Assembly: GCF_028768465.1 (NCBI RefSeq)
Contig: NZ_CP118225.1
Coordinates: 4,073,001-4,137,000, forward strand
Origin: Rhodopirellula sp. P2
GTDB lineage: Bacteria > Planctomycetota > Planctomycetia > Pirellulales > Pirellulaceae
Length of the DNA: 64,000 nt
Direction: 5' to 3'
Under the pieces are notes generated by a model, which saw only the letters and a program-made list of their open reading frames with translations, did no database searches and was not told the origin of the DNA. Position 1 is the stretch's first letter, and each line of letters begins with the position of its first letter. This document shows, piece after piece, positions 1 to 64,000 of this stretch. Both the position numbers and the translations under genes were made by a program.

Positions 1-2
1 TT

Positions 3-539
3 CGAGTCCCCTTGATCATCTGTCATCCAGCGACCGTGAAATCAGCTGGCGTGTGCAGTGAGCCCACGATCAGTCATGACTTTTATCCCACGTTCGTTGA
101 ATTGGCCGGAGGCGAATTGCCAGCCAACCAAACGATCGACGGTCACAGCTTATTGCCGCTGCTTTCCGATCCAGCCAGTCGCCTCGATCGGAAAGCATTG
201 CATTGGCACTACCCGCACTATCACCATGACCGACCCGCCAGTGCCATTCGGGAACGAGAGTGGAAGCTGATTGAGTACTTGGACGGCACCGGGGACCTCG
301 AACTTTACAACCTGGCAAACGACCTGGGCGAAACGAAGAACCTGGCCTCCGAAAAGAAGGGCCGAGCGAGCGACCTCAAACGTAAATTGACGCAGTGGAG
401 AAGCAGCGTGATCGCCCGCACTCCGATTCCAAACCCCAACCATGACCCCGAGCGTGCTCACGAATGGTGGAACCTCAAAAGCGGCACACCTGTCCCCAGC
501 GATGAGCGCAAACGGTTCCCAGCCACTGAAAAAGACTGA
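3..539 (+). CDS. Sulfatase (arylsulfatase-type), C-terminal part
   Basis: This is the C-terminal part of a sulfatase; the frame is open to the left edge, so the gene begins outside the window. The visible part starts with a VPLIICHP strand and continues through a 'HDFYPTFVELAGG' stretch and a 'DGHSLLPLL' stretch. It ends with the 'WKLIEYLDGTGDLELYNLANDLGETKNLA' type tail that closes the sulfatase fold. The N-terminal catalytic Cys/Ser modified to formylglycine lies outside and cannot be checked. Family members hydrolyse sulfate esters, in marine planctomycetes usually on algal polysaccharides, and are normally exported. Substrate cannot be told from this fragment. Confidence 0.85.
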   Translation, partial: RVPLIICHPATVKSAGVCSEPTISHDFYPTFVELAGGELPANQTIDGHSLLPLLSDPASRLDRKALHWHYPHYHHDRPASAIREREWKLIEYLDGTGDLELYNLANDLGETKNLASEKKGRASDLKRKLTQWRSSVIARTPIPNPNHDPERAHEWWNLKSGTPVPSDERKRFPATEKD

Positions 540-945
540 GTGGCCTGGACTTGTCTTGGGCAGCGATATCGATGGTGCTGACGCAATTGGTTTTGTTGGC
601 CAACGGCCTTCGACATCGTAGCCTGGGGCATCGCCCCAGGGATCGAGAATGAATGGGAATTGGTTGGCCAACGGCCAATATCAACCCAAGCGTTTTGAAA
701 TGAATTTGGCCGTTGGCCAAAATGGGGCCGTGTTTTTCTGCTCCAGGGGCGATGCCCCTGGCTATGTTGAAAGAGGCCGTTGGCCATTAGAGGAAAAAGC
801 GCAACTTCAAAACACGTGAGCGAGGGACTCCCCCCGATCCGGCGAATGGTCCCTCGCTCACGCGTCGGGTTGTGATTTTCGCCACGAAAGTGAATGAGCA
901 GGGGAGCGGGAAACGCTTCCTCGCGTTGCCATCCGTGCATGCGGA
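540..945. repeat. Intergenic region with nested inverted repeats
   Basis: No gene is seen here. A segment around 598-642 (ggccaacggcc ... ggggcatcgcccc) returns in inverted orientation at about 741-786. Inside that pair lies a second one, ttggccaacggccaa-like near 662-678 against ttggccgttggccaa near 704-718. A further inverted pair built on gtgagcgagggac/gtccctcgctcac lies at about 817-861. The 19-base string CTCGCTCACGCGTCGGGTT at 853-871 occurs again at 16831-16849, so part of this region is a dispersed repeat. Confidence 0.6.
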
Positions 946-1554
946 CTACAGCGTGATGCCTGCGAAACCACCGGTGGTGGCCACAAACGTGCCGAGCATG
1001 CACAGCCAAACCACGTCCAAGAAGTGCCAGTACTGAGCCGCGAAATCGACGGGCCAGTGGCGTTCGTGGTCGTACTTCCCCAGGATCGATCGCACGGACA
1101 CGATCCCGAGTGCAATCACTCCGCCGGCCACATGCAGGGCGTGCAGGAATGCCAGCACCACGACCATCCCTGCGACACCTTTCCCGGTCCCGCCTTGCAT
1201 CGCGGGGCCGCCCAGCAACTCCAGCATGGCGATGTACTGGATTGCCATGAACACCACCGCGGCAATGGCACTGACCGCCAACAACGAGCCCGTCATGATG
1301 CGTTTCGAACGCCGCACCGTTCGTGTGCCCCAGTGCACCAATCCGCTGATCACGAGCAAGCACGCCGTGCTGGTGAGGAATGCATCGGGCAAGGGCGCCG
1401 ACGATTGCAAATCGCCCAGCCGACTGCTCGCGTAAATGCCGTAAAGCAGCAGACTGCTGAGGAAGAACACCAGCAGTGTTCCCAGGAACAGCCAGCCGCC
1501 TTGTTGATAGCGTCGGTCGGTCGGAAGGACACTGGTGGGCATGAGCAACTTCAA
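946..1554 (-). CDS. Cytochrome c oxidase subunit III-like membrane protein
   Basis: This 202-residue protein has five predicted membrane segments and is a short member of the haem-copper oxidase subunit III family, which in other bacteria has five to seven helices. Supporting motifs are the HALHVAGG segment (about residues 138-145) and YWHFLDVVWLCML near the C-terminus, the usual 'HW+H+VD' signature of the family. Subunit III is a non-redox accessory subunit that stabilises the catalytic core and its oxygen channel in the cytoplasmic membrane. No subunit I or II gene is nearby, so this is either a stand-alone CtaE-like protein or part of an oxidase or NO reductase encoded elsewhere. Confidence 0.8.
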   Translation of the reverse strand: MKLLMPTSVLPTDRRYQQGGWLFLGTLLVFFLSSLLLYGIYASSRLGDLQSSAPLPDAFLTSTACLLVISGLVHWGTRTVRRSKRIMTGSLLAVSAIAAVVFMAIQYIAMLELLGGPAMQGGTGKGVAGMVVVLAFLHALHVAGGVIALGIVSVRSILGKYDHERHWPVDFAAQYWHFLDVVWLCMLGTFVATTGGFAGITL

Positions 1555-1660
1555 TTGGCTGGCGAAAGCGGCGGGCGTCGATTCTTTGAACCGTCACGGG
1601 CTGCCAAGTTTAACCGCTTCGCACAAAAGCCATAGTCAGTGACCACGTCGATCTGCCAAT

Positions 1661-1888
1661 TCAGGCAGCGCGGCGTTGAACCAGGTTGTCTTGCAGTGCG
1701 ATGATGGCCGCGTCGAGCGAACCCAGTGAGGCAACCAGTTGCTGGATCCCACGTGCAAACTCCGGCCGAGGGTCAAATCCCATGTCGCCAAGCAGTTCTT
1801 GGACTTCTTCGACTTCCATCTGAAGGATCAATTCTTCAGCCGTCAGTTCGTTGGCGGGCGGACGCGGGGAAGGTGAATTGGACGACAT
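1661..1888 (-). CDS. Small hypothetical acidic protein
   Basis: This 75-residue protein starts with ATG. The N-terminus is Pro/Ser rich. The rest reads as two or three amphipathic helices rich in Glu and Leu (residues about 16-70) and could form a helical hairpin. I do not recognise a family. It lies about 106 bases from the oxidase-subunit gene on the same strand and could be co-transcribed with it. Its length and clean helical pattern favour a real gene, but no function can be given. Confidence 0.45.
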   Translation of the reverse strand: MSSNSPSPRPPANELTAEELILQMEVEEVQELLGDMGFDPRPEFARGIQQLVASLGSLDAAIIALQDNLVQRRAA

Positions 1889-2165
1889 GTGCAGCAGCCA
1901 AGATCGATGGGAGGAAACGAGACACGGTCACCTCTGCCATCGGCAATCAACCCAGTCGGCCTTCATGGAAAAGTCCGCCCAACCGGAATAAAATCCCGCA
2001 TCGGCTTTCGTCGCCCCGTTGCGGAGCGATGAGCGGCGACGTTCAGGCGGCTTCCTTTTCTGTTCGGCCTCTGAATGGCATTCCCAATCGGCGGGACGGT
2101 TGCATGTCTTCCGTGCCCAGTCACACAATTCGATCAGATCGCTGAATTCGGCCAAGCCACGCGGT

Positions 2166-2387
2166 TCAATAGTGCGGCGGTCGTTCGTCTTCCAAATCGC
2201 CACCACGTTCGTTGGACTTGTTTTTAAGGTCCTTCAATTGATCGGCGAGTCGCTTGATTTCGCGTTCGCGGCGTTGAGCGTCGAGCGACAACTCGGTCAC
2301 GATTTCGTTGAGTTGCTCGCAAACCCGTTGAGTGTGAACGAGCTGGATTTCAAGTTCCGTGATTCGATCTTCCATCGACATGCTCAA
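2166..2387 (-). CDS. slyX: SlyX family protein
   Basis: This short protein of about 70 residues is a nearly continuous coiled coil ([10 protein letters not shown] ... [28 protein letters not shown]) and ends in the RPPHY tail typical of SlyX. SlyX is a small cytoplasmic protein of unknown mechanism. The first possible start is a TTG overlapping the thiG stop codon by four bases; ATG codons follow at 2381 and 2375, and one of these may be the true start. The overlap suggests translational coupling to thiG. Confidence 0.75.
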
Positions 2388-3247
2388 GATCCAATTTCAT
2401 TGGCTTGTGAACCGTAGGGACGCGTGCTGATCACGCCTTCCTGCGGGCTGCTGGCGGTTCCATAGAGACGTCTCGGAATGCGTCCGGCGAGGGCTGCGTG
2501 GCGTCCGGCGTCGACTGCCATTCTCATGGCGTGGGCCATTCGAACGGGTTCCCGGGCGTGAGCGATGGCGGTGTTGAGCAGCACGCCGTCCGCTCCCAGT
2601 TCCATCGCCACGGACACATCGCTGGCCGTTCCAACACCGGCATCAATGATCACCGGATAGTCCTCGTCGTCTTCCTTCAGGTATTCCAGGATGATTTGTA
2701 GGTTGTTGGGGTTCAGGATCCCCGCTCCGCTGCCAATCGGGCTGCCCGCGGGCATGACCGCTGCGGCACCCACCTTTTTCAGTCGTTGGGCAGTGACCGG
2801 GCAGTCGCTGGTGTAGCAGAGCACCGAAAAGCCATCGGCAGCCAATTGCTCGCACGCCGCCACGGTTTCCACCGGATCGGGGAGCAGCGTTTTGCTGTCG
2901 CCGAGGACTTCCAATTTGACCCAGTCCGAACCGGGGTTGCCAAGCGTTCGCAAGATTTCTCGGCCAAGCTTGGCCGCACGCACGGCATCGGCAGCGGTGT
3001 AGCAACCGGCCGTGTTGGGAAGCAGGATGTAGCGATCCGAGTCGATGAAATCCAGGATGTTCTGGCCCGTTCGGTCGTACAATCGCTCGCGACGAACCGC
3101 CACCGTGACACATTCTGTGCCGGATGCGTCCAGGGAATCACGCATCTGTTCCATCGTGTCGTAACGCCCGGTGCCAACCAGCAATCGGCTGTTCAGCGTG
3201 TGCGATCCGATCTTGAGCGGTGAATCGGAAAGAGCGTCGGTGGTCAT
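2384..3247 (-). CDS. thiG: Thiazole synthase ThiG
   Basis: ThiG makes the thiazole phosphate half of thiamine from 1-deoxyxylulose 5-phosphate, dehydroglycine and sulfur delivered by ThiS thiocarboxylate. It is a cytoplasmic TIM barrel. Visible hallmarks are [10 protein letters not shown] near the N-terminus, the LPNTAGC segment, KLEVLGD, '[12 protein letters not shown]' and the '[13 protein letters not shown]' phosphate-binding region. The length (287 aa) is slightly above the usual 255-270, with short N- and C-terminal extensions. It lies downstream of thiS in the same direction with a 234-base gap and overlaps slyX at its stop. Confidence 0.95.
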
Positions 3248-3481
3248 AAAAAACAGATGGGGTGGAAAGGGAAGGAAGCGTCGCAGCGATCATGTTCGGA
3301 ATGCGAAGGACCGGTGAATCCGCCCTGATCAGACAACCGATCGATCGCAGCAACAATCCCCGGTCCTTTCTCTGGCCAGCAAACCGCCAAGCAGATTCGG
3401 TCCCAGCAGATCCGGCCTGCGCGCTCGACGAGCCAGGCGTGGTCGGGCAGTCAACCTGGCACCGGCCACTGATCGGGCCGT

Positions 3482-3685
3482 TCAGCCGCCACCGACCAAG
3501 GTCACCACCTCGACGCGATCACCTTCGCCAACGATTGTCGCGGCGTAGTTCTCTCGCGGGACGACGTCTTCGTTGACTTCGACCGCAAGGTAATTCTTCG
3601 GGACTTCGACCGTGACCAGCAGTTCGTCGATCGGCATGGGCCGATCGATCTGTGTGGGGCGGCCGTTGACTGTGATGTCGATCAT
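3482..3685 (-). CDS. thiS: Sulfur carrier protein ThiS
   Basis: This 67-residue beta-grasp protein starts MIDITVNGRPTQID and ends with the diagnostic VGGG (Gly-Gly) tail. The C-terminal glycine is adenylated and thiocarboxylated to supply sulfur to thiazole synthase. It starts only five bases after the stop of the upstream isomerase gene, so the two are almost certainly co-transcribed, and it precedes thiG. The pairing with thiG makes the assignment safe. Confidence 0.93.
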   Translation of the reverse strand: MIDITVNGRPTQIDRPMPIDELLVTVEVPKNYLAVEVNEDVVPRENYAATIVGEGDRVEVVTLVGGG

Positions 3686-3690
3686 GCGAC

Positions 3691-4695
3691 TCAGGCGTTC
3701 TCGTCGTCAAAGGCCGCATCAAAAGCACGGTTGCTGGGCGAGAAGTCCAGCTTCTTGGTGAACTCGCAGGCTTCCCGTGCACCGAATGTGCGTTCCATGC
3801 CACTGTCTTCCCATTCGATCGACAGCGGGCCTTGGTAATCGATTTCATTGAGAGCACGGATGATCTCTTCGAAGTTCACGCCACCGCGTCCAGGACTTCG
3901 GAAGTCCCAACCGCGTCGTGAGTCACCAAAGTTCAGGTGGCTGGCGTTGATTCCCGTGCGACCATCCAAAGTCACAATCGCATCTTTGATGTGCACGTGG
4001 TAAATGCGATCGGGGAACATGCGAATGAACTGGACCGGATCGATGCCCTGCCAGATCAAGTGGCTGGGGTCAAAGTTGAATCCGAACTCAGGCCGGTTGT
4101 CGAGTGCTTCCAGGGCCCGTTGAGCGGTGTAGATGTCGAACGCGATTTCAGTGGGGTGAACTTCCAACGCGAAACGCACGCCGCATTCACCAAACACGTC
4201 CAAGATCGGATTGAAGCGTTCCGCCAACAGGTCGAATCCCGCGTCAATCATGGCGGGGGAAACGGGTGGGAACGAATACAGCAAGTGCCAGATGCTGCTG
4301 CCGGTGAAGCCGTTGACAACATCGACACCGAACTTCTGGGCCGCACGAGCGGTGTTCTTCAGCTCTTCGATTGCACGTTGGTTGACCGCTTCTGGATCGC
4401 CATCGCCCCAGATGTATTCGGGCAGAATGGATTTGTGCCGCTCATCAATTTTGTCCAGCACAGCTTGGCCGACCAAGTGAGCGCTGATGGCGTGGCATTG
4501 CAGGTTGTGCTTGGCAAGCAACGCGTGCTTTTTTTCGCAGTAATCGTCTTCGGCGAGAGCTTTGTCGACTTCGAAGTGATCGCCCCAGCAAGCCAATTCG
4601 ATCCCGTCGTATCCGAAGTCGGCGGTCATGGCTGCCATCTCTTCGATCGGCAAATCGGCCCACTGACCAGTGAAAATCGTAACGGGACGTGGCAT
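3691..4695 (-). CDS. Sugar phosphate isomerase/epimerase (xylose-isomerase-like TIM barrel)
   Basis: The frame is open further upstream to 4833, but the ATG at 4695 is preferred: it gives [16 protein letters not shown] and has a GGAG-type ribosome site before it. The product (about 334 aa) is a TIM-barrel protein of the IolE/xylose-isomerase-like superfamily. Visible metal-site motifs are [42 protein letters not shown] and the final SIEWEDSG. Such proteins isomerise or epimerise sugars or inositol derivatives in the cytoplasm with a divalent metal. It is the first gene of the run into thiS-thiG-slyX; a link to thiamine is only positional. Confidence 0.88.
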
Positions 4696-5082
4696 GGAGG
4701 TCTCCAGGAAAACAGGGAACAGGATCCATTCAAAACGGATCGTAACACGAGAGCAAACGCCCTCGTGGCGACGGGCCGGCATTATCGCCGAACACTGTTC
4801 GCCGGGCAATTCCCCTGCAACCCATGAATCCAATTCCCAACGGAATCCAGTTCGCAGTCGCCCCTCCCCTTCATTCGCCGGCGAGACCGAACCGCCACGG
4901 GGCGCTCTCGTCTACCGAGGTCGTGCGGCTTCTTGATGTCGTTTTCTAGCGTGTTTCCACAAGGCGCACCGCTCACGAAACGAAGTTGTGGGGGAGGTCG
5001 CGCGACGCCGTTCGGGCGAACACAGCACTTCGAAACTGCACGACCTCTACCACGGTGGGGGCCGAAACGTATCGTGCCTGCG
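4696..5082. other. Intergenic region, nothing recognised
   Basis: This 387-base gap separates the isomerase start from the stop of the CBS-domain gene, both on the minus strand. It should hold the promoter of the isomerase-thi cluster. I see no convincing sigma-70 or sigma-54 element and no strong hairpin. Small open frames here do not look coding. Confidence 0.4.
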
Positions 5083-5604
5083 TCAGACACGGCGTTCTTC
5101 GGAGGAGAAAATCGCACTGAGATACAAACCGGTGTGTGTGTGCGGTTTGGTTGGCGTTTGCATGTGGCTGCGAACAGCACGCATCACGTCTCGCCGGGAA
5201 ATTTGCCCGCGTAGCCTGCTCTCGCTGTCCAGCACTGGCAGCCGACGACACGCGGCGTTCAAGAACGTTTGTGCGATGGTCAACAAATCAGTCTCTTCAC
5301 TGATCGTCGGTGGGTTTTTGTCCGTCAGGTCACCGACCGGGATGCTGGGGAGATTTTCGTAGGCCATCCCCACGACAAACTTCATGCAGGACTTCTCTGA
5401 AAAGACACCGACGAAATGGCCGTTGTCATCCACCACCGGGGCACCGGAGATGCGTTGCCGCAGCAGCACGTCGAGTGCTTCCAGGGAATCCATTTCGGGT
5501 GACAACGTGATGAGGTTGCGAACCATCATCTCGCGAGCCGTCACATGCGGCATGGTTCCAGGGCTGGGGGTGGGAAGCGTCGCGGTTCCAATGGTTTTCG
5601 TCAT
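5083..5604 (-). CDS. CBS-domain pair protein
   Basis: This protein of about 173 residues consists of two CBS modules. The first runs from 'TAREMMVRNLITLSPEMDSLEALDVLLRQRISGAPVVDDNGHFVGVFSEKS', the second from 'VGDLTDKNPPTISEETDLLTIAQTFLNAACRRLPVLDSESRLRGQISRRDVMRAV'. CBS pairs bind adenosine nucleotides and act as energy sensors. I place the start at 5604 (MTKTIG) because AGGACTC sits in front of it; an ATG at 5619 has no such site. The polar tail after the second CBS has no recognised domain. Stand-alone CBS pairs also occur in the mycobacterial low-oxygen response (Hrp1), which may matter given the stress cluster at 35-53 kb. Confidence 0.88.
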   Translation of the reverse strand: MTKTIGTATLPTPSPGTMPHVTAREMMVRNLITLSPEMDSLEALDVLLRQRISGAPVVDDNGHFVGVFSEKSCMKFVVGMAYENLPSIPVGDLTDKNPPTISEETDLLTIAQTFLNAACRRLPVLDSESRLRGQISRRDVMRAVRSHMQTPTKPHTHTGLYLSAIFSSEERRV

Positions 5605-5883
5605 GACGAGAGTCCTCATTTGACAAGGCAGGATCTGTAGAAAGAGTCTTCACCTGAGATCACTTTGAGGCCTCCAGGGAGACTCCGTCAAGAAAATTCC
5701 CGTCCGCAAATCCAAGCCGAGCTTTCAACTCCAGGCTCACTTCCTGCGTACTTGGCGGGCGGCTTTGCCGTTGGGGTCGCAATTCACGGTGAAATGCGTC
5801 ACAAAGGCAAGTCGCGTGCCCCAGTTGTCGAAACAGAAAATGGGGTTTGTGAAAGTTGTCACGCAGTGCACCAGGAGAGTGGA

Positions 5884-6363
5884 ATGTTGGGTCGTTGGGT
5901 CGAATTCGAATTTGATTGTTTGCCGCTTCGCACCGTTTCTCGGTTGGACGTTCCGTTGGATGCTTCGCCGAACTACGAAGCGTTTGTGCTGCGAGTCAAA
6001 GCGGCGCTGGCCAAACATGGCACCCACAACACGTATTACCTGCACCGCGCTCGCTGTGCCTTTCATCTGACCAACGACCCGGATCGCGGTCGCGTTGAGT
6101 TTCACGTCGAGGGCGTCGTGATGACCGGTGAAAAGGACTTGAAAACGAAGGCGGTCGATTTGTTGGTGACGCTTAGCGAAGAGACCTGCGATTGGCTGAA
6201 CGAGCCGGCCGTGGAGTTCTTGGCCGAGTCGGTCAAGCATTCCATTGCGGTGGAGTTTGACCGTTACATTCAGGCGGGCGATCTGACCCAAACCGAAAAA
6301 CGTTTGGAAAAAATTCAGCGGCAAATCGAAGACGGCGACGGCTTCCAGGCGATGTACCTGTGA
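5884..6363 (+). CDS. Conserved hypothetical protein
   Basis: The open frame extends back to 5665, but the ATG at 5884 (MLGRWVEFEFDC) is chosen because AGGAG lies about ten bases upstream. The 159-residue product starts with a beta strand, continues with 'YYLHRARCAFHLTNDPDRGRVEFHVEGVVMT' and ends in a helical half (KAVDLLVTLSEETCDWLNEPAVEFLAE ... RLEKIQRQIEDG). No signal peptide or membrane segment is present, so it is probably cytoplasmic. I recognise no named family. Confidence 0.7.
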   Translation: MLGRWVEFEFDCLPLRTVSRLDVPLDASPNYEAFVLRVKAALAKHGTHNTYYLHRARCAFHLTNDPDRGRVEFHVEGVVMTGEKDLKTKAVDLLVTLSEETCDWLNEPAVEFLAESVKHSIAVEFDRYIQAGDLTQTEKRLEKIQRQIEDGDGFQAMYL

Positions 6364-6596
6364 TTTTTGCGGTCGCGGATCTCTTGACACCACCGAGCTG
6401 AAATCCCTAGTTAAACAGGTCGCCCGATGTGTTCTTCGCATGGGCTGCTTGTATGACGGCCACCCGACTCACGGCCGCCTGTATCAATTGGACTGGATTT
6501 TCCGATTTGGCTTCATTGAACGATTGAATCGGTCGATTCAACGCACTGGAACCATTTCGACAACACCCAATCCGCCTCCGACGGAAGGACGCGACG

Positions 6597-7667
6597 ATGA
6601 CGACACGATCAACTCAAACTCGAAACGCCGCGCGAACCCTGGTCGCCCACGCCGCAATCGGTTTTTGTGTGACCGCCAGCATCGCTGCCACGGGTTGCCG
6701 CAGCGGACGTCCAAGCCTGAACCTGTTCGGCATGCGAGGGGAACCCTCCGCTGAAACATTGGCCGGCACTGGCCCCTCGCTGACTTACCCCCAGCCGCCT
6801 TCGTCCAAAGCCACGCCGAACGCGATTGCTTCGATCGCCGGTGGAACCGCACCAGCCACCACGCCGAGCGGAATGCCAGGTGGCTCGTCGCCCAACATGT
6901 ACGCCGCAACCAGCACGGCTGGTCTGCCAACCGTCAACAGCACACCAGGTGTACCCAGCACGCCACCGGCTTCCGCGACCACTCCTTACGGCGCAGTCGC
7001 TTCGCAGTCCAACGGCTCTCTGCCGCCGGCGTCGTATGCATTGCCAGGAAGCCAGACTCCATCGCAACCTGCCAGTTACGCGGCCGCATCGGCCAACGGC
7101 TACGCGATGGGAACGCAGCCATCTGCTTCGACCCAAACCGCGACACCACGTCCGACCGCGATGCCGCCGATCAGTGTGCCTTCGACTTCGACCCCGGCGG
7201 GCGCCGAGGCAATCGCAGCTCAGTCAGGCACTCCGGCAAGTAAGTCCAACGGATTCACTTTGCCAGGACCGGAAATGGATGCGATTGTGGCGCAGCAGCC
7301 ATCCAGTTCATCAAAGACAGGCTCGGCTTTTTCGCTGCCTAGCGATTTGATGCCCGGTCCGAGCGCCTCGACCACGGCGTCCAGCGAAACCAAGTCGTCA
7401 CCCGCCGTCTCGGCGATCGGGTTGCCCGACAACTTGGGTGAATCAATTTCCGCGACGAAAGACCGCGTCGCCTCGGCTGCATCCGGAGCCACCAAGGCAA
7501 CTGCCGACGCAGCCGCCAAGGCCGCGGCTGCTGTGACGGAAGCCCCGGCTTACCAAACCGCAACCGGTTCGGTTTCCGGCAGTTCCAACTCGGTGCGACC
7601 AGCCGGCTACATGCCTGGCAGCACGGGAGCGGCATCGGGCTACCCCAGCGACTCCGTGATTCGCTGA
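6597..7667 (+). CDS. Ser/Pro/Ala/Thr-rich lipoprotein, hypothetical
   Basis: The protein (356 aa) begins with a lipoprotein signal: a basic start, a hydrophobic run (LVAHAAIGFCVTASIAAT), then Cys near residue 34 in an AATGC lipobox. The rest is low-complexity sequence dominated by Ser, Pro, Ala, Thr and Gly with no recognisable domain. Short FTLPGPEMD/FSLPSDLMP segments recur around residues 222-256, and an Ala/Lys-rich helix (ATKATADAAAKAAAAV) lies near 296-312. It is probably an unstructured envelope protein anchored by lipid. AAGGA precedes the ATG. Function unknown. Confidence 0.65.
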   Translation: MTTRSTQTRNAARTLVAHAAIGFCVTASIAATGCRSGRPSLNLFGMRGEPSAETLAGTGPSLTYPQPPSSKATPNAIASIAGGTAPATTPSGMPGGSSPNMYAATSTAGLPTVNSTPGVPSTPPASATTPYGAVASQSNGSLPPASYALPGSQTPSQPASYAAASANGYAMGTQPSASTQTATPRPTAMPPISVPSTSTPAGAEAIAAQSGTPASKSNGFTLPGPEMDAIVAQQPSSSSKTGSAFSLPSDLMPGPSASTTASSETKSSPAVSAIGLPDNLGESISATKDRVASAASGATKATADAAAKAAAAVTEAPAYQTATGSVSGSSNSVRPAGYMPGSTGAASGYPSDSVIR

Positions 7668-7687
7668 GTGAACCACGGTTCGCTCGG

Positions 7688-9037
7688 TCATTCGCTCGCT
7701 TCGCTGATGCAGTAGACCTTCGTCAGCGTGCGGATCAGCAGCTTGCCATCGCTCACGCTCGGCGTGGCGATGCACAGCTCGTCCAGCGGGTTGGTTTGCA
7801 GGACGCGGAAGTCCGGCCCGGCTTGGATGACATAGGTCAGCCCTTGCTCGCTGAGGCAGAACACCTTTCCGTCATAGGCCCATGGTGAGGATGTGAAGGA
7901 TCCCTTCGGCGAAAATCGCTGCTTGCCGTAGACCTCCTCGCCAGTCAGTGCGTTGTGGCAGGTCATGAAGCCTTGGTCGTAGACCGTGTACAGGTAGTCG
8001 CCCGCAACGATCTGGGTCGTGTTGTAGGGTGACGCTCGCGGCTGGTACCACTCGATGAATTCGCTGCTTGAGAAGCCATCGGAGGTGTCGATTTCGCCCG
8101 CCGCGCCCGGGCGAATCGCAAAGGTGGGCCGGTGGGAATCACCGACATAGCCGGAGGACAGGTAGCACATCCCATGTGCCGCAAACGGCGAGGGAATGAC
8201 CAGGATCGACATGTCTCCATCGAAGCTCCACAGTTCCTTTCCATCCAGAGAGTAGCTTCGGTTTGCGTTTTTGCCGGGGACCACGATTTCGGTGCGAAGC
8301 TCATTTTCCCAGACCAGTGGGGTGGCCCAGGACATCGTTTCGTCGCGTGCGGTTCGCCAGCGCTGTTCGCCGGTTTGGGTGTCGAAGGCGGCGATCCAAG
8401 ACGCTTCCTTGTTGTCGTAAATCACGAACACTTGGTCGCCATGCACAACCGGTGAGGCCGCGGCGCCGTAGTCCATGTTCGTCTTCTTTGGCTCGATTGG
8501 TTGTGACCACAGCAGTTCACCTTCAAGGCTGTAGCAATACAGTCCCAGGTCACCAAACAAGACAAACAACCGCTCGCCATCGGTCGTGGGTGTTTCCGCC
8601 GCGTAAGAGCTCTTGGGGTGTCGCGGAACGACGGGGCGGCCGGTGTGTGCCTCTCGCTTCCAGAGTTCCTGGCCGCTGCCCAGGTCAAAGCAGGTCACCA
8701 TCCAGTGGTGGATTCCCTCGGCTGGGTCGCGGACGCCTTCGCCCAGGTACAAGCCTCCCTGCGGCGGCGTGTTCACTTCTTCTGCCACGACGGCCGAGAC
8801 GAACACTCGGTCACCGACAATGATCGGGCTGCCCCAGCCTTGTCCGGGCACATCGGCGACCCAGGCGACATTGGTTTCTGTGTCCCACTGGGTCGGCAAT
8901 TCAGGGTGGTCCGCCGCGACGCCCGTCGCGTCCCCGCCGCGGAAACGCGTGAAGTCATTGCCAATTGCATCGTTTGTCATGCTCAACAGGATCGCCAGGA
9001 AGGCGACTGAGCCACTCAGACATTTCACCACGCACAT
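7688..9037 (-). CDS. PQQ-like beta-propeller (BamB/PQQ-repeat) exported protein
   Basis: The frame opens at 9277, but the start is placed at 9037 (MCVVKCLSGSVAFLAILLSMTNDAIG), which gives a signal peptide. The mature part (about 420 aa) is a run of WD-like PQQ blades: FRGGDATGVAADHPELPTQWDTETNVAWVADVPGQGWGSPIIVGDRVFV, LGSGQELWKREAHTG, LEGELLWSQPIEP, TQTGEQRWRTARDE, DGKELWSFDGD, ALTGEEVYGKQRF. Planctomycetes carry many such proteins; they are usually annotated as outer-membrane-assembly-like, although the role is mostly unknown. The protein is expected outside the cytoplasm. The residues needed to bind PQQ as a dehydrogenase cofactor are not evident. Confidence 0.85.
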   Translation of the reverse strand: MCVVKCLSGSVAFLAILLSMTNDAIGNDFTRFRGGDATGVAADHPELPTQWDTETNVAWVADVPGQGWGSPIIVGDRVFVSAVVAEEVNTPPQGGLYLGEGVRDPAEGIHHWMVTCFDLGSGQELWKREAHTGRPVVPRHPKSSYAAETPTTDGERLFVLFGDLGLYCYSLEGELLWSQPIEPKKTNMDYGAAASPVVHGDQVFVIYDNKEASWIAAFDTQTGEQRWRTARDETMSWATPLVWENELRTEIVVPGKNANRSYSLDGKELWSFDGDMSILVIPSPFAAHGMCYLSSGYVGDSHRPTFAIRPGAAGEIDTSDGFSSSEFIEWYQPRASPYNTTQIVAGDYLYTVYDQGFMTCHNALTGEEVYGKQRFSPKGSFTSSPWAYDGKVFCLSEQGLTYVIQAGPDFRVLQTNPLDELCIATPSVSDGKLLIRTLTKVYCISEASE

Positions 9038-9216
9038 ATCAACTCTCGCCAAGGAAGCAGGGACCATTTGTCCCCGAACATAACCGGAATGCAGGTGGTT
9101 GGCTTGCAGTTCGCAATCGCCTGCTCTGTGAATTCTTGGGGCCTCAAAGAGAATTCTTGGGGTCTCAAAATTGGGCTGGACCCGAAATCGCCAACGCGAG
9201 CAATCGGTCAAACCTC

Positions 9217-10791
9217 TTAGAACGGATTTTTGATCACAGCATGGAGGCCTTCGGCAGTGATGCTGGTTCCCTCGCATTCGATGTGCTGTAGGAATGGCAA
9301 GTCGCTCAGGTGCAAGATTCCCTCGTCGGTGATGCTGGTCCGGTCCAGCCCGATGCCGGTGAGCAACCTCAGCTCTGCCAGCTTGGACAGGTCCTCGTCC
9401 TGAACGCTCGTCCCAGCGAGCTGGATTTGCATCAGGTTGGGCAGGCGCGCCACGTGCTTCAGCAGTGAGGGATCAAAGTTCCCTTCTGTGAATTCGATTG
9501 CAAAAATTGGTTGATCCTCGGCGCGACGAACCATCCGCACGCCAGCCTTCTGGAGCTCGAATCTGGAACGCCGGCTGTCGATTCCAACTCCGCTGATTTC
9601 CAGTGGTGCCGGGGTCGGAGAGCCCTTCGGGGCATCGTCATGAATCGGGTTGAGTCGTTCGAGGCTGTCCACTGGAATCCCGGCAAAGAACTCATCGCGA
9701 CCCATCGCCTTGGCGCGGCCCTGTGAATCCAGCATGTAGAAAGCGTCGTCCAGCCAGGGCCGAGGGTCCGCGAGATGCAATTTGTCGCCCGGCTCAGCAA
9801 CTTGTTCAAAGTAGAGGCGGATTGTTCGGCGCTCTTTTGGAAATGGAACGCGCAGGTCGCCCCAGCCTTCGATCGGATGAGTGCCGGTCCGCGAGGTGAT
9901 CAGCCCTTGCGGAATCGAACCCGAGTAGAGCACCCCAGAAAATCCATGATCGACGTACCCGCCGTAAAATCCAACGGGAGCGACCAAGGCGACCGCGCAA
10001 ACCACCTTTTCCCAAGCCGCGGCCGGCCACCAAGACTTGGTGGTCAGCATCACCCAGGAGCCGATCACCGCGACCGACAGGTTCCACGGGAGCACGCTTT
10101 CGTTCCAGTTCAAGACCAATGGCGAAATCGTCAGTGCGATTCCCAGGTGCATGGCCAAGCAGGCGGGCGCCGCCCAGCGGGGCCGGAAAATCGCCAGCAC
10201 CCCAACGGCGAGCTCGACGACCGCCACCGCCAAGGCGAACCCCAGGTAGGTCGAGTCCGCGTCGAGCCCGCTGCGCGCGACCAGCCAATGCGATGCGTAG
10301 CCAAACCAGTCTGGCGACAGGAGCTTGTGCAGCCCCGCCCAAACCCAGGTCGATACCAATGCCCAGCGGGCGATTCGGTGGCCGGCGTCCAGCACGCATG
10401 CTGTCATCAACAACGCGATTGAAAAGAACTGCGGCTGCAAGCGAAACTGATCAAAGACAGCTGCGACAATCAGGGTGCCCCAGTGCACTGCCAGTCCCGA
10501 TCTCGGACGGATCACAGTCCAGGCAAGGGACGCGATGAGGAGCCAGCCAAATGAAAGCGAAGGCAGGTCAAACGTTGGCAGGTGCGGTGGCATTTCCCGC
10601 GTTTGCCAGAGCGGCCAGGTGATCGCAAGCGTGACGCACTGGCAGGCAATGCCAAACATCAAGAGCCCGTAGCGCTGCCACCCAAGCCGCTTCGCCTCGC
10701 GGCCGACGGCATCCATCCATGTCAGTTGGCATTCATCTCCTCGGAGAACGCCAGCAGGTGGCGTTGGCAGACCGTTCGGTGAATCACTCAA
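9217..10791 (-). CDS. Polytopic membrane protein with C-terminal leucine-rich repeats
   Basis: This protein of about 524 residues has roughly eight to ten hydrophobic segments in its first 290 residues, with a layout resembling DoxX/HTTM-type membrane proteins ('WALVSTWVWAGLHKLLSPDWFGYASHWLV'). A soluble C-terminal part follows, whose last 120 residues contain leucine-rich repeats (LLKHVARLPNLMQIQLAGTSVQDEDLSKLAELRLLTGIGLDRTSITDEGILHLSDLPFLQHIECEGTSITAEGLHAV). The combination suggests a membrane-anchored interaction domain. The first usable start is TTG at 10791; an internal ATG giving MDAVGREAKRLGW is possible. Function unknown. Confidence 0.75.
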   Translation of the reverse strand: MSDSPNGLPTPPAGVLRGDECQLTWMDAVGREAKRLGWQRYGLLMFGIACQCVTLAITWPLWQTREMPPHLPTFDLPSLSFGWLLIASLAWTVIRPRSGLAVHWGTLIVAAVFDQFRLQPQFFSIALLMTACVLDAGHRIARWALVSTWVWAGLHKLLSPDWFGYASHWLVARSGLDADSTYLGFALAVAVVELAVGVLAIFRPRWAAPACLAMHLGIALTISPLVLNWNESVLPWNLSVAVIGSWVMLTTKSWWPAAAWEKVVCAVALVAPVGFYGGYVDHGFSGVLYSGSIPQGLITSRTGTHPIEGWGDLRVPFPKERRTIRLYFEQVAEPGDKLHLADPRPWLDDAFYMLDSQGRAKAMGRDEFFAGIPVDSLERLNPIHDDAPKGSPTPAPLEISGVGIDSRRSRFELQKAGVRMVRRAEDQPIFAIEFTEGNFDPSLLKHVARLPNLMQIQLAGTSVQDEDLSKLAELRLLTGIGLDRTSITDEGILHLSDLPFLQHIECEGTSITAEGLHAVIKNPF

Positions 10792-11085
10792 AGGTCAAAC
10801 CGACTTCCTTCAGAGGAAAAGAACGCACTGCGGAAGTTGGTTTCAACATGGGGGTTCACATTGATAGGTGATCGATTTCTCAGGTAGGCCGGATCAAGCC
10901 GCTCCGGCGCCGCTTCGGCAGTTGAGCGGGCCTGTTCAGGCAACTCCTTGCCGGATGAGTGTTGCATAGCCACCTCCACTGGGCCGACGTAGGCTAGCAA
11001 ACTCCAGTCTTCTCAACCATCTCGCTCCTTTGGGAGACTGTCGCAGTCATCGCGATCAGTCCACGCCGGAGGCCGGCGTTGGGCT
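10792..11085. repeat. Gap between the membrane protein gene and ruvC with a REP-like element
   Basis: The string GTAGGCCGGATCAAG (10884-10898) is followed by gccgctccggcgccgcttcggca. Its exact reverse complement occurs at 28569-28583, with similar flanks. A 70-residue open frame runs through this element (10788-11000), so I do not call it a gene. Otherwise nothing is seen. Confidence 0.55.
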
Positions 11086-11622
11086 TCAGGCCAGCGCCTG
11101 GTCGATCGGGTTGTTGGCCAAGTAGTGCCCGCACAAGCAGATTGCCATCGCGTCGGCGACGTCATCGGGCTCGGGGACTGATTGCAGGTTCAGTTGCATC
11201 TTCACCGCCAATTGCATTTGGCTTTTGGGGGCTCGGCCGTTGCCGGTCATCACCTTCTTCACGCGAGTTGGTTCGTAGTGCTCAACCGGCACACCAGCCA
11301 TGGCGGCTGCCAGGCAGATCACGCCGCGAGCGTGCCCCATCAGGATCGCCGTGCGAGGGCGATCGTAATGCGAGAACAATTGCTCCACTGCCATCAGTTC
11401 CACGGGATGGGCCGCGAAAACTTCCGACAGTCCAACATGGATTTCTTGTAGGCGTTCCGGGAGCGTGTCGGAGCGGCGTGACTTGATCACCCCCGCTTCA
11501 CGCAAGCACAGACGCGATCCCTCTCGCGAGATCACCGCGTAACCGGTGGTGTTGAGCCCCGGGTCGATTCCTAAAATGCAGGATGCCGATCCGGGCCGAG
11601 CTGTTACGACTTGCGTTCCCAA
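11086..11622 (-). CDS. ruvC: Crossover junction endodeoxyribonuclease RuvC
   Basis: RuvC resolves Holliday junctions together with RuvAB. The 178-residue protein has the RNase-H-like core with all four acidic catalytic residues visible: D20 in ILGIDPG, E80 in LMAVEQLF, and D154/D157 in [12 protein letters not shown] at 11622 is the only reasonable start, with AAGG a few bases upstream; it lies inside the 3' end of cysS, overlapping it by 19 bases. The overlap implies translational coupling. Length and motifs are normal for the family. Confidence 0.95.
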
Positions 11623-13223
11623 GAGGTGCCTTCTTTCTTGTCGAGCAAGGCGACGCCAAGATCAGCCAATCGATCTCGGATTGCATCGCCGGTGGCGTAA
11701 TCCTTTCGCTCGCGAGCTTCCTTGCGAAGGTTGATCAACAAATGCACCACCGAATCAAGGAGTTCTGCATCCGCTTCGTCGCCACCGGAGGTGGCCGGAG
11801 GTTTGGCAAACAAACCCAGCACACGTGACAATTCTGCGATGACAGAGGTGGCTTTGACCAGCGATTCCACGGCAGGCGATTTGACATCGGCACCGGCGGC
11901 CAGTTGGTTGGCGTCGACGTGCCGGTTGAGGGTCCGCAGCGCGTCGAACAGCACGCTGATTGCAGCGCCCGTGTTGAAGTCGTCGTCCATTGCGGCCAAG
12001 AATTTTTCTCGGATCGCGTGGATCTCGGTCAGCAACGCGTCGCCGGCTGGATCGAAGTCGCCTTCGGCACGCCGCGTCGCCGCGGTCAGGTCGTAAAACG
12101 AGTGGCCAGTGATCTCTTCGAAGCGATCGAAGTAACGGTAGAACGCTTCCAGTGAGGTGCCGGCTTCGGCCAAGGTTTCTTCGTTGTAAACGATCGTGCT
12201 GCGATATTGAGTTCGCAACAAGAAGAACCGGATGCGTTCACCGGTCTGGCTGCGAATCAAATCGGCCAAGCCGCCGGCGCCTTTGCTGCGGCTGATTTTT
12301 CCCGAGGCTTGTTCTTCCACGCTGGCTGCTTCGGCCGCCGCGTTTTCGCGATCGCTCTTGCCTCCAACCTTGCCTTTCTCGCCGGCTCGCATCAAGCCGT
12401 TGTGCATCCAGTACTTCACCATCGGTGCGCCGTGGCAGCACGTGCTTTGCGCTCGCTCGTTTTCATGGTGCGGGAACATCAGGTCCAACCCGCCGCCGTG
12501 GATATCGAAGGTCTCGCCCAGGATTTCATGGCTCATCGCAGAACACTCGATGTGCCATCCTGGTCGACCATCGCCCCAAGGGCTTTCCCAGTACGGTTCG
12601 CCTGGGCGGGCGGATTTCCACAATGCAAAGTCGCCAGGGTTGCGTTTCTTCGCTGCCGCGCCACCGCCTTCGCCCTGTTGGTCTTCGACCGAGCGATTGG
12701 ACAGTTGCCCGTAACCAGGGTCCTTGGTCACGTCGAAGAACACGTCGCCGTCAATCGCGTAGGCAAAGCCTTTCGATTCCAGCGATCCAATGAACGCGAT
12801 GATCTGTGGCATGTGGTCGGTTGCACGCGGCAGATGGTCGATCTGGTTGACGCCCAGTTCCCGGAGGTTGGCCAGGTAGTCCGCGGTCATCTCCACCGCG
12901 ATTTGGCTCATCGGGATGCCCCGTTCTTTGGATTTCTTGATCAGTTTGTCGTCGACATCGGTGATGTTGACCACCCACGTCACTTCGAACCCGCTGTAAG
13001 TCAGGTAGCGTTTGATCGTGTCAAAGATGACCGGGCCAACCATGTGCCCGATGTGAGACTCGGCGTAAACCGTCGGCCCGCACAGATACATGCCCACACG
13101 CGGAGCACGCAGCGGCAAAAACGGCTCCTTGGTTTTGCTCAGTGTGTTGTAAACACGAATGGCGGGTTGGGAGGAAGAAGGGGAGGCGACCGATGAGGTC
13201 GGGTCAGCGGCGGTCATGCTCAT
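11604..13223 (-). CDS. cysS: Cysteinyl-tRNA synthetase
   Basis: This is a class I aminoacyl-tRNA synthetase that charges tRNA-Cys. The ATG at 13223 ([10 protein letters not shown]) is taken because the upstream frame looks non-coding; ATG at 13217 is equally possible. Visible are the zinc Cys in [13 protein letters not shown] at residues 57-60, WHIECSAMS and the [16 protein letters not shown] zinc/active-site segment. The KMSKS loop appears as KISRSKG. Just before it there is an Ala/Glu/Lys-rich insertion of roughly 30 residues ([21 protein letters not shown]...) that usual bacterial CysS proteins lack. ruvC overlaps the 3' end. Confidence 0.93.
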
Positions 13224-13843
13224 CAGCGTGCGTGCGATTGGAAAGAAGCAAAGGCGAGGCGTCCTCGCGAATTGGAAGAGCCAGGGAGTATAGGGAATCA
13301 GTCCGGCTTGGATCGAGCCCGCTTTCCAAGCCGGTTCGCTGGTTGCCAGATCTGCCCGTGTCAAATGTCTCTGAAATGATTCGTGGTGCTGAGTTGCAGC
13401 TTGGAATGAGGGGGATGATTTGAGCCGTTTGGGCGATGGCCCCGGTTCTGTGGTGGTGGAACCCAGGCGATTGCCTGAACGGCTCCGTGAATCCGCAGGC
13501 CGCCAACGACCCAGCGGCTAAACAGACCAACAAGCTGTGGCGCAGCGATCGGGGCGTCCCAGGGGGCTCAGATGCTAAATGAATTGTCTCTGGAGTGGTG
13601 GTGTAGGGGGAATGGGGGCGATGGTGAAGTTTTGCTTTGGCGTCCCCGGCAGCCGCGTTGGAATGCATTTTGGTTTGTGGCATTCAAAAAGTGGGTGAAC
13701 GCTAGGGCTTCAAGGTGCGTAGCAAACCACCGCTGATCGCCTTCTGCGACAACCTTGTTTCGCGAAGCGGCTCTGTTGCCGGCACGCTCTCGCGACTTTG
13801 TTTTTCAGCGTTTCCATTGCCCCCACCTCGGAAAGCGGCCCCA
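13224..13843. repeat. Divergent intergenic region with a palindromic repeat
   Basis: This gap lies between cysS (minus) and the His-rich lipoprotein gene (plus). At 13422-13485 there is an imperfect inverted repeat, gagccgtttgggcg ... cctgaacggctc, related to elements at 33148-33180 and 35445-35508. Open frames across the region do not look coding. Promoters for both neighbours should be here but I cannot pick one. Confidence 0.5.
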
Positions 13844-14431
13844 ATGACCAAGATCACCTTTCTCGTTTTGCTCTCGTTGGCCCTGGTGGCCGCCCCTGGT
13901 TGCCAACCCTCCAGCACCACGGATTCGGCTGCCACGTCAGCGTCAGAATCCGGTGGTGATGATCACGGCCATGACGACCACGGAGATCACGAGGGGCATG
14001 ACCACGATGCAGATGGGCATGAGGGCCATGATCACGGTGACCACGAAGTCATTGACGCCGACGCGGCCGGATTGAGCAGCGACGCTCTGGTTCATCTGGA
14101 AAAGCCCGCAGCACCCAAGTCGTTTGCTGCTGCGGTTGAGAAGTTGGCGAAAATGAAGACGACCATCGCGGGCGGTTTCGCGGATGACGATGTCGATTCG
14201 ATTCACAACGAATTGCACGACATTGGAACGCTGTTGGAGCAGACAGAAGCCCTGGCAAAAAGCAGCGATCTGAACGAAGAGCAAAAGAAGCAGGCTCTTG
14301 CAGCAGTGGATGCTTTGTTCGATGCGTTTGGATCGGTGGATGCCAAGCTGCATGGTGAAAACGGAGCTGAATACAGCGAAGTCAGTGGCGACATTGACGA
14401 TTCGATCAAGGTCCTGGGAGGCCTCCAATGA
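13844..14431 (+). CDS. His-rich lipoprotein, hypothetical
   Basis: The start at 13844 (MTKITFLVLLSLALVAAPGC) gives a clean lipoprotein signal with Cys at residue 20. Residues about 40-70 are almost entirely His, Asp, Gly and Glu (GDDHGHDDHGDHEGHDHDADGHEGHDHGDHE), a pattern typical of zinc or other metal-binding periplasmic proteins. The remaining 120 residues are helical (LEKPAAPKSFAAAVEKLAKMKTTIAGGF...), with a four-helix feel. The downstream lipoprotein gene overlaps by four bases (ATGA), so the two form an operon. A role in metal buffering in the periplasm is plausible but inferred only from composition. Confidence 0.78.
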   Translation: MTKITFLVLLSLALVAAPGCQPSSTTDSAATSASESGGDDHGHDDHGDHEGHDHDADGHEGHDHGDHEVIDADAAGLSSDALVHLEKPAAPKSFAAAVEKLAKMKTTIAGGFADDDVDSIHNELHDIGTLLEQTEALAKSSDLNEEQKKQALAAVDALFDAFGSVDAKLHGENGAEYSEVSGDIDDSIKVLGGLQ

Positions 14432-14955
14432 CTCGCCGTTTTCATTCCCTGGCGTTGATCGCCGGTTGCTTGGTCTTGGCTGTTGGTTGTGAACCGGCTG
14501 GCAGCGAGACGGCGTCTTCGGACGCGGACCCAGCGGTGCTCCTCCGTGAGATGCCTGCGGACGCGCTCTCGCTGACCGAAGTCAAGGAGCAGTTCGGGGA
14601 CGAGGCCACCCCGGCACCCAGCGAGGTCACTTTGGTCGGCAGGATCGACGCGGGTGAGTTTGATGCGTTCGAGCCTGGTTCAGCGACGTTCATGCTGAGT
14701 GAATTGCCCGATGAAGATCACACAGGCGGCGATCCTGAGCACGCCGACAACTGCCCGTTCTGCAAGCGTCGCTTGGCCAACGCGCCCAAAGCCGTTGTGC
14801 AGTTGGTCGATGAGTCCGGGGCGGTTCGCAAGACTCGAGCCGATAATCTCGCGGGCCTAGCCAAGGGAGATGTTGTCACCGTCTCTGGCAGCGTGAGCTA
14901 CGACGAGGGGGTGAATCTGATCACGATCCAGGCTCAAAAGATCCATGTCCGGTGA
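14428..14955 (+). CDS. Lipoprotein with possible OB-fold and CxxC motif
   Basis: This 175-residue protein has a lipoprotein signal ending at Cys21 (LIAGCLVLAVGC). The central and C-terminal parts look like an OB-fold (SEVTLVGRIDAGEFDAFEPGSATFMLSELP ... GLAKGDVVTVSGSVSYDEGVNLITIQAQKIHV). A HADNCPFCKRR segment at about residues 105-115 offers a CxxC pair with a nearby His, suggesting a metal or redox site. It is translationally coupled to the His-rich lipoprotein, strengthening the idea of a shared metal-related envelope role. No named family recognised. Confidence 0.72.
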   Translation: MTRRFHSLALIAGCLVLAVGCEPAGSETASSDADPAVLLREMPADALSLTEVKEQFGDEATPAPSEVTLVGRIDAGEFDAFEPGSATFMLSELPDEDHTGGDPEHADNCPFCKRRLANAPKAVVQLVDESGAVRKTRADNLAGLAKGDVVTVSGSVSYDEGVNLITIQAQKIHVR

Positions 14956-15149
14956 CGGGTTTGCGGGTGGCCGCAGGCTGATTCCGGCAGGAAAGCAGCC
15001 GAAAAACACCAAATTTGACTTTTTCCATGAAATCTGAGCAGCAGCATCTCACCACAGGCATCTGGAATCTGTTATAGTCCCTCTGGTGGTGGTATCGCTC
15101 GCGCACTCGGTGCGAGAAACATCACAGTTTACACGAAGGAATTAGAAGA

Positions 15150-15347
15150 ATGGCAGAAGGTACAATCAAACGGCTCACCGACAAAGGCTTCGGTTTTATC
15201 GACACTGGAGGGCCGAAAGACTTGTTCTTCCACTGCACGAATGTCGAAGGCGCGAGTTACGACGAACTGCAAGAAGGTCAAAAAGTCACTTACACTGAAG
15301 GTCGTGGTCCCAAAGGACCTTGTGCCGAAAACGTGACTCCTGCCTGA
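15150..15347 (+). CDS. Cold-shock domain protein (CspA family)
   Basis: This 65-residue single cold-shock domain protein binds single-stranded RNA or DNA and acts as an RNA chaperone in the cytoplasm. The RNP1-like KGFGFID and RNP2-like LFFHCTNV motifs are present (about residues 11-17 and 24-31), and the length is normal. The ATG is preceded by AAGGAATTAGAAG, a good ribosome site. A possible -10 box TATAGT lies at 15073-15078, giving a leader of roughly 65 bases, but no good -35 is visible. A strong terminator follows the gene. Confidence 0.93.
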   Translation: MAEGTIKRLTDKGFGFIDTGGPKDLFFHCTNVEGASYDELQEGQKVTYTEGRGPKGPCAENVTPA

Positions 15348-15375
15348 ACGGCTTGATCTCGTAGATAAAATTGAC

Positions 15376-15408
15376 ACCGCCATTGATTCATTTGATGGTG
15401 GTTTTTTT
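15376..15408 (+). terminator. Rho-independent terminator after the cold-shock gene
   Basis: An ACCGCCAT/ATGGTGGT stem (one G-T pair) with an 11-base loop is followed by a run of seven T residues. It lies about 30 bases past the stop codon of the cold-shock gene and is the clearest intrinsic terminator in the window. Confidence 0.88.
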
Positions 15409-15503
15409 ATGCGCTGAAAGCACCCAGCCCCACCGCTCTTTCTGGCAACCCGATGCGTCATGGGCGGTCGATTCAATGCGTTTCGCAGTTCTCAAGATCA
15501 ACC

Positions 15504-16695
15504 GATGATCGAACAACCGCGGAGCGGTGACAGTTGCCAGCCTCGGGTTTCAACCCGAGGTCTCGGGCGTGACCCCTTCCTCGACAAGCCGCGGAGCGGC
15601 GACAGGTGGCGAGCGACGCGACGGGGGGCGACTGAAAAAGTGAAGTTGTAAATTGTAAATTGAAAAATCCGGGCGGCGATGACGGGGGCGGGAACCGGGC
15701 GGGCGTTCGACGATAGCGCGGCAAGCAACTGTCGTCGCTCCGCGACTTGGGAGTGGTATGTCACAGACGCGTGACCTTGGGTTGAAAACCCAAGGCTTTC
15801 GGCTTCCGTCGCTCCGCGACTGGTTGAGTGAGTCCGGATGATCGAACAACCGCGGAGCGGTGGCAGTTGCCAGCCTCGGGTTTCAACCCGAGGTCTCGGG
15901 CGTCACCCCCTTCCTCGACAAGCCGCGGAGCGGCGACAGGTGGCGAGCGACACGACGGGGGGCGACTGAAAAAGTGAAGTTGTAGATTGTAAATTGAAAA
16001 ATCCGGGCGGCGATGACGGGGACGGGAACCGGGCGGGCGTTCGACGATAGCGCGGCAAGCAACTGTCGTCGCTCCGCGACTTGGGAGTCGTATGTCACAG
16101 GCGCGTGACCTTGGGTTGAAAACCCAAGGCTTTCGGCTTCCGTCGCTCCGCGACTGGTTGAGTGAGTCCGGATGATCGAACAACCGCGGAGCGGTGACAG
16201 TTGCCAGCCTCGGGTTTCAACCCGAGGTCTCGGGCGTCACCCCCTTCCTCGGCAAGCCGCGGAGCGGCGACAGGTGGCGAGCGACGCGACGGGGGGCGAT
16301 TGAAAAAGTGAAGTTGTAAATTGTAAATTGAAAAATCCGGGCGGCGATGACGGGGACGGGAACCGGGCGGGCGTTCGACGATAGCGCGGCAAGCAACTGT
16401 CGTCGCTCCGCGACTTGGGAGTCGTATGTCACAGGCGTGTGACCTTGGGTTGAAAACCCAAGGCTTTCGGCTTCCGTCGCTCCGCGACTGGTTGAGTGAG
16501 TCCGGATGATCGAACAACCGCGGAGCGGTGACAGTTGCCAGCCTCGGGTTTCAACCCGAGGTCTCGGGCGTCACCCCTTCCTCGACAAGCCGCGGAGCGG
16601 CGACAGGTGGCGAGCGACGCGACGGGGGGCGACTGAAAAAGTGAAGTTGTAAATTGTAAATTGAAAAACCCGGGCGGCGATGACGGGGACGCGAA
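15504..16695. repeat. Tandem array of ~334-bp repeats (about 3.6 copies)
   Basis: Near-identical units begin at 15504, 15837, 16171 and 16505 (periods 333, 334, 334); the last one breaks off near 16695. Each unit contains a 20-base palindrome CCTCGGGTTTCAACCCGAGG, a second one ccttgggttgaaaacccaagg, copies of ccgcggagcggtgac and of its partner cgtcgctccgcgac, and an AT-rich gtaaattgtaaattg stretch. Copies differ by only a few substitutions, so the array is young or homogenised. Minus-strand frames of 140 residues in each unit follow the repeat and have no coding character; the period is not a multiple of three. No CRISPR features. Confidence 0.9.
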
Positions 16696-16872
16696 CCGGG
16701 GCATCGCTCGACAGTGAGTCTCGCCCCGGACGGGGCCGACTTCCTTAGCTCGGGGTGGAAGCCCCGAGACCGAGCACGAAAAACAATAGACCGCCCCGGA
16801 CGGGGCCGGCGTCGGGCATGCCGCATGGGCCTCGCTCACGCGTCGGGTTTTCAAGAGAACTCAGCTTCCAAA
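16696..16872. repeat. Second repeat type next to the tandem array
   Basis: gccccggacggggcc occurs twice (about 16724-16738 and 16795-16809), flanking an inverted pair ctcggggtggaagccccgag. The 19-base string CTCGCTCACGCGTCGGGTT at 16831-16849 repeats one at 853-871. Confidence 0.6.
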
Positions 16873-17292
16873 CTACTGCGACAGGTCCAGAGTGCTTCCC
16901 CCCGACGACGCCCCGCGGTTCGTTTGGTCGTAGCCCTTGGCAGCTCGTTTAGCCCCGTCATTTTGCTGCAGCTGCGACGCAACGTCGTCGCGGTTGTCGC
17001 TTAGCATTTTTTCGCTGGCCTGCTCACGCGCCATCAGTTCGCGATGCATTTCATCGCACTTCGCGTTTCGTTGCCGGTGTTCGTCTGACACTGGTGGCGA
17101 GTCGCCGCGTTCGGTCCGCTCATTTTTGAGTTGCTCGGACGCCTGCACGAGTTGCTCCACGGCACGCTGCTTTTGGCTCAGCACTCGCATCAGCTCATTC
17201 ATGTGGCCTTCGGAGATGGCCGCTTCCTGCTGAACGGTCAGCTCCAACAGCAATTCCAACAATGCAAACCGACGATCGATGGTGGCTTCCAT
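16873..17292 (-). CDS. Coiled-coil hypothetical protein (FlgN-like pattern)
   Basis: This 139-residue protein is predicted to be helical over residues 1-110. The opening RRFALLELLLELTVQQEAAISEGHMNELMRVLSQKQRAVEQLVQASEQL resembles the layout of FlgN-type flagellar export chaperones, but also of many unrelated coiled coils. The C-terminus is Gly/Ser-rich and probably disordered. No flagellar gene is near, so a chaperone role is only a suggestion. It sits 127 bases upstream of the TPR gene on the same strand. Confidence 0.6.
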   Translation of the reverse strand: MEATIDRRFALLELLLELTVQQEAAISEGHMNELMRVLSQKQRAVEQLVQASEQLKNERTERGDSPPVSDEHRQRNAKCDEMHRELMAREQASEKMLSDNRDDVASQLQQNDGAKRAAKGYDQTNRGASSGGSTLDLSQ

Positions 17293-17419
17293 GTCTTCGT
17301 TCCATTCCCTTGGTGAATCGATTGTCGAGCGGGAGTTCCCCGTGATTCGAAATCGATGAAAGATTTCGTGTGTGCCGGTCTCATCACAATCCGACTGGCT
17401 CGGTGCGTCAAGGTGACTT

Positions 17420-20017
17420 TTAGGGGGCTGATTGGTTGGTCAACTGAGCGCCTTGGTCGAGTCGTTCAACCATCCACGCCAGGTAGCGTTCCCAGCCCGC
17501 TCGGTCGTAACGCGTGACCTGGTCGAATTCGTCGTCCCACTGGGCACCAATTCGGCTGAGAACCACATCCGCTTGGCGAATCAACAGGTCCGCTTCGCGA
17601 ACTCGCCCAATCTTTCGCATCATTTGTGACTGCCCCAGGAAGGCTTCCAGCGACGCCGGTTCGTTCATGTATCGAAGTGCCATGTCGCGGTAGGCGTCGG
17701 CTGCCTCGGCGAACCGGTTCATGTCCCGCAGTGTGTCTGCTTGGCCAATCAGTGCATTGCGAAGCAGGGCCCGTTGCTTGTCGCTCAGGTCGCTGTCTCG
17801 CTGCTGGTTCTGCAGGTAGTTCGCCAGCATCGCAAACTGGTCGAGCGCCGCTTGTCGGCGAGAGTTCGCCTTTTGGCTCAGCCCCCGCCTGGCGGTGTCT
17901 TGAAGCTCCGTTGATGTCAGTTCAATCTCCGGCAGTTCTGTTGCGAGCAAGTGCCCGCGGGCGAGTGAGTAGGCGGCCGTTTGGGTTCGTGGTTCGGGCC
18001 AGTATCGTTGGACCGCTTCGTCCAGTCGCCGCATCGCCTGTTCCAGTGTGGGGCGAGTCTCTCGCAGTGCTTCGATCCGTTTGTCCCGGTCCAGTTCACG
18101 AGCTTTCAGTGTTTGTGACAGGCTTTCTGCGAATAGCATTTCGCCGAGCGTCAACAAGGAATCTCGCCAGGCCGGGCTTTGTGGCGTCAGCTGCCCATCG
18201 TTGAGGTTCGCTTCCAGCCATTCTCTTGCTCGTTGTCGGTCACCCAGGTCCGCGGCAGCTTGAGCGGCCAGCAGCCGAGCGTCGTACCGCATCGGGTCGC
18301 GTTCGTATTCGATGATGCAGGTCTGCAGCGATGCGATTGCGGCTTTGGGATTGCCGTCCGCCAGGAGCGCACGTCCGTGGGCGACCAGGGCGCGTGGGAT
18401 TCGTCCACGGTCTTCGTATCGCAAGTAGTCTTCGAGCAACGCGGCGCTGCGTGAAAAGTGCCGGCCCTTCTGGTAGGACTCGATTGCCAGCCACAGGGTC
18501 GAGACGTATTCGTCGGTGTCAAATTGTTCCTTCGCGGCAGCGGCGTAGGCGTCTCCCGCGCTGCGAAAACGTTCGCGAGCCAGTTCCGATGCCTCTCGAG
18601 AAAGTTCTCCGCCCGGTCCCATGCCGGCTTCCAGTGTGGCTTCGCCCCAATCCCGGTAGGCCATCCCGGCTTGGCTGTAGGAACTTGCCAGTCCCAGCAC
18701 CGGAGCGGTGACGGTCGCGGTGTCGGCCGCTGGTGAGTATTGGCCTGCACCTCTCAGCATCGCGATGGCATCAATGATTCGTTGGGTGACGCTTTCCCTC
18801 GCTATCTCAGGGAAGTCCAGGTATTGGCTCTGGCCGATTTCTCGCACCAGGTACCGCGCGGTTTGCACCACGTCATCGCCCATCGCGCGACTGGCTAGCA
18901 ATTCCATCTCTGAGATGCCGCCCTCCAGGCCGCGGGCGTCGAAGGGGCGTTGCTGCCGAGTTTGAGTGAGTCGTGCGAGTGCCAGATCGGGATCGTTGAG
19001 CAGCAGGTAGGATTGTGCCACCAACAGGCGTGCGCTGCCGGCGACCTTGGGGTCGGCTTCGCGTTGCAGTTGATCCAACACGCGAATCACGTCTTTGAGC
19101 TCGGCTTGGGAATCTTCCGGCAGGGCTCGGTCAGCCACGATTGGAATTCCCGCGATGATTTTCGCGGAGATTGAGTTCGGGAGGGTGTCGATGATCCGGC
19201 CGACTCGAGCCACTCCACGTTGCAGGCTCAGTTGATCCTGCAATTGCATCGCCCACGGCTTTTGCAATGCAAGGTCTTCTGCGATGTCTTCTTCCACGCG
19301 AGCGATCACGGGGAGTGCGTCGTCGTGTCGTCTGAGTTGATTGAGGAGTTCAATCCGTAGGATCTCGGCTTCGCTTCGGCGGCGATTGTCCAGCCCGGAT
19401 TCATTCAGGTGAGCGACAATGGTCCGCAAGGCTTCGTCGGGTTTGGCTGAGATGGAGGACGCCAGTGAACGGGCGAGCAAGGGCAGCAGTTCCCCACGCA
19501 AGGTCAGGTCAATGTCAACGGCTTGCTTCAAGTGCTTGGCAGCTTGCTCATGACGCCCGATCGCGTTCAGGGTTCCGCCCAGCATTTGGTGTCCCTCGGC
19601 GTCTCGCCCTTCGGGGAAGCCCAGGGAATGGGCTCGCTGCAAGTAGGGCAGTGCCTTCTCCATTTGTTCTTGGCGATCCCGAAGCGAAACCGCTTGGTTG
19701 GCTCGCGCGTAGGTTCCCGCGCCGATCAGAAATTGCTGCATCGGGTACAGCTTTCTTTCGTCTTCGTTCTTTTCGTTCAACTTGGCACGCGCCGCCAGAT
19801 CGCCGGCCACGATGACATTTCCGGCGACGTATTGGGCGGATGCGAGGTTCAGCGTTTGCGGGGCATCGATCTCTCGCCCGCCCGCCACAATTGAGAACAT
19901 GTAGGCGAAGCCGACCATCGTGAACATCGTCACGAACGCCAGCGAGGCAACCGTGGTCTTGGACCGGCTGCTTGGCGGATTCGCGTCTTGTGTATCGGTT
20001 TCGTCAGGTTTAGCCAC
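17420..20017 (-). CDS. Large TPR-repeat membrane-anchored protein
   Basis: The start is set at GTG 20017 (VAKPDETDTQ) because AGGTGA precedes it at the right distance; the open frame continues to a TTG at 20053. The product has about 865 residues: a short polar cytoplasmic N-terminus, one membrane segment (VASLAFVTMFTMVGFAYMFSIV, about residues 22-43), then a long all-helical region of tetratricopeptide-like repeats, e.g. 'YLQRAHSLGFPEGRDAEGHQMLGGTLNAIGRHEQAAKHLKQAVDI' and 'ALIGQADTLRDMNRFAEAADAYRDMALRY'. It is likely exposed outside the cytoplasmic membrane as a scaffold. Partners unknown. Confidence 0.85.
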   Translation of the reverse strand: MAKPDETDTQDANPPSSRSKTTVASLAFVTMFTMVGFAYMFSIVAGGREIDAPQTLNLASAQYVAGNVIVAGDLAARAKLNEKNEDERKLYPMQQFLIGAGTYARANQAVSLRDRQEQMEKALPYLQRAHSLGFPEGRDAEGHQMLGGTLNAIGRHEQAAKHLKQAVDIDLTLRGELLPLLARSLASSISAKPDEALRTIVAHLNESGLDNRRRSEAEILRIELLNQLRRHDDALPVIARVEEDIAEDLALQKPWAMQLQDQLSLQRGVARVGRIIDTLPNSISAKIIAGIPIVADRALPEDSQAELKDVIRVLDQLQREADPKVAGSARLLVAQSYLLLNDPDLALARLTQTRQQRPFDARGLEGGISEMELLASRAMGDDVVQTARYLVREIGQSQYLDFPEIARESVTQRIIDAIAMLRGAGQYSPAADTATVTAPVLGLASSYSQAGMAYRDWGEATLEAGMGPGGELSREASELARERFRSAGDAYAAAAKEQFDTDEYVSTLWLAIESYQKGRHFSRSAALLEDYLRYEDRGRIPRALVAHGRALLADGNPKAAIASLQTCIIEYERDPMRYDARLLAAQAAADLGDRQRAREWLEANLNDGQLTPQSPAWRDSLLTLGEMLFAESLSQTLKARELDRDKRIEALRETRPTLEQAMRRLDEAVQRYWPEPRTQTAAYSLARGHLLATELPEIELTSTELQDTARRGLSQKANSRRQAALDQFAMLANYLQNQQRDSDLSDKQRALLRNALIGQADTLRDMNRFAEAADAYRDMALRYMNEPASLEAFLGQSQMMRKIGRVREADLLIRQADVVLSRIGAQWDDEFDQVTRYDRAGWERYLAWMVERLDQGAQLTNQSAP

Positions 20018-20738
20018 AATGTCACCTCGATCGGGAACCTTTCGCGATACCAAAATCGACGGCTTCGTCGCAACCTCGGCGTCCGCGTGCCGCTTGTTTC
20101 ACGGTCGGCTCTGGGCAGCTTGGAGCGGATTGCCAAATCAGGTGGCGGGAATCACGCGTTTCGCCCTCGACCTGTCAGCCGTTCGGTCACGTTCCCACGC
20201 GATGGGAGAGTCGAATAGGCGAATGAGGGGGCCTTGCGGCGGGTTCAGAATGAGCGGCCAGGGCGACGCAGAAAAATAGTTGGTGAAAAGATGGCTGCCA
20301 GCTGTCTTAGAACGGATGTCGCATCGACATCATTGCGAACAGCCTGCCGCTGACTCTCATTCATCATCGACAGGGCGAGAGCTACCGGCGTCCCCACCAA
20401 AGGAATGTTCAGATATCACCTGATTGAAATGGACGCTGAAAACTCAGCGGGGCGGATCGTTCCTTTGCAGACAATCTAAAGGTCCACTGTTTCGCTCGGA
20501 TCCGTGAGAAGGACAGTTGAGTGCTCTGACATCATGGGGATGCGGCTTGGCGCACTCAAGGGTGCGGAACTGTCGATTGGAGGCGTTGGATTGGGCGCCT
20601 GGTCTCCCTTCACTCGATGGCTTGTCGCATATCTCTTCTATGGCGTCGCAATCTCTCGGGGCAATCTTCTCTTCAATCATTAATCTCCGACTGTTTTCTT
20701 TTCTTATCTTGTCTTGTCTTGAATCGATTGGAGTTGTG
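20018..20738. other. Divergent intergenic region, nothing recognised
   Basis: This 721-base stretch lies between the TPR gene (minus) and the DUF1559 gene (plus). I see no convincing gene: the in-frame extension upstream of the DUF1559 start lacks conserved sequence and the minus-strand frames look random. Promoters for both neighbours are expected here. Confidence 0.4.
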
Positions 20739-21974
20739 ATGCGAATTGCGTCTCGGAAGATCCACCCTGGTTTCACCTTGGTAGAGTTGTTGGTTGTCAT
20801 CGCCATCATTGGTGTTCTTGTTGGGCTGCTCTTGCCCGCCGTTCAGGCTGCTCGGGAAGCAGCCCGGCGAATGAGTTGCAGCAATAACTTCAAGCAAATC
20901 GGCTTGGCGATGCACAACTACCACTCGGCTTACAAGCAACTTCCCGAACATCAAGGTGGAACCCACGGCACAGGGACGAACGCCTGGTCGGCAGCAACCG
21001 GGAACAACCGCTTGGACCTGTCTTGCTTGGTCGGTTTGACACCCTTCTTCGAACAACAAGGTTTGTGGGAACAGATCAGCAACCCATACCAAGTGACTGA
21101 AGGCACCTCGGGCATTGGCAACATCTACGCCCCGATGGGACCTTGGCCTGGCCGTCCACTCAACGCGGCAACCAATGCAGCGGGTGGCTTTTATGGGCCA
21201 TGGATGACCAGCCTTCCGATGCTTCGTTGCCCCAGCGATCCCGGCGTCGGATTGCCTGGACAAGGGCGGACAAACTACGGTCCCAGCCTCGGTGATTCCA
21301 CCGACACGACTTGGGGCGGTTACCGCAACCGAACCAACGGCGTTGCAACGACCAACTCGTCTTACCAGTCTCGCGTCCGCGCTTCACAGCGTGGGTTCTT
21401 CCGCAACCAACAAAAGAGCGCCTTTCGCGATATCTTGGATGGTCTCTCAAACACCATTGCCTTTGGTGAAATCGTGACCGACTTGGGTGACAACGACACA
21501 CGAACCAAAGCGGTTGATGCGGCGGTCAATCTGCTCAACATCGGCGGCAACACTTCGTGCGAGCAATTTGTTGATCCTGAACGCCCCCAGTTTTGGCTCA
21601 GTTCCGCACCCAAGGTTGGTAGCAGCGAGCAAACACGGGGGATGAAGTGGGCCTATGGCAGTCCTGTTAGCCAGCAAGTCTTCACGATCCTGACGCCCAA
21701 CTCACCGTTGTGCATCAACAACACCAACATTGTTTCGATCGCGACATGCCCCATGGGAAGTCGCCACCAAGGTGGATGCCACGTGTTGATGGGAGACGGT
21801 GCTGTCAAATTCATCACGGACTCAATCGATGCTGGCAACGCGAACCGCGGTCAAGTCGGCGCACACGCCCAGCACAATGATCCAGAATCCGTTCCCGGAG
21901 CGGAAAGCCCCTACGGTTTGTGGGGTGCACTCGGCACTCGCAGTTCCAAAGAAATCATCTCAGGAGAATTTTGA
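20739..21974 (+). CDS. DUF1559 pseudopilin-like protein
   Basis: ATG at 20739 follows GGAG and gives [44 protein letters not shown], a prepilin-type N-terminus: cleavage after Gly, Phe at +1, Glu at +5 and a hydrophobic helix. The 411-residue protein continues with the DUF1559 (SBP_bac_10) domain, including [24 protein letters not shown]. It ends with the typical HxnDG region ([19 protein letters not shown]). This family is hugely expanded in planctomycetes and is probably exported by a type II/IV-pilus-like machine; its exact role is unknown. A small lipoprotein gene follows after four bases. Confidence 0.93.
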
Positions 21975-21978
21975 TCCC

Positions 21979-22161
21979 ATGCGACTCAATCTGAAAAACG
22001 CGTTCGCTCTGACCTTCCTCGCTGTCCTCGCAACCACGGTCGGTTGTGGTGAAGCAGAGTCCGGTCCTTCCGCTGATCCGGACCAAATCCAGGAGTACTT
22101 GAACAACAATCCGGAAGCAGCCAACGCGGACATGAACCCGCCTGCAGATCCGCAGATGTAG
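21979..22161 (+). CDS. Small lipoprotein linked to DUF1559 gene
   Basis: This 60-residue protein has a signal ending in a TVGC lipobox (Cys23). The short acidic, Asn/Pro-rich mature part (EAESGPSADPDQIQEYLNNNPEAANADMNPPADPQM) has no domain. AGGAG at 21962-21966 serves as ribosome site, overlapping the end of the DUF1559 gene. Such small lipoproteins behind DUF1559 genes recur in planctomycetes; their role is unknown. Confidence 0.8.
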   Translation: MRLNLKNAFALTFLAVLATTVGCGEAESGPSADPDQIQEYLNNNPEAANADMNPPADPQM

Positions 22162-22179
22162 ATCCATTGCATTGCCTGA

Positions 22180-22201
22180 CGCCGGCAGCACGCTGCCGGC
22201 G
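22180..22201 (+). terminator. Hairpin downstream of DUF1559/lipoprotein operon
   Basis: The perfect stem cGCCGGCAG/CTGCCGGCg with a four-base loop starts about 20 bases after the lipoprotein stop and is followed by a short T-rich stretch (cttgtttttc) about ten bases later. It is likely a terminator, although the T run is not immediate. Confidence 0.55.
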
Positions 22202-22246
22202 CCAGGTGTGCTTGTTTTTCGTCGCCCTGTGAGGCGACAAAGCTTC

Positions 22247-24646
22247 TCAGTTTTCCATTTTCAGTTCTGGAAGTGGTTCGCCGGCGGGCCAGAACAGGTA
22301 TCGGTCACCTTTTGCTGATTCCAACTGGATCGTGTTTGGCTTGGAAAGCTTGTCCTCAGTGAGCTCCTTCGCTGGCAGTTCGTTCTTGCACCACTGATAG
22401 TTGCCTGCAGGCAGGGCAACGTCAACGTTTCCATCATGGGTCGATTCGATCAGGACCCAGCGACCGTTGCCGTCTTCCATGCGTCCGCTGACCAGGTAGC
22501 CCCCCTCGCTTCGCAAGTGCCCGATCTGAACGTTGGGCCAAGCGGATGGCACAGCAGGGAAGATTGCCAGGCGTCCGTGGTGACTCTGCAGCATCATCTC
22601 CTGAATCGCAGTCGCTCCGTGAAGCGGGGTTTCCATCACCGGCAAACCAATTTCAGAATAGAACGTGTTCGGCCGAAGGTACGGCCGCAGCTGTTCCAAG
22701 AATTTCAGTGCGGAATCGCCGTCGCCGAGAAGCGATGCCATGCACGAACTGGCGGTGTAAGAGTACCCCGCGATGCCGCGCCCAAACGAGCGCCAGTGTC
22801 GGAGGCTGCGTTCGATCAGTGCCCGATCTTCCTTTGATTCGGGTGTGATCGTCCGCAACGGATAGATCGCCATCAAATGGGACCAATGGCGGTGACCATT
22901 TGTCAGCCAGACGTCGCGACCAATGGCTCGGCCGGTTTCGTTGGTCTGCACCTGGACCAAGTTGTCTGCGAGGTCACGCCAAACGGGGAGCAACGGTTCC
23001 TGGGCCGCTGACAAACCTTTCTCGTCGGCGAGTTCCAACAAACGGTGGATCCCCCAACGCAAGAAATCCAAGTCATAAGTGCAATCCTCCGCCAACCGGT
23101 ATTCGGGGCTGTACGTCTTGGGAAGATGCCATGTGCCACTGTCATCACGTTTCAAGAAATGCCGGTAGTAATTGACCGCTCGCTTGAGCAGCGGGTACAG
23201 CGTCTGGTCGCGAATCGATTCGTCGACCCAGTACCGGTATTCCAGGTCAACATTGTGCAGCGCCCACAGCAAATTCGCGCACTCAGCACCTATTTGGGGA
23301 TCCATCTTGGGACGCCCACCGGGCTGTCCGACATGCCCCACCAAATCCCATCCGGAGGAGGCTCGGCCCATTGCAGACGAGTCGTGTCGGTAGGGTTCGG
23401 CCACATTTTGAATCAGGTGTTCTTGGTTGTCGTGCAGCTTTTGGCGAAGCGCTGACACCGTGCCTCGACGGTTGGCCGTGTAGCCTCCCTGGTGAGAGAG
23501 TTGGGCGTTCAGATTCCACCAAGTCGCATTCCAAGCGGTGGGCTGCAACCAAGGTCCTTGGTTGTCGATGATCCAGCCCTGGTCACGTGTGGCACTGGCC
23601 AGTTTGTATTGCTGGATCCAATAAAAGGAATTCCAGAACGCGGATCCCGTGCTGAGAAAGCTCTGCGGGTAATCATTGTGCCACCAAGTTCGGTGCTGGT
23701 TGATCCAGGTTTCGTGATCAGCGGCAACGGCGGTCCGCACGGCATCGACCACTCGTTGGGCAGCATCTCCAGTGGGGAACGAATGCTGAACACTCAACCA
23801 CAGCCGCGTCCGACCGGCCTCATGTCGAGTGGTCCAGGCGACCGCTGTTTGGCCACCCGCTACCAGGTTTTGGATCACAAGCTCGATCCCGTCATCCGTT
23901 TTTGAGATCACAGGATCAGGATGTGGCACAGCGCGTTCTGCTTTGGCTCGAACGGCTCGCGGATTCTTTGGCGGTCGAGCCACGTAAACGAATTCGGAAT
24001 CCGCCAGTTCACCCTCCGCCTGCAATTCGCAATGGATCACCGGTGCGATGGCATGCGTGATGGCGGTCCATCTCGCGTTCCCATTCACGGAACGAATCGT
24101 CCCGGTTGCTTGAGCGTTCCACAACTCGACGCGGGTCGTGCCGCTGGCGATATCGGCCGGCAGTCGAAGTTCCAGATGCCCGATGAAGTGTCGCCCGCGA
24201 TTGAGGACCTCCACATGCTTTTCAGACAAGTCGTCTGCTTCCCAAGGCCGGTGATCGTGCGCGGCAGAGCAGCCGACATCAAATCGAATCGTGCGGTCGT
24301 CGAGTTGATAAACCAGCGTGCCCTGTTCCCCGTTGCCAGTGAACGGCGCTTCGTCCCAAGCACGCGGCATCGTGTCCCGACGCAAGTCACATGTGTCCAG
24401 GAATGCCGGCCAATCAACTTGTTCTGCCAGGGCGAAGGCGGGAATCGAATTGGAATTCGAGACCTGCCCACCAGTCTCTAACTGAACCGGTTGAGCCAGC
24501 ACGGCTTGGCTGCCCCCCAGACAAACCAGATAAACCAGGCCGGCCAGTCCCCATCGCGCAAGAGTGGTGAGCAGAGTTGGACGGCGACAAACGGTGCATG
24601 AAGTCATCGATGGCGACTGCGACTGGGGTGAGAAACGAGAGACCAT
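22247..24646 (-). CDS. GH95-like glycoside hydrolase (six-hairpin glycosidase superfamily)
   Basis: This exported protein of about 800 residues resembles GH95 alpha-L-fucosidase/galactosidase enzymes. An N-terminal beta domain (DEAPFTGNGEQGTLVYQLDDRTIRFDVGCSAAHDHRPWEA) is followed by an (alpha/alpha)6 barrel containing 'WNATWWNLNAQLSHQGGYTANR', NGHRHWSHLMAIYPLRTIT, 'ASSCMASLLGDGDSALKFLEQL' and GATAIQEMMLQSHHGRLAIFPAVPSAWPNV. A short beta domain closes the protein. The signal peptide is 'GLAGLVYLVCLGGSQAVLA'. Start is uncertain: ATG at 24646 or 24607, or GTG at 24676. The likely role is polysaccharide or oligosaccharide breakdown outside the cytoplasm; the exact sugar is not known. Confidence 0.78.
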   Translation of the reverse strand: MVSRFSPQSQSPSMTSCTVCRRPTLLTTLARWGLAGLVYLVCLGGSQAVLAQPVQLETGGQVSNSNSIPAFALAEQVDWPAFLDTCDLRRDTMPRAWDEAPFTGNGEQGTLVYQLDDRTIRFDVGCSAAHDHRPWEADDLSEKHVEVLNRGRHFIGHLELRLPADIASGTTRVELWNAQATGTIRSVNGNARWTAITHAIAPVIHCELQAEGELADSEFVYVARPPKNPRAVRAKAERAVPHPDPVISKTDDGIELVIQNLVAGGQTAVAWTTRHEAGRTRLWLSVQHSFPTGDAAQRVVDAVRTAVAADHETWINQHRTWWHNDYPQSFLSTGSAFWNSFYWIQQYKLASATRDQGWIIDNQGPWLQPTAWNATWWNLNAQLSHQGGYTANRRGTVSALRQKLHDNQEHLIQNVAEPYRHDSSAMGRASSGWDLVGHVGQPGGRPKMDPQIGAECANLLWALHNVDLEYRYWVDESIRDQTLYPLLKRAVNYYRHFLKRDDSGTWHLPKTYSPEYRLAEDCTYDLDFLRWGIHRLLELADEKGLSAAQEPLLPVWRDLADNLVQVQTNETGRAIGRDVWLTNGHRHWSHLMAIYPLRTITPESKEDRALIERSLRHWRSFGRGIAGYSYTASSCMASLLGDGDSALKFLEQLRPYLRPNTFYSEIGLPVMETPLHGATAIQEMMLQSHHGRLAIFPAVPSAWPNVQIGHLRSEGGYLVSGRMEDGNGRWVLIESTHDGNVDVALPAGNYQWCKNELPAKELTEDKLSKPNTIQLESAKGDRYLFWPAGEPLPELKMEN

Positions 24647-24763
24647 GACTCTAAGCAATGGTGGGCTCCGAGTCACGATCCGGCTCGCTCGTCCTTCTCA
24701 TCGCAAAATCACAGAAAGGAGGTGCGATCGCTTGCCTGGTCGACGCAAATCGTTCTTGCAATC

Positions 24764-25731
24764 TCAGTCCTCTTTGTCGGCGAAGCGATCCAGCAAGTAG
24801 GATTCCACTGAGGTGTGAGGCACATCGGCTCCCTTGTGGAACAGTTCGCACTCGACGCCCGCTGCTTCCAGTCGCTCCTGCAACTGGATGCCAAAGTTGG
24901 ATGTGTGCGTCGGGTCGCCTTGCTTCTCACCCAGTTTGGGCACGTCGCTGTAAAACATGTAGATCGGAGGATCATCGGGCGAGACATGTTCGATCGGAGA
25001 GTAGGCTTTGATCCACGGGAGGATCTCTTCTCTGGCGGCCAGGAACTTCGCGAACTGAGCGGGCTTTTTGTCACCCGTTTTCGCGAAACGGCCAAACGCA
25101 TGACCGCCGTACCAACTGTTGGGCGTCCACTCCCGCATCTGCTTTGGATCGAGGGTGGTTTGAGGGCGGATCACTGCGGCCCCATCAACCGTGTCGACTG
25201 TTGTGCAATCGGATCCTCACTGCTGGGATCTTTCATGTCGTCATGCAGGGCCAACCACAGCGACGTGCAGGCACCCGCGGATCCTCCCACGGCGATCATT
25301 CGGTCCGGATCGATGCCAAAGCGTTTCGAGTGATGGCGAACATATTGCAATGCTCGAGCGCAGTCGGACATCGGTGCCTTGACAGGTGGTTCGACTCGCT
25401 CTGCCAATGCGTCTTGGATGTATCGATACTGCACGGAAATCACGGTGATCCCCGAGTCCAATAACTGCGGCAGCATGCCCATCAAATTCGCGTCGGTCTG
25501 CGATCCGCCGCGCCATCCTCCCCCGTGAATGTAAAACACACACGGGCTGGGCCGATCCGATGCCTCGGTGGGCGTCCAATACATCAGTCGCTGCTTGCGA
25601 TGGTCTCCGTACGAGATCCCTGATTCGGTGGGTTCAGGTGAGACGACTTCCTTCGGGGGTTGCGCGGCAGCAAGTCCCGTCAGGCAGATTGCGAAGCAAC
25701 CCGTTCGAAGGATCATTTGAGCGGAATGCAT
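24764..25731 (-). pseudogene. Alpha/beta hydrolase (esterase/lipase) split by a one-base frameshift
   Basis: Two frames together encode one exported carboxylesterase-like hydrolase. The 5' part (25731 to 25171) has a signal peptide, the oxyanion-hole HGGGW and the nucleophile motif GGSAGAC, then ends 'STRLMGPQ-stop'. The 3' part (25174 to 24764) carries the region with the catalytic Asp (SPDDPPIYMFYSDVP) and the catalytic His (ADVPHTSVESYL). At the junction the reading would be continuous as STRLMGAAVIRPQTTLDP if one base were added in the GGGGCC run at about 25172-25177. Start at 25731 gives MHSAQMILRTGCFAICLTGLAAAQP. Either a true recent frameshift or an error in the sequence; a four-base ATGA overlap makes split expression conceivable. 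Confidence 0.8.
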
Positions 25732-25853
25732 TTTTGTTTGCGGTTGATTGGGGCAGTGCGGTTGCTGGAGAGGGGGGGGCTTTGTTGTAGCGAAACCAAC
25801 CTTTCGATGCATTGGGTTCTGTGTGAACGGAGCGTTTCACGCCAACTCAACGT

Positions 25854-26861
25854 TCACGGTTTGACCACGGGCGATAAAGAAAGATTGCGATACGACACAT
25901 TGGTGTGGTCGCCCTGCAAGTAAATTGGTCCGGGCTCATCCGGGTTCGTGTGGATCGCACCCGCGGTCGGTCGAGAAATCGGTTGATTGTCGATGACCTT
26001 CTCACCGTTCAGCACCACGGTCACGTGACGGTCCACCAAAGTGATGTCGTACGTTTGCCACTCGCCTCCAGCTCGCCCCGCGTTCTTCGAAGGTGGGATC
26101 TCACCGAAGATCGCGCCGACACCCTGGATCCCTTGCATCCGACTGTCACGGTCCACCACTTGAGCCTCGTACATGCCTCGCAAGTAGACCCCGCTGTTGC
26201 GTTGTGGCCCAACGAGAAATTCAAGGTGCAACCAGAAGTCCTCAAACGATGCTTCTGTCTTCAAATTGGCGTGGTCACCGGTCGCACTGAAATCGGTCTT
26301 CGGCGTGTTGTTCTGCAGCACACCATCGACCACCGACCAACCATTCTTCTTGTCCGGCTCATGAGTCTTCCAACCGGACAGGTCCTTTCCATTGAACAAG
26401 CTGATCGGGTGCGCGAACTGAACCTCGGAAAGGTCCGGACGCTCCGCAGGCATGGCAGAGATCTTCGTTCCCGTAAAGTTCACGCGTTCTGGTTCCCGAT
26501 TGGCACGTGTTCTCACCATCACACCATCCAACTCACCGTTCACCAATCCGACGTTCACACGGGTCGTGCTCACGCGTTTGCCTTTTGACTTCTTGACCAT
26601 CTCAAATTGGACACGTCCGTCGATCACTTCGACATTGCGGTATGGCCCCGCCGAGCCAACATAAATCCGCAACGACACAACCGGCTTGCCAGCCTGCTCT
26701 TCCACTCTCATCCAAGCCGGTTCCCCGGTGGACAGGTCCAGCGACCAATCACCAAGCAACCCCGATGAAACCGATTCGCCGTGAACCGCCCCCACGAGGA
26801 ATGTCGCGAGGCCAAAGAACACGACCACGCCGGTCAAACGAGCACCAGAAAGAAGCTTCAT
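25854..26861 (-). CDS. DUF1080 (3-keto-disaccharide hydrolase-type) exported protein
   Basis: Start at 26861 (MKLLSGARLTGVVVFFGLATFLVGAVHG) gives a signal peptide. The C-terminal 190 residues are a DUF1080 concanavalin-like domain: SLFNGKDLSGWKTHEPDKKNGWSVVDGVLQ, FEDFWLHLEFLVGPQRNSGVYLRGMYEAQVVD, GEWQTYDITLVDRHVTVVLNGEKV, 'GPIYLQGDHTNVSYRNL'. Some members hydrolyse 3-ketoglycosides. The N-terminal 130 residues form a separate beta-rich domain (LLGDWSLDLSTGEPAWMRVEEQAGKPVVSLRIYVGSAGPYRN) that I do not recognise. Periplasmic or surface location is expected. It follows the broken hydrolase and the glycosidase, together suggesting a sugar-degrading group. Confidence 0.88.
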   Translation of the reverse strand: MKLLSGARLTGVVVFFGLATFLVGAVHGESVSSGLLGDWSLDLSTGEPAWMRVEEQAGKPVVSLRIYVGSAGPYRNVEVIDGRVQFEMVKKSKGKRVSTTRVNVGLVNGELDGVMVRTRANREPERVNFTGTKISAMPAERPDLSEVQFAHPISLFNGKDLSGWKTHEPDKKNGWSVVDGVLQNNTPKTDFSATGDHANLKTEASFEDFWLHLEFLVGPQRNSGVYLRGMYEAQVVDRDSRMQGIQGVGAIFGEIPPSKNAGRAGGEWQTYDITLVDRHVTVVLNGEKVIDNQPISRPTAGAIHTNPDEPGPIYLQGDHTNVSYRNLSLSPVVKP

Positions 26862-27359
26862 CACGGTCTTGCAGAGTAAACGAGAGGAAAAGGAGAACGA
26901 GGGAGACGGAGGGCGATCGTCGTCGCGGCGAAACGCCGAACCGCGATCAAGGCGAAGGCAATGATAAGCAAAACCGGTCACCGGTATCGCCGAGAATCCG
27001 GTGCTTGAACAGATTTGCTCCAAGCCCCCGTGTTCAGTTCAAAGCGTCCGATTCCCCGATTCTCTTTTCTCGCGAGCGAAACAAGGGGGGCCTTTTCGTT
27101 GGCTCACGTCGAGCAGTGGAACGTTGGTGATCTTGGACGGGTGGATGTGCCGGCGCCTGCGGTGCGTCTCTGGAGCTGTTTGTCGTGGGCGAGGAACTGT
27201 GGGGCGGACTCGGCATGCGTCGGTCATGAGCGTTGACAAACGGCTGTTTATCTGTAGAGTGCAGGTAAATGGTTCGGTTGGTCTTTTTGTCGGCTTGTTT
27301 TCCAGGCAGACGGACGAGCTTGCATTCTCAAGTCGCGTGTTCCCGTTGGAGTCCTTTTC
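26862..27359. other. Divergent intergenic region with a sigma-70 promoter
   Basis: This 498-base gap separates the DUF1080 gene (minus) from the membrane protein at 27360 (plus). Apart from the promoter listed separately I see no gene. Confidence 0.4.
27233..27260 (+). promoter_or_regulatory. Sigma-70-type promoter
   Basis: A perfect TTGACA at 27233-27238 and TAGAGT at 27255-27260 are separated by 16 bases. It would start a transcript near 27267, about 90 bases before the membrane protein gene at 27360. Confidence 0.5.
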
Positions 27360-27812
27360 ATGAATCAACGCAGTGTTCGACTTCCGCGTCTCGCGTTGGT
27401 GACGCGGTTGCTGTTCGCAATCTTCCTGTTTGGGACGGGGATCATGACGATGGGCTTTGGTCTCAACGGGTACCCGGTCAGCGATCCACCGGATGATCTT
27501 GGCCGGTTCATGCTCGCGTTGGAGGAGACGGGCTATCTGATTTTTTGGGTCGGCTTTTTCAAAACGGTCGTGGGCGGCTTGATGTTCTTTCGCCGGACGG
27601 CCGCGCTGGCGATTCTGATGGCGCTACCCTACGCATTCAATATCCTGCTTTACGTGTCGTTCTTTGCTCATCAATACCTGTTGATTGGTCTGTTGGATTT
27701 CGGAGCGTGTGCGTTGCTCCTTCACTGCCACTTCGATTGGTATCGACCGATCTTCGCTGGTCCAACCATCGCCGCGAGTCTCGATTCGCAAGGTAACAGC
27801 GATGAGGTTTGA
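27360..27812 (+). CDS. Four-helix membrane protein (DoxX-like)
   Basis: This 150-residue protein has four membrane segments (LLFAIFLFGTGIMTMGFGLN, YLIFWVGFFKTVVGGLMFF, LAILMALPYAFNILLYVSFFA, LLIGLLDFGACALLLHCHF), a layout like DoxX-type quinone-related membrane proteins. The DoxX-family gene at 27923 follows directly, so the two form an operon. No catalytic motif is evident. Confidence 0.75.
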   Translation: MNQRSVRLPRLALVTRLLFAIFLFGTGIMTMGFGLNGYPVSDPPDDLGRFMLALEETGYLIFWVGFFKTVVGGLMFFRRTAALAILMALPYAFNILLYVSFFAHQYLLIGLLDFGACALLLHCHFDWYRPIFAGPTIAASLDSQGNSDEV

Positions 27813-27922
27813 TGGGTGACCGTGGTCACTCCATGAATCGGTTGGCGGAAAGACGGCTGGAAGGGCGATTTCAATCGCATTCGCTCATCCAAGAAACCAC
27901 TTTCTCGTTCCCTCAAAAAACA

Positions 27923-28348
27923 ATGAAACAACGATTGCTACTCGGCACCTCCCAGCAAGTGTCATTGGGTCTGCTCGCTCTACGCGTTGCGTTCGGCTGC
28001 TTCATGCTGGTTCACGGCCTGCAAAAAGTCATGGGCTTCTCAACGATCTCGGAAGGATTCCCCGACCCGCTCGGCATGGGACATCAACTGAGCCTCGTAT
28101 GCGCCATCGCCACCGAAGTCGGGTGCTCCATCCTCTTGATCCTTGGGCTCGGAACACGCGTCGCGGTTGCGGGCCTCGCGTTCACGATGTTTGTTGCCTT
28201 GTTCTTGGTGCATGGCGGTGACCCGTGGAAGGTCAAAGAGCTGGCCGCGGTCTACTTGGCGACATACGCCGTGATCTTTCTCACGGGCCCCGGCGCAATC
28301 TCGCTGGATCAAAAATTGTTCGGGAAGAGTGGGAGCGAAGAGAGCTAA
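27923..28348 (+). CDS. DoxX family membrane protein
   Basis: The ATG at 27923 (MKQRLLLGTSQQVSLGLLALRVAFGCFMLVHGLQKV) is preferred over the earlier frame start at 27809. The 141-residue protein has four helices and the family pattern 'LRVAFGCFMLVHGLQKVMGF' in the first helix, with 'GCSILLILGLGTRVAVAGLAFTMFVALFLVHG' later. DoxX proteins are small inner-membrane proteins linked to quinone or thiosulfate oxidation and oxidative stress in some bacteria; the role here is unknown. Confidence 0.87.
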   Translation: MKQRLLLGTSQQVSLGLLALRVAFGCFMLVHGLQKVMGFSTISEGFPDPLGMGHQLSLVCAIATEVGCSILLILGLGTRVAVAGLAFTMFVALFLVHGGDPWKVKELAAVYLATYAVIFLTGPGAISLDQKLFGKSGSEES

Positions 28349-28923
28349 CTCTGTGCTGTCGCACTTCCGGTCCCAGGCAACCGAAGGTCCCGCTGGAGGT
28401 TGGCTGCCGTGGGCTTGGCGTCCAGTCCGTGTATCCCCATCCACCTCATGGAAGAACCAAGGGGGCAGGTTTGATCGGCGTCGAACCCATGTTGCCATGT
28501 CGGCCGGACCAAGCGAAACGCTGTTCCGGCAGTTGACAGGGGGATGCCGGAGCGGCGTCACTTCGTTCCTTGATCCGGCCTACTTGGCGAGTCGATGCCG
28601 ACGATGATTGTTTCATCGACGCAGATTGGAAAGCCCTGATTGTCGCTGATCGCACGCTCCTCTGTTCGTTTCGTTTGCTGCCCGTCACCTTGGTTGGCGT
28701 GGAATGCCTGGCTGCGCTCTGTCTCGCTACAATGGACGTCTGTGTTGAAGTGAAAATGCATTGGCGTGGTTCGCCGAATGGCTTCTTTCAGCTGCTCGCA
28801 CCTCGCTTTTTGTTTCTTGGCGGGATTCACTGCGAGGACACTCGATTCCCTGATTTGACGCGTTATTCTCACGGTGCGTCACTGTCTGACTGAAACACCG
28901 TCCCACCGGAGCCATCGACATTC
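28349..28923. repeat. Intergenic region with REP-like element
   Basis: No gene is seen. At about 28546-28583 lies tgccggagcggcgtca ... CTTGATCCGGCCTAC, whose last 15 bases are the reverse complement of 10884-10898. The arrangement, tgccgga at one end and tccggcctac at the other, resembles the REP/PU elements of enterobacteria. Confidence 0.6.
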
Positions 28924-29652
28924 ATGCCTGAACAAAGCCCCCCAGGCAGCATCGCCCTGCTGATTGATGCTGACAACGCGCCCGCCGCAAAAATCGATTT
29001 CATCATTTCCGAGCTCGCCACCTACGGCGTCGTCAACATTCGCAAGGCTTACGGGAATTGGACGAAGCGAGGGCTGGAAGGCTGGGTCAAGGTGCTGCAT
29101 GAATACGCGATTGCACCGACTCAGTGCTTCGACTTGATCAAGGGCAAGAACGCGACCGACATGGCGTTGCTGATTGATGCGATGGATATCCTGTACACGA
29201 AACAGGTCAAGACATTTGGTTTGGTCTCGTCCGATTGTGACTTCACGCCGCTTGTCCGCCGCTTGCGTGAAGATGGCAAGCAAGTCATCGGATTTGGGCG
29301 GCAGAACTCGCCCGAACCGTTCGTCATGGCATGCAGTCATTTCATCTACTTGGACGAAGACGACAATGGCAAGACGCCGCAGAATCAGAAGCGGCAAAGC
29401 TCGGTGTCGTCGCTCACACAGAACACCCAGCTCATGAACACGCTTCGAACCGCTGTGAAGGAAGCTGCCGATGAAGACGGGTGGGCGGCACTCGGGCCGG
29501 TCGGTGCTCATATTTCCAACCAAAGCCCTTTCAGTCATCGCACCTACGGATTCAAGAAACTCAGCGACTTGTTTGATGCGATCGATTTGTTTGAAGTCAA
29601 GAAGAGTAAACAGGTCGGGCAAGCTTCTGTTCGTGTCCGGCTGAAAAAATGA
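28924..29652 (+). CDS. NYN-domain nuclease with LOTUS/OST-HTH domain
   Basis: This 242-residue cytoplasmic protein has an N-terminal NYN (PIN-like) domain, about residues 8-150. Visible acidic residues are D15 and D17 in ALLIDADNAP, the later GKNATDMALLIDAMD, and VSSDCDFTPLVRRLREDGKQVIGFG. A C-terminal winged helix of the LOTUS/OST-HTH type follows ('TLRTAVKEAADEDGWAALGPVGAHISNQSPFSHRTYGFKKLSDLFDAIDLFEVKK'), which binds RNA or G-quadruplexes in other proteins. The pair is common in bacteria and points to RNA cleavage or RNA quality control. It appears to be a single-gene unit. Confidence 0.92.
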   Translation: MPEQSPPGSIALLIDADNAPAAKIDFIISELATYGVVNIRKAYGNWTKRGLEGWVKVLHEYAIAPTQCFDLIKGKNATDMALLIDAMDILYTKQVKTFGLVSSDCDFTPLVRRLREDGKQVIGFGRQNSPEPFVMACSHFIYLDEDDNGKTPQNQKRQSSVSSLTQNTQLMNTLRTAVKEAADEDGWAALGPVGAHISNQSPFSHRTYGFKKLSDLFDAIDLFEVKKSKQVGQASVRVRLKK

Positions 29653-29730
29653 TTTTCGGTGGAGGAAGCGTGCAGTCGCCGCGTCACCTTCTCCATTCCT
29701 TTGTGCACGACATCTCTGATTGCCCAATTT

Positions 29731-30822
29731 ATGATTCATTACAGCAGTGCGACCCAGGAACAACTGGAATCCAATGACGGATCCGCCCGTTGGCTGCTGG
29801 GCATTTTGATCGCGGTGGGCGTGTTCCTCTTGGTGGCGTTGATCGCTGGCGTCGCATCGCTGTTGACGTTGCAACGCACTGTGGCGGGAACCCAGTTGGT
29901 GTACTCAATCCAGCGTTTGGATTCGCAATCCGCCATCGTTGCCAGCGAACAAATGGAAGTCCCGCTGCGACGTCGCATGGGCGAGTTGTTCGGCATCGGA
30001 CTGGAAGTCAATGCCGTCGATGATGAGCAAATCGAGATCATTCTGCCGACGCGTGATCCGACCCAAATCAAGATTGCGAAGGACTTGCTGGAGTCCGCTG
30101 GCGTGTTGCGATTCCTTCCGATTGCAGACCGAACCCGTCAGGCGTCTCTTTGGGAATTGGTCCAGCGAACATCGGATGCCCCGTCGACCCAGCGTGATGT
30201 ACAGGATCAAAACGGAGACGTTGTTGGGCGATGGGTCACCGTTTGCGTGGAAGCCGAAGCGGCGCTTGCCGATCAAGTCGCTCCGCTGAAGGTGGAGTTG
30301 AAATCACCCATCGCGCGGAACTCCCGCACCGGGGAACTGATTTCGCTGCCCGAGTCGCAGCTGGGGAACGGCAGCCCAGTGAAAATGGCTCGGTGGTTGG
30401 ACAGCCAAGGCATCGAGTCCATTGATGTGTTGGCAGTGAATAAAAAGACGCAAGCAATAGGCGATCAAGACTTGGCATACGCCGCGGCCACGTTCGATGA
30501 AAACGGCTTGCCTTCCCTCGCAATTCATTTCACGGAAGCGGGGAGCCAGAAGATGTTGGCTCTGTCCCAGGCCAACGCTCCTGCGGGAACTGCCCTCACG
30601 CAACTGGGCATCATTTTGGATGATCAATTGCTAACCGCTCCGAACATCCACGGTCCGATCCAGGGCGAGGCACGAATCACCGGCGATTTCACTCAGATGG
30701 AAGTGGACTTCATCGTGCAGCTTCTCAGAGCGGGGCAATTGCCAGCGAAACTCAGCCCGCAGCCCGTTTCCGAATTGCAGGTGAACACGTCCTACTCGTT
30801 CTTTGATTCAATCTTGCAGTGA
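29731..30822 (+). CDS. Membrane protein with a stand-alone SecD P1-like periplasmic domain
   Basis: ATG at 29731 (MIHYSSATQEQ) is chosen. The 363-residue protein has one membrane helix (WLLGILIAVGVFLLVALIAGVASLLTL, about residues 20-46) and an extracytoplasmic part that matches the first periplasmic domain of SecD. It includes the base (VPLRRRMGELFGIGLEVNAVDDEQIEIILP) and the head, ending LGIILDDQLLTAPNIHGPIQGEARITGDFTQMEVDFIVQLLRAGQLPAKL. The SecD membrane domain that should follow is absent; the protein ends about 25 residues later. It may be an accessory to SecDF or an unrelated re-use of the fold. Confidence 0.78.
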   Translation: MIHYSSATQEQLESNDGSARWLLGILIAVGVFLLVALIAGVASLLTLQRTVAGTQLVYSIQRLDSQSAIVASEQMEVPLRRRMGELFGIGLEVNAVDDEQIEIILPTRDPTQIKIAKDLLESAGVLRFLPIADRTRQASLWELVQRTSDAPSTQRDVQDQNGDVVGRWVTVCVEAEAALADQVAPLKVELKSPIARNSRTGELISLPESQLGNGSPVKMARWLDSQGIESIDVLAVNKKTQAIGDQDLAYAAATFDENGLPSLAIHFTEAGSQKMLALSQANAPAGTALTQLGIILDDQLLTAPNIHGPIQGEARITGDFTQMEVDFIVQLLRAGQLPAKLSPQPVSELQVNTSYSFFDSILQ

Positions 30823-31039
30823 GTCGAGGTCTGCTCGAAGAAAGCTCCGGCGGCTTGTTGGGGGAGGCAAGGGCATTGGCTTTGCCACCGAGAGCACGGA
30901 GTGATTGGCTGGTGATGGATGATCGATTGTTTTTGATCTCACATGGGCGCATATCGCGCGGGGGCTGCGGGTTTGGTTGCGGAGGAACGCGTCTTTGATT
31001 GACTCCACGTTCTTCTCTTCTTTTGATTGAGCCAATCCC

Positions 31040-31348
31040 ATGGAATACCTTCCTCTTATTATCCAACTGATCACCGGTGCAGGGGGTGGCAATGCAGCCG
31101 CGAAACTGGTCAAGAAGCTTGATCTTGGAATCGTCGGGAATTCGATCGCCGGAATCATCGGCGGCGGACTCGGTGGTCAGCTGCTGGGCATGCTCGGGAT
31201 GACAGCGGGACCGAGCGGAGCGATGGATTTATCGGCCATTCTTGGAAGCGTCGCATCGGGCGGCGTCGGGGGTGGCGCGCTGCTAGCGATTGTGGGTGTG
31301 ATCAAGAATGCATTGGCAAACGGAAAAACGCAATCGTCGGGAACCTGA
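31040..31348 (+). CDS. Small Gly-rich membrane protein, hypothetical
   Basis: The 102-residue product has two or three hydrophobic stretches rich in Gly and Ala (YLPLIIQLITGAGGGNAAAKLV, IVGNSIAGIIGGGLGGQLLGMLGM, ILGSVASGGVGGGALLAIVGVI). It is presumably an inner-membrane protein. No named family or catalytic residue is recognised. A strong hairpin terminator follows at 31442. Confidence 0.7.
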   Translation: MEYLPLIIQLITGAGGGNAAAKLVKKLDLGIVGNSIAGIIGGGLGGQLLGMLGMTAGPSGAMDLSAILGSVASGGVGGGALLAIVGVIKNALANGKTQSSGT

Positions 31349-31716
31349 TGCAGATGTTCACCTTGTTTCAAACCTCACGCCAGTGAATGATGGTTTGTAC
31401 TCCGGCGGGCGATGATTCGCTTTGCTGGTCGCAAACCATCGCTGCCAACACTCAAAGGGGCAATGAGTGTTGGCAGTTTTCGTTTTCGCGTGACTCTTTG
31501 AAGGCTCCTCCCGGCCGGTGTTGCCGGGCTTCTTGGCGGCCTCCCGGCGGTGCTTCTCGGCAACGCACTCGGACGAGCCAACCACTTGCCGAGGTCGGCT
31601 CCGCGCGATAGGCGGTGGTCCGCTATAACCTCCGCTCACGACACGTGACCGCAAGCTCCGCCGTATCGCCGCGTCACCTCGCCGCGCACTCTCCGGCCAA
31701 ACCGAAAGGAAGCACC
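31349..31716. other. Gap before glutamate decarboxylase
   Basis: The region holds an outer inverted pair gatggtttg/caaaccatc (31389-31397, 31432-31440) and the terminator hairpin listed separately. No gene and no convincing promoter for the decarboxylase was found. Confidence 0.4.
31442..31480 (+). terminator. Strong intrinsic terminator hairpin
   Basis: A perfect 12-bp stem CTGCCAACACTC/GAGTGTTGGCAG with an 11-base loop is followed by TTTTCGTTTT. It lies about 95 bases after the small membrane protein gene and 240 before the decarboxylase. Confidence 0.8.
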
Positions 31717-33114
31717 ATGCCTCTGCACAGCAAAGATGAAATTCGCGAATTCATCGACGACGAAGTCTATGCCTCGTCGGATCTCTCCAAGGCAATGCCG
31801 AAGTTCAAATTCCCGCGTCATGAGCAGGCGTCCCAGCACGTCTACTCCGCCGTTCGGGACGAGTTGATGCTGGACGGCAACTCCCGTCAGAACTTGGCCA
31901 CGTTTTGCCAGACCTGGGCGGAACCTGAGGTGCGGCAGTTGATGGACGACTGCATGGACAAAAACATGGTCGACAAGGATGAGTACCCTCAGACAGCGGA
32001 GATCGAGGGACGCTGCGTCCACATGCTGGCGGATCTTTGGAACTCTCCCGCGTCAGCGAATACGATCGGATGCTCCACGACGGGTTCCAGTGAAGCCGCG
32101 ATGCTAGGCGGGATGGCGATGAAGCGAGCTTGGGAAAAACGTCGCAAGGAGGCGGGCAAGCCCATCGATCGCCCCAACCTGGTGACGGGACCGGTTCAAG
32201 TCTGCTGGCACAAATTCGCTCGCTACTGGGACATCGAACTGCGCGAGATTCCGATGGAGCAGGATCGTCTGATCATGACGCCAGAAGAAGTCGTCCAGCG
32301 TTGTGACGAGAACACGATCGGGGTGGTGCCAACGTTGGGGGTGACTTTCACATGCCAGTACGAACCCGTCCAAGCCGTCTCAGAAGCCCTGGATCGATTC
32401 GAAGAAGAAACCGGCATCGATATCCGGATGCACGTTGATGGAGCCAGCGGCGGATTTCTGGCCCCGTTCTGCGCCCCAGAACTGGTCTGGGACTTTCGAC
32501 TCCCGCGGGTGAAATCGATCAACACGTCGGGACACAAATTTGGTCTGTCGCCACTGGGAGTGGGATGGGTGATCTGGCGAGAGGAAGCCGATTTGCCAGA
32601 GGAAGAAATCTTCTGGGTGAATTACCTGGGCGGAAACATGCGTGACATCGCGCTCAATTTCTCCCGGCCGGGCGGCCAAGTCGCTTGCCAATACTACAAC
32701 TTTTTACGATTGGGACGGGAAGGCTATCGCCGCACCCACACCGCCTGTTACGAAACGGCGAAGTACCTGGCCGGAGAGATCGAAAAGCTGGGGCCGTTCG
32801 AGGTCATCTACGATGGGGACATGGCTTCCGGGATCCCAGCGATGTGCTGGAAGATGAAAGCGGGAGAAGATCCAGGATTCACGCTGTACGATTTTGCTGA
32901 CCGGTTGCGGACGAGAGGATGGCAAGTGCCCGCCTACGCGCTTCCTGCCAACCGAGAAGACTTGGTGATTCAGCGAGTCTTGGTTCGGCACGGTGTCAGT
33001 CGTGACCTGAGTTCGATCCTGGTCGAAGACATGAAACGAGCCATCGAGCACTTTGAAAAGCATCCTGTTCACACCGCGATGACAGCCACCGAAGCCTCGG
33101 GATTCACTCACTAA
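31717..33114 (+). CDS. gadB: Glutamate decarboxylase
   Basis: This PLP enzyme converts glutamate to GABA and CO2, consuming a proton. ATG at 31717 follows AAAGGAAG and gives a 465-residue protein, normal for the family. PLP residues are visible: Lys274 in NTSGHKFGL forms the Schiff base, and D241 in MHVDGASGG contacts the pyridine nitrogen. The [16 protein letters not shown] segment binds cofactor phosphate. The substrate-side N-terminus ([19 protein letters not shown]) matches GadA/B. No glutamate/GABA antiporter is adjacent, but a polytopic membrane protein of unknown type follows. The role may be acid resistance or redox/energy balance. Confidence 0.95.
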
Positions 33115-33147
33115 GCAGGTCGGCAGGAATGATCGGGTGCAACGAAG

Positions 33148-33180
33148 TGAGCCGTTTGGGCGTTAGCCCCGGTTGTACGT
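33148..33180. repeat. Half of palindromic repeat (gagccgtttgggcgttagccccggtt)
   Basis: The arm tgagccgtttgggcgttagc continues as cccggttg. It is the same arm as at 35482-35508 (inverse) and 13422-13448, but the opposite arm is missing here. Confidence 0.6.
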
Positions 33181-33294
33181 GGGAGCAACGACGCTACCTA
33201 AAAAAAGTCCCAAATGCTGAAAGACTCCTGCCGAACTGCTTCGATCGGCACCCGAGTTGTGATGCGTGCTGAAATGAATCAAACGGAGTCCTCC

Positions 33295-34212
33295 ATGCCC
33301 TTGACCAGCGACCATCCCGAGGACCTGCCGCCGGTGATCGAAGCCTCCGGGGCGTGGCCGTTTGTGTCGCGAAGCGTTCGGCTCATAGAGGGAACACGGC
33401 AGGTCTGGAATTCTCGGCCGCATCGCAAGGGAACCATTCCGCGGGCCTTTCCACGTGTCGCCGGGATCTTCTCGGCGGAATACTTGAACGCTTGGATTGG
33501 GACTGTCTTCGCAGTCGGGGCGGCTTGCTTTGTGGTCGCCAGCTGTGGGAGCTTGTTTCCTTGGATGATGGAAGGCACCGTTTCGGGGGATCATCTCAAC
33601 GCAATTTACTTTGCCGGTTCGATTCCTTTCACGACCGCAGCAGGGTTGCAGTTGTTTCAGGCCGCCACCGCCAGTGCTCGACTGGACGACGGTGGACTGG
33701 ACCGACCGGTCGGATTCGGTTGGTACCCGCGGGACATCGGCTGGTTGAGCAGTGCGTTGCAATTCGTCGGGACGGTGCTGTTCAACTTCAATACGTTTGA
33801 CGCGATGTCCCCGTCGCTGAATTGGCTGCAGCAAGACTTGGTCGTGTGGGGACCCGACTTGGTGGGATCCATTTTGTTCTTGGCATCGGGCTACTTGGCA
33901 TTTATCGAAACATGTCATGCCCACTGGGCGTTTCAGCCACGCAGTCTGACGTGGTGGATTGTTTGGATCAATTTGTTAGGCTGCGTTGGGTTCATGATCT
34001 CGGCCTGCTTCGCCTTCGTGCTTCCTGGAGGTATGAGCGAGCGTGCCATCACGGTTTCCACGGCGTGGACGTTGCAGGGCGCGGTTTGCTTCCTGATCGG
34101 CGCTTTGTTGACGTTGTTTGAGTCGCCCGGTTCAGGCGAGGAACCCCAAGAAGCCGCAAGTGAACTTGTTGAAGTCCCCCTTCCCTTCTCCGCCCCATGC
34201 GAACATGAGTGA
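33295..34212 (+). CDS. Polytopic membrane protein, hypothetical
   Basis: The start is put at ATG 33295 because GGAG precedes it by six bases; earlier ATGs at 33262 and 33274 are possible. The protein (about 305 aa) has six hydrophobic segments, e.g. WIGTVFAVGAACFVVASCGSLF, LNAIYFAGSIPFTTAAGLQLFQA and WWIVWINLLGCVGFMISACFAFV. No transporter family is recognised. It lies downstream of gadB, separated by half of a palindromic repeat, and overlaps the next gene by eight bases. Confidence 0.72.
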   Translation: MPLTSDHPEDLPPVIEASGAWPFVSRSVRLIEGTRQVWNSRPHRKGTIPRAFPRVAGIFSAEYLNAWIGTVFAVGAACFVVASCGSLFPWMMEGTVSGDHLNAIYFAGSIPFTTAAGLQLFQAATASARLDDGGLDRPVGFGWYPRDIGWLSSALQFVGTVLFNFNTFDAMSPSLNWLQQDLVVWGPDLVGSILFLASGYLAFIETCHAHWAFQPRSLTWWIVWINLLGCVGFMISACFAFVLPGGMSERAITVSTAWTLQGAVCFLIGALLTLFESPGSGEEPQEAASELVEVPLPFSAPCEHE

Positions 34213-34699
34213 ACTTTATCTTTACCAGAGAAAACATCGACAGACCGCAAAGACACTATTGCTGAACATGGGGGTGTTGCTCCTGATGGCTTGGGCGGCT
34301 CATCAGTTCATCGAACCATCCGAGGCGAAGGACCAGTTGTTCGACTGGGTGAAAATCGTTTTGCCATTGGTGGAGCTTGGTCTGCTGTCCGCCGCCCTTT
34401 TCTTTTGGATCCGCAACGGAACGTTTCGGATGGCCGTGAACGCGGACCGCTTTGAAGTGGTCGATCCTTTGTCTGCAAATGGGTCGTTTTCAGTGCCGGT
34501 GAGTGAGATCGTTGAAATCAAGCAGACTCATCAGCAACAATCCGACTTCAGCTCGATCAGGATGCACATGAAATCCGGCGAGCGGATCCGAATCACGCAA
34601 AACCACCACTACAATCGAGCGAAACTTTACGCGGCGTTGGCCAAGGCCAACCCGGAGATCGAGTTGCCGGAAAGTGCTTGGCGATTCAAGCAAGTCTGA
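34205..34699 (+). CDS. Small membrane protein with possible PH-like domain
   Basis: ATG at 34205 overlaps the previous gene by eight bases, so the two are coupled. The 164-residue protein has two membrane helices (TLLLNMGVLLLMAWAAHQFI; 'WVKIVLPLVELGLLSAALFFWI') and a C-terminal soluble part (MAVNADRFEVVDPLSANGSFSVPVSEIVEIKQTHQQQSDFSSIRMHMKSGERIRITQNHHYN). That part has the strand pattern of a bacterial PH-like domain. Function unknown. Confidence 0.7.
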   Translation: MSELYLYQRKHRQTAKTLLLNMGVLLLMAWAAHQFIEPSEAKDQLFDWVKIVLPLVELGLLSAALFFWIRNGTFRMAVNADRFEVVDPLSANGSFSVPVSEIVEIKQTHQQQSDFSSIRMHMKSGERIRITQNHHYNRAKLYAALAKANPEIELPESAWRFKQV

Positions 34700-34802
34700 C
34701 CAACACTCAGGTCTTCGCCAACCAAACCGGCACGATGTGCCGGAGAAAGCAAATGAGTGCGAGTGGTTGCTGATCGGGAGCACACGCACACGCGTCTCCC
34801 GA

Positions 34803-35234
34803 TCACTCCGCTTCGCGAAGGGATTGATGGCATCGGACACAACTGGTGGTCAATTGGTGATAGGCCAACGTGACGCCGTCGATGTTTTTCTTCTTGGCTT
34901 GATGAATGACTTCGTTGGTGACTCGCTCAAACGTGCGGACATGATTGCGGTAGTCGGGATTGCGACTGCGAGCGAAGCCTTCGACTTTGTTCAGCAACCG
35001 CATGTGGTTCGCATTGGCTTCGATTTGGTCGAAGTCCCCCATCGACAGCCCACGCAGAATTCCGGTGGAGTAGTCCAGCTTTTTCTGCATCCAAAAATCG
35101 AGGGAGCGTTCACCGGTTTCCTTCGGAATCGTGTCGTCGGATGCAGCCTTGGTGCCCGCTTCAGTGCTGGGCGTTTGGGCCATTCCGGTGGTGAGCCAGA
35201 GAGCGGTGAGAGCGAGCATGATGAGAAGACGCAT
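34803..35234 (-). CDS. Exported mono-haem cytochrome c'-like protein
   Basis: ATG at 35234 gives a signal peptide (MRLLIMLALTALWLTTGMAQ) and a 143-residue product. The mature part is helical and carries one C-terminal haem motif, CVRCH at residues 132-136, the position used by cytochrome c'/c556-type four-helix proteins. It is clearly paralogous to the gene at 39717-40163: both share an 'ILxGL...DFDxIxxNAxxxxLL' block and the final CxxCH. A good sigma-54 element lies about 85 bases upstream. Likely a periplasmic electron carrier or gas-binding haem protein. Confidence 0.82.
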   Translation of the reverse strand: MRLLIMLALTALWLTTGMAQTPSTEAGTKAASDDTIPKETGERSLDFWMQKKLDYSTGILRGLSMGDFDQIEANANHMRLLNKVEGFARSRNPDYRNHVRTFERVTNEVIHQAKKKNIDGVTLAYHQLTTSCVRCHQSLREAE

Positions 35235-35318
35235 GAACTTGGTTCCGTTGTGGAAGGGGAAGCGTTGAAAGTGAGAGAGATAGAATCGAGCAGCAAACGT
35301 GACGGGACATCCAACGGG

Positions 35319-35333
35319 GCAAAGCCTATGCCG
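35319..35333 (-). promoter_or_regulatory. Sigma-54 promoter for cytochrome c'-like gene
   Basis: Reading on the minus strand: CGGCATAGGCTTTGC, with GG at -24, ten bases, GC at -12 and the preferred TTGC. Transcription would start near 35308, about 74 bases before the ATG at 35234. Confidence 0.65.
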
Positions 35334-35694
35334 GTGCCAGATTTTGTGCTCGCAGCCCAAATCGGTGCGTTCTCGATCACAACGTGCAAATGAGCACATG
35401 AAAACTGGCACTCGGTAAGCAGGTACGCAGGTGTCATCGGGTATGTGAGCCGCTGGCGTTAGCCACGGTGTTCACGCACAACCGGGGCTAACGCCCAAAC
35501 GGCTCACAGGGTTGTGCTTGATCACTCCTGCCGACCTGCTCAGCATCGTCAGGGCTGGACGTTTCTGTCCCTCACTCGTTTACACCACGGCATTGGTTGG
35601 GGGAAAGAGTGCCTGGGCGTCCTCGTGAGCCACTCGAATCCAGCCATCGTGCGGCGATGCACGTCGCCACGGTCAACTCAGCGAATTTCGCAAA

Positions 35695-35709
35695 CGGATC
35701 AGGAATTGC
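35695..35709 (+). promoter_or_regulatory. Weak sigma-54 candidate upstream of fbaB
   Basis: CGGATCAGGAATTGC has the GG-N10-GC spacing and a good TTGC, but the -24 block is CGGATC instead of TGGCAC. It would start transcription near 35721, some 130 bases before the aldolase. Confidence 0.3.
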
Positions 35710-35853
35710 AAGGAAGAGAACTGTTCCATTCCTTTCCCTGGGATCGAGCGGTCAGTGATCGTCGTCCTTCGCACTTGAAGAGCAGCGTTTGTTCTGCGTG
35801 GATAGCGAAAATGGCGACTGCCCTTTGCCGCGAGGTTCGAATCCGAGAAAACC

Positions 35854-36906
35854 ATGCCCCAATCCACGACAGAACTGCTGGGCCCCGCTGGCCCTCATTT
35901 GCTTGAGCACCATTGTGAAACGATCGACCAAAGTCGGCTGCATCTTCCTGGGCCCGATTTCTTAGAACGCGTGGTGTGCGGAACCGACCGCAACCAACGG
36001 GTCATCAACCAATTGGCGCGTCTCTTTGACCATGGCCGCCTTGGCGGGACGGGGTATGTGTCAATTCTTCCTGTTGACCAAGGCATTGAGCACTCCGCCG
36101 GGGCATCCTTTGCGCCCAACCCGGACTACTTTGATCCAGAGAACATTGTGCGACTGGCGATGGAGGGAGGCTGCAATGCGGTCGCGTCCACTCTGGGTGT
36201 CCTGGGGGCTGTGTCACGCAAATACGCCCATCGAATTCCGTTTGTCGTGAAGATCAATCACAACGAACTGCTCAGCTATCCCAATTCCTACGACCAAGTG
36301 ATGTTTGGCAGTGTCGAACGGGCGTTCGACATGGGGGCCGTCGCGGTCGGAGCGACGATTTACTTTGGTTCCCAAGAATCGCGTCGTCAGCTGGTTGAGG
36401 TAGCGGAGGCGTTCGAACACGCTCACGAATTGGGAATGGCGACCGTCTTGTGGTGCTACCTTCGCAACCCAGCCTTCAAAACGGACCAGGACTACCACAC
36501 GTCCGCGGATCTGACCGGGCAAGCGAATCATTTGGGCGTCACGTTGCAAGCCGATATTATCAAGCAGAAACTGCCAACCAACAACGGTGGTTTCAACGCG
36601 ATCCAATTTGGCAAAACCTCCCCCTTGGTCTACGACGAATTGACCACCGATCACCCGATCGATCTGTGTCGTTACCAAGTGGCCAACTGCTACATGGGCC
36701 GTGCGGGATTGATCAACTCTGGCGGGGCGTCCTCGGGCGCTTCGGATCTCGCTGAGGCAGTGAAAACAGCGGTGATCAACAAGCGAGCCGGGGGAACCGG
36801 TTTGATCTCCGGTCGGAAAGCGTTCCAGCGTCCGATGAAGGAGGGAGTCGAACTGCTGCATCGGATTCAGGACGTCTACCTCGACAAGGCGATTTCGATC
36901 GCTTGA
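35854..36906 (+). CDS. fbaB: Fructose-bisphosphate aldolase, class I (FbaB type)
   Basis: This 350-residue cytoplasmic enzyme cleaves fructose 1,6-bisphosphate or catalyses the reverse reaction by a Schiff-base mechanism. Visible features of the archaeal/FbaB type are [17 protein letters not shown], the [15 protein letters not shown] segment, '[16 protein letters not shown]', '[14 protein letters not shown]' and the long '[53 protein letters not shown]' phosphate-binding end. Length is normal. It stands alone on the plus strand beside the stress cluster. In E. coli fbaB is used mainly in gluconeogenesis; a link to low-oxygen metabolism here is inferred from position. Confidence 0.93.
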
Positions 36907-36966
36907 TTGCCCTGGCACCGCAGAGCGTTGGCCCCGCAGACGATGGGACGCTGGTGGCCCTCGGTA

Positions 36967-38016
36967 TCACGTCGCTGGATGGCCCCAGCGGTCCGCGTGC
37001 AGGTTCGGGGGCGGGAGGTGTGTGTCGCTGCTGTGAAGGTGCGCTGTCAATGCCGCGATGTAGGCGGTTCTGTCTTCATCGCTGGTGAATTCGAGCGGGC
37101 GGCGTGTTTGCAGCTCTCTCATCGATTGCATCTGATGTCGTTCCATGAATTCCGTCAGACCGTCCAGCATGAACCGGATCACATCTGGGCCTTCCCGGTA
37201 GATCGCCGACGTCACCATGGCCACGTCCGCTCCCGCCAGCAGCACCTTGATCAAGTGATCGGCATGACCAATCCCGCCGTTGGCCGCCAATGGCATCGCG
37301 GGGCAATAGCCGTGGACCTGCATCAGCGTGTCCAGCGATTCCATTTCATCGCTCTCATGGGTGAGTCGCCAGCGACTGGCCAGTTTCAGCGTGTCCAGGC
37401 AAATGTCCGTTTTGGGGGCTCGTCCGTGAAGCACCATCCCTTGGGCACCCGACAGCAATTGACGAGCGAGGTGCGGCAAGCTCGTGAAGTTTCGGCCGAG
37501 TTTGACAAACAAGGGAATGGTGATCGATGCGTCGACTTCCCGAATGGCTTCGAGAATGGTCGCTTCAATTTCCGCCGAACTGGTAAAGTCGCTGGGGCGT
37601 GAATGATGAACGTTCAGTTCGATGGCGGCCGCACCGGCCTCCTGCAATTCACCTGCAAAGTCCATCCAGCCACCGGCAGTGAACCCGTTCAGGCTGGCGA
37701 TGATGGGGATGTCTTGCAGAGAACTGGCTCGGTTGACGAGTGCCAAGTAGGAATCCGCGTCGGGGCAAACCCAGTGGTGCTGGGTTCGATCGGAGCGTTC
37801 CAGAAGGCTTCTTTCTCGAGCCGTGATCTTGCGTCCCGCGTTCCAGCTCCAATCGATCACTTGTTCTTCGAACAACGACGGCAACACGATCGCGCCAGCC
37901 CCAGCCTGTTGCATGGCCAAACGCGTGTGTTCATTCATGGACATCGGGGAGGCACCGACGATCACAGGGGAAGCCAACGCGAGCCCACCAAAATGAGTGT
38001 TGAGATGAAAAGTCAT
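36967..38016 (-). CDS. Dihydroorotate dehydrogenase-like flavoprotein (paralog 1)
   Basis: This 349-residue FMN TIM-barrel protein has the dihydroorotate dehydrogenase fold: 'FGGLALASPVIVGASPMSMN', IPIIASLNGFTAGGWMDFAGELQEAGAAAIELNVH, TIPLFVKLGRNFTSLPHLARQL, MPLAANGGIGHADHLIKVLLAGADVAMVTSAIYREGPDVI. It is very similar in layout to the gene at 43998-45041. Proteins of this subgroup are generally separate from the true PyrD and have unproven substrates. It is the last gene of a five-gene minus-strand run starting at 42129 (gaps of 9-82 bases), presumably driven by the sigma-54 promoter at 42163-42177. Confidence 0.87.
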   Translation of the reverse strand: MTFHLNTHFGGLALASPVIVGASPMSMNEHTRLAMQQAGAGAIVLPSLFEEQVIDWSWNAGRKITARERSLLERSDRTQHHWVCPDADSYLALVNRASSLQDIPIIASLNGFTAGGWMDFAGELQEAGAAAIELNVHHSRPSDFTSSAEIEATILEAIREVDASITIPLFVKLGRNFTSLPHLARQLLSGAQGMVLHGRAPKTDICLDTLKLASRWRLTHESDEMESLDTLMQVHGYCPAMPLAANGGIGHADHLIKVLLAGADVAMVTSAIYREGPDVIRFMLDGLTEFMERHQMQSMRELQTRRPLEFTSDEDRTAYIAALTAHLHSSDTHLPPPNLHADRWGHPAT

Positions 38017-38049
38017 TGCTTCAAATCCTTGGCGAGAGAAAAGAACGGT

Positions 38050-39678
38050 TCAAAGCGATTCGGCCACTTGAGCCAAGTCAGGAATCTCAACCACCAACGT
38101 TCGCTCGGCGTCCGTCAGTGGTTCACGATGGGCCAGTTGTCGGTCCAGGACATCGAGGTCAGCATCCGAGGCGTCATGCCGATGTGCCATCCGATCGGCA
38201 ACGCGTTGACGCAGGGTTTGAAGATCGCTGTGGCAATCCAGGATGGCGATGGGGACGCCAGCTTGTTCGGCGAGCTCGTAAAACCGTTGGCGGTCAGCGC
38301 GTCGTAGAAAGGTGGCGTCAACGATCACGCTGTGACCGGACGCGAGAATCCGGCGAGCAAGTTGCGAAAGACGCTGGTAGGTTTGTTCATTGGCCTCGGG
38401 CGAGTACAGCGTCTCCCTGTTCGGGGTGGCAGTGTCCTGGGAAGCAGGATTGGGAGGTCCTGTGTGCGGAGGCCCCGTATCAGGTTGCCCTGGATCGGGT
38501 TGCCCTGTGCTCTCGAAGCCCAGGTTGTCAGCATTCAAACGCTGCCTCGCCGACTGCCCAAACATTCGCTTTCGTTCAACATCGCTGCGCAATCGGAACG
38601 CGTTGTGGCGTTGCACGACCGCCTCACTGAGCGTTGTCTTTCCACTGCCACTGACGCCGTGCGTGATCCACAATCGGGGTGTCTCACGCAACGTGAACCG
38701 ATAGGCCAAGTCGACATGATGGCGAGCGTCCTCCGCATCCTTCCGCATCGATGCGGCCAAGGCCCGCACAAGGGCTCGGTAAACCAAGAACAACCTCAGC
38801 AATTCCAACGATTGGTAGTCGCCAGTGCATTCCAAGTAGGCGTTGAGGAAGGTGCGTGAAAGATCGAGATGATCCCGCGCTGCCAAATCCATCGCCAGAA
38901 ACGCGGCGTCACTGAGAACATCAATCCATCTCAGGTGGTCGTTGAACTCAATGCCGTCGAAGGGAACCAACTGGCCTTGCCAACACACCACGTTGGCTGA
39001 GTGCAGATCACCGTGACATTCACGGATGAAGCCGGCCGCAATCCGATCGGCCAGCAAGCGTTGATGCTGTGCCTGGAACTCGGTTGTCCAGTCACGCAAC
39101 ACTTCGCAGGTCGCCGCGGTCGAGGCATCCGCGGTTGTCAGAACCTGTTCGATCGTCTGAGGGATGTTCGCCTGCAAGAATTCAGGCCACTGTTCAGCGA
39201 TGCGATCGCGGCAAACCGCCGCGTCATGGTGGAATCCCGCGATGGTGGATGCCAGTTGGACGACTTCCTTGGTGGTCAGTTGTCCTGCTTGAACCCGTTC
39301 ACTGAGCAGGGCACTGGAAGAAAAACGGTGCATCTTGACCGCATACTCGATCACATCGCCTTTCCCTTCGATGGTCGGTCGATCCCCGGAGAGAGTGATC
39401 GGCACGACTCCGATGTACAGACCTTTGGCAAAGCGACGATCTAAACGCAGCTCTTCTTCGCAGAAATGTCGCCGCAGGGCGAGCGTGCTGTAGTCAAGGA
39501 AGTCCGTCTGAATGGGCTTCTTGATCTTGTACGCAAACTCACCAGCCAAGAGCACAACCGAGAGGTGCGTCTCGTGAACGAGAACCGGGGATTCGATCGA
39601 ATGCGGGTACGCCTGGGGGTGTTTCAAACCAGCGATCAAGCCATCCAGGGTTGGCTGGATGTCTGTTGTGGTGTTCAT
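38050..39678 (-). CDS. Fused aminoglycoside-phosphotransferase-like/P-loop kinase protein
   Basis: ATG 39678 (MNTTTDIQPT) follows GGGGAT; a TTG at 39696 is also in frame. The 542-residue protein has an N-terminal APH-like kinase domain with HGDLHSAN at 222-229 and the Mg-binding Asp in PFDGIEF (D241). A P-loop kinase domain follows, with Walker A GVSGSGKT at 341-348. Between the P-loop and the rest is an odd Pro/Gly/Thr-rich segment (about residues 390-430) with repeats of PDTGPPHTGPPNP type. The architecture is that of Rv2004c, a DosR-regulon protein of M. tuberculosis. Substrate unknown; despite the name, antibiotic resistance is not implied. Confidence 0.85.
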   Translation of the reverse strand: MNTTTDIQPTLDGLIAGLKHPQAYPHSIESPVLVHETHLSVVLLAGEFAYKIKKPIQTDFLDYSTLALRRHFCEEELRLDRRFAKGLYIGVVPITLSGDRPTIEGKGDVIEYAVKMHRFSSSALLSERVQAGQLTTKEVVQLASTIAGFHHDAAVCRDRIAEQWPEFLQANIPQTIEQVLTTADASTAATCEVLRDWTTEFQAQHQRLLADRIAAGFIRECHGDLHSANVVCWQGQLVPFDGIEFNDHLRWIDVLSDAAFLAMDLAARDHLDLSRTFLNAYLECTGDYQSLELLRLFLVYRALVRALAASMRKDAEDARHHVDLAYRFTLRETPRLWITHGVSGSGKTTLSEAVVQRHNAFRLRSDVERKRMFGQSARQRLNADNLGFESTGQPDPGQPDTGPPHTGPPNPASQDTATPNRETLYSPEANEQTYQRLSQLARRILASGHSVIVDATFLRRADRQRFYELAEQAGVPIAILDCHSDLQTLRQRVADRMAHRHDASDADLDVLDRQLAHREPLTDAERTLVVEIPDLAQVAESL

Positions 39679-39716
39679 CACATTTAGATCCCCCAAAAAA
39701 GCGTTTGGCCAATCAA

Positions 39717-40163
39717 CTATTCACGAGGTAACTCAATCAATTCGTCTCGATGCTTTCGCATGTAGGAGTGACATTCCACACAATGAACCGTCATGGCGAC
39801 GTACCCCATCGTGGCCCGATGGATGTCCTTTTCCTCTGCGGCTTCGGCAATCAAATCGGTTGCACGTTGAAAGTCGCGACTTTGCTCGGCGTACTCTCGT
39901 GTTTGAATCACATTCCACCCGGACTCCGTGCTCAGCAATTTCAGCGATCGAGCGTTGGACGCGATCTTGTCAAAGTCTTCGAGCGTCAACCCTTCCAAGA
40001 TTGCTTTGGACCTTTCCAGCTTCAACCGCATCAGCGGGGTGAGTTTGGTTGTCCGGCTCAATGGGACGTTGTCGGATGGCGGGTCCGCTTGCAAAGTCAA
40101 CGCCACCACGGACGTCAACAACAACACAAAACCGGCAAGCATGATTGAGAAAGTGCTTTTCAT
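39717..40163 (-). CDS. Exported mono-haem cytochrome c'-like protein (paralog)
   Basis: The 148-residue protein has a signal peptide (MKSTFSIMLAGFVLLLTSVVALTLQA), a helical body and one haem motif CVECH at residues 128-132 near the C-terminus. 'AILEGLTLEDFDKIASNARSLKLL' aligns with the equivalent block of the protein at 34803-35234. It lies between an upstream universal stress protein gene (nine bases) and the fused kinase gene, in the five-gene run. Probably a periplasmic haem protein. Confidence 0.83.
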   Translation of the reverse strand: MKSTFSIMLAGFVLLLTSVVALTLQADPPSDNVPLSRTTKLTPLMRLKLERSKAILEGLTLEDFDKIASNARSLKLLSTESGWNVIQTREYAEQSRDFQRATDLIAEAAEEKDIHRATMGYVAMTVHCVECHSYMRKHRDELIELPRE

Positions 40164-40172
40164 GACGTTCAG

Positions 40173-41147
40173 CTAAATCAGAGGAAGTGGTTCATCATCT
40201 TCGATCAACGAGGTCTGCGACATTTCGACGGGCGAGAGAAATCCTTTGGGTTTGAGCGCCAGCAACGAACAGGTGATGTCGGGAATGACTGTTTCTGCGG
40301 TGTTGCCAATCAGGATTCCTGCGATGCCGGAACGACAAACGGTTCCCATCACCATCAAATCCGCTTCGACTTCGTCCGCCACGCTGCGAATCACTTCGGC
40401 GGGGGCTCCCTGTCGCAGGTGCAAGTGCACGTCAGCGGCGTCTGCGTAAGGGGCTTGCAGAAGTTCGTCGAGCGCTTGGTGGACCTTCCTTTCGTGATCC
40501 TTGCGTGCCAGGTCCACCGCGTCATCGCCCGCGTGCCGACGGATTGAATCTTCCATCCACATTTGCCAAGCGGCGACGACATGCAATTGAGCTTTGTCAC
40601 GCTGGGCGATGGAATACGCTCGCTCCAGAATCTGACGGTTCAAGTCACGGTGTTGTTGGTTCGCGGCTTCCACGTCGATCGCCGCGACCACTTGGTCGAA
40701 TTCCCCGTGAATGTCCGGCTTGAGCAACCACACGGGGCAAGGGCACAATCTCAGAAGCGATTTCGCGATGCTTCCGAAGAAGCGTTCGGCCGCAGTGAAT
40801 CCGTCGGCCGTCTTGACGACGAGATCATGTTCTTCCTGGAGCACCCGGCGAGTGATCTCGGTGGCTGGGTCGCCGATGGCAACCGCGACGTCCAGGGTCA
40901 AGCCGGTGTCAGAGTAGTCCGCTGCGAGATCCAGCAAACGACGACGGCGATCTGCCGCCACCAGCTTTTCCAATTCCTCTGGTTTCGCCACATCGGTCAT
41001 CATGCCCAGCGCCTTGGGGATCGGCTTGACGACATCCATGAGCGTCAGTTTTGCATTGTTTTCGAGCGCCAGATCTGTCGCCCGCGAAACTGCAGTCTGT
41101 GGTTGTTCGGTACCAGCGTACACGAGAATGTTGGTGAAGTTTTGCAT
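40173..41147 (-). CDS. Universal stress protein, two UspA domains (1)
   Basis: ATG 41147 (MQNFTNILVYAGTEQ) is the likely start; the frame opens at 41177. The 324-residue protein is a tandem UspA. The first domain runs to about residue 145 and has a degenerate nucleotide loop (VVKTADGFTAAERFFGSIAKSLL). The second has a better GxxG-x9-GN-like loop, VMGTVCRSGIAGILIGNTAETVI. Usp proteins bind ATP or AMP and support survival in starvation or hypoxia. It is the second gene of the sigma-54-driven run. Confidence 0.9.
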   Translation of the reverse strand: MQNFTNILVYAGTEQPQTAVSRATDLALENNAKLTLMDVVKPIPKALGMMTDVAKPEELEKLVAADRRRRLLDLAADYSDTGLTLDVAVAIGDPATEITRRVLQEEHDLVVKTADGFTAAERFFGSIAKSLLRLCPCPVWLLKPDIHGEFDQVVAAIDVEAANQQHRDLNRQILERAYSIAQRDKAQLHVVAAWQMWMEDSIRRHAGDDAVDLARKDHERKVHQALDELLQAPYADAADVHLHLRQGAPAEVIRSVADEVEADLMVMGTVCRSGIAGILIGNTAETVIPDITCSLLALKPKGFLSPVEMSQTSLIEDDEPLPLI

Positions 41148-41229
41148 GGGATTGGTAGCCGAGGTTTGGCAAGGCAAGGGATTGGGAGTTCACAGATCGA
41201 GAGGGCCGTGGCAATTCATTGAGACACAA

Positions 41230-42129
41230 TCAGGTTGCCGTGGAATGTTGAAGGACTGCATCTATGGGAGCACCCGGCAGCGATCGATTGCGTGCGATCC
41301 AGACACTTGAGGGAGCATGTCGAAGCACAAATCGCGTGGTGCTGCCCAACAGAACTCGTCCCAGGTCGCTTCGGGGCGTTTCCCCCACCACCACCAGATC
41401 GACTTGATTGGTTTCGATGTAGTCGACCAAGCCATCACCAATGTGGTCGCAGTGAATCAGATGTCCTTGAGTGGTGGAGGCGACGTCATTCAGACGTTCC
41501 ACCACACTCTCAATGACTTCGGTTGCGGGAGCATCGTTGGGTTGTTCGTTGTCATCCATGTTGTCTGTCACCGACAACACACGCACTTCGCTGTTGCTGG
41601 CCCAGCCAAACTCGGCGAATTCTTCCACGGCATTCTCGGAAGGCTGGCTCGATTCGCAGCCAATCGCGACCCGCAGGCGATGACGTCCGCTGAACTGTGA
41701 ATTGGGCCGCACCACCAGAACACTGCAGGGGACGTGGGTTGCCACGTAATCACTGACGCTGCCCTGCAGGAGGCGAGCAACGGTTGAGTAGCCCTGCGAT
41801 CCAATCACCACCAAATCGGGTTGAGTTTCCTTGACAACCGCGACAATGGTTTCGCCCGGCTGGCCTTGGCGGATGACCTGACGCCAATCGATGTCGGCAT
41901 CCTGAAAGTACTCCTGGACTTTGCTGAACGACTGCTTGGCCTGATCGTGCTTTCTCGCGATCCAACTTTCGCTCCATCCATCCGCCAGAAATGTTCTTCG
42001 CGAAGGGGTCTCCGTGATCGCCGTGACGACGGTCAATTCCATCGATTCCGCGTGTGGCAAGCGAGCCAGGAAACGAGCGGCGTCGAGCGAAGCGTCGGAA
42101 CCGTCAATGGTCAGCAAAATCTTTTTCAT
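41230..42129 (-). CDS. Universal stress protein, two UspA domains (2)
   Basis: This 299-residue tandem UspA protein starts MKKILLTIDGSDASLDAARFLARLPHAE. The first domain has the full ATP-binding signature G-x2-G-x9-GS in VVIGSQGYSTVARLLQGSVSDYVA; the second carries VVGETPRSDLGRVLLGSTTRFV. It is cytoplasmic and the first gene of the run 42129 to 36967. A strong sigma-54 element lies about 34 bases before the ATG, with predicted transcription start near 42152. Confidence 0.92.
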   Translation of the reverse strand: MKKILLTIDGSDASLDAARFLARLPHAESMELTVVTAITETPSRRTFLADGWSESWIARKHDQAKQSFSKVQEYFQDADIDWRQVIRQGQPGETIVAVVKETQPDLVVIGSQGYSTVARLLQGSVSDYVATHVPCSVLVVRPNSQFSGRHRLRVAIGCESSQPSENAVEEFAEFGWASNSEVRVLSVTDNMDDNEQPNDAPATEVIESVVERLNDVASTTQGHLIHCDHIGDGLVDYIETNQVDLVVVGETPRSDLGRVLLGSTTRFVLRHAPSSVWIARNRSLPGAPIDAVLQHSTAT

Positions 42130-42162
42130 CGAACTCTCTTAGGGGTTGCTGGGAGAGCTGAC

Positions 42163-42177
42163 GCACGCGGGGTGCCA
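42163..42177 (-). promoter_or_regulatory. Sigma-54 promoter for the five-gene stress run
   Basis: Minus strand reads TGGCACCCCGCGTGC: a perfect TGGCAC -24 block, correct N10 spacing and GC at -12. It lies upstream of the first universal stress protein gene and should drive the genes down to 36967. Confidence 0.75.
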
Positions 42178-42297
42178 AAGAGAACTTTCCGCAAAATCGC
42201 TCTGCTTTCCCAAGGCAACGCGTGCGTGGGTGCACATCTGAGCGGGGTGGATCGGCTGGAGAGCGATGTGGGCCGCCTTTTTTCGCGGTATTGCACA

Positions 42298-42312
42298 TGG
42301 TCCCGGCTTTGC
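42298..42312 (+). promoter_or_regulatory. Sigma-54 promoter for the gene at 42361
   Basis: Plus strand reads TGGTCCCGGCTTTGC followed by T, with TGG, correct spacing and a perfect TTGCT. Transcription start is predicted near 42324, about 37 bases before the ATG. It is divergent from the promoter at 42163-42177. Confidence 0.65.
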
Positions 42313-42360
42313 TAACTCAACTGATACCGTCCAGTTCCACACCACAGGATTTCGATTGAC

Positions 42361-42948
42361 ATGTCGAACTTGAAAGCCGACCCCACCAAGCAACGGGCCA
42401 TCGAATTGAAGCACTACTTTTCGAACCTGGAACAAGCGATTGTTCGCAAACTGCACGACGAAGCCGGTAGTGATTTCGGTCGTCAAGAATTGATTCGTAG
42501 CACCGGGATCCATGATCCCCAGCTCATCGAAGAATTAGGAAAGTTGGGTGTGACGGCCGACGGCTTGATGGCACTTCGATTGTTCCCGCTGGTGCTGGTC
42601 GCGTGGGCAGAAAAAAACGTCGATCAAAAGGAACGCGAAGCAGTCATCGAGGAAGCACAACGAATTGGAATCCAGGAAGATTCCACTGCCGGAATTCTGC
42701 TCGATGAGTGGCTGCAGGTGCGTCCGCCCGGATTGTGCGTGGACGCGTGGAAGCGATACATGCACGAACGATTCCGAGGCATGTCGAGTGTCGCTCAGCA
42801 GCGGTTGATTCTGTTGACGGAAAAACAAATGACCAGCGTCGCGAAGGCTTCGGGCGGGCACTTGGGGTTTGGAAAGGTCTCGGCCAAAGAAAAGGCCATC
42901 ATTCATCAAGTGATCACGGCGATGCGGCAACAGACGCAAACGAATTGA
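42361..42948 (+). CDS. TerB-like helical protein, hypothetical
   Basis: This 195-residue protein is all helical and has no signal peptide. 'ALRLFPLVLVAWAEKNVDQKEREAVIEEAQRIGIQEDSTAGILLDEWL' (about residues 75-120) resembles the TerB-type repeat, in which a Leu/Val-rich helix with 'AWAD..V...E...I' is followed by an acidic helix. The identification is tentative. It has its own sigma-54 element and is divergent from the universal stress protein run, so it is likely co-regulated. Confidence 0.68.
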   Translation: MSNLKADPTKQRAIELKHYFSNLEQAIVRKLHDEAGSDFGRQELIRSTGIHDPQLIEELGKLGVTADGLMALRLFPLVLVAWAEKNVDQKEREAVIEEAQRIGIQEDSTAGILLDEWLQVRPPGLCVDAWKRYMHERFRGMSSVAQQRLILLTEKQMTSVAKASGGHLGFGKVSAKEKAIIHQVITAMRQQTQTN

Positions 42949-43001
42949 GGATTCGGCGCGATTCGTTCCGTGTCACTTCCCATTGGCATGCTGGTCAAAC
43001 G

Positions 43002-43985
43002 TCAGCCGTGAATGCCTGTTCGGCCTGCGTCCTCTTCCCACTGGGTCGGTAGTTCGGGGTAACGAGTCTGACCGGCTTTGGGTTGGTGGTAGGCGTTGTG
43101 TTGTCGGTAGTAGGCAACGCAGTCCTGTTCCCGCCCGAGGACAATTCGAAATCCGCTCAGTTCACCAAACCGAGCCGTGATGATCGTCCACCGTCCATGG
43201 GCGTTCGCATCGTCTCGAAACACAATGACCCAGTCCTGCGTTGCGTGTTGCTGCTGTGCTCGAGCGGTGTTGGAAAACATCGCCGTGTAGTGACGCCCTG
43301 CTTGCTCGGTGTGCCACACAGGAATCGCGGAACTGGAGCTTTGGCCTGCCAGATGGATTTGAGTCAGGGTGCCCTCTGCGACCCGTTTGCGATACTCGCC
43401 GTCAATGTGGAGGAGTTCGTCGACCGTGACATGACTCTCAGAACGCGGAACGGAGTCGGGTTGCTGCGCGACGCCGCGATGGGTCAGGCTGGCCAGAATC
43501 GCTTCTCTCCGTTTGCGGCCGATTCCTGGGACGTGTTCCAGTCGGCCGTCCTTGGCAGCAAGCAGCAATTCCGAAAGGGTTTCGATGTGCAAATGGTCGT
43601 AAATGCGATGAGACAATTCTGGCCCGAGCCCTGGAAGCGTCGCAAAAAAGTGCTCGGCATTGGAGTGACCACGCAAGCGATCCAGAAGCGGAATCCGGCC
43701 GACTTGAATCGCTGATTCGAGCAGGCCCGCAATGGAATGACCGATGGTGGGAAGGTTGACCAGGCCCATGATTCCATCGCGTTCCAAGATTTCTCGGACC
43801 GGGCAATGCAGGCCGGCGATGGTTTCGGCCGCGGCGTGGTAGGCGCGGACACGAAACTCATTGGCGTGCTGCTCTTGAAGCAAATCGCCGATTTCCGAGA
43901 GTTGTTTCGCGAACGTCTTGTTTTCGCGAATTCCCTCGATCTGCTCCGCCGCTTGCAACGGGGCGTTGGAATCAATGACAACCAT
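43002..43985 (-). CDS. PolX-like helix-hairpin-helix protein without polymerase palm
   Basis: The first 190 residues match the N-terminal part of bacterial PolX (DNA polymerase beta-like): the 8-kDa domain (IAKQLSEIGDLLQEQHANEFRVRAYHAAAETI-like), then two helix-hairpin-helix units, LVNLPTIGHSIAGLLESAI and FFATLPGLGPELSHRIYDHL, and a third hairpin, LEHVPGIGRKRREAI. The nucleotidyltransferase palm and PHP exonuclease domains that normally follow are missing. Instead there is about 120 residues of beta-rich sequence of unknown type (LTQIHLAGQSSSSAIPVWHTEQAGRHYTAMFSNT ... GRWTIITARFGELSGFRIVLGRE). It is 12 bases downstream of the DHOD-like gene. Confidence 0.78.
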   Translation of the reverse strand: MVVIDSNAPLQAAEQIEGIRENKTFAKQLSEIGDLLQEQHANEFRVRAYHAAAETIAGLHCPVREILERDGIMGLVNLPTIGHSIAGLLESAIQVGRIPLLDRLRGHSNAEHFFATLPGLGPELSHRIYDHLHIETLSELLLAAKDGRLEHVPGIGRKRREAILASLTHRGVAQQPDSVPRSESHVTVDELLHIDGEYRKRVAEGTLTQIHLAGQSSSSAIPVWHTEQAGRHYTAMFSNTARAQQQHATQDWVIVFRDDANAHGRWTIITARFGELSGFRIVLGREQDCVAYYRQHNAYHQPKAGQTRYPELPTQWEEDAGRTGIHG

Positions 43986-43997
43986 GGCACTGGCTCA

Positions 43998-45041
43998 CTA
44001 GTTGGGGTGACCGTAGGAATCGCCTGATTGTTGCGAAACCACGGGGGTGGGATCGAAGTAGGTGTCGCTTCGAGTCAACGGATCGACGTACTCCAGACGC
44101 ACGGATTTCTCGTCACCCACATGGTCTGTCGGGCAAGCGTCGCGGAATGCTTGCAGCGTTCGATACTGGTTTTCTTCCAGGTGCCGCACGATCCCATCCA
44201 CAATGTCTCGAATCACATCCGGTCCTTCGCGATAGACAGCCGAGGTGATCATGACCACATCCGCGCCAGCGATCATGGATTTGAGCGAGTCTTCCGCGTT
44301 CGAGATCCCGCCACTGGCAGCGATCGAAATCGTTGGGTCACCGGCGCGAGCACGCACGATGCCCTCGAGAATGCCACCCAGTGTGTTGATTGGCGACAAT
44401 TCCCAGTGGATCGTCCAGTGCATGCGGTCTGTGCTGACATCCCACTGTGGCAAGTGAGTGAACAAGACCAGCCCGGACACGCCGACGTTTTGCAGTTGAA
44501 AGGTCATCGACGAAAGGTTGGTGTACCGCTGACTGATTTTGGCAGCCACTGGAATGGAAACCAGTTCGCGAACCTGTCGCACCAACTCACACATTCGTGT
44601 CTCGACATCGTTGGACGTTTCCAACGGATCGAACACGGCTTGCTGCAAGTTGAACTCCAGTGCATCCGCCCCGGCAGATTCAATGTCTTTTGCGTATTGC
44701 AGCCATTGTCCCGGTGAAGACCCGTTCAAACTGCCAATGACTGGCACGTTGCAGATCTCCTTCAGACGCTCGATGGTCTGCAGGTAGACTTCCGTCCCAC
44801 CGTTGTACCGGTCTTGCTGAGGTTGGTAGCCACTGCGTTGGATCGCATTTGCCGGGTCGGTGGACTTCATCTGTTGATGAACGACCTGCTCTTGAAGCAT
44901 CGAAGGCAAAACAATTGCACCGGCACCCGCGCCGACGAGTTGCCGCACCGTTTCCGGTTGTGTGTTCAAAGGACAGGCACCGACCACAACGGGTGAGACC
45001 AATTCCAGCCCGAGGTATTTGGTCGTCAGTTCACAGGTCAT
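43998..45041 (-). CDS. Dihydroorotate dehydrogenase-like flavoprotein (paralog 2)
   Basis: The 347-residue FMN TIM-barrel protein parallels the one at 36967-38016: 'YLGLELVSPVVVGACPLNTQ', VPVIGSLNGSSPGQWLQYAKDIESAGADALEFNL, ISIAASGGISNAEDSLKSMIAGADVVMITSAVYREGPDVIRDIVDGI. It probably reduces or oxidises a small substrate other than dihydroorotate. It is the first gene of a two-gene minus-strand unit with the PolX-like gene. A weaker sigma-54 element lies about 180 bases upstream. Confidence 0.87.
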   Translation of the reverse strand: MTCELTTKYLGLELVSPVVVGACPLNTQPETVRQLVGAGAGAIVLPSMLQEQVVHQQMKSTDPANAIQRSGYQPQQDRYNGGTEVYLQTIERLKEICNVPVIGSLNGSSPGQWLQYAKDIESAGADALEFNLQQAVFDPLETSNDVETRMCELVRQVRELVSIPVAAKISQRYTNLSSMTFQLQNVGVSGLVLFTHLPQWDVSTDRMHWTIHWELSPINTLGGILEGIVRARAGDPTISIAASGGISNAEDSLKSMIAGADVVMITSAVYREGPDVIRDIVDGIVRHLEENQYRTLQAFRDACPTDHVGDEKSVRLEYVDPLTRSDTYFDPTPVVSQQSGDSYGHPN

Positions 45042-45216
45042 GGCTTGGGCACCCCGCAGGAAAGAGAAGATTCAAGGACAAGGAAGCTCAACGCAAACGT
45101 TGTTCCATCTCGAATCTTCTCCTCTCTGCTCCCTCGGGCGCGCTAGTGTGACGCTACGGAGCAGACCACCGAGCAAGTTTGGAGCAGAGTGGTGTGCGGA
45201 AAGGCTGTTTTGGGAA

Positions 45217-45231
45217 CGGCACAGTCATTGC
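45217..45231 (+). promoter_or_regulatory. Sigma-54 promoter for the small coiled-coil gene
   Basis: Plus strand reads CGGCACAGTCATTGC: GGCAC, ten-base spacing, TTGC. Transcription would start near 45243, about 60 bases before the ATG at 45305. Confidence 0.7.
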
Positions 45232-45233
45232 CT
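45219..45233 (-). promoter_or_regulatory. Overlapping minus-strand sigma-54 candidate
   Basis: The reverse complement of nearly the same bases reads AGGCAATGACTGTGC, again GG-N10-GC. It points toward the DHOD-like gene at 45041, giving a leader of about 165 bases. The match is weaker than its partner. Confidence 0.35.
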
Positions 45234-45304
45234 TGGAACCCAACCACAGCGGCCGGCAATCGACTTCGCCACGCCGCGTCTCACATTTTCAAAGGATGAA
45301 TTCC

Positions 45305-45571
45305 ATGCCTGCCTCTGCCCGCCGATTGATCTCCAACATGATTGGTGACCTCAAAGAAGAACGAGACGAGCTGGCTCTGCAGATTCACCTTGGCAAGGAA
45401 GAAGCCAAGAGCGAGCTGGCACGACTCGACAAGAAACTCGAAGAATTGAACCAGCAATACCAGCCACTCAAGAACGCGGTGGATGAAACCAGTGACGATG
45501 TTTGGGCTGCGTTTCAGCTCGTTGGAGAAGAAATCAAAAACGGATTTTACCGGATCCGAAAGTCCTTTTGA
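45305..45571 (+). CDS. Small coiled-coil protein, hypothetical
   Basis: ATG 45305 (MPASARRLISNMIGDLKEERDELALQ) follows AAGGA at a good distance. The 88-residue protein is a charged coiled coil over residues about 12-60 (LKEERDELALQIHLGKEEAKSELARLDKKLEELNQQ), followed by a short helix ending FYRIRKSF. No named family. Its sigma-54 element places it with the stress genes. Confidence 0.72.
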   Translation: MPASARRLISNMIGDLKEERDELALQIHLGKEEAKSELARLDKKLEELNQQYQPLKNAVDETSDDVWAAFQLVGEEIKNGFYRIRKSF

Positions 45572-45679
45572 TTTTCAAGGTCGCCCCAGCTTCGCGATTT
45601 CGTTGAGCGGACTCGGGTGGACTGTTCGGCACCTGAGAAAAGCCGCTGTCGTCGACAAGCTCTTTCAAAGAACCACGTG

Positions 45680-45760
45680 CGCAGGTGTCATCGGGTTTGA
45701 TCAGCCGCTGAGCGCTAGCTCACGGTTCACGAGTACCGGGCGCCAACACGCTCCGGCTGA
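45680..45760. repeat. Palindromic repeat related to 35426-35508
   Basis: CGCAGGTGTCATCGGGT (45680-45696) matches 35426-35442 exactly and is followed by a diverged palindrome, tcagccgctgagcgctagc ... cgctccggctga. Confidence 0.6.
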
Positions 45761-45790
45761 GCCGGTTCGCCGTATGACTTCTTCCTAAGC

Positions 45791-47260
45791 TCAAAAGACA
45801 GGTTCGCCAGCGAATTCGTCGCCGTCGGTGTCGGTGTTGCTTGATGGGGCACCATTGAATCGGTCCAGCAAACGATAGAGCTTTCGACGGTGGATTCCCA
45901 GTTTGCGAGCCGCCCCGGCTTTGTTTCCGTTTTGGTCTTCCAAGACTTTCAAGACATGGACTCTTGCGATCTCGTCCAGTTGGTAGCGGGAGTCGCCCAG
46001 CATCTCACTGGGGTGCGGTGAAGCCGTTGATTCCTGACCTGCGTCCACGTTCGGCGTTGCTGCCGTTGGGGACCTCACCAGTGGTTTGGCGGACGGATGA
46101 CCGAAGTCAACCACTTCGGACGGGAGGTCGTCCAAGGTGATGTCGAATTCGTCGGCCAAGATCGTCGCTCGATCGATCACATTGATCAGCTGTCGAATGT
46201 TGCCCGGCCAAGGGTAGCGGTTCATGGCATCCCGCGCCGCATCGTCCATGTGGTAGGACCGTGGCAGGAAATGGTCGATCAATCGATCAATGTCACCTTC
46301 TCGGTCACGCAGCGGAGGGAGCGTTATCGACAGGACGTTGATCCGGTAGAACAAATCTTCCCGGAAGTTGCCGCGATTGACTTCGGTTTGCAGGTCCCGA
46401 TTGGTCGCGGCAATGATGCGGACCTTGACGTTGCGTTGGCGGTGGCAACCCACGCGACGCAGTGACCCGTCTTCGAGCACTCGCAGCAACTTGGGCTGCA
46501 AAGAAAGTGGCAGTTCCCCAATTTCATCGATGAACAGGGTTCCACCGTCCGCGATTTCAAACAGCCCTGGCTTCTCGGCCGTTGCCCCCGTGAAGGCTCC
46601 CTTTTGATGGCCGAACAGTTCGCTCTCCACCAGATTCTCTGGCAGCGCGGCACAGTTGACGGTGACAAACGGCTTGTCAGCGACGTGACTGGATTGCTGG
46701 ATTGCCTTGGCGACGACTTCTTTGCCCGTGCCGCTTTCGCCTTGAATCAAAACGGGCTTTGTCGTGCGTGCGACCTTTTCAATCAGTCTCGAAACCTCTT
46801 GCAACGATTTCGATTGCCCAATCAGTTTGGCGGCCGGTTGCGAACGCGAGATGACGGCTTTGAGCTGCTTGTTTTCCTTCTTCAGTTGGTGGCGTTCACG
46901 GGCTCGAAAGCAATGGTGTTCCAAATCACCCAGTGCACATGGTTTGCTCAGAAAGTCGCAGGCTCCCATCTTCATCGCCGACACCGCCGTTTCCACGGTG
47001 CCCTGCCCGGTCAGCATGATGACCTCGATGTCGATGTTTTCCTGATGAATTCGTTGCAGCAGTTCCAACCCGGACATGCCAGGCATGTTCATGTCGAAAA
47101 CACCCACATCAAATGATTCGCGTTCGAGCAGCCCGAGGGCTTCGGCAGCGTTGGATACATCGGTCACGGTGTGTCCCTTTCGCGTCATCCATTTTGCCGA
47201 CGATCGACGAGAGTCCTCTTCGTCGTCGACCAGCAGCAGCTTGATGGGCGATTCCGTCAT
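45791..47260 (-). CDS. NtrC-family sigma-54-dependent response regulator
   Basis: This 489-residue activator has the standard three parts. The receiver domain carries acidic D12/D13 and phospho-acceptor D56 in [10 protein letters not shown], with Lys106 in SKP. The AAA+ domain has Walker A GESGTGKE at 174-181, GAFTGA at 221-226 (the loop that contacts sigma-54), Walker [11 protein letters not shown] and the [12 protein letters not shown] region. The Fis-type helix-turn-helix is at the C-terminus ([23 protein letters not shown]). All motifs are intact, so it should activate sigma-54 promoters. It is the only such activator in the window and sits among genes carrying -24/-12 elements. Confidence 0.96.
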
Positions 47261-47720
47261 CGTGATTCCTTGTGCAAAGTGGATGGAGGGGGCAAGAACG
47301 TTGAACCGGTGTTTGAATCCGGCCAGCTGAACTCAGCCAGTGTCAATCGTGAGCCTCAGGCACGCCGGATCGGATCAACCGGACCGGCAGGCGTTCTTCC
47401 TGCTATCGTCATCCGCTTGGAGAGAACGATCAAGAGTGGGGCCGGCCGGAAGTGCTTCTGCCGACAGATCTTAGCGACGTAGCATAGCATCGAGTGGTCC
47501 GGAGAGTCGGCCTTCTTCCCGCGGCAGCTGGGGGCGGGGCCGTGATCGAGTCGCTGTTGGAGGCAATCGCTCGCGGCAACTGTGCCGGGGGGAACAGCAG
47601 CGTGCGGATGGGGGCACCACGCGACAGGTGTGGGCTCCATCGCGGGGATCTTGGCGACGGAATGAAACGTGCATCGCCGGGAGTTGTGTTTCAAATCATT
47701 TCCTTCTCAGAGACAGCATC
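47261..47720. other. Divergent gap upstream of the sigma-54 activator
   Basis: No gene is recognised. A minus-strand CGGCACAGTTGCCGC at 47573-47587 has the GG-N10-GC spacing but lies about 310 bases before the activator gene and lacks TTGC, so I do not list it as a promoter. Confidence 0.4.
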
Positions 47721-47978
47721 ATGCCAGAAGCACTGGAAGACACACTGCGGCAACTTCATGACCAATTGGCCGAACTTGACACGTTGAGTTCTTCGGAACG
47801 ACAGCAGCTCACGAACGCGGTCGAGGAGATTCAAGACAGCTTGGAGCGGTTCGACATTCAATCAGCCGAATTGGCCAAGCGGTTTCATCGATCGACCCAA
47901 GACGTCACTTGCAAACACCCGCAGTTGACTCAAACAGCCGGTCAATTTGCCGACATGCTTTCGCAAATGGGAATCTGA
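47721..47978 (+). CDS. DUF4404-type small helical protein
   Basis: ATG 47721 gives MPEALEDTLRQLHDQLAELDTLSSSERQQLTNAVEEIQDSLERFD, an 85-residue helical protein with the HDQL..L..LS..ER..L......I pattern of DUF4404. The remainder, 'FHRSTQDVTCKHPQLTQTAGQFADMLSQMGI', is also typical. The family is small, cytoplasmic and of unknown function, and is often found with stress genes. Confidence 0.78.
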   Translation: MPEALEDTLRQLHDQLAELDTLSSSERQQLTNAVEEIQDSLERFDIQSAELAKRFHRSTQDVTCKHPQLTQTAGQFADMLSQMGI

Positions 47979-48417
47979 TTGGGGCTCATCCTTCTGCGGT
48001 CTTTTCGAGCGGCATTTCGACGTTGAGTTTCAGGGGCGGAAGTGGCGATTCGGATGAGTTCGGGTGAAGTGCACGGATTGCCCGAGTCGCATCGGGTTCA
48101 GGGTACCTGGGACGCTGGAGTCCAGCCGTGAATCGCCGTGTCGACCGATGAGAAGCCGTTGTAAAACGACTTCCGGACTGCAGAGGGTGGTCGGAGGGGG
48201 ACCTCTGCGGTGACACGGGGGACGGTTTGTGCTGCTTGGCTAAGCCGAAATCACTGTGAAATCACTGCGGAAGGGTGCGCAAGGTTCGTTAACGGTCCTT
48301 TGGGGCATCCATCGCGGTGCGGGAGGTACCAGGGGAAAAGCTCGTCCTGTATCCTGTTGATGACAGCTTGCGACAAATTGGACGCAATCAAATTGTTTTC
48401 ATGCCGGATTCTGGGAT
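47979..48417. other. Gap before the kinase operon, nothing firm
   Basis: No gene is seen. TGGGGCATCCATCGC at about 48302-48316 has the sigma-54 spacing but a poor -12 block. Confidence 0.35.
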
Positions 48418-49905
48418 ATGGACGACGAGTTGACGATCTTGCTCGTTGAAGACGATCCGGATTCTTTAGCGAACATGATCGACATCCTGGAGATGGATGG
48501 GCATGAAATTCGAGTCGCCGGCAGCTTCGCCGAGGTCCTGAATGCTGGCGTCGATCCCGCGATTGAACTGGCGATCTTGGACCGTCGATTGCCCGATGGG
48601 CAAGTCGAAGACCATCTGGCTGGTTTGACGGAGCGATTGCCCAACGCTGAGTTCATCATCGTGACCGGGTTTGCGAACATGGAAGGCACGATCGCGTCTT
48701 TCAAGCAAGGTGTGACGGACTACCTCCTCAAACCCGTGCATCCGGATGTTATCCGGCAAAGCGTTGCCAGGATCGCGAAACACAAACGGGTCGAAGCGGA
48801 ATTGCAGCGTGAGCAGCGATTCGCGAATCAAATCTTGGAGACAACCGAGGCGTTGATCGTTGTCCTCGATCTGGACGGACGTGTCGTCCACGTCAACAAG
48901 CATTTCTCAGTCGTGACCGGTTGGGAACTCGAGCAGTTGGTCAATCAGGACTATCTCCTGCACTGCATTCCGGCGGCGGATCGGAAACGGGCCAGCGAAG
49001 TTTTTCGTGAGTCGGTCTGCGGCAGGCAGGTGTCCGGTTTCCGCAGCGGTGTTTTGACCAAAGGCGGTCGCGTGCGGCAGATTCGTTGGTCGGACACGGC
49101 GTTGAAGGACGCCAACGGTGAGATCGAATCCGTGCTGGCGATTGGGATCGATGTGACGGAAATGGTCGAAGCTCAGGAGGCATCCGCGAGAGATCACCGG
49201 CTCGCCGCGATTGGGCAGACCGTGGCCGGGTTGGCACACGAAAGCCGAAACGCGCTGCACAGGATCAACGCCAGCGTCGAACTTTTGCGTCTCGATGTGC
49301 CTCTTCAGACGGACATGCGTGAGGAGATCGAGACCATCGCCCGAGCATCCAATGAACTGGGGACGACGCTGGAAGAGGTTCGTGAGTTTGCGGCCCCGAT
49401 TCGTCTGCACCTTGAAACGGCCTTGCTGCCCGAAATTTGGCGACGGGTGTGGAGCTACCTGGCGAAATCGCGGGTCAGTCGCGACGTCGAATTGAGCGAG
49501 ACGCTGTGCGATTGCGGATGCCCCGTCGTCGTGGATGTGCTGCGGATGGAACAAGTTTTTCGCAATCTATTTGAGAACTCGCTGGCGGCTTGTCAGGATC
49601 CCGTTCGCATTCGCCTGCAATGCCGGTGCGATGGCGGCGGCAATGTGTTCCTGGATTTCGAGGACAATGGCCCCGGACTCTCGCCCGAGCAACAACAAAT
49701 GGTTTTTGAACCGTTCTTCACCACCAAAGTCAAAGGAACCGGACTGGGCATGTCGATCGTTCAGCGCATCGTCCATGCCCATGGTGGGATGATCCGAATC
49801 GCCCAGCCGACGCAGTGCGGGGCACGGTTCCTCATCCGTCTCGGAAAGCACGAATTGACACTGGAAGATGACTGCACCGGATCACGGGAATCAAGCAATG
49901 CATGA
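48418..49905 (+). CDS. Histidine kinase with N-terminal receiver and PAS domain
   Basis: This 495-residue cytoplasmic kinase has a receiver domain (E11/D12, phospho-acceptor D55 in LAILDRRLPDG, K105 in LLKP). A PAS domain follows at about 135-250 ('ETTEALIVVLDLDGRVVHVNKHFSVVTGWELEQL'). The dimerisation helix has H274 in GLAHESRNALHRIN, and the ATPase domain has FRNLFENSLAAC, DFEDNGPGL and TGLGMSIVQRI. The H-box reads HESRNAL, without the usual Pro after Asn. It is the first gene of a three-gene operon with the FixL-like kinase and a two-receiver protein, and overlaps the next gene. Confidence 0.92.
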   Translation: MDDELTILLVEDDPDSLANMIDILEMDGHEIRVAGSFAEVLNAGVDPAIELAILDRRLPDGQVEDHLAGLTERLPNAEFIIVTGFANMEGTIASFKQGVTDYLLKPVHPDVIRQSVARIAKHKRVEAELQREQRFANQILETTEALIVVLDLDGRVVHVNKHFSVVTGWELEQLVNQDYLLHCIPAADRKRASEVFRESVCGRQVSGFRSGVLTKGGRVRQIRWSDTALKDANGEIESVLAIGIDVTEMVEAQEASARDHRLAAIGQTVAGLAHESRNALHRINASVELLRLDVPLQTDMREEIETIARASNELGTTLEEVREFAAPIRLHLETALLPEIWRRVWSYLAKSRVSRDVELSETLCDCGCPVVVDVLRMEQVFRNLFENSLAACQDPVRIRLQCRCDGGGNVFLDFEDNGPGLSPEQQQMVFEPFFTTKVKGTGLGMSIVQRIVHAHGGMIRIAQPTQCGARFLIRLGKHELTLEDDCTGSRESSNA

Positions 49906-51037
49906 TGTCGAACAACTGGCCGTCCTGGCCTCGGTGTTACGAACAGCGGTCGATGCGATCATCATCATTGACCAGCGGGGCAGGATCGAGTCCGTCAATC
50001 TTGCGACGGAGCGGATGTTCGGATTTCGTTCGGGGGAAATGCTCGGTCAGAATGTGAAGATGTTGATGCCATCGCCCTATCATGAACAGCACGATGGCTA
50101 CCTCGGTCGTTATCAGGAAACTGGCGAACGACACATCATCGGCATCGGCCGTGAAGTGACCGGTCAGCGAAAAGACGGCAGTCTGTTCCCGTTGCATCTG
50201 GCGGTGAGCGAAGTGGAAGCCAAAGAGCGAAAACTCTTCTGTGGGATTTTGCGTGACATCAGCGATTTGAAAGCGGTGGAAGCGGAACTGAAGCAACTCA
50301 ACGCGACACTCGATCAACGCGTCCAAGACCAAGCCGCCGAGCTACAGAAGGCTCAATCCGAGTTGGTCGAAAAGGAGAAGTTTGCCACGCTCGGCCGGAT
50401 TTCAGGGGGGATCGCTCACGAGATTCGCAACCCACTCAACGCGATCAAAACGTCCGCTTACTATTTGCTCAACGCGAAAACGCCGTCACCAGCGAAGACC
50501 GAGGAGCATCTGAATCGAATCGATCGGCAAGTCTCGAGCATCAACAACGCGGTCACGGCGTTGTCGGACCTGGCTCGTTTGCCCGATCCACAATCGAGAC
50601 CGCTGGATGTCGCCGAAATGCTGGTGGCAATCCTGCGGGATTGCAAATTGCCGCGAAACATCATTGTCACGCAAGACGTTCCGGCGGACTTGCCGAACGT
50701 GTGGGCGGATGAAAAACAGTTGCCCATCGTGTTCAAGAATCTGATTCGCAACGCTCGGGACGCGATGAACGAGGGCGGCGCACTCAAGTTGTCGGCCCGC
50801 CTCTTGGAATCACAAGTGGTCGTCACTGTGCAAGACGATGGCCTGGGAATGTCGCCGGAGGTGGTGCATCGAATCGCAGAACCGTTCTTTTCGACCAAGG
50901 CTCGCGGGATGGGCCTGGGCATGGCCATCACCACCGCCATCCTCGAAAAGAACCGTTGCACGATGGAATTGGAATCGGAACCCAACCAGGGAACCACGTT
51001 TCAAATCTCCATCCCGATCGCGGAGCAGAACCAGTGA
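49898..51037 (+). CDS. FixL-like haem-PAS histidine kinase
   Basis: The start at 49898 (MHDVEQLAVLASV) overlaps the previous gene by eight bases; ATG 49868 is an alternative. The 379-residue soluble kinase has one PAS domain (about residues 8-125), a linker helix, H174 in the canonical HEIRNPL box and an intact ATPase domain (FKNLIRNARDAMNEGG, VQDDGLGM, GMGLGMAIT). The PAS carries the FixL haem signature: H65-D-x-Y68-x-x-R71 and, 14 residues after the His, H79-I80-I-G-I-G-R85. These correspond to B. japonicum FixL H200, Y203, R206, H214, I215 and R220. It should sense oxygen through haem b. The next gene overlaps with GTGA. Confidence 0.9.
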   Translation: MHDVEQLAVLASVLRTAVDAIIIIDQRGRIESVNLATERMFGFRSGEMLGQNVKMLMPSPYHEQHDGYLGRYQETGERHIIGIGREVTGQRKDGSLFPLHLAVSEVEAKERKLFCGILRDISDLKAVEAELKQLNATLDQRVQDQAAELQKAQSELVEKEKFATLGRISGGIAHEIRNPLNAIKTSAYYLLNAKTPSPAKTEEHLNRIDRQVSSINNAVTALSDLARLPDPQSRPLDVAEMLVAILRDCKLPRNIIVTQDVPADLPNVWADEKQLPIVFKNLIRNARDAMNEGGALKLSARLLESQVVVTVQDDGLGMSPEVVHRIAEPFFSTKARGMGLGMAITTAILEKNRCTMELESEPNQGTTFQISIPIAEQNQ

Positions 51038-51762
51038 CAGCGAAACGAGTGTTGATCGTGGACGATGACGAGGACATCTGCGCGAACATCAAGGACATTC
51101 TCGACGATCTGGGGTACCAGACCGACGTCGCGCACGATGGACCCTCGGCGTTGCAGTTGGTTGAGTCCAATCCCTACGACGTGGCCTTGCTGGATTACTC
51201 GATGCCTGGCATGGACGGAGCCACACTGCATCACCAGATGGTTCAGCTTCGCCCGGAAATTGCCGCGATCATGGTGACCGCTTACGCTCACGGCGATGGT
51301 GCTCAGCGAGCCCGTGACAGCGGGATTCAACAGGTGCTTCGCAAGCCCGTTGATCTGAAGGAATTGCTTCCGTTGGTCGAGCAAATCTCGAATTCACCGA
51401 TTGTGCTGGTCGTTGACGATGACCCCGAGTTTTGTCAAACGATGTGGCACATTTTGCGTGAGCGATCGTACCGAGTTTGTTTAGCGCACAACAAAGAAGA
51501 TGGCGTCCAGAAAGCGATGGGAGCTGACTACCAGATCGCGGTGGTCGACCTCAGCCTGTGCAACGGACAGACCGATGGTTGTGAGGTCCTGCAGCGAGTC
51601 CTGGAGGTCAATCCGAACATTCAAACGATCCTGATCACGGGGCACCGCGATGCAGCCGACGGTATCCTCGACGGCTTGAAGGCTCGCGGGTTGGACGAGG
51701 TCTGTTTCAAGCCCTTGGACATGGATGTCTTGATGAGCAAGATCGACAACCGCAGCTCATAA
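51034..51762 (+). CDS. Response regulator with two receiver domains, no output domain
   Basis: GTG 51034 overlaps the stop of the FixL-like kinase gene (GTGA), showing translational coupling. The 242-residue protein has two receiver domains. The first has D10/D11/D12, D54 in VALLDYSMPGM and K104 in RKP; the second has VVDDD at 127-131, D172 in AVVDLSLCNG, and KPLD near the end. No DNA-binding domain follows. It probably relays phosphate between the kinases and another regulator, with the sigma-54 activator at 45791 an attractive target. That is inference. Confidence 0.92.
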   Translation: MTAKRVLIVDDDEDICANIKDILDDLGYQTDVAHDGPSALQLVESNPYDVALLDYSMPGMDGATLHHQMVQLRPEIAAIMVTAYAHGDGAQRARDSGIQQVLRKPVDLKELLPLVEQISNSPIVLVVDDDPEFCQTMWHILRERSYRVCLAHNKEDGVQKAMGADYQIAVVDLSLCNGQTDGCEVLQRVLEVNPNIQTILITGHRDAADGILDGLKARGLDEVCFKPLDMDVLMSKIDNRSS

Positions 51763-51797
51763 AAGCTCATTCTTCGGTTTTCAACGCCTCGCCTGAT

Positions 51798-52154
51798 TCA
51801 CTCGAAATCGTGTGGCGGGGATTCCAGGGGGATGCGTTTTGCGATGGGCAAGCGATTCCTAGCGAGCGGTTTCTTTCCGGTCACATCGATCTGGTTGCGG
51901 ATGCGCAAGCTTCGTGACAACGGCCGAACGGCCTCCTGAGCGAGTTGTTTGAGATAGAACGACGAGACACGTCCCTGCAACACAACCCCTTGGTCGCTGA
52001 CGTCGACCCGAATGTCCCGCAACTCGCCGTGACCGACGCGCCGCATTTCAGCGTTGAACTTTTCGGCCTCATCCCGGATGGCGATGGATGTTGGACGAAC
52101 CGCTGGTGAATCTGAAGAGAACGACGTTTCGTCAATCGATGGAATCGCCTGCAT
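51798..52154 (-). CDS. BON-domain protein
   Basis: ATG 52154 is chosen because GGAAAG precedes it; the frame runs on upstream to 52355. The 118-residue protein has a BON domain at about residues 40-95 (LRDIRVDVSDQGVVLQGRVSSFYLKQLAQEAVRPL...IRNQIDV). BON domains bind membranes or osmotic-shock partners. No signal peptide is visible with this start. A good sigma-54 element lies about 65 bases upstream, divergent from the next kinase. Confidence 0.78.
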   Translation of the reverse strand: MQAIPSIDETSFSSDSPAVRPTSIAIRDEAEKFNAEMRRVGHGELRDIRVDVSDQGVVLQGRVSSFYLKQLAQEAVRPLSRSLRIRNQIDVTGKKPLARNRLPIAKRIPLESPPHDFE

Positions 52155-52219
52155 TGGAACTTTCCGTGTGTGCACAGTTGAGGGGTTCGGGAGCTGAAAA
52201 GGCTCCGTGAGGTCGATGA

Positions 52220-52234
52220 GCGAACCTCGTGCCG
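52220..52234 (-). promoter_or_regulatory. Sigma-54 promoter for the BON gene
   Basis: Minus strand reads CGGCACGAGGTTCGC: GGCAC, ten-base spacing, GC. Transcription would start near 52209, about 55 bases before the ATG. Confidence 0.7.
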
Positions 52235-52272
52235 AGAATTCGTGAACAATGCAGCCGAGGTCAGTCACCCGA

Positions 52273-52287
52273 TGGCACTCCGTCTGC
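52273..52287 (+). promoter_or_regulatory. Sigma-54 promoter for the third kinase gene
   Basis: Plus strand reads TGGCACTCCGTCTGC followed by A: a perfect TGGCAC and GC at the right distance. Transcription start is predicted near 52299, 35 bases before the ATG at 52334. Confidence 0.75.
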
Positions 52288-52333
52288 ATTGCACTTCCTC
52301 CGGCCGAGTACCAACTTTTGGGCGGAAACAGAA

Positions 52334-53518
52334 ATGCACATGAAAATCGATCCATTGCGGCACAATCACTTAGCTAGGGTGATGATGGAGGCGTCCACTG
52401 CCGCCATCATCTTGTCAAATACGCGTGGAATCATCGAAGCAATCAACCACGTGGCCGAGTCGTGGTTTGGGTACAAAGAAAAAGAATTGGTCAGTCAAAA
52501 AATTGATTTGATTCTGGAGATGGAAATCACCAGTGACGATGCGTCACACACTTCGTGCCGCTTGGCACAATCGAGCGATTCGGAACGTCGTCAGCCAATC
52601 CTCGGTCGAGGCCGCCGCCGCGATGGTTCCAGTTTTCTTGCCCAAACCACCCAGTACCCACTGACCTCCGATTGGGGTGAAACTCGCTGGCTCAACTTGG
52701 TCGATGTCTATCGCGATCCCACCGGTGAGGAGGGTGCCGAGGGAGGTCCCTCCGGGGTGGATCACTTGATCGAGGGCGAGCGACTGGCGGCCGTGTTGCA
52801 GATGGCCACTGGACTGGCGCACGAATCCAGCAATGCGTTGCAACGCGCCCAATCGTGCTTGGATCTGTTGCGTCTGGATCTCACGCATCAAGGCGAACTG
52901 CTGGAGTTGACCGATCAGATCAAAACCGCCCTGAATGACTTGCACCGGAACCATGAAGAAGTCAAGCGTTACGCGGCACCCATTGTCCTCAAACGGTCGC
53001 GGGTGAATCCTGTCTTGCTTTGCCAAGCCAAATTTGACGAGCTGGTGCCGTCCATTTCGGATGAACGGTCCCCCGTGAGGCTTGCGGTCGATGTCCGGCA
53101 CGGCCGATGTCTGGAGTCGAGCGAGGACTGCGAATGGGACTCGGATTGTTCGGTCCAGTTGGACGCCAATCGTATCGGCGAGGTCCTGCGTCGCGTCCTT
53201 GAGAACGCGATCCATGCCAGTCCACCCGGCGGACAAATCGACTTCCGATGCGATTGCTCACCTCCAGCCGAAACGCTCTCGGCGGATTGGAAGTCGAGCG
53301 AGACGTCTCCGATTCTGTTGCGTGTCCGCGATCATGGCAGTGGCCTCACCGAAGAAGTTCAGCATCGGATGTTCGAACCCTTCTTCACAACCAAGCAACG
53401 AGGCGCGGGGCTGGGACTTTCTGTCTGCCGACGAATCGTCAAAGCTCATGGAGGAACGATGGAGGCTGCCAACCATCCCGATGGCGGGACCGTCGTTCAA
53501 ATCATCTTGCCAAGGTGA
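52334..53518 (+). CDS. PAS histidine kinase
   Basis: ATG 52334 (MHMKIDPLRHNHLARVMMEAS) follows GGCGGAAACAGAA. The 394-residue soluble kinase has a PAS domain (about 15-130; 'ASTAAIILSNTRGIIEAINHVAESWFGYKEKELV'). Its dimerisation helix has the His in GLAHESSNALQRA, and the ATPase domain has LRRVLENAIHASPPGG, VRDHGSGL and GAGLGLSVCRRI. The PAS lacks the FixL haem residues. As in the kinase at 48418, the H-box lacks the Pro (HESSNAL). Its own sigma-54 promoter suggests it is a target of the regulon as well as a possible input. Confidence 0.9.
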   Translation: MHMKIDPLRHNHLARVMMEASTAAIILSNTRGIIEAINHVAESWFGYKEKELVSQKIDLILEMEITSDDASHTSCRLAQSSDSERRQPILGRGRRRDGSSFLAQTTQYPLTSDWGETRWLNLVDVYRDPTGEEGAEGGPSGVDHLIEGERLAAVLQMATGLAHESSNALQRAQSCLDLLRLDLTHQGELLELTDQIKTALNDLHRNHEEVKRYAAPIVLKRSRVNPVLLCQAKFDELVPSISDERSPVRLAVDVRHGRCLESSEDCEWDSDCSVQLDANRIGEVLRRVLENAIHASPPGGQIDFRCDCSPPAETLSADWKSSETSPILLRVRDHGSGLTEEVQHRMFEPFFTTKQRGAGLGLSVCRRIVKAHGGTMEAANHPDGGTVVQIILPR

Positions 53519-53649
53519 GGGACGGATGCTGGGCGAGGAAGCAGTCCATCCCACGCGTGGTGGTGCCCGACGAGCGTGAGGCCCGCCATGAGTGAACATG
53601 GAGGGCAGGCAACGCTTTCCAAACGGAGCCGGCCGGCTGCCAATGACGC

Positions 53650-55416
53650 CTAGAGTCGGCGGCCAGGAATCCAAGTCAATCCAAAGTGGGCGCGGTCGTT
53701 TCGCCCCGCCCCCTCAATCTCTTCGATTCCAAAACCGTAGTCGAATCGCGCGATGAGGCGATCGCTGACTTGGAACCGCATCCCCACGCCGGTGCTCAAC
53801 GCGAACGTGTAGGCGTCTTCTCCAGCCATCGGATGGTCGACATAGCCATTCCCCATGTCGACGAAGCCGTAGCCACGCAGGGTCTTGGGGGATTCGGTCG
53901 TGCCGCAACGATAGGTCTTGGGGCCAAATTCGAAGTTCGCGATCCAGCCGTGATCCGCGTTGTACGCTCGGCTGTCGACGCCACGAATGGTGTCGTAGCC
54001 ACCCAAACCCAGCGTCTCACTGAACAGCAGTCGCTCGGAAGATGCCTGCCCGGTCAGTCGCGACGTCAACATCCAGTCGTCACGCACAACATCGCTGCGT
54101 TCGTATCGCATCCTTCCATACACATAGTCCGGTGAGGCACCGGGGCGAATCGTATTGAAGGCAGCTGCAGAGTGACTTCCAGTCATACCACCTCCCGGAC
54201 CGATGAACACATCGGCCCGAAACAATCGGTATTGATCCAAGTCAATTCGCTCGAAGCTGTCGTAACCAAATCGCAGTTGGAACAGATCGGCGACAGAATC
54301 ACTGACTTGGGTGCCAGCAAATTCCAAGTTGTTGTTCGTTGACTTGAAGTCGAATCCCGCACTGAGGTTTCGACTGTGGAAGCGATCTCGGCTGAGATGC
54401 TGAATCAGTTGCCCGCCGAATTGATAGCTCTCGCCATCCTGAGCGAAGCCTCCTCCCATTGTCGGCGTCACACCTGCCCAACTGCCGTACGTTTGCAGGG
54501 AATGGTCTCGGCTGAGCGGTTGATCCAGGCTGACGGAGTGAGCACGCAGCAGTGTGAACTCCTCGTCGGTCGTGAATTGATAGCCGAGAATGCCACCGCG
54601 GCCCAGGAAGTTGCCGTATTGGAAACCAGCGAAGAACCGACCGTAATTCAGCGTCGATACACCGCTGTCATCCACGCCCATGTAACCACGCAGGGGACAC
54701 ATGTCTTCGATTTCATAGAGCACATCGGTGGTTCCAGCGGACGTTCCCTTCTCGAAGTCCACGCTGACCCGGCGGAACGGGTTTTGGTTCAGCCAGAACA
54801 GGTCGTTTTCAATGTGCGGCTCATACAGTCGATTGCCGCGACGCGTTTGGGCGATCCATCGTGAAGTCGGTTGGCAGTCAAAGTGTTGACCGCCGCGAAC
54901 CATCACGCGACCAATCCGAGTTTCGGTCACGACCAGATACAGTGTTCCTCCCGTGATGCGTTGCTCGGGGATCACCACGTCCACAATCGGTTGTTTGCAA
55001 CGCTGGTAGTGCTTGATGATGTCACGGGACAGTTCGTTGATTCGTCGCAGCGTGATCGGTTTTCCAATCGCTTGCTGAACGATTTCCCGGATCGCTTGCT
55101 TGTAAACAAGTGAATCGGACTCGTCGAAGTCGTAATGGATTCCGGTCAGCGAGTCGATCGCCGAGGACTGATCGAGTTTATCGTCGTGGTCGACGAGCAC
55201 CACCGCTTCCAGCTCTCGCACCAACACACGGTCATCTTCGACCGGGGCGGGCAAGTCAGCCTTGGCGTCGACCTTGGGGATTGCGCCGGGCCGCAGGGGC
55301 AGTTCGAGCGGTTTGTAAGCCTCGTAGTTTTGTGCTTGGAGCGTGCTCTCACTCCACATGCACATCAAACCGACCACGCCGATCGCAATCGCGACCCGCA
55401 CCATTGTACGTTTCAT
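53650..55416 (-). CDS. Two-partner secretion transporter TpsB (ShlB/FhaC family)
   Basis: ATG 55416 (MKRTMVRVAIAIGVVGLMCMWSESTLQAQ) gives a signal peptide. The 588-residue protein has POTRA-type domains (about 95-260; 'DESDSLVYKQAIREIVQQAIGKPITLRRINELSRDIIKHYQRCKQPIVDVVIPEQRITGGTLYLVVTETRIGRVMVRGG'). The beta barrel follows, with 'LLFSETLGLGGYDTIRGVDSR' near residue 470, the RG(F/Y)-type conserved lid motif, and a C-terminal beta strand ending LTWIPGRRL. FhaC-like proteins move one large partner protein across the outer membrane. The partner is the divergent tpsA at 55796. Confidence 0.9.
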   Translation of the reverse strand: MKRTMVRVAIAIGVVGLMCMWSESTLQAQNYEAYKPLELPLRPGAIPKVDAKADLPAPVEDDRVLVRELEAVVLVDHDDKLDQSSAIDSLTGIHYDFDESDSLVYKQAIREIVQQAIGKPITLRRINELSRDIIKHYQRCKQPIVDVVIPEQRITGGTLYLVVTETRIGRVMVRGGQHFDCQPTSRWIAQTRRGNRLYEPHIENDLFWLNQNPFRRVSVDFEKGTSAGTTDVLYEIEDMCPLRGYMGVDDSGVSTLNYGRFFAGFQYGNFLGRGGILGYQFTTDEEFTLLRAHSVSLDQPLSRDHSLQTYGSWAGVTPTMGGGFAQDGESYQFGGQLIQHLSRDRFHSRNLSAGFDFKSTNNNLEFAGTQVSDSVADLFQLRFGYDSFERIDLDQYRLFRADVFIGPGGGMTGSHSAAAFNTIRPGASPDYVYGRMRYERSDVVRDDWMLTSRLTGQASSERLLFSETLGLGGYDTIRGVDSRAYNADHGWIANFEFGPKTYRCGTTESPKTLRGYGFVDMGNGYVDHPMAGEDAYTFALSTGVGMRFQVSDRLIARFDYGFGIEEIEGAGRNDRAHFGLTWIPGRRL

Positions 55417-55795
55417 CACACCATCCCTGAATTGCCCCGCAGAAGACATCCCTTGAAGCACGATCCTTCGTGCCAAAGTCCTCCGCATTCATCAAACACG
55501 ATCGACAGCCGTTCCAGGTGAACTCTTGTGCGGTGTGAGAGGGATTCAAAACCACGGTGCCCAGGTGGGTAACGTGACGATTGTAGTGGATCGGTCCATT
55601 CCAACGGCAGCCGCTTCACTCAAGAAATTCGTGGTGGAGGCCCTTCATCGTTACGAGCGGCACAGACCGGGGATCGATCCGGCTTTCCTTAACAAGAATA
55701 GAGTCCCTCACTGACAAACATGAAACATCGGTAAGAGTTGCGAGGAGATTCTCGGGGCAAGAGAGTCTCGGGGCACCAAATCTCAAGGCTAGAAG
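55417..55795. other. Divergent control region of the tpsB/tpsA pair
   Basis: This 379-base region should contain the promoters of both genes. No gene, no clear -35/-10 pair and no sigma-54 element stands out. Confidence 0.45.
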
Positions 55796-58700
55796 ATGAC
55801 TCTTTCCCGTTCTGCGACGACACGGTTTTTCGCGTCAAGCGTTTTGGTCACTCGGACAGCCAAGAGAAAGCGAGCAACGCTCTTTGCCGCGATTTGCTCG
55901 GTTGGGGTCACCGCGGGTACCGCTTCGGCCCAACTGCCAACCGGGGCCGATGTCGTCGCCGGGCAAGCCGCGATCTCGCAGGCCGCCGGCGTGATGAACG
56001 TCAACGCGACATCCAACCACGCGATTGTGAATTGGGATTCGTTCAACATCGGTGCGGGCAACACGGCCAATTTTAATCTGCCCGATGCCAGTTCATCGAT
56101 CCTGAATCGCGTCACGACGCCCAGTATGCCATCGACGATTGCCGGAGCACTGAACTCCAACGGCAACGTCTTCCTGGTCAACCCATCAGGAATTGTCGTG
56201 TCGGGGTCCGGCATGGTGAACACCAACGGATTCACTGCATCGACGTTTGATGTTACCAACCAAGACTTCATGAACGGCGGGGCCCTGGCGTTTGCACCAG
56301 GCGAAGCCGCCGGCAGCATCGTCAACCACGGATCGATCGTCACCGGCAGCGGCGGTGCCCACCTGATTGCTGGCGACATCGCCAATCACGGCACCATCCA
56401 AAGCAATGGCGGCAACATCACGTTGACCTCGGGCGGCAGTGTCACGCTCGATAACGGTGTCACCTATGTGCAGCCATCGATGGCGACGCTGGAAAGCGGG
56501 ATCAGTCCCACGGCCGGATTGATTCAAAACACGGGCACGATCCGAGCGACCGGTGCGGCCACCAGCGGCGGCGAGGTCTACCTCGTCAATCCGAATGGCA
56601 AGATTTTGCACGATGGTACGATCGCGGCGCAACGTAGCGGAACTCGTCAAGAGTATCGAACTGCGGACGATTCGGAAAACGAAAGTCTTGACGACTTCCG
56701 CTACGGAACCACGGTTGGCGGGCGCGTTCAACTCGAAGCGGATGACATCAAGCTAACGACGAACTCGTCAATCGATGCAACCGGAACGCACGGCGGCGGT
56801 GATGTCTTGGTCGGCGGCGACTGGCAGGGATCCGGCCCGATGACGCAGGCCACCACTGTCACGATGGATGCCGGCGCGACGATTGACGCATCAGCCACCG
56901 AGACCGGCGACGGCGGAACGATCGTGCTGTGGTCGGACATTTTCAACTCCGATTCCATCACCAGCGTGGCCGGAACGCTGCTGGCTCAAGCAGGCGATCT
57001 GCTGGGCAACGGCGGACAGATCGAAACGTCGGGGCATGACCTGAATATCGAAAGCACCGTGACGGTGGACGCGGGGGGCGGCGGACACTGGCTGCTGGAT
57101 CCTTACAACATTGTGATCAGTGCACTCGGTGGCGATGTCACCGGAACGTCGATCGAAGCGTCCCTGAACGCTGGAACGTCCGTCACGCTGGACACCAGCA
57201 CGCAAACGGTCGGTGCCGAAGCAGGCGACATTTTCGTTCAGGATGAAATTGATTCCACGGGAACCGGTTCGCTGACGTTGAAGGCAGATCGCGACATCTT
57301 CGTTGGCGAACACATGGTTCGGCTGACGGGCGATGGTGCCAATCTGAGCCTGCTTGCGAAGCGAAACATTCACGACGAAACAACCGCAGGCAACATTCAT
57401 CTGGAAACCGGAACTGGCAATCTGTTGCTGGCCTCCGACACCGATGGCTCGGGCGGCGGCACGATCGACCTCCGAACAAGCGGAACCATTGACCTGCTGA
57501 CCGGCGGTGGCGACATCACGCTGGGCGGTGGCAATGAACTGGGGACCGGCTACGCGCAAGGGTACGATGCGTCCACCAGCGAAGCGTTGATATTGGATGC
57601 TGGCGTTGGCACAACCCTTCATTCCAACGGCGGCGACATCAGCCTTAAAGGTCGCTCGGCGACGGCGACCGCAGCCAACGGCCATGGTGCGGAAGGGATT
57701 GCCATCCGTGGTGGCACAACGATCGACAGCGGCACCGGTGGAATTCATATCGAAGGCATTGGCCAGCAGTCAGGGACCAGCGACAGCAACGGCCAGGGCG
57801 TGTACTTCTACGGTGGTGGCGAGACCACGATCACGTCCGCAAAGGTGGCCTCGGATGCCATCGTGATCGTGGGCGACGCGAGTGCATCGGATTCGACGAA
57901 AAGCTTCGGGATCGACTTCGCTTCCAACATGTCGATTCATGCAACCGGTGATGGCGGTGGCATTCTGCTTGACGCCCATGCGGGTGCCGAGGCGACCGAC
58001 ATGATGTTCCGCACTGGAACACACGACGTTCTGGCCAGCAGCGGCCCCATCACACTGCAAGGCAACAAGGCCACAGGTTACTTGGAACTGGAAGCCAATA
58101 CGGATCTCACGTTGGGATCCAAATCTGGCACCCCCGTCCCGACCAGCGCCGCGGACCTCACGATTCAGTTTGACCAGTACTGGTTCAACGACAATCGCCC
58201 CGATATCGCCACCAGCGGAAGCGTGACCTGGCAATCGTTCGGCACCGCGTTCGGGCAAAACGTTGACACCGACTGGTTCAGCTGGAACACGGACGCGGCC
58301 CAGAAGATCGGCGGCTTGACGATCGGTAAATCAACGAACACTCGCAATGTGACTTTCAATAGCGGTGACCTCGGCTCGTTGGCCAGTGGGCTGACGGTGG
58401 GCGGCGGAGTGACGGCTTACGGTGGAATCATCACAGTGGCCAACGATTTAACCAGCACCGGTACGGGCGACATTTTCTTGCAGGCTTTGGCGACGACGAA
58501 CCCTGCCATCAACATTGCGGCGAATATCAGCAAGACGGGAGGCGACGTATCGACGTTCACCGCAAAGTCAGCTTCGCGAATTCAGCTAAGCAGCGGCATT
58601 ATCGCCACGAACCCGGGCGGCATGAATGTCGTGTTGTGGTCGGACTATGACGGTGGCGATCAGGGCGGGGTCTCGATCGGTGGGAACGTCAACACGGGTG

Positions 58701-61459
58701 GCGGCCATTTCTGGGCTGGCGGAAGTGATGTCGTTGCAGGAAGTGCCACTTGGAATGGGCTGACCGTCGGCAATGGCCCCTCGGTCGGGCAGTTAAATTA
58801 CAACCACAATGCGATGGATTTGTATGCTGACATTTCCACCAGCGGCGGTGACGTGTTGTTATGGGGTGGCGATGGCTACAGCTCCGGCATCGATGGAATT
58901 GGAGTGATCGGGGATCGGATCATCAGCAGTGGTGCGGGAGCCATCACACTCATCGGCGACGACATCAATACGGGGACGATTACCGTCAACTCAACTGGCC
59001 ACTTCACCTACCAGCCCAACGGGAACGCTTGGAGCAGCTATGGCGGACAGTTCGACTACACCGGCACGATCAGCGGCAATACGTTCACGGGTGCCGGTGA
59101 TGCTGACTGGCTGAAGATCAACGACTACAACACGCTCGGTGGCCTGACGCTGGGTAAGATCGGCAACACGACTGGCATTCAGGTCTATCAAGCGGTTGAT
59201 GTGAACGGGCCGATCAATCTGTACGGTGGTTTTATCAACGTCAACGGCAACCTGACCAGTTCGCTGGCGGGAGCTGGCATTCTGCTCCGAAGCACCGGCA
59301 ATATCAGCACCGACCCTAGCCGCACGTTGCAGACCAACGGCGGCGACATCACGTTGTGGAGCGACAGCGATAGCAGCGGGCAAGGCTACATCCTCGTCGG
59401 CCAGGACTCGACGTTGGATAGTCGCACGGCGGCCGATCGAACTGCTGGTACACATACGATCGGCGGCGGCAAAATCACCCTCGGCGGCGGTGCGGATGAC
59501 GGCAGCGGCTCGCCGTCGGGATATGCAATTGCCGTCGGTGCTGACACCACTCGTGCTGGAATCAACTTGGGCAGCACAGCCAATTCAGCGAACACCACCA
59601 ACATCTACAGTGGTGGCGGCGACGTGTCGATGAAGGGGCAATCCGACAGTAACACGATGGGCGTCATGTGGCTCGACGGCGGCACATTGGACGCTGGCAA
59701 CACCGGTCGGGTCAACATCGAAGGCGTGAATACAAGCACTGGTCACGGCGTCGAGATTGGAGCCTACAACCAAGGATCATCGCCGATCATTCGTGCTTCC
59801 GGCGGAAGCGAAAGTGTTGCGGCGGTGAAGATCACTGGCTCGACTGCTACCACCGGCGGGAACCTGGGCGTACAGCTGCAGAAATTGACGGTGCAATCAC
59901 TCGGTAGCGGCAGGATCGACATCACCGGAAGTACAAGCGGTTCTGGTTACGGCGTAGGCTTGTACACAGCGAACCTACTGTCCGCCAATGGCAGCATCAA
60001 CGTTGGCGGCGGAACTGCTGGTATCACCTTAGACAACACGACCATCGGGCAGAAAGCAGCAACACCCGTCACGACCAGCAGCAGCGATATCAACCTCACT
60101 GGTGATCGGCTGATTGTAAGCGGCACCAACGTGGTCGATACTTCCGGCGTGCTGACCGTCCAGCCTTTCAGCACTAGCTTTTCATCGACGCTGAATTGGC
60201 CGATCTCGGGTCTTGGCACCACCAGCCAACTGGGCGGATTGACGCTCGGCAAGTCCGGCAACACGGCGGATATCTCGATCAACAGTGCTCAAAACGTCGA
60301 TGGAGCGATTCAAGTTTACGGCGGAACGCTCGCGATCAATGACGACTTGATCAGCGCCGCCACTTCCGGCACCGGCGTGCTGCTCCACGGTTCACAAATC
60401 GTGCAAAATGCCGGAGTCACCGTCAGCACCGATGGCGCGAACATCGAATATGTGGCAGCGGGGGCCCCTGTCACCGCTGGCCATGACTACGCGGTTAGCT
60501 TCGTGGGAGCGTCTGGTTCAAAGGCAACCGTTGACGCCGCCGGTGGCGATATCAGTATCAACGGAAGCTATGGCACCACAGGTGTCTCGGGCGGTAGCGA
60601 CCGTGCGATCCGAATATCAGAAGCAGAACTCAAGACGTCGGGCAGCGGAACCATTTCGATGGTCGGCGACGCCACGAATAACGCAAGCACGATCAATGTG
60701 TGGGGATTTCAAGGAAGTGACTCGGTGATTCAAACGGAATCGGGCGCGATCAACCTCACGATGACCGGCGGCAAGGCGTCGGCGAATTCACGCGGGATGG
60801 CCATCGAAAATTCCGGGTTCAAGATTCTCTCCGAATCGGGAGCCATCACACTTCGAGATCTAGCACCTGTGGGGCTGACCGGAACTTACAACGGTTTGTA
60901 TCTGAGGCCGAGCTCCAGCACTGACATCACGATCGGTGCTGATGGTTCGACCGTGGCAACCAGCAGCTCCGATATTTTGATCCAATCCGATCGAGTTTTC
61001 TTCGACATCAACGGTTCTTTTGGCAACACGATCAACACGTCGGGCAATCTCGTCATCGAATCGACCGCGGACAGTTTCGCAGGTAGTCCCAGTCTGGCCG
61101 GGCTGAACATTTCCGGTACACCGGCGAGCCTGCGAATCGGAAAAGCGGGTAACGTGACTGGCTTCACTTTACCCAAAAACATCACCACCGCGGGAGATCA
61201 AACTTACAATGGCCCGGTGACTCTGTCAGGCGATAGTTCCTTCGCCAGCAGCAATAGTATCATTGAATTCGCGAACACGGTTGACAGTGACAGCACTGCC
61301 CGCAGTCTATCCGTCAACGCAGGATCCACGGGCGAGTTGACTTTCAACGGCGGTGTTGGTGGCGGCAACGCTCTGGCTTCGCTAAACATCACAGCTGGAG
61401 GCGGCATTCAACTTAGCAACGCACGATCAATTAGTGTCGGAGATACTGGGCGTATCTGA
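55796..61459 (+). pseudogene. TpsA filamentous-haemagglutinin-like exoprotein, 5' part interrupted by an insertion sequence
   Basis: This is a very large secreted beta-helix protein, of which 1887 codons are read before a stop just inside the inserted element. Residues 1-45 are an extended signal peptide (MTLSRSATTRFF ... ICSVGVTAGTASA). Residues about 46-280 are the two-partner secretion domain, with 'NSNGNVFLVNPSGIVVSGSGMVNTNGFTAST' and VYLVNPNGKI. The rest is Gly/Thr/Ser/Asp-rich beta-helix sequence. A GGLTLGKxGNT-type block recurs near residues 838, 1114 and 1479, with a degenerate copy near 1777. The reading frame resumes after the element at about 62752. The truncated form may still be secreted because the export signal is N-terminal. 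Confidence 0.9.
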
Positions 61460-62751
61460 TAGACTGCTGTGAGTTCAATTCGATCCCCACATGGCGGAGC
61501 CACGGATGGCCATCAGTTTACGCGAAGCCGATTCACAGACCGAGCAACGCTTGCGTGATTTTGCAGGAACTTTATCGGAGAAGGATCGCAGGCGATTTGC
61601 AGCCATCGAAGCGACACAGCGTGGGCATGGCGGGATCACTTACATCGCCGGTGTGCTTAGGATTTCGACCCGAACGATTGAACGGGGCATCGCGGAACTT
61701 GATCACCTGAAGGATGACCCGGCGGCTGGACGCGTACGTCGGCCCGGTGCCGGTCGAAAAAAAAGATCGATTCCGAAACGCCGGAAGAAGCCAACCTGAT
61801 CGAGTGCCTCGAGTTCCGTACCGCCGGAGACCCCGACGAAGAGGACATCATTTACACCGACTTGTCGCCGCAGGATCTGTCGGAGCGTCTGGCGAAGATG
61901 GGAACCCCCGTGGGCAAAGACGCGATCGCTCAGTGGCTCGATGACGCGGGAATCCGTCGACGGCAAATTCGCAAAGACATCCCTGGCGGCGAACATCCCG
62001 ACCGAGACTGCCAGTTTGAACGCATCGCCGAACTGGTCTCGCAATACGAAACAGCCGGCGAGCCCTGGTTCTCGATCGACACCAAAGCGAAGGAGCATTT
62101 GGGGCTTCTGTATCGTAAGGGGCGAGTTCGCGGCAACCGTTCGTTCGAAGCGTTTGATCATGACTTTCCTTCCTGGGCCGATGGCGCTTTGATCCCACAC
62201 GGGATCTTTGACCCGAAGGCCAATTTGGGGCATATCAACCTGGGACTGTCCCGCGACACAAGCGAATTTGCCTGTGAGTCGTTCAGGCGTTTTTGGAACA
62301 AGTTCGGCCACCGACGTTATCCGGACGCGACGTCGATTCTGCTGACTTGTGACGGGGGCGGCAGCAATTCAGCGAGCAAGTACATCTTCAAATACGACCT
62401 GGAGCGACTGAGTGATGCGATCGGTTTGCCGATTCGCATTGCTCACTATCCACCGTACTGTTCGAAGTACAACCAGATCGAGCGCCGCTTCTTTCCGCAC
62501 ATCGGACGGGCGTGCAGTGGAATGCTGTTTGATTGTCTCGACACGGCCGTGTCGCTGATGCGCGGGGCGAAGACGAGAACTGGACTGCGAACGACCGTCG
62601 CTGTCATCAAACGCGTCTTTGAAACCGGAAGGACTGCCACCCAAGATATGAAAGACAACCTAACAATCGTCTACGATGATCTTCTGCCAAAGTGGAACTA
62701 TGTCGCAAATCCCAGAACATGACAGTTATTCACCGTGCGTTGCTTAACGGT
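61443..62751 (+). mobile_element. ISAzo13-family insertion sequence in tpsA
   Basis: The element carries one transposase read in two frames. Its ends are estimated, not proven. GGAG occurs at 61439-61442 and again at 62752-62755; removing one copy plus the element (1313 bases, remainder 2 on division by 3) rejoins the tpsA frame. Terminal inverted repeats are weak to the eye: TGATAGACTG near the left end (61457-61466) against TGAATAACTG on the reverse strand near the right end (62723-62732). Confidence 0.75.
61506..62722 (+). CDS. ISAzo13-family transposase, two frames joined by -1 frameshift at A8
   Basis: The first frame (ATG 61506, or 61491, to 61799) encodes an N-terminal helix-turn-helix region (GGITYIAGVLRISTRTIERGIAELDHL). 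At 61757-61764 there is a run of eight A. A -1 shift there leads into the frame ending at 62722, giving ...GAGRKKKIDSETPEEANLIECLEF... without interruption, about 405 residues in all, the normal size. The catalytic DDE residues appear intact: PWFSIDTKAKEHLG, TSILLTCDGGGSNS and YCSKYNQIERRFFPHI. The family is known as the Rhodopirellula transposase group. Shifting could be ribosomal or by transcript slippage; a plain frameshift mutation is the alternative. Confidence 0.85.
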
Positions 62752-64000
62752 GGAGTCGTCAACTCGCTGGGATCGCAACTCTACAACAGTCCGGTTCTGC
62801 TGGGCGCGGACACCCATGTTTCGACCATCCAAAGTAACATCATCTTTGGTTCCACCGTTGATTCAAATAGTGCATCAACACCTTGGAATCTGACAGCAAC
62901 GATCACACCTGGAAACACCTATTACTGGGTTGATTGGATCGACTGGAATCCAACTAACAAAACGGTAACCGGAACGATCTCGGTTGGTTCGGACGTGATC
63001 ACGGTGACCTACCACAATCCCCAGGGAATATTCGGTGCTCAAACGAACGGCGGAACCAATTACTGGACAGGTTACAATGGCGCAGCATTCGCTGGAGCAT
63101 CGCCGTATGTAAGTTCCAAGGTGGCCAATGGGCCAACAGGTTCAGACATCATTCAACTGGAGCACGCCGGGCAGCAGACGCTTTCGTTCAGCCAATCCGT
63201 CGAGAATCTTGCCTTTAGCATTGTCAGTATGAATGGCAACGGCTACGGCTTTGACCAGGATTTCACGATTGAATCCTACTCAGGTTTCAATGGAGCAGGA
63301 CCGGGCTATTTCGGCTCGGGGGACCTTGTCAAAACAAACGTCGGCAACACGTTCCAATTGAATGATGGTGGCGCCAATGGTTCAAGTCAAAGCGGATATA
63401 GCGAGCCGCACGGAACCGTCCGCTTCGGCAATGCTTTTTCGACGCTCACCTGGAACAGCCTGAGTGACGAAACTTGGAACGCCTTCACCGTCGGTATTAG
63501 TGGAACGAGCAACACAGCCGGTAGCGTCCAATTCAATGGAGCAGTTGGAGCTGCGACAGGTTTGGGGGCAATCAATGTCAACGGTGCTTTGCAGACGACC
63601 GCCGCAATCGCCAACGCTGCTTCGCTGAACGTGACCGGCCTGGCAAATCTCGGCGAAGACATCACGACCTCGGGAAACCAGAGTTTCGGCAGTGCGATCA
63701 CGATTGGTAGCGATCTCGCCTTGACGATCACCGACAACGGTAGCATTCAAGCTGGCAGCACGATCGACGGAAATCATCACTTGACAGTGGAAACCGACTC
63801 GGCGGGCAACGTCACGCTCAAGGGTGCCGTTGGTAGCAAGGATGCACTGTCTGAAATTGACATCACGACGAATGAACTGGCAGCAGGCGACTTGACTTTG
63901 GCTGCCAACGGTGCACTGGAGGTTGACGTCAGTGGAGATAGTACGATTGGTGGCACGATAGCAGGCTCCGACGTCACGTTGGCCAAAGCCGGATCAGGCA
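62752..64000 (+). pseudogene. TpsA exoprotein, continuation after the insertion sequence (partial)
   Basis: An uninterrupted frame runs from before 62752 to the right edge. It encodes VVNSLGSQLYNSPVLLGADTHVSTIQ and then a domain rich in aromatic and Gly residues (ITPGNTYYWVDWIDWNPTNKTVTGTISVGSDVITVTYHNPQG..., residues about 35-200). After that, the same Gly/Thr/Asp-rich beta-helix style as the 5' part returns (VTGLANLGEDITTSGNQSFGSAITIGSDLALTITDNGSIQ). No natural start belongs to it; an ATG at 62719 lies in the element. The gene ends beyond the window. Confidence 0.88.

Follow-up and report, generated by a model that had tools for sequence, protein, structure and literature searches.

A predicted sigma-54 regulon of stress-protein and enzyme genes with a FixL-type haem kinase in Rhodopirellula sp. 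P2

The window analysed here comprises 64,000 nucleotides of the marine planctomycete Rhodopirellula sp. P2 (NZ_CP118225.1, genome of 7.29 Mb), and between its positions 34803 and 53518 stress-protein, enzyme and signalling genes are clustered (Pfam, NF models). Two tandem universal stress proteins, USP1 (about 40173 to 41147) and USP2 (41230 to 42129), are encoded on the reverse strand and contain two Usp stretches each (Pfam). The class I fructose-bisphosphate aldolase FBA (35854 to 36906, forward) exceeds the NF006707 cut-off, and two dihydroorotate dehydrogenase-like flavoproteins, DHOD1 (36967 to 38016) and DHOD2 (43998 to 45041), both on the reverse strand, exceed that of NF005741. DHOD2 probably forms one operon with HHH, a PolX-like helix-hairpin-helix protein (43002 to 43985, reverse; Pfam and NF models). 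Pfam also recognises a BON-domain protein (about 51798 to 52154, reverse) and a DUF4404 protein (47721 to 47978, forward). Two helical proteins have no Pfam match: TerB195 (42361 to 42948, forward), a working name only for a conserved protein with no assigned family and no fold match found, and the small coiled s91 (45296 to 45571, forward), which is supported by synteny. An earlier sequence-only reading of the window, whose list of Usp, DHOD-like, aldolase, BON, activator and kinase genes we recovered with Pfam and NF models, contained neither HHH nor the two-receiver protein RR2 described below.

The proposal of two c'-type haem proteins is supported. Both candidates, cyt1 (34803 to 35234) and cyt2 (39717 to 40163), are exported, encoded on the reverse strand, homologous to each other (26%) and carry CxxCH, and the model of cyt2 favours cytochrome c'; neither has a Pfam match, and cyt2 is also without a PDB sequence match of note. 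The cyt2 model (pLDDT 80) has cytochrome c' as its first Foldseek match (E 3.5e-3, probability 1.00, TM about 0.5), with no match at E 0.001 or better. As modelled, cyt2 is a four-helix bundle with a C-terminal CxxCH, as expected of a cytochrome c', at a moderate TM-score and with no sequence hit.

The fused APH-like/P-loop kinase APHk (about 38050 to 39681, reverse; AAA_33 E 2.7e-39) is likened to Rv2004c by its architecture and assigned to the USP2 operon by gene order only. Its APH label rests on this architecture and on an HGD-type motif read by eye, because the N-terminal half has no Pfam APH match at E 0.001. Homologues occur in several phyla in sequence searches. We rejected a general link between fused kinase and usp genes across phyla, since of 75 loci read outside Rhodopirellula only 11 have usp within the fetched flank; the pairing is therefore not general.

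As the sequence-only reading stated, the signalling genes include one NtrC-type sigma-54 activator (45791 to 47260, reverse), with REC, Sigma54_activat (AAA+) and HTH_8 domains in Pfam and a GAFTGA motif read by eye. The three kinases previously listed near these genes (at 48418, 49868 and 52229) are also present. HK1 (48418 to 49905, forward) combines an N-terminal receiver (REC 7-116) with PAS and a histidine kinase (HisKA, HATPase); HK2 (49868 to 51037, forward) is a histidine kinase with a FixL-type haem PAS; HK3 (about 52334 to 53518, forward) is a PAS histidine kinase by its PAS and HATPase matches, with HisKA undetected by Pfam. No globin domain was found in any of the three (Pfam). RR2 (about 51031 to 51762, forward) consists of receiver domains only, with two Response_reg matches and no other Pfam family. 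The assignment of a FixL-type haem PAS to the locus is borne out by HK2, whose PAS matches FixL 1dp6 at E 1.6e-32 and whose H75 and R95 align with FixL His200, the haem histidine, and Arg220, the distal arginine, 20 apart in both proteins. Both residues are invariant in nine aligned HK2 proteins, and of 8 FixL-like kinases from activator loci in other genera 7 also have them.

We then scored sigma-54 promoter elements with a weight matrix, untrained and based on the published consensus, comparing 11 promoter regions with 130 control genes at a score of at least 9.5 within 130 bp of the start. A -24/-12 element is present in 7 of the 11 regions as opposed to 6 of the 130 control genes (7 of 130 on the reverse strand; Fisher P 2.6e-6), and at an 11-bit threshold in 5 of 11 as opposed to 1 of 130. 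The HK3 element (TGGCACTCCGTCTGCA, 52273 to 52288, forward) has the top score of the window, 15.2, and is identical in the relative G009; that of BON (CGGCACGAGGTTCGCT, 52219 to 52234, reverse) is similar in G009 and further upstream in a second relative, G001, and that of cyt1 (CGGCATAGGCTTTGCC, 35318 to 35333, reverse) is conserved in both. The elements of DHOD2 (TGGAACAACGTTTGCG, 45092 to 45107, reverse) and s91 (CGGCACAGTCATTGCC, 45217 to 45232, forward) are conserved in 4/4 and 3/3 distant relatives. Those of USP2 (TGGCACCCCGCGTGCG, 42162 to 42177, reverse) and TerB195 (TGGTCCCGGCTTTGCT, 42298 to 42313, forward) barely exceed 9.5 and are conserved in 6/7 and 5/5 distant relatives. An eighth element, that of FBA (CGGATCAGGAATTGCA, 35695 to 35710, forward), lies 143 bp upstream of the start, beyond the 130-bp limit; an element of at least 9 bits precedes FBA, at shifted positions, in all seven genomes with full-length FBA found. 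The weight-matrix scan gave no element at threshold upstream of the activator, DUF4404 or HK1 here.

Conservation in relatives, which the sequence-only reading had set as a test, is specific to spacing. At a spacing of 10, every distant row keeps the site for 6 of 24 GG-Nk-GC sites (for three of these six there is a single distant row), as against 0 to 2 of 19-26 sites at twelve other spacings. Predicted GG-N10-GC elements are thus conserved at fixed spacing far above other spacings, as expected of sigma-54 promoters. The genome contains one rpoN. Enrichment over background at these genes, the other sequence-based test set there, is also seen: elements are enriched at the locus genes relative to control genes. 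The strict consensus by itself shows no excess over the whole genome (77 matches against 77 in the reversed control).

Upstream of four of these elements, at 32-62 bp, we found a dyad, GTGC-N6-GCAC, by dyad enumeration and composite scan. It lies upstream of cyt1 (35384 to 35397, reverse) and FBA (35649 to 35662, forward), and one copy (42222 to 42235) is common to USP2 on the reverse and TerB195 on the forward strand; a search between DHOD2 and s91 and between BON and HK3 did not find it. The dyad ranks first among the enumerated 5-base half-sites with a score of 2.86, where one shuffle gave 1.51 at best. Alone it occurs at 121 places in the genome, below the reversed control (181). The composite pattern of dyad and -24/-12 element has 6 matches in 7.29 Mb, three of them at this locus, with no excess over the reversed control (6 against 13 in this genome, 104 against 109 over 13 genomes). 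Its signal is position, not frequency: over the 13 genomes, 22 of the 104 matches lie at most 10 kb from the activator subfamily or the fused kinase, where 0.57 would be expected. Thirteen of these 22 had served motif discovery and 9 were held out, one of the 9 having its dyad in common with a site used for discovery. Among the nine are sites preceding usp and cyt1 genes beside a moved activator (G008 and G012).

In some relatives, though not at most of the activator loci read, the composite pattern recurs with the activator subfamily and usp genes at other genomic positions. In this genome usp genes lie at most 10 kb from both subfamily activators, as opposed to none of 15 other sigma-54 activators, and at activator loci of other genera they occur at 10 of 20, with composite sites (gaps 33-73 bp) at 6 of 20. 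The association is uneven. Among 12 further Rhodopirellula activator loci (L109-L120) a composite site with a full-score promoter occurs at three only; none was found at the R. baltica activator locus, which has three usp genes, nor near the activator and kinase of G010, and the second cluster of this genome has none beyond one weak match. In R. baltica, G004 and G006 the promoters are kept, the activator is absent from the locus and only a 63-64% relative is found elsewhere; a first threshold scan had suggested loss of the promoters together with the local activator, which we rejected on finding the aligned sites in these three genomes. Control-gene enrichment, conserved spacing and a dyad common to part of the units support the earlier claim that sigma-54 promoters would join these genes. 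The analysis shows that the activator subfamily and the predicted dyads and promoters co-occur at several target units, here and in some relatives.

Circuits of a related kind are known from myxobacteria and, built from other parts, from mycobacteria. NmpRSTU of Myxococcus xanthus is a proposed oxygen relay in the available text of PMC11841059, and the accessible part of a 2018 paper (PMC6211767) already remarks on nmpSTU homologues in Planctomycetes. The system as given there and the present locus have in common a haem kinase (HK2, in an NmpU-like role), a two-receiver protein (NmpT-like RR2), an N-terminal-receiver kinase (NmpS-like HK1), an NtrC-type activator (NmpR-like), sigma-54 and an upstream dyad, a likeness of component architecture. 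A usp gene and a P-type ATPase are among the Myxococcus targets in that text, resembling targets here. The sensor, on the other hand, is a FixL-type PAS here and a protoglobin in Myxococcus, HK1 additionally has PAS, the Myxococcus ATPase goes with a cbb3 oxidase, and the fused kinase, DHOD-like proteins, aldolase and cytochrome c' are extra targets here. The dyad also differs, being GCGCA-N5-TGCGC in Myxococcus, a pattern that was among those we enumerated and is missing from the 25 best listed. By predicted domain content the signalling architecture is of NmpRSTU type, matched part by part, and not of DosR type.

A sigma-54 regulon at this locus, as a variant on a known circuit type, is well supported by these predictions. 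We consider it likely that the regulon has its own phosphorelay, in which oxygen is read by HK2 and the targets are switched on when oxygen falls. HK2 would read oxygen through its haem and donate phosphate both to the HK1 receiver and to RR2, which is probably a phosphate sink, and HK1 would then govern phosphorylation of the activator. The activator would bind the dyad and drive sigma-54 polymerase, so that the usp-cyt-kinase-DHOD operon, FBA, cyt1 and other units are transcribed as oxygen falls, and their expression would let cells live on low energy; HK3 may bring a second signal. In favour of the relay, HK1 sits no more than about 3 kb from the activator at all 16 Rhodopirellula loci read (activator identity at least 60%). 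Against it, several activator loci, in Rhodopirellula and other genera, lack a FixL-type kinase, and in other genera HK1 was found at 7 of 20 activator loci only. Oxygen as the signal, the polarity of the response and the link to dormancy are what we infer. HK2 resembles FixL of rhizobia in its haem PAS with matching histidine and arginine, and differs in that its likely output is the NtrC-type activator and not FixJ; no nitrogen fixation genes were seen in this locus. FixL is active without oxygen, and NmpU with oxygen, so that the relay here may have either sign.

The regulon could also be real with a main signal other than oxygen, HK1 and HK3 reading metal, redox or energy stress and HK2 being an accessory input, which we regard as unlikely. 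Such an account would fit the constancy of HK1 beside the activator within Rhodopirellula, where HK2 or HK3 come and go. The second cluster of this genome likewise has an activator, an HK1-like kinase and three usp genes with no close HK2 nearby (a 28% match only), and activators of this COG in planctomycetes are read as ZraR in the accessible part of PMC12316311. Against it, in each of the six Rhodopirellula genomes where HK1 was found at this locus, HK2 and RR2 belong to the same run of genes; the four of these genomes that were aligned all keep the haem residues, and all four relay parts recur at four other loci (L113, L118, L119, L120).

That the regulon is strictly a DosR-like one, serving dormancy and required for non-growing survival, appears improbable. 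The DosR system has a NarL-type regulator and GAF haem kinases, senses through haem and includes a P-type ATPase among its genes. Its regulon includes usp genes, Rv2004c and nitroreductases, and the predicted six-gene regulon of M. abscessus includes two usp genes, an Rv2004c orthologue and a nitroreductase. The analogy drawn by the sequence-only reading holds for the target list: tandem Usp proteins and an Rv2004c-type kinase are found here, two relatives have a cation P-type ATPase, and one relative has a nitroreductase close to its activator. It fails for the NmpRSTU-like machinery, as the NtrC-type activator and PAS kinases belong to other families than those of DosR, and regulator, kinase family, sigma factor and site all differ; the rarity of usp genes beside fused kinases outside Rhodopirellula also speaks against it. 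Relatedness of the two circuits is not indicated. That unrelated genes merely adjoin and promoter matches are noise would agree with the missing genome-wide excess of both strict consensus and composite pattern, yet it is very improbable in view of the spacing-specific conservation, the control-gene test and the held-out sites.

Our literature search found no earlier description of such a combination and no paper on the Rhodopirellula locus. The accessible part of PMC12316311, on sigma-54 predictions in Planctomycetia, reports COG0589 (UspA) as enriched under predicted sigma-54 promoters, cites an earlier sigma-54 study in Pirellula sp. strain 1 and, unlike the present analysis, gives those promoters no activator, site or sensor.

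The preferred reading, an oxygen-controlled sigma-54 regulon, suggests a repeated coupling of haem kinases to the same set of low-energy survival genes, and also that an NmpRSTU-type relay may have changed its sensor. Planctomycetes are mostly taken to be aerobes, and to our knowledge little is known of their response to oxygen loss; a defined activator, a predicted binding site and a target list are now directly testable. More tentatively, a widespread low-oxygen survival switch in the Pirellulaceae could be built from a single activator subfamily, a single dyad and haem or PAS kinases that replace one another; in it an NmpRSTU-type relay would have taken FixL as its sensor and gathered DosR-like targets independently of mycobacteria. 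If this wider reading is true, a proteobacterial MAG (L186) in which a globin kinase, an NtrC-type activator, a fused kinase, usp and a cation ATPase lie close together would be a third assembly of the kind.

The gene list of the sequence-only reading for this locus (34803-53518) is borne out by Pfam and NCBIfam, and RR2, which consists only of two receiver domains, and a PolX-like HHH protein, both overlooked in that reading, are also present. The label cytochrome c' has no sequence match, while the top structural matches of the cyt2 predicted model (pLDDT 80) are to cytochrome c' (E 3.5e-3); in the fused kinase, no Pfam family matches the APH half at E 0.001. Beyond the locus, a ShlB/FhaC-type secretion protein adjoins a 1887-residue ORF (53650-61459), likely forming a two-partner secretion pair.

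At the locus we scored the -24/-12 elements of 11 transcription-unit regions, which we selected and to which we assigned starts; 130 genes drawn from 16 stretches elsewhere in the genome, a single contig of 7.29 Mb of which the window spans 4073001-4137000, served as controls. A match of at least 9.5 bits lies within 130 bp of the start in 7/11 locus regions versus 6/130 control genes, and at an 11-bit threshold the counts are 5/11 and 1/130. In alignments with distant relatives, GG-Nk-GC is fully conserved at 6 of 24 sites for a spacing of 10, against 0 to 2 of 19-26 sites for each of the spacings 4-9 and 11-16. The enrichment over control genes and the conservation of the spacing support the sigma-54 sites that had been proposed at these genes. 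The element is kept in the distant rows of USP2 (6/7), TerB195 (5/5), DHOD2 (4/4) and s91 (3/3). For cyt1, BON and HK3 conservation rests on one distant row each, in which the BON and HK3 elements lie much farther from the gene. An element of at least 9 bits precedes FBA in all seven genomes with the full-length gene, at shifted positions.

Among the inverted repeats enumerated in the sequences preceding the -24 elements of cyt1, FBA, USP2 and DHOD2, GTGCA-N4-TGCAC ranked first (2.86 versus 1.51 for the best of one shuffle). Its core, GTGC-N6-GCAC, is found upstream of cyt1, FBA and USP2/TerB195 and is absent upstream of DHOD2, BON and HK3. In the DHOD2/s91 intergenic region (45108-45216), a conserved block resembling GTGTCACA-N3-GYGYGC is seen by eye in place of the dyad; it may bind a different activator or represent half-sites arranged differently.

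Taken alone, neither the dyad nor the composite pattern (dyad, 29-59 bp, YGGN9TGC) is enriched: the dyad is rarer genome-wide than its reversed control (121 versus 181), and the composite has 6 matches in the genome, 3 of them at the locus, against 13 for the reversed control, and 104 against 109 over 13 genomes. It is their placement that stands out, as 22 of the 104 matches, from 10 of the 13 genomes, lie within 10 kb of the activator subfamily or the fused kinase, where 0.57 are expected. G010 possesses both genes, yet has no match near them; G005 and G007 have no activator of the subfamily or fused kinase. Thirteen of the 22 had been used in motif discovery. The nine held out comprise three in Aporhodopirellula aestuarii (G008; upstream of usp, upstream of cyt1, and a chance-like one at C148), one each upstream of usp in G011 and R. 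sallentina (G012), three in G001 (two upstream of extra usp genes, one, with a dyad common to cyt1, upstream of what is probably the start of a cation P-type ATPase gene), and one in G004, upstream of a piece of a cation P-type ATPase.

In the genome set, our genome, R. rubra (G002), G003, which we take to be Rhodopirellula baltica SH1, R. europaea 6C (G006), G008 and G012 count as a single genus, here called Rhodopirellula. Apart from single losses, G001, G003, G004, G006 and G009 share the order FBA-DHOD1-kinase-cyt2-USP1-USP2-TerB195-HHH-DHOD2-s91, followed by DUF4404 and HK1-HK2-RR2. G002, G008 and G012 retain FBA, DHOD1, kinase, cyt2, USP1, USP2 and HHH; at their locus we did not detect TerB195, DHOD2, s91 or any of the signalling genes (the G012 contig stops after HHH), and their activator, at 75-77% identity, lies elsewhere in the genome. 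In R. rubra an isoamylase-type glycogen debranching gene is located between FBA and DHOD1 (L066:1927-4194). Elsewhere in G003, G004 and G006 there is only a 63-64% activator; G005 and G007 have no activator at E 1e-100, and the fused kinase has only a 28% match in G005 and none in G007.

Among 12 further Rhodopirellula activator loci (L109-L120), three (L109, L110, L112) have a composite site whose promoter reaches full score, three (L113, L117, L119) have weak or badly placed sites, and L111, L114-L116, L118 and L120 have none; the R. baltica activator beside three usp genes is among those lacking the full combination. A second cluster in our genome (357942-366955) holds an HK1-like kinase, a 63% activator paralogue and three tandem usp genes, with an exact dyad between kinase and activator and only a weak best promoter match. 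Transcription of usp at such loci may depend on other sites or on the operon of the activator itself. Another sigma-54 activator of this genome (4182046-4182968), whose matches are split over two overlapping reading frames, may be broken.

At E 1e-165 the activator occurs in 23/119 genomes and 11/60 genera of the family. We read 20 of the 21 listed loci from other genera: usp genes are present in 10/20 and composite sites with a gap of 33-73 bp in 6/20, lying upstream of usp and TerB195 (L209), of usp (L214), of the activator gene itself (L218, L222, L226), or with no assigned target downstream (L213). L212, with a gap of 9, was left out of this count. With L212 aside, the gaps at score 5 or more over all loci read are 31-33, 42-44, 49-50, 54, 61-64 and 73 bp, a distribution consistent with helical phasing (for the 16 best sites, Rayleigh about 5e-4 at 10.5 bp, with orthologous sites pooled and the period scanned).

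FixL is active without oxygen, and the PAS domain of HK2 aligns with that of FixL. The counterparts of FixL His200 and Arg220, residues named in PMC10765370, are invariant in the 9/9 HK2 proteins aligned (those of G001 and G006 left out) and kept in 7/8 of the FixL-like kinases encoded at the loci of the activator in other genera. HK2, RR2, HK1 and the activator (45791-47260) match the list of parts of NmpRSTU, in which the haem kinase NmpU, active when oxygen is present, turns NmpS off (PMC11841059); nmpSTU homologues in Planctomycetes are already mentioned in a 2018 paper (PMC6211767). In 16/16 Rhodopirellula loci read, HK1 is found no more than about 3 kb from the activator, and HK2 with RR2, or HK3, varies; in other genera HK1 occurs at 7/20 activator loci and RR2 at 2/20. 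Because FixL and NmpU are active under opposite conditions, either the sign of the relay is opposite to that of NmpRSTU or HK2 acts another way. Oxygen control of the regulon, judged from this one domain, is likely.

The usp genes and the fused kinase recall the DosR set (PMC5309233, PMC10034137). A cation P-type ATPase, present in two relatives, also has a counterpart among the DosR genes. A nitroreductase lies near the G008 activator (L109); the sole composite match in its neighbourhood is weak and falls within the ORF. At 75 fused-kinase loci outside Rhodopirellula, some on short contigs, the fetched flank contains usp in 11 cases and DHOD and cyt in one each. One of these loci, from a proteobacterial MAG (L186:4565-18280), clusters tandem usp, fused kinase, an NtrC-type activator, a globin-coupled histidine kinase and a cation P-type ATPase, an assembly with another haem sensor. 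In a Rubripirellula MAG (L134:1500-11521), the fused kinase, together with usp and two cytochrome-like genes, is found near ORFs that by eye resemble NiFe hydrogenase and zinc alcohol dehydrogenase. For this regulon dormancy is so far a name only; the sigma-54 promoters are well supported, as is their link to this activator, both here and in some of the relatives.
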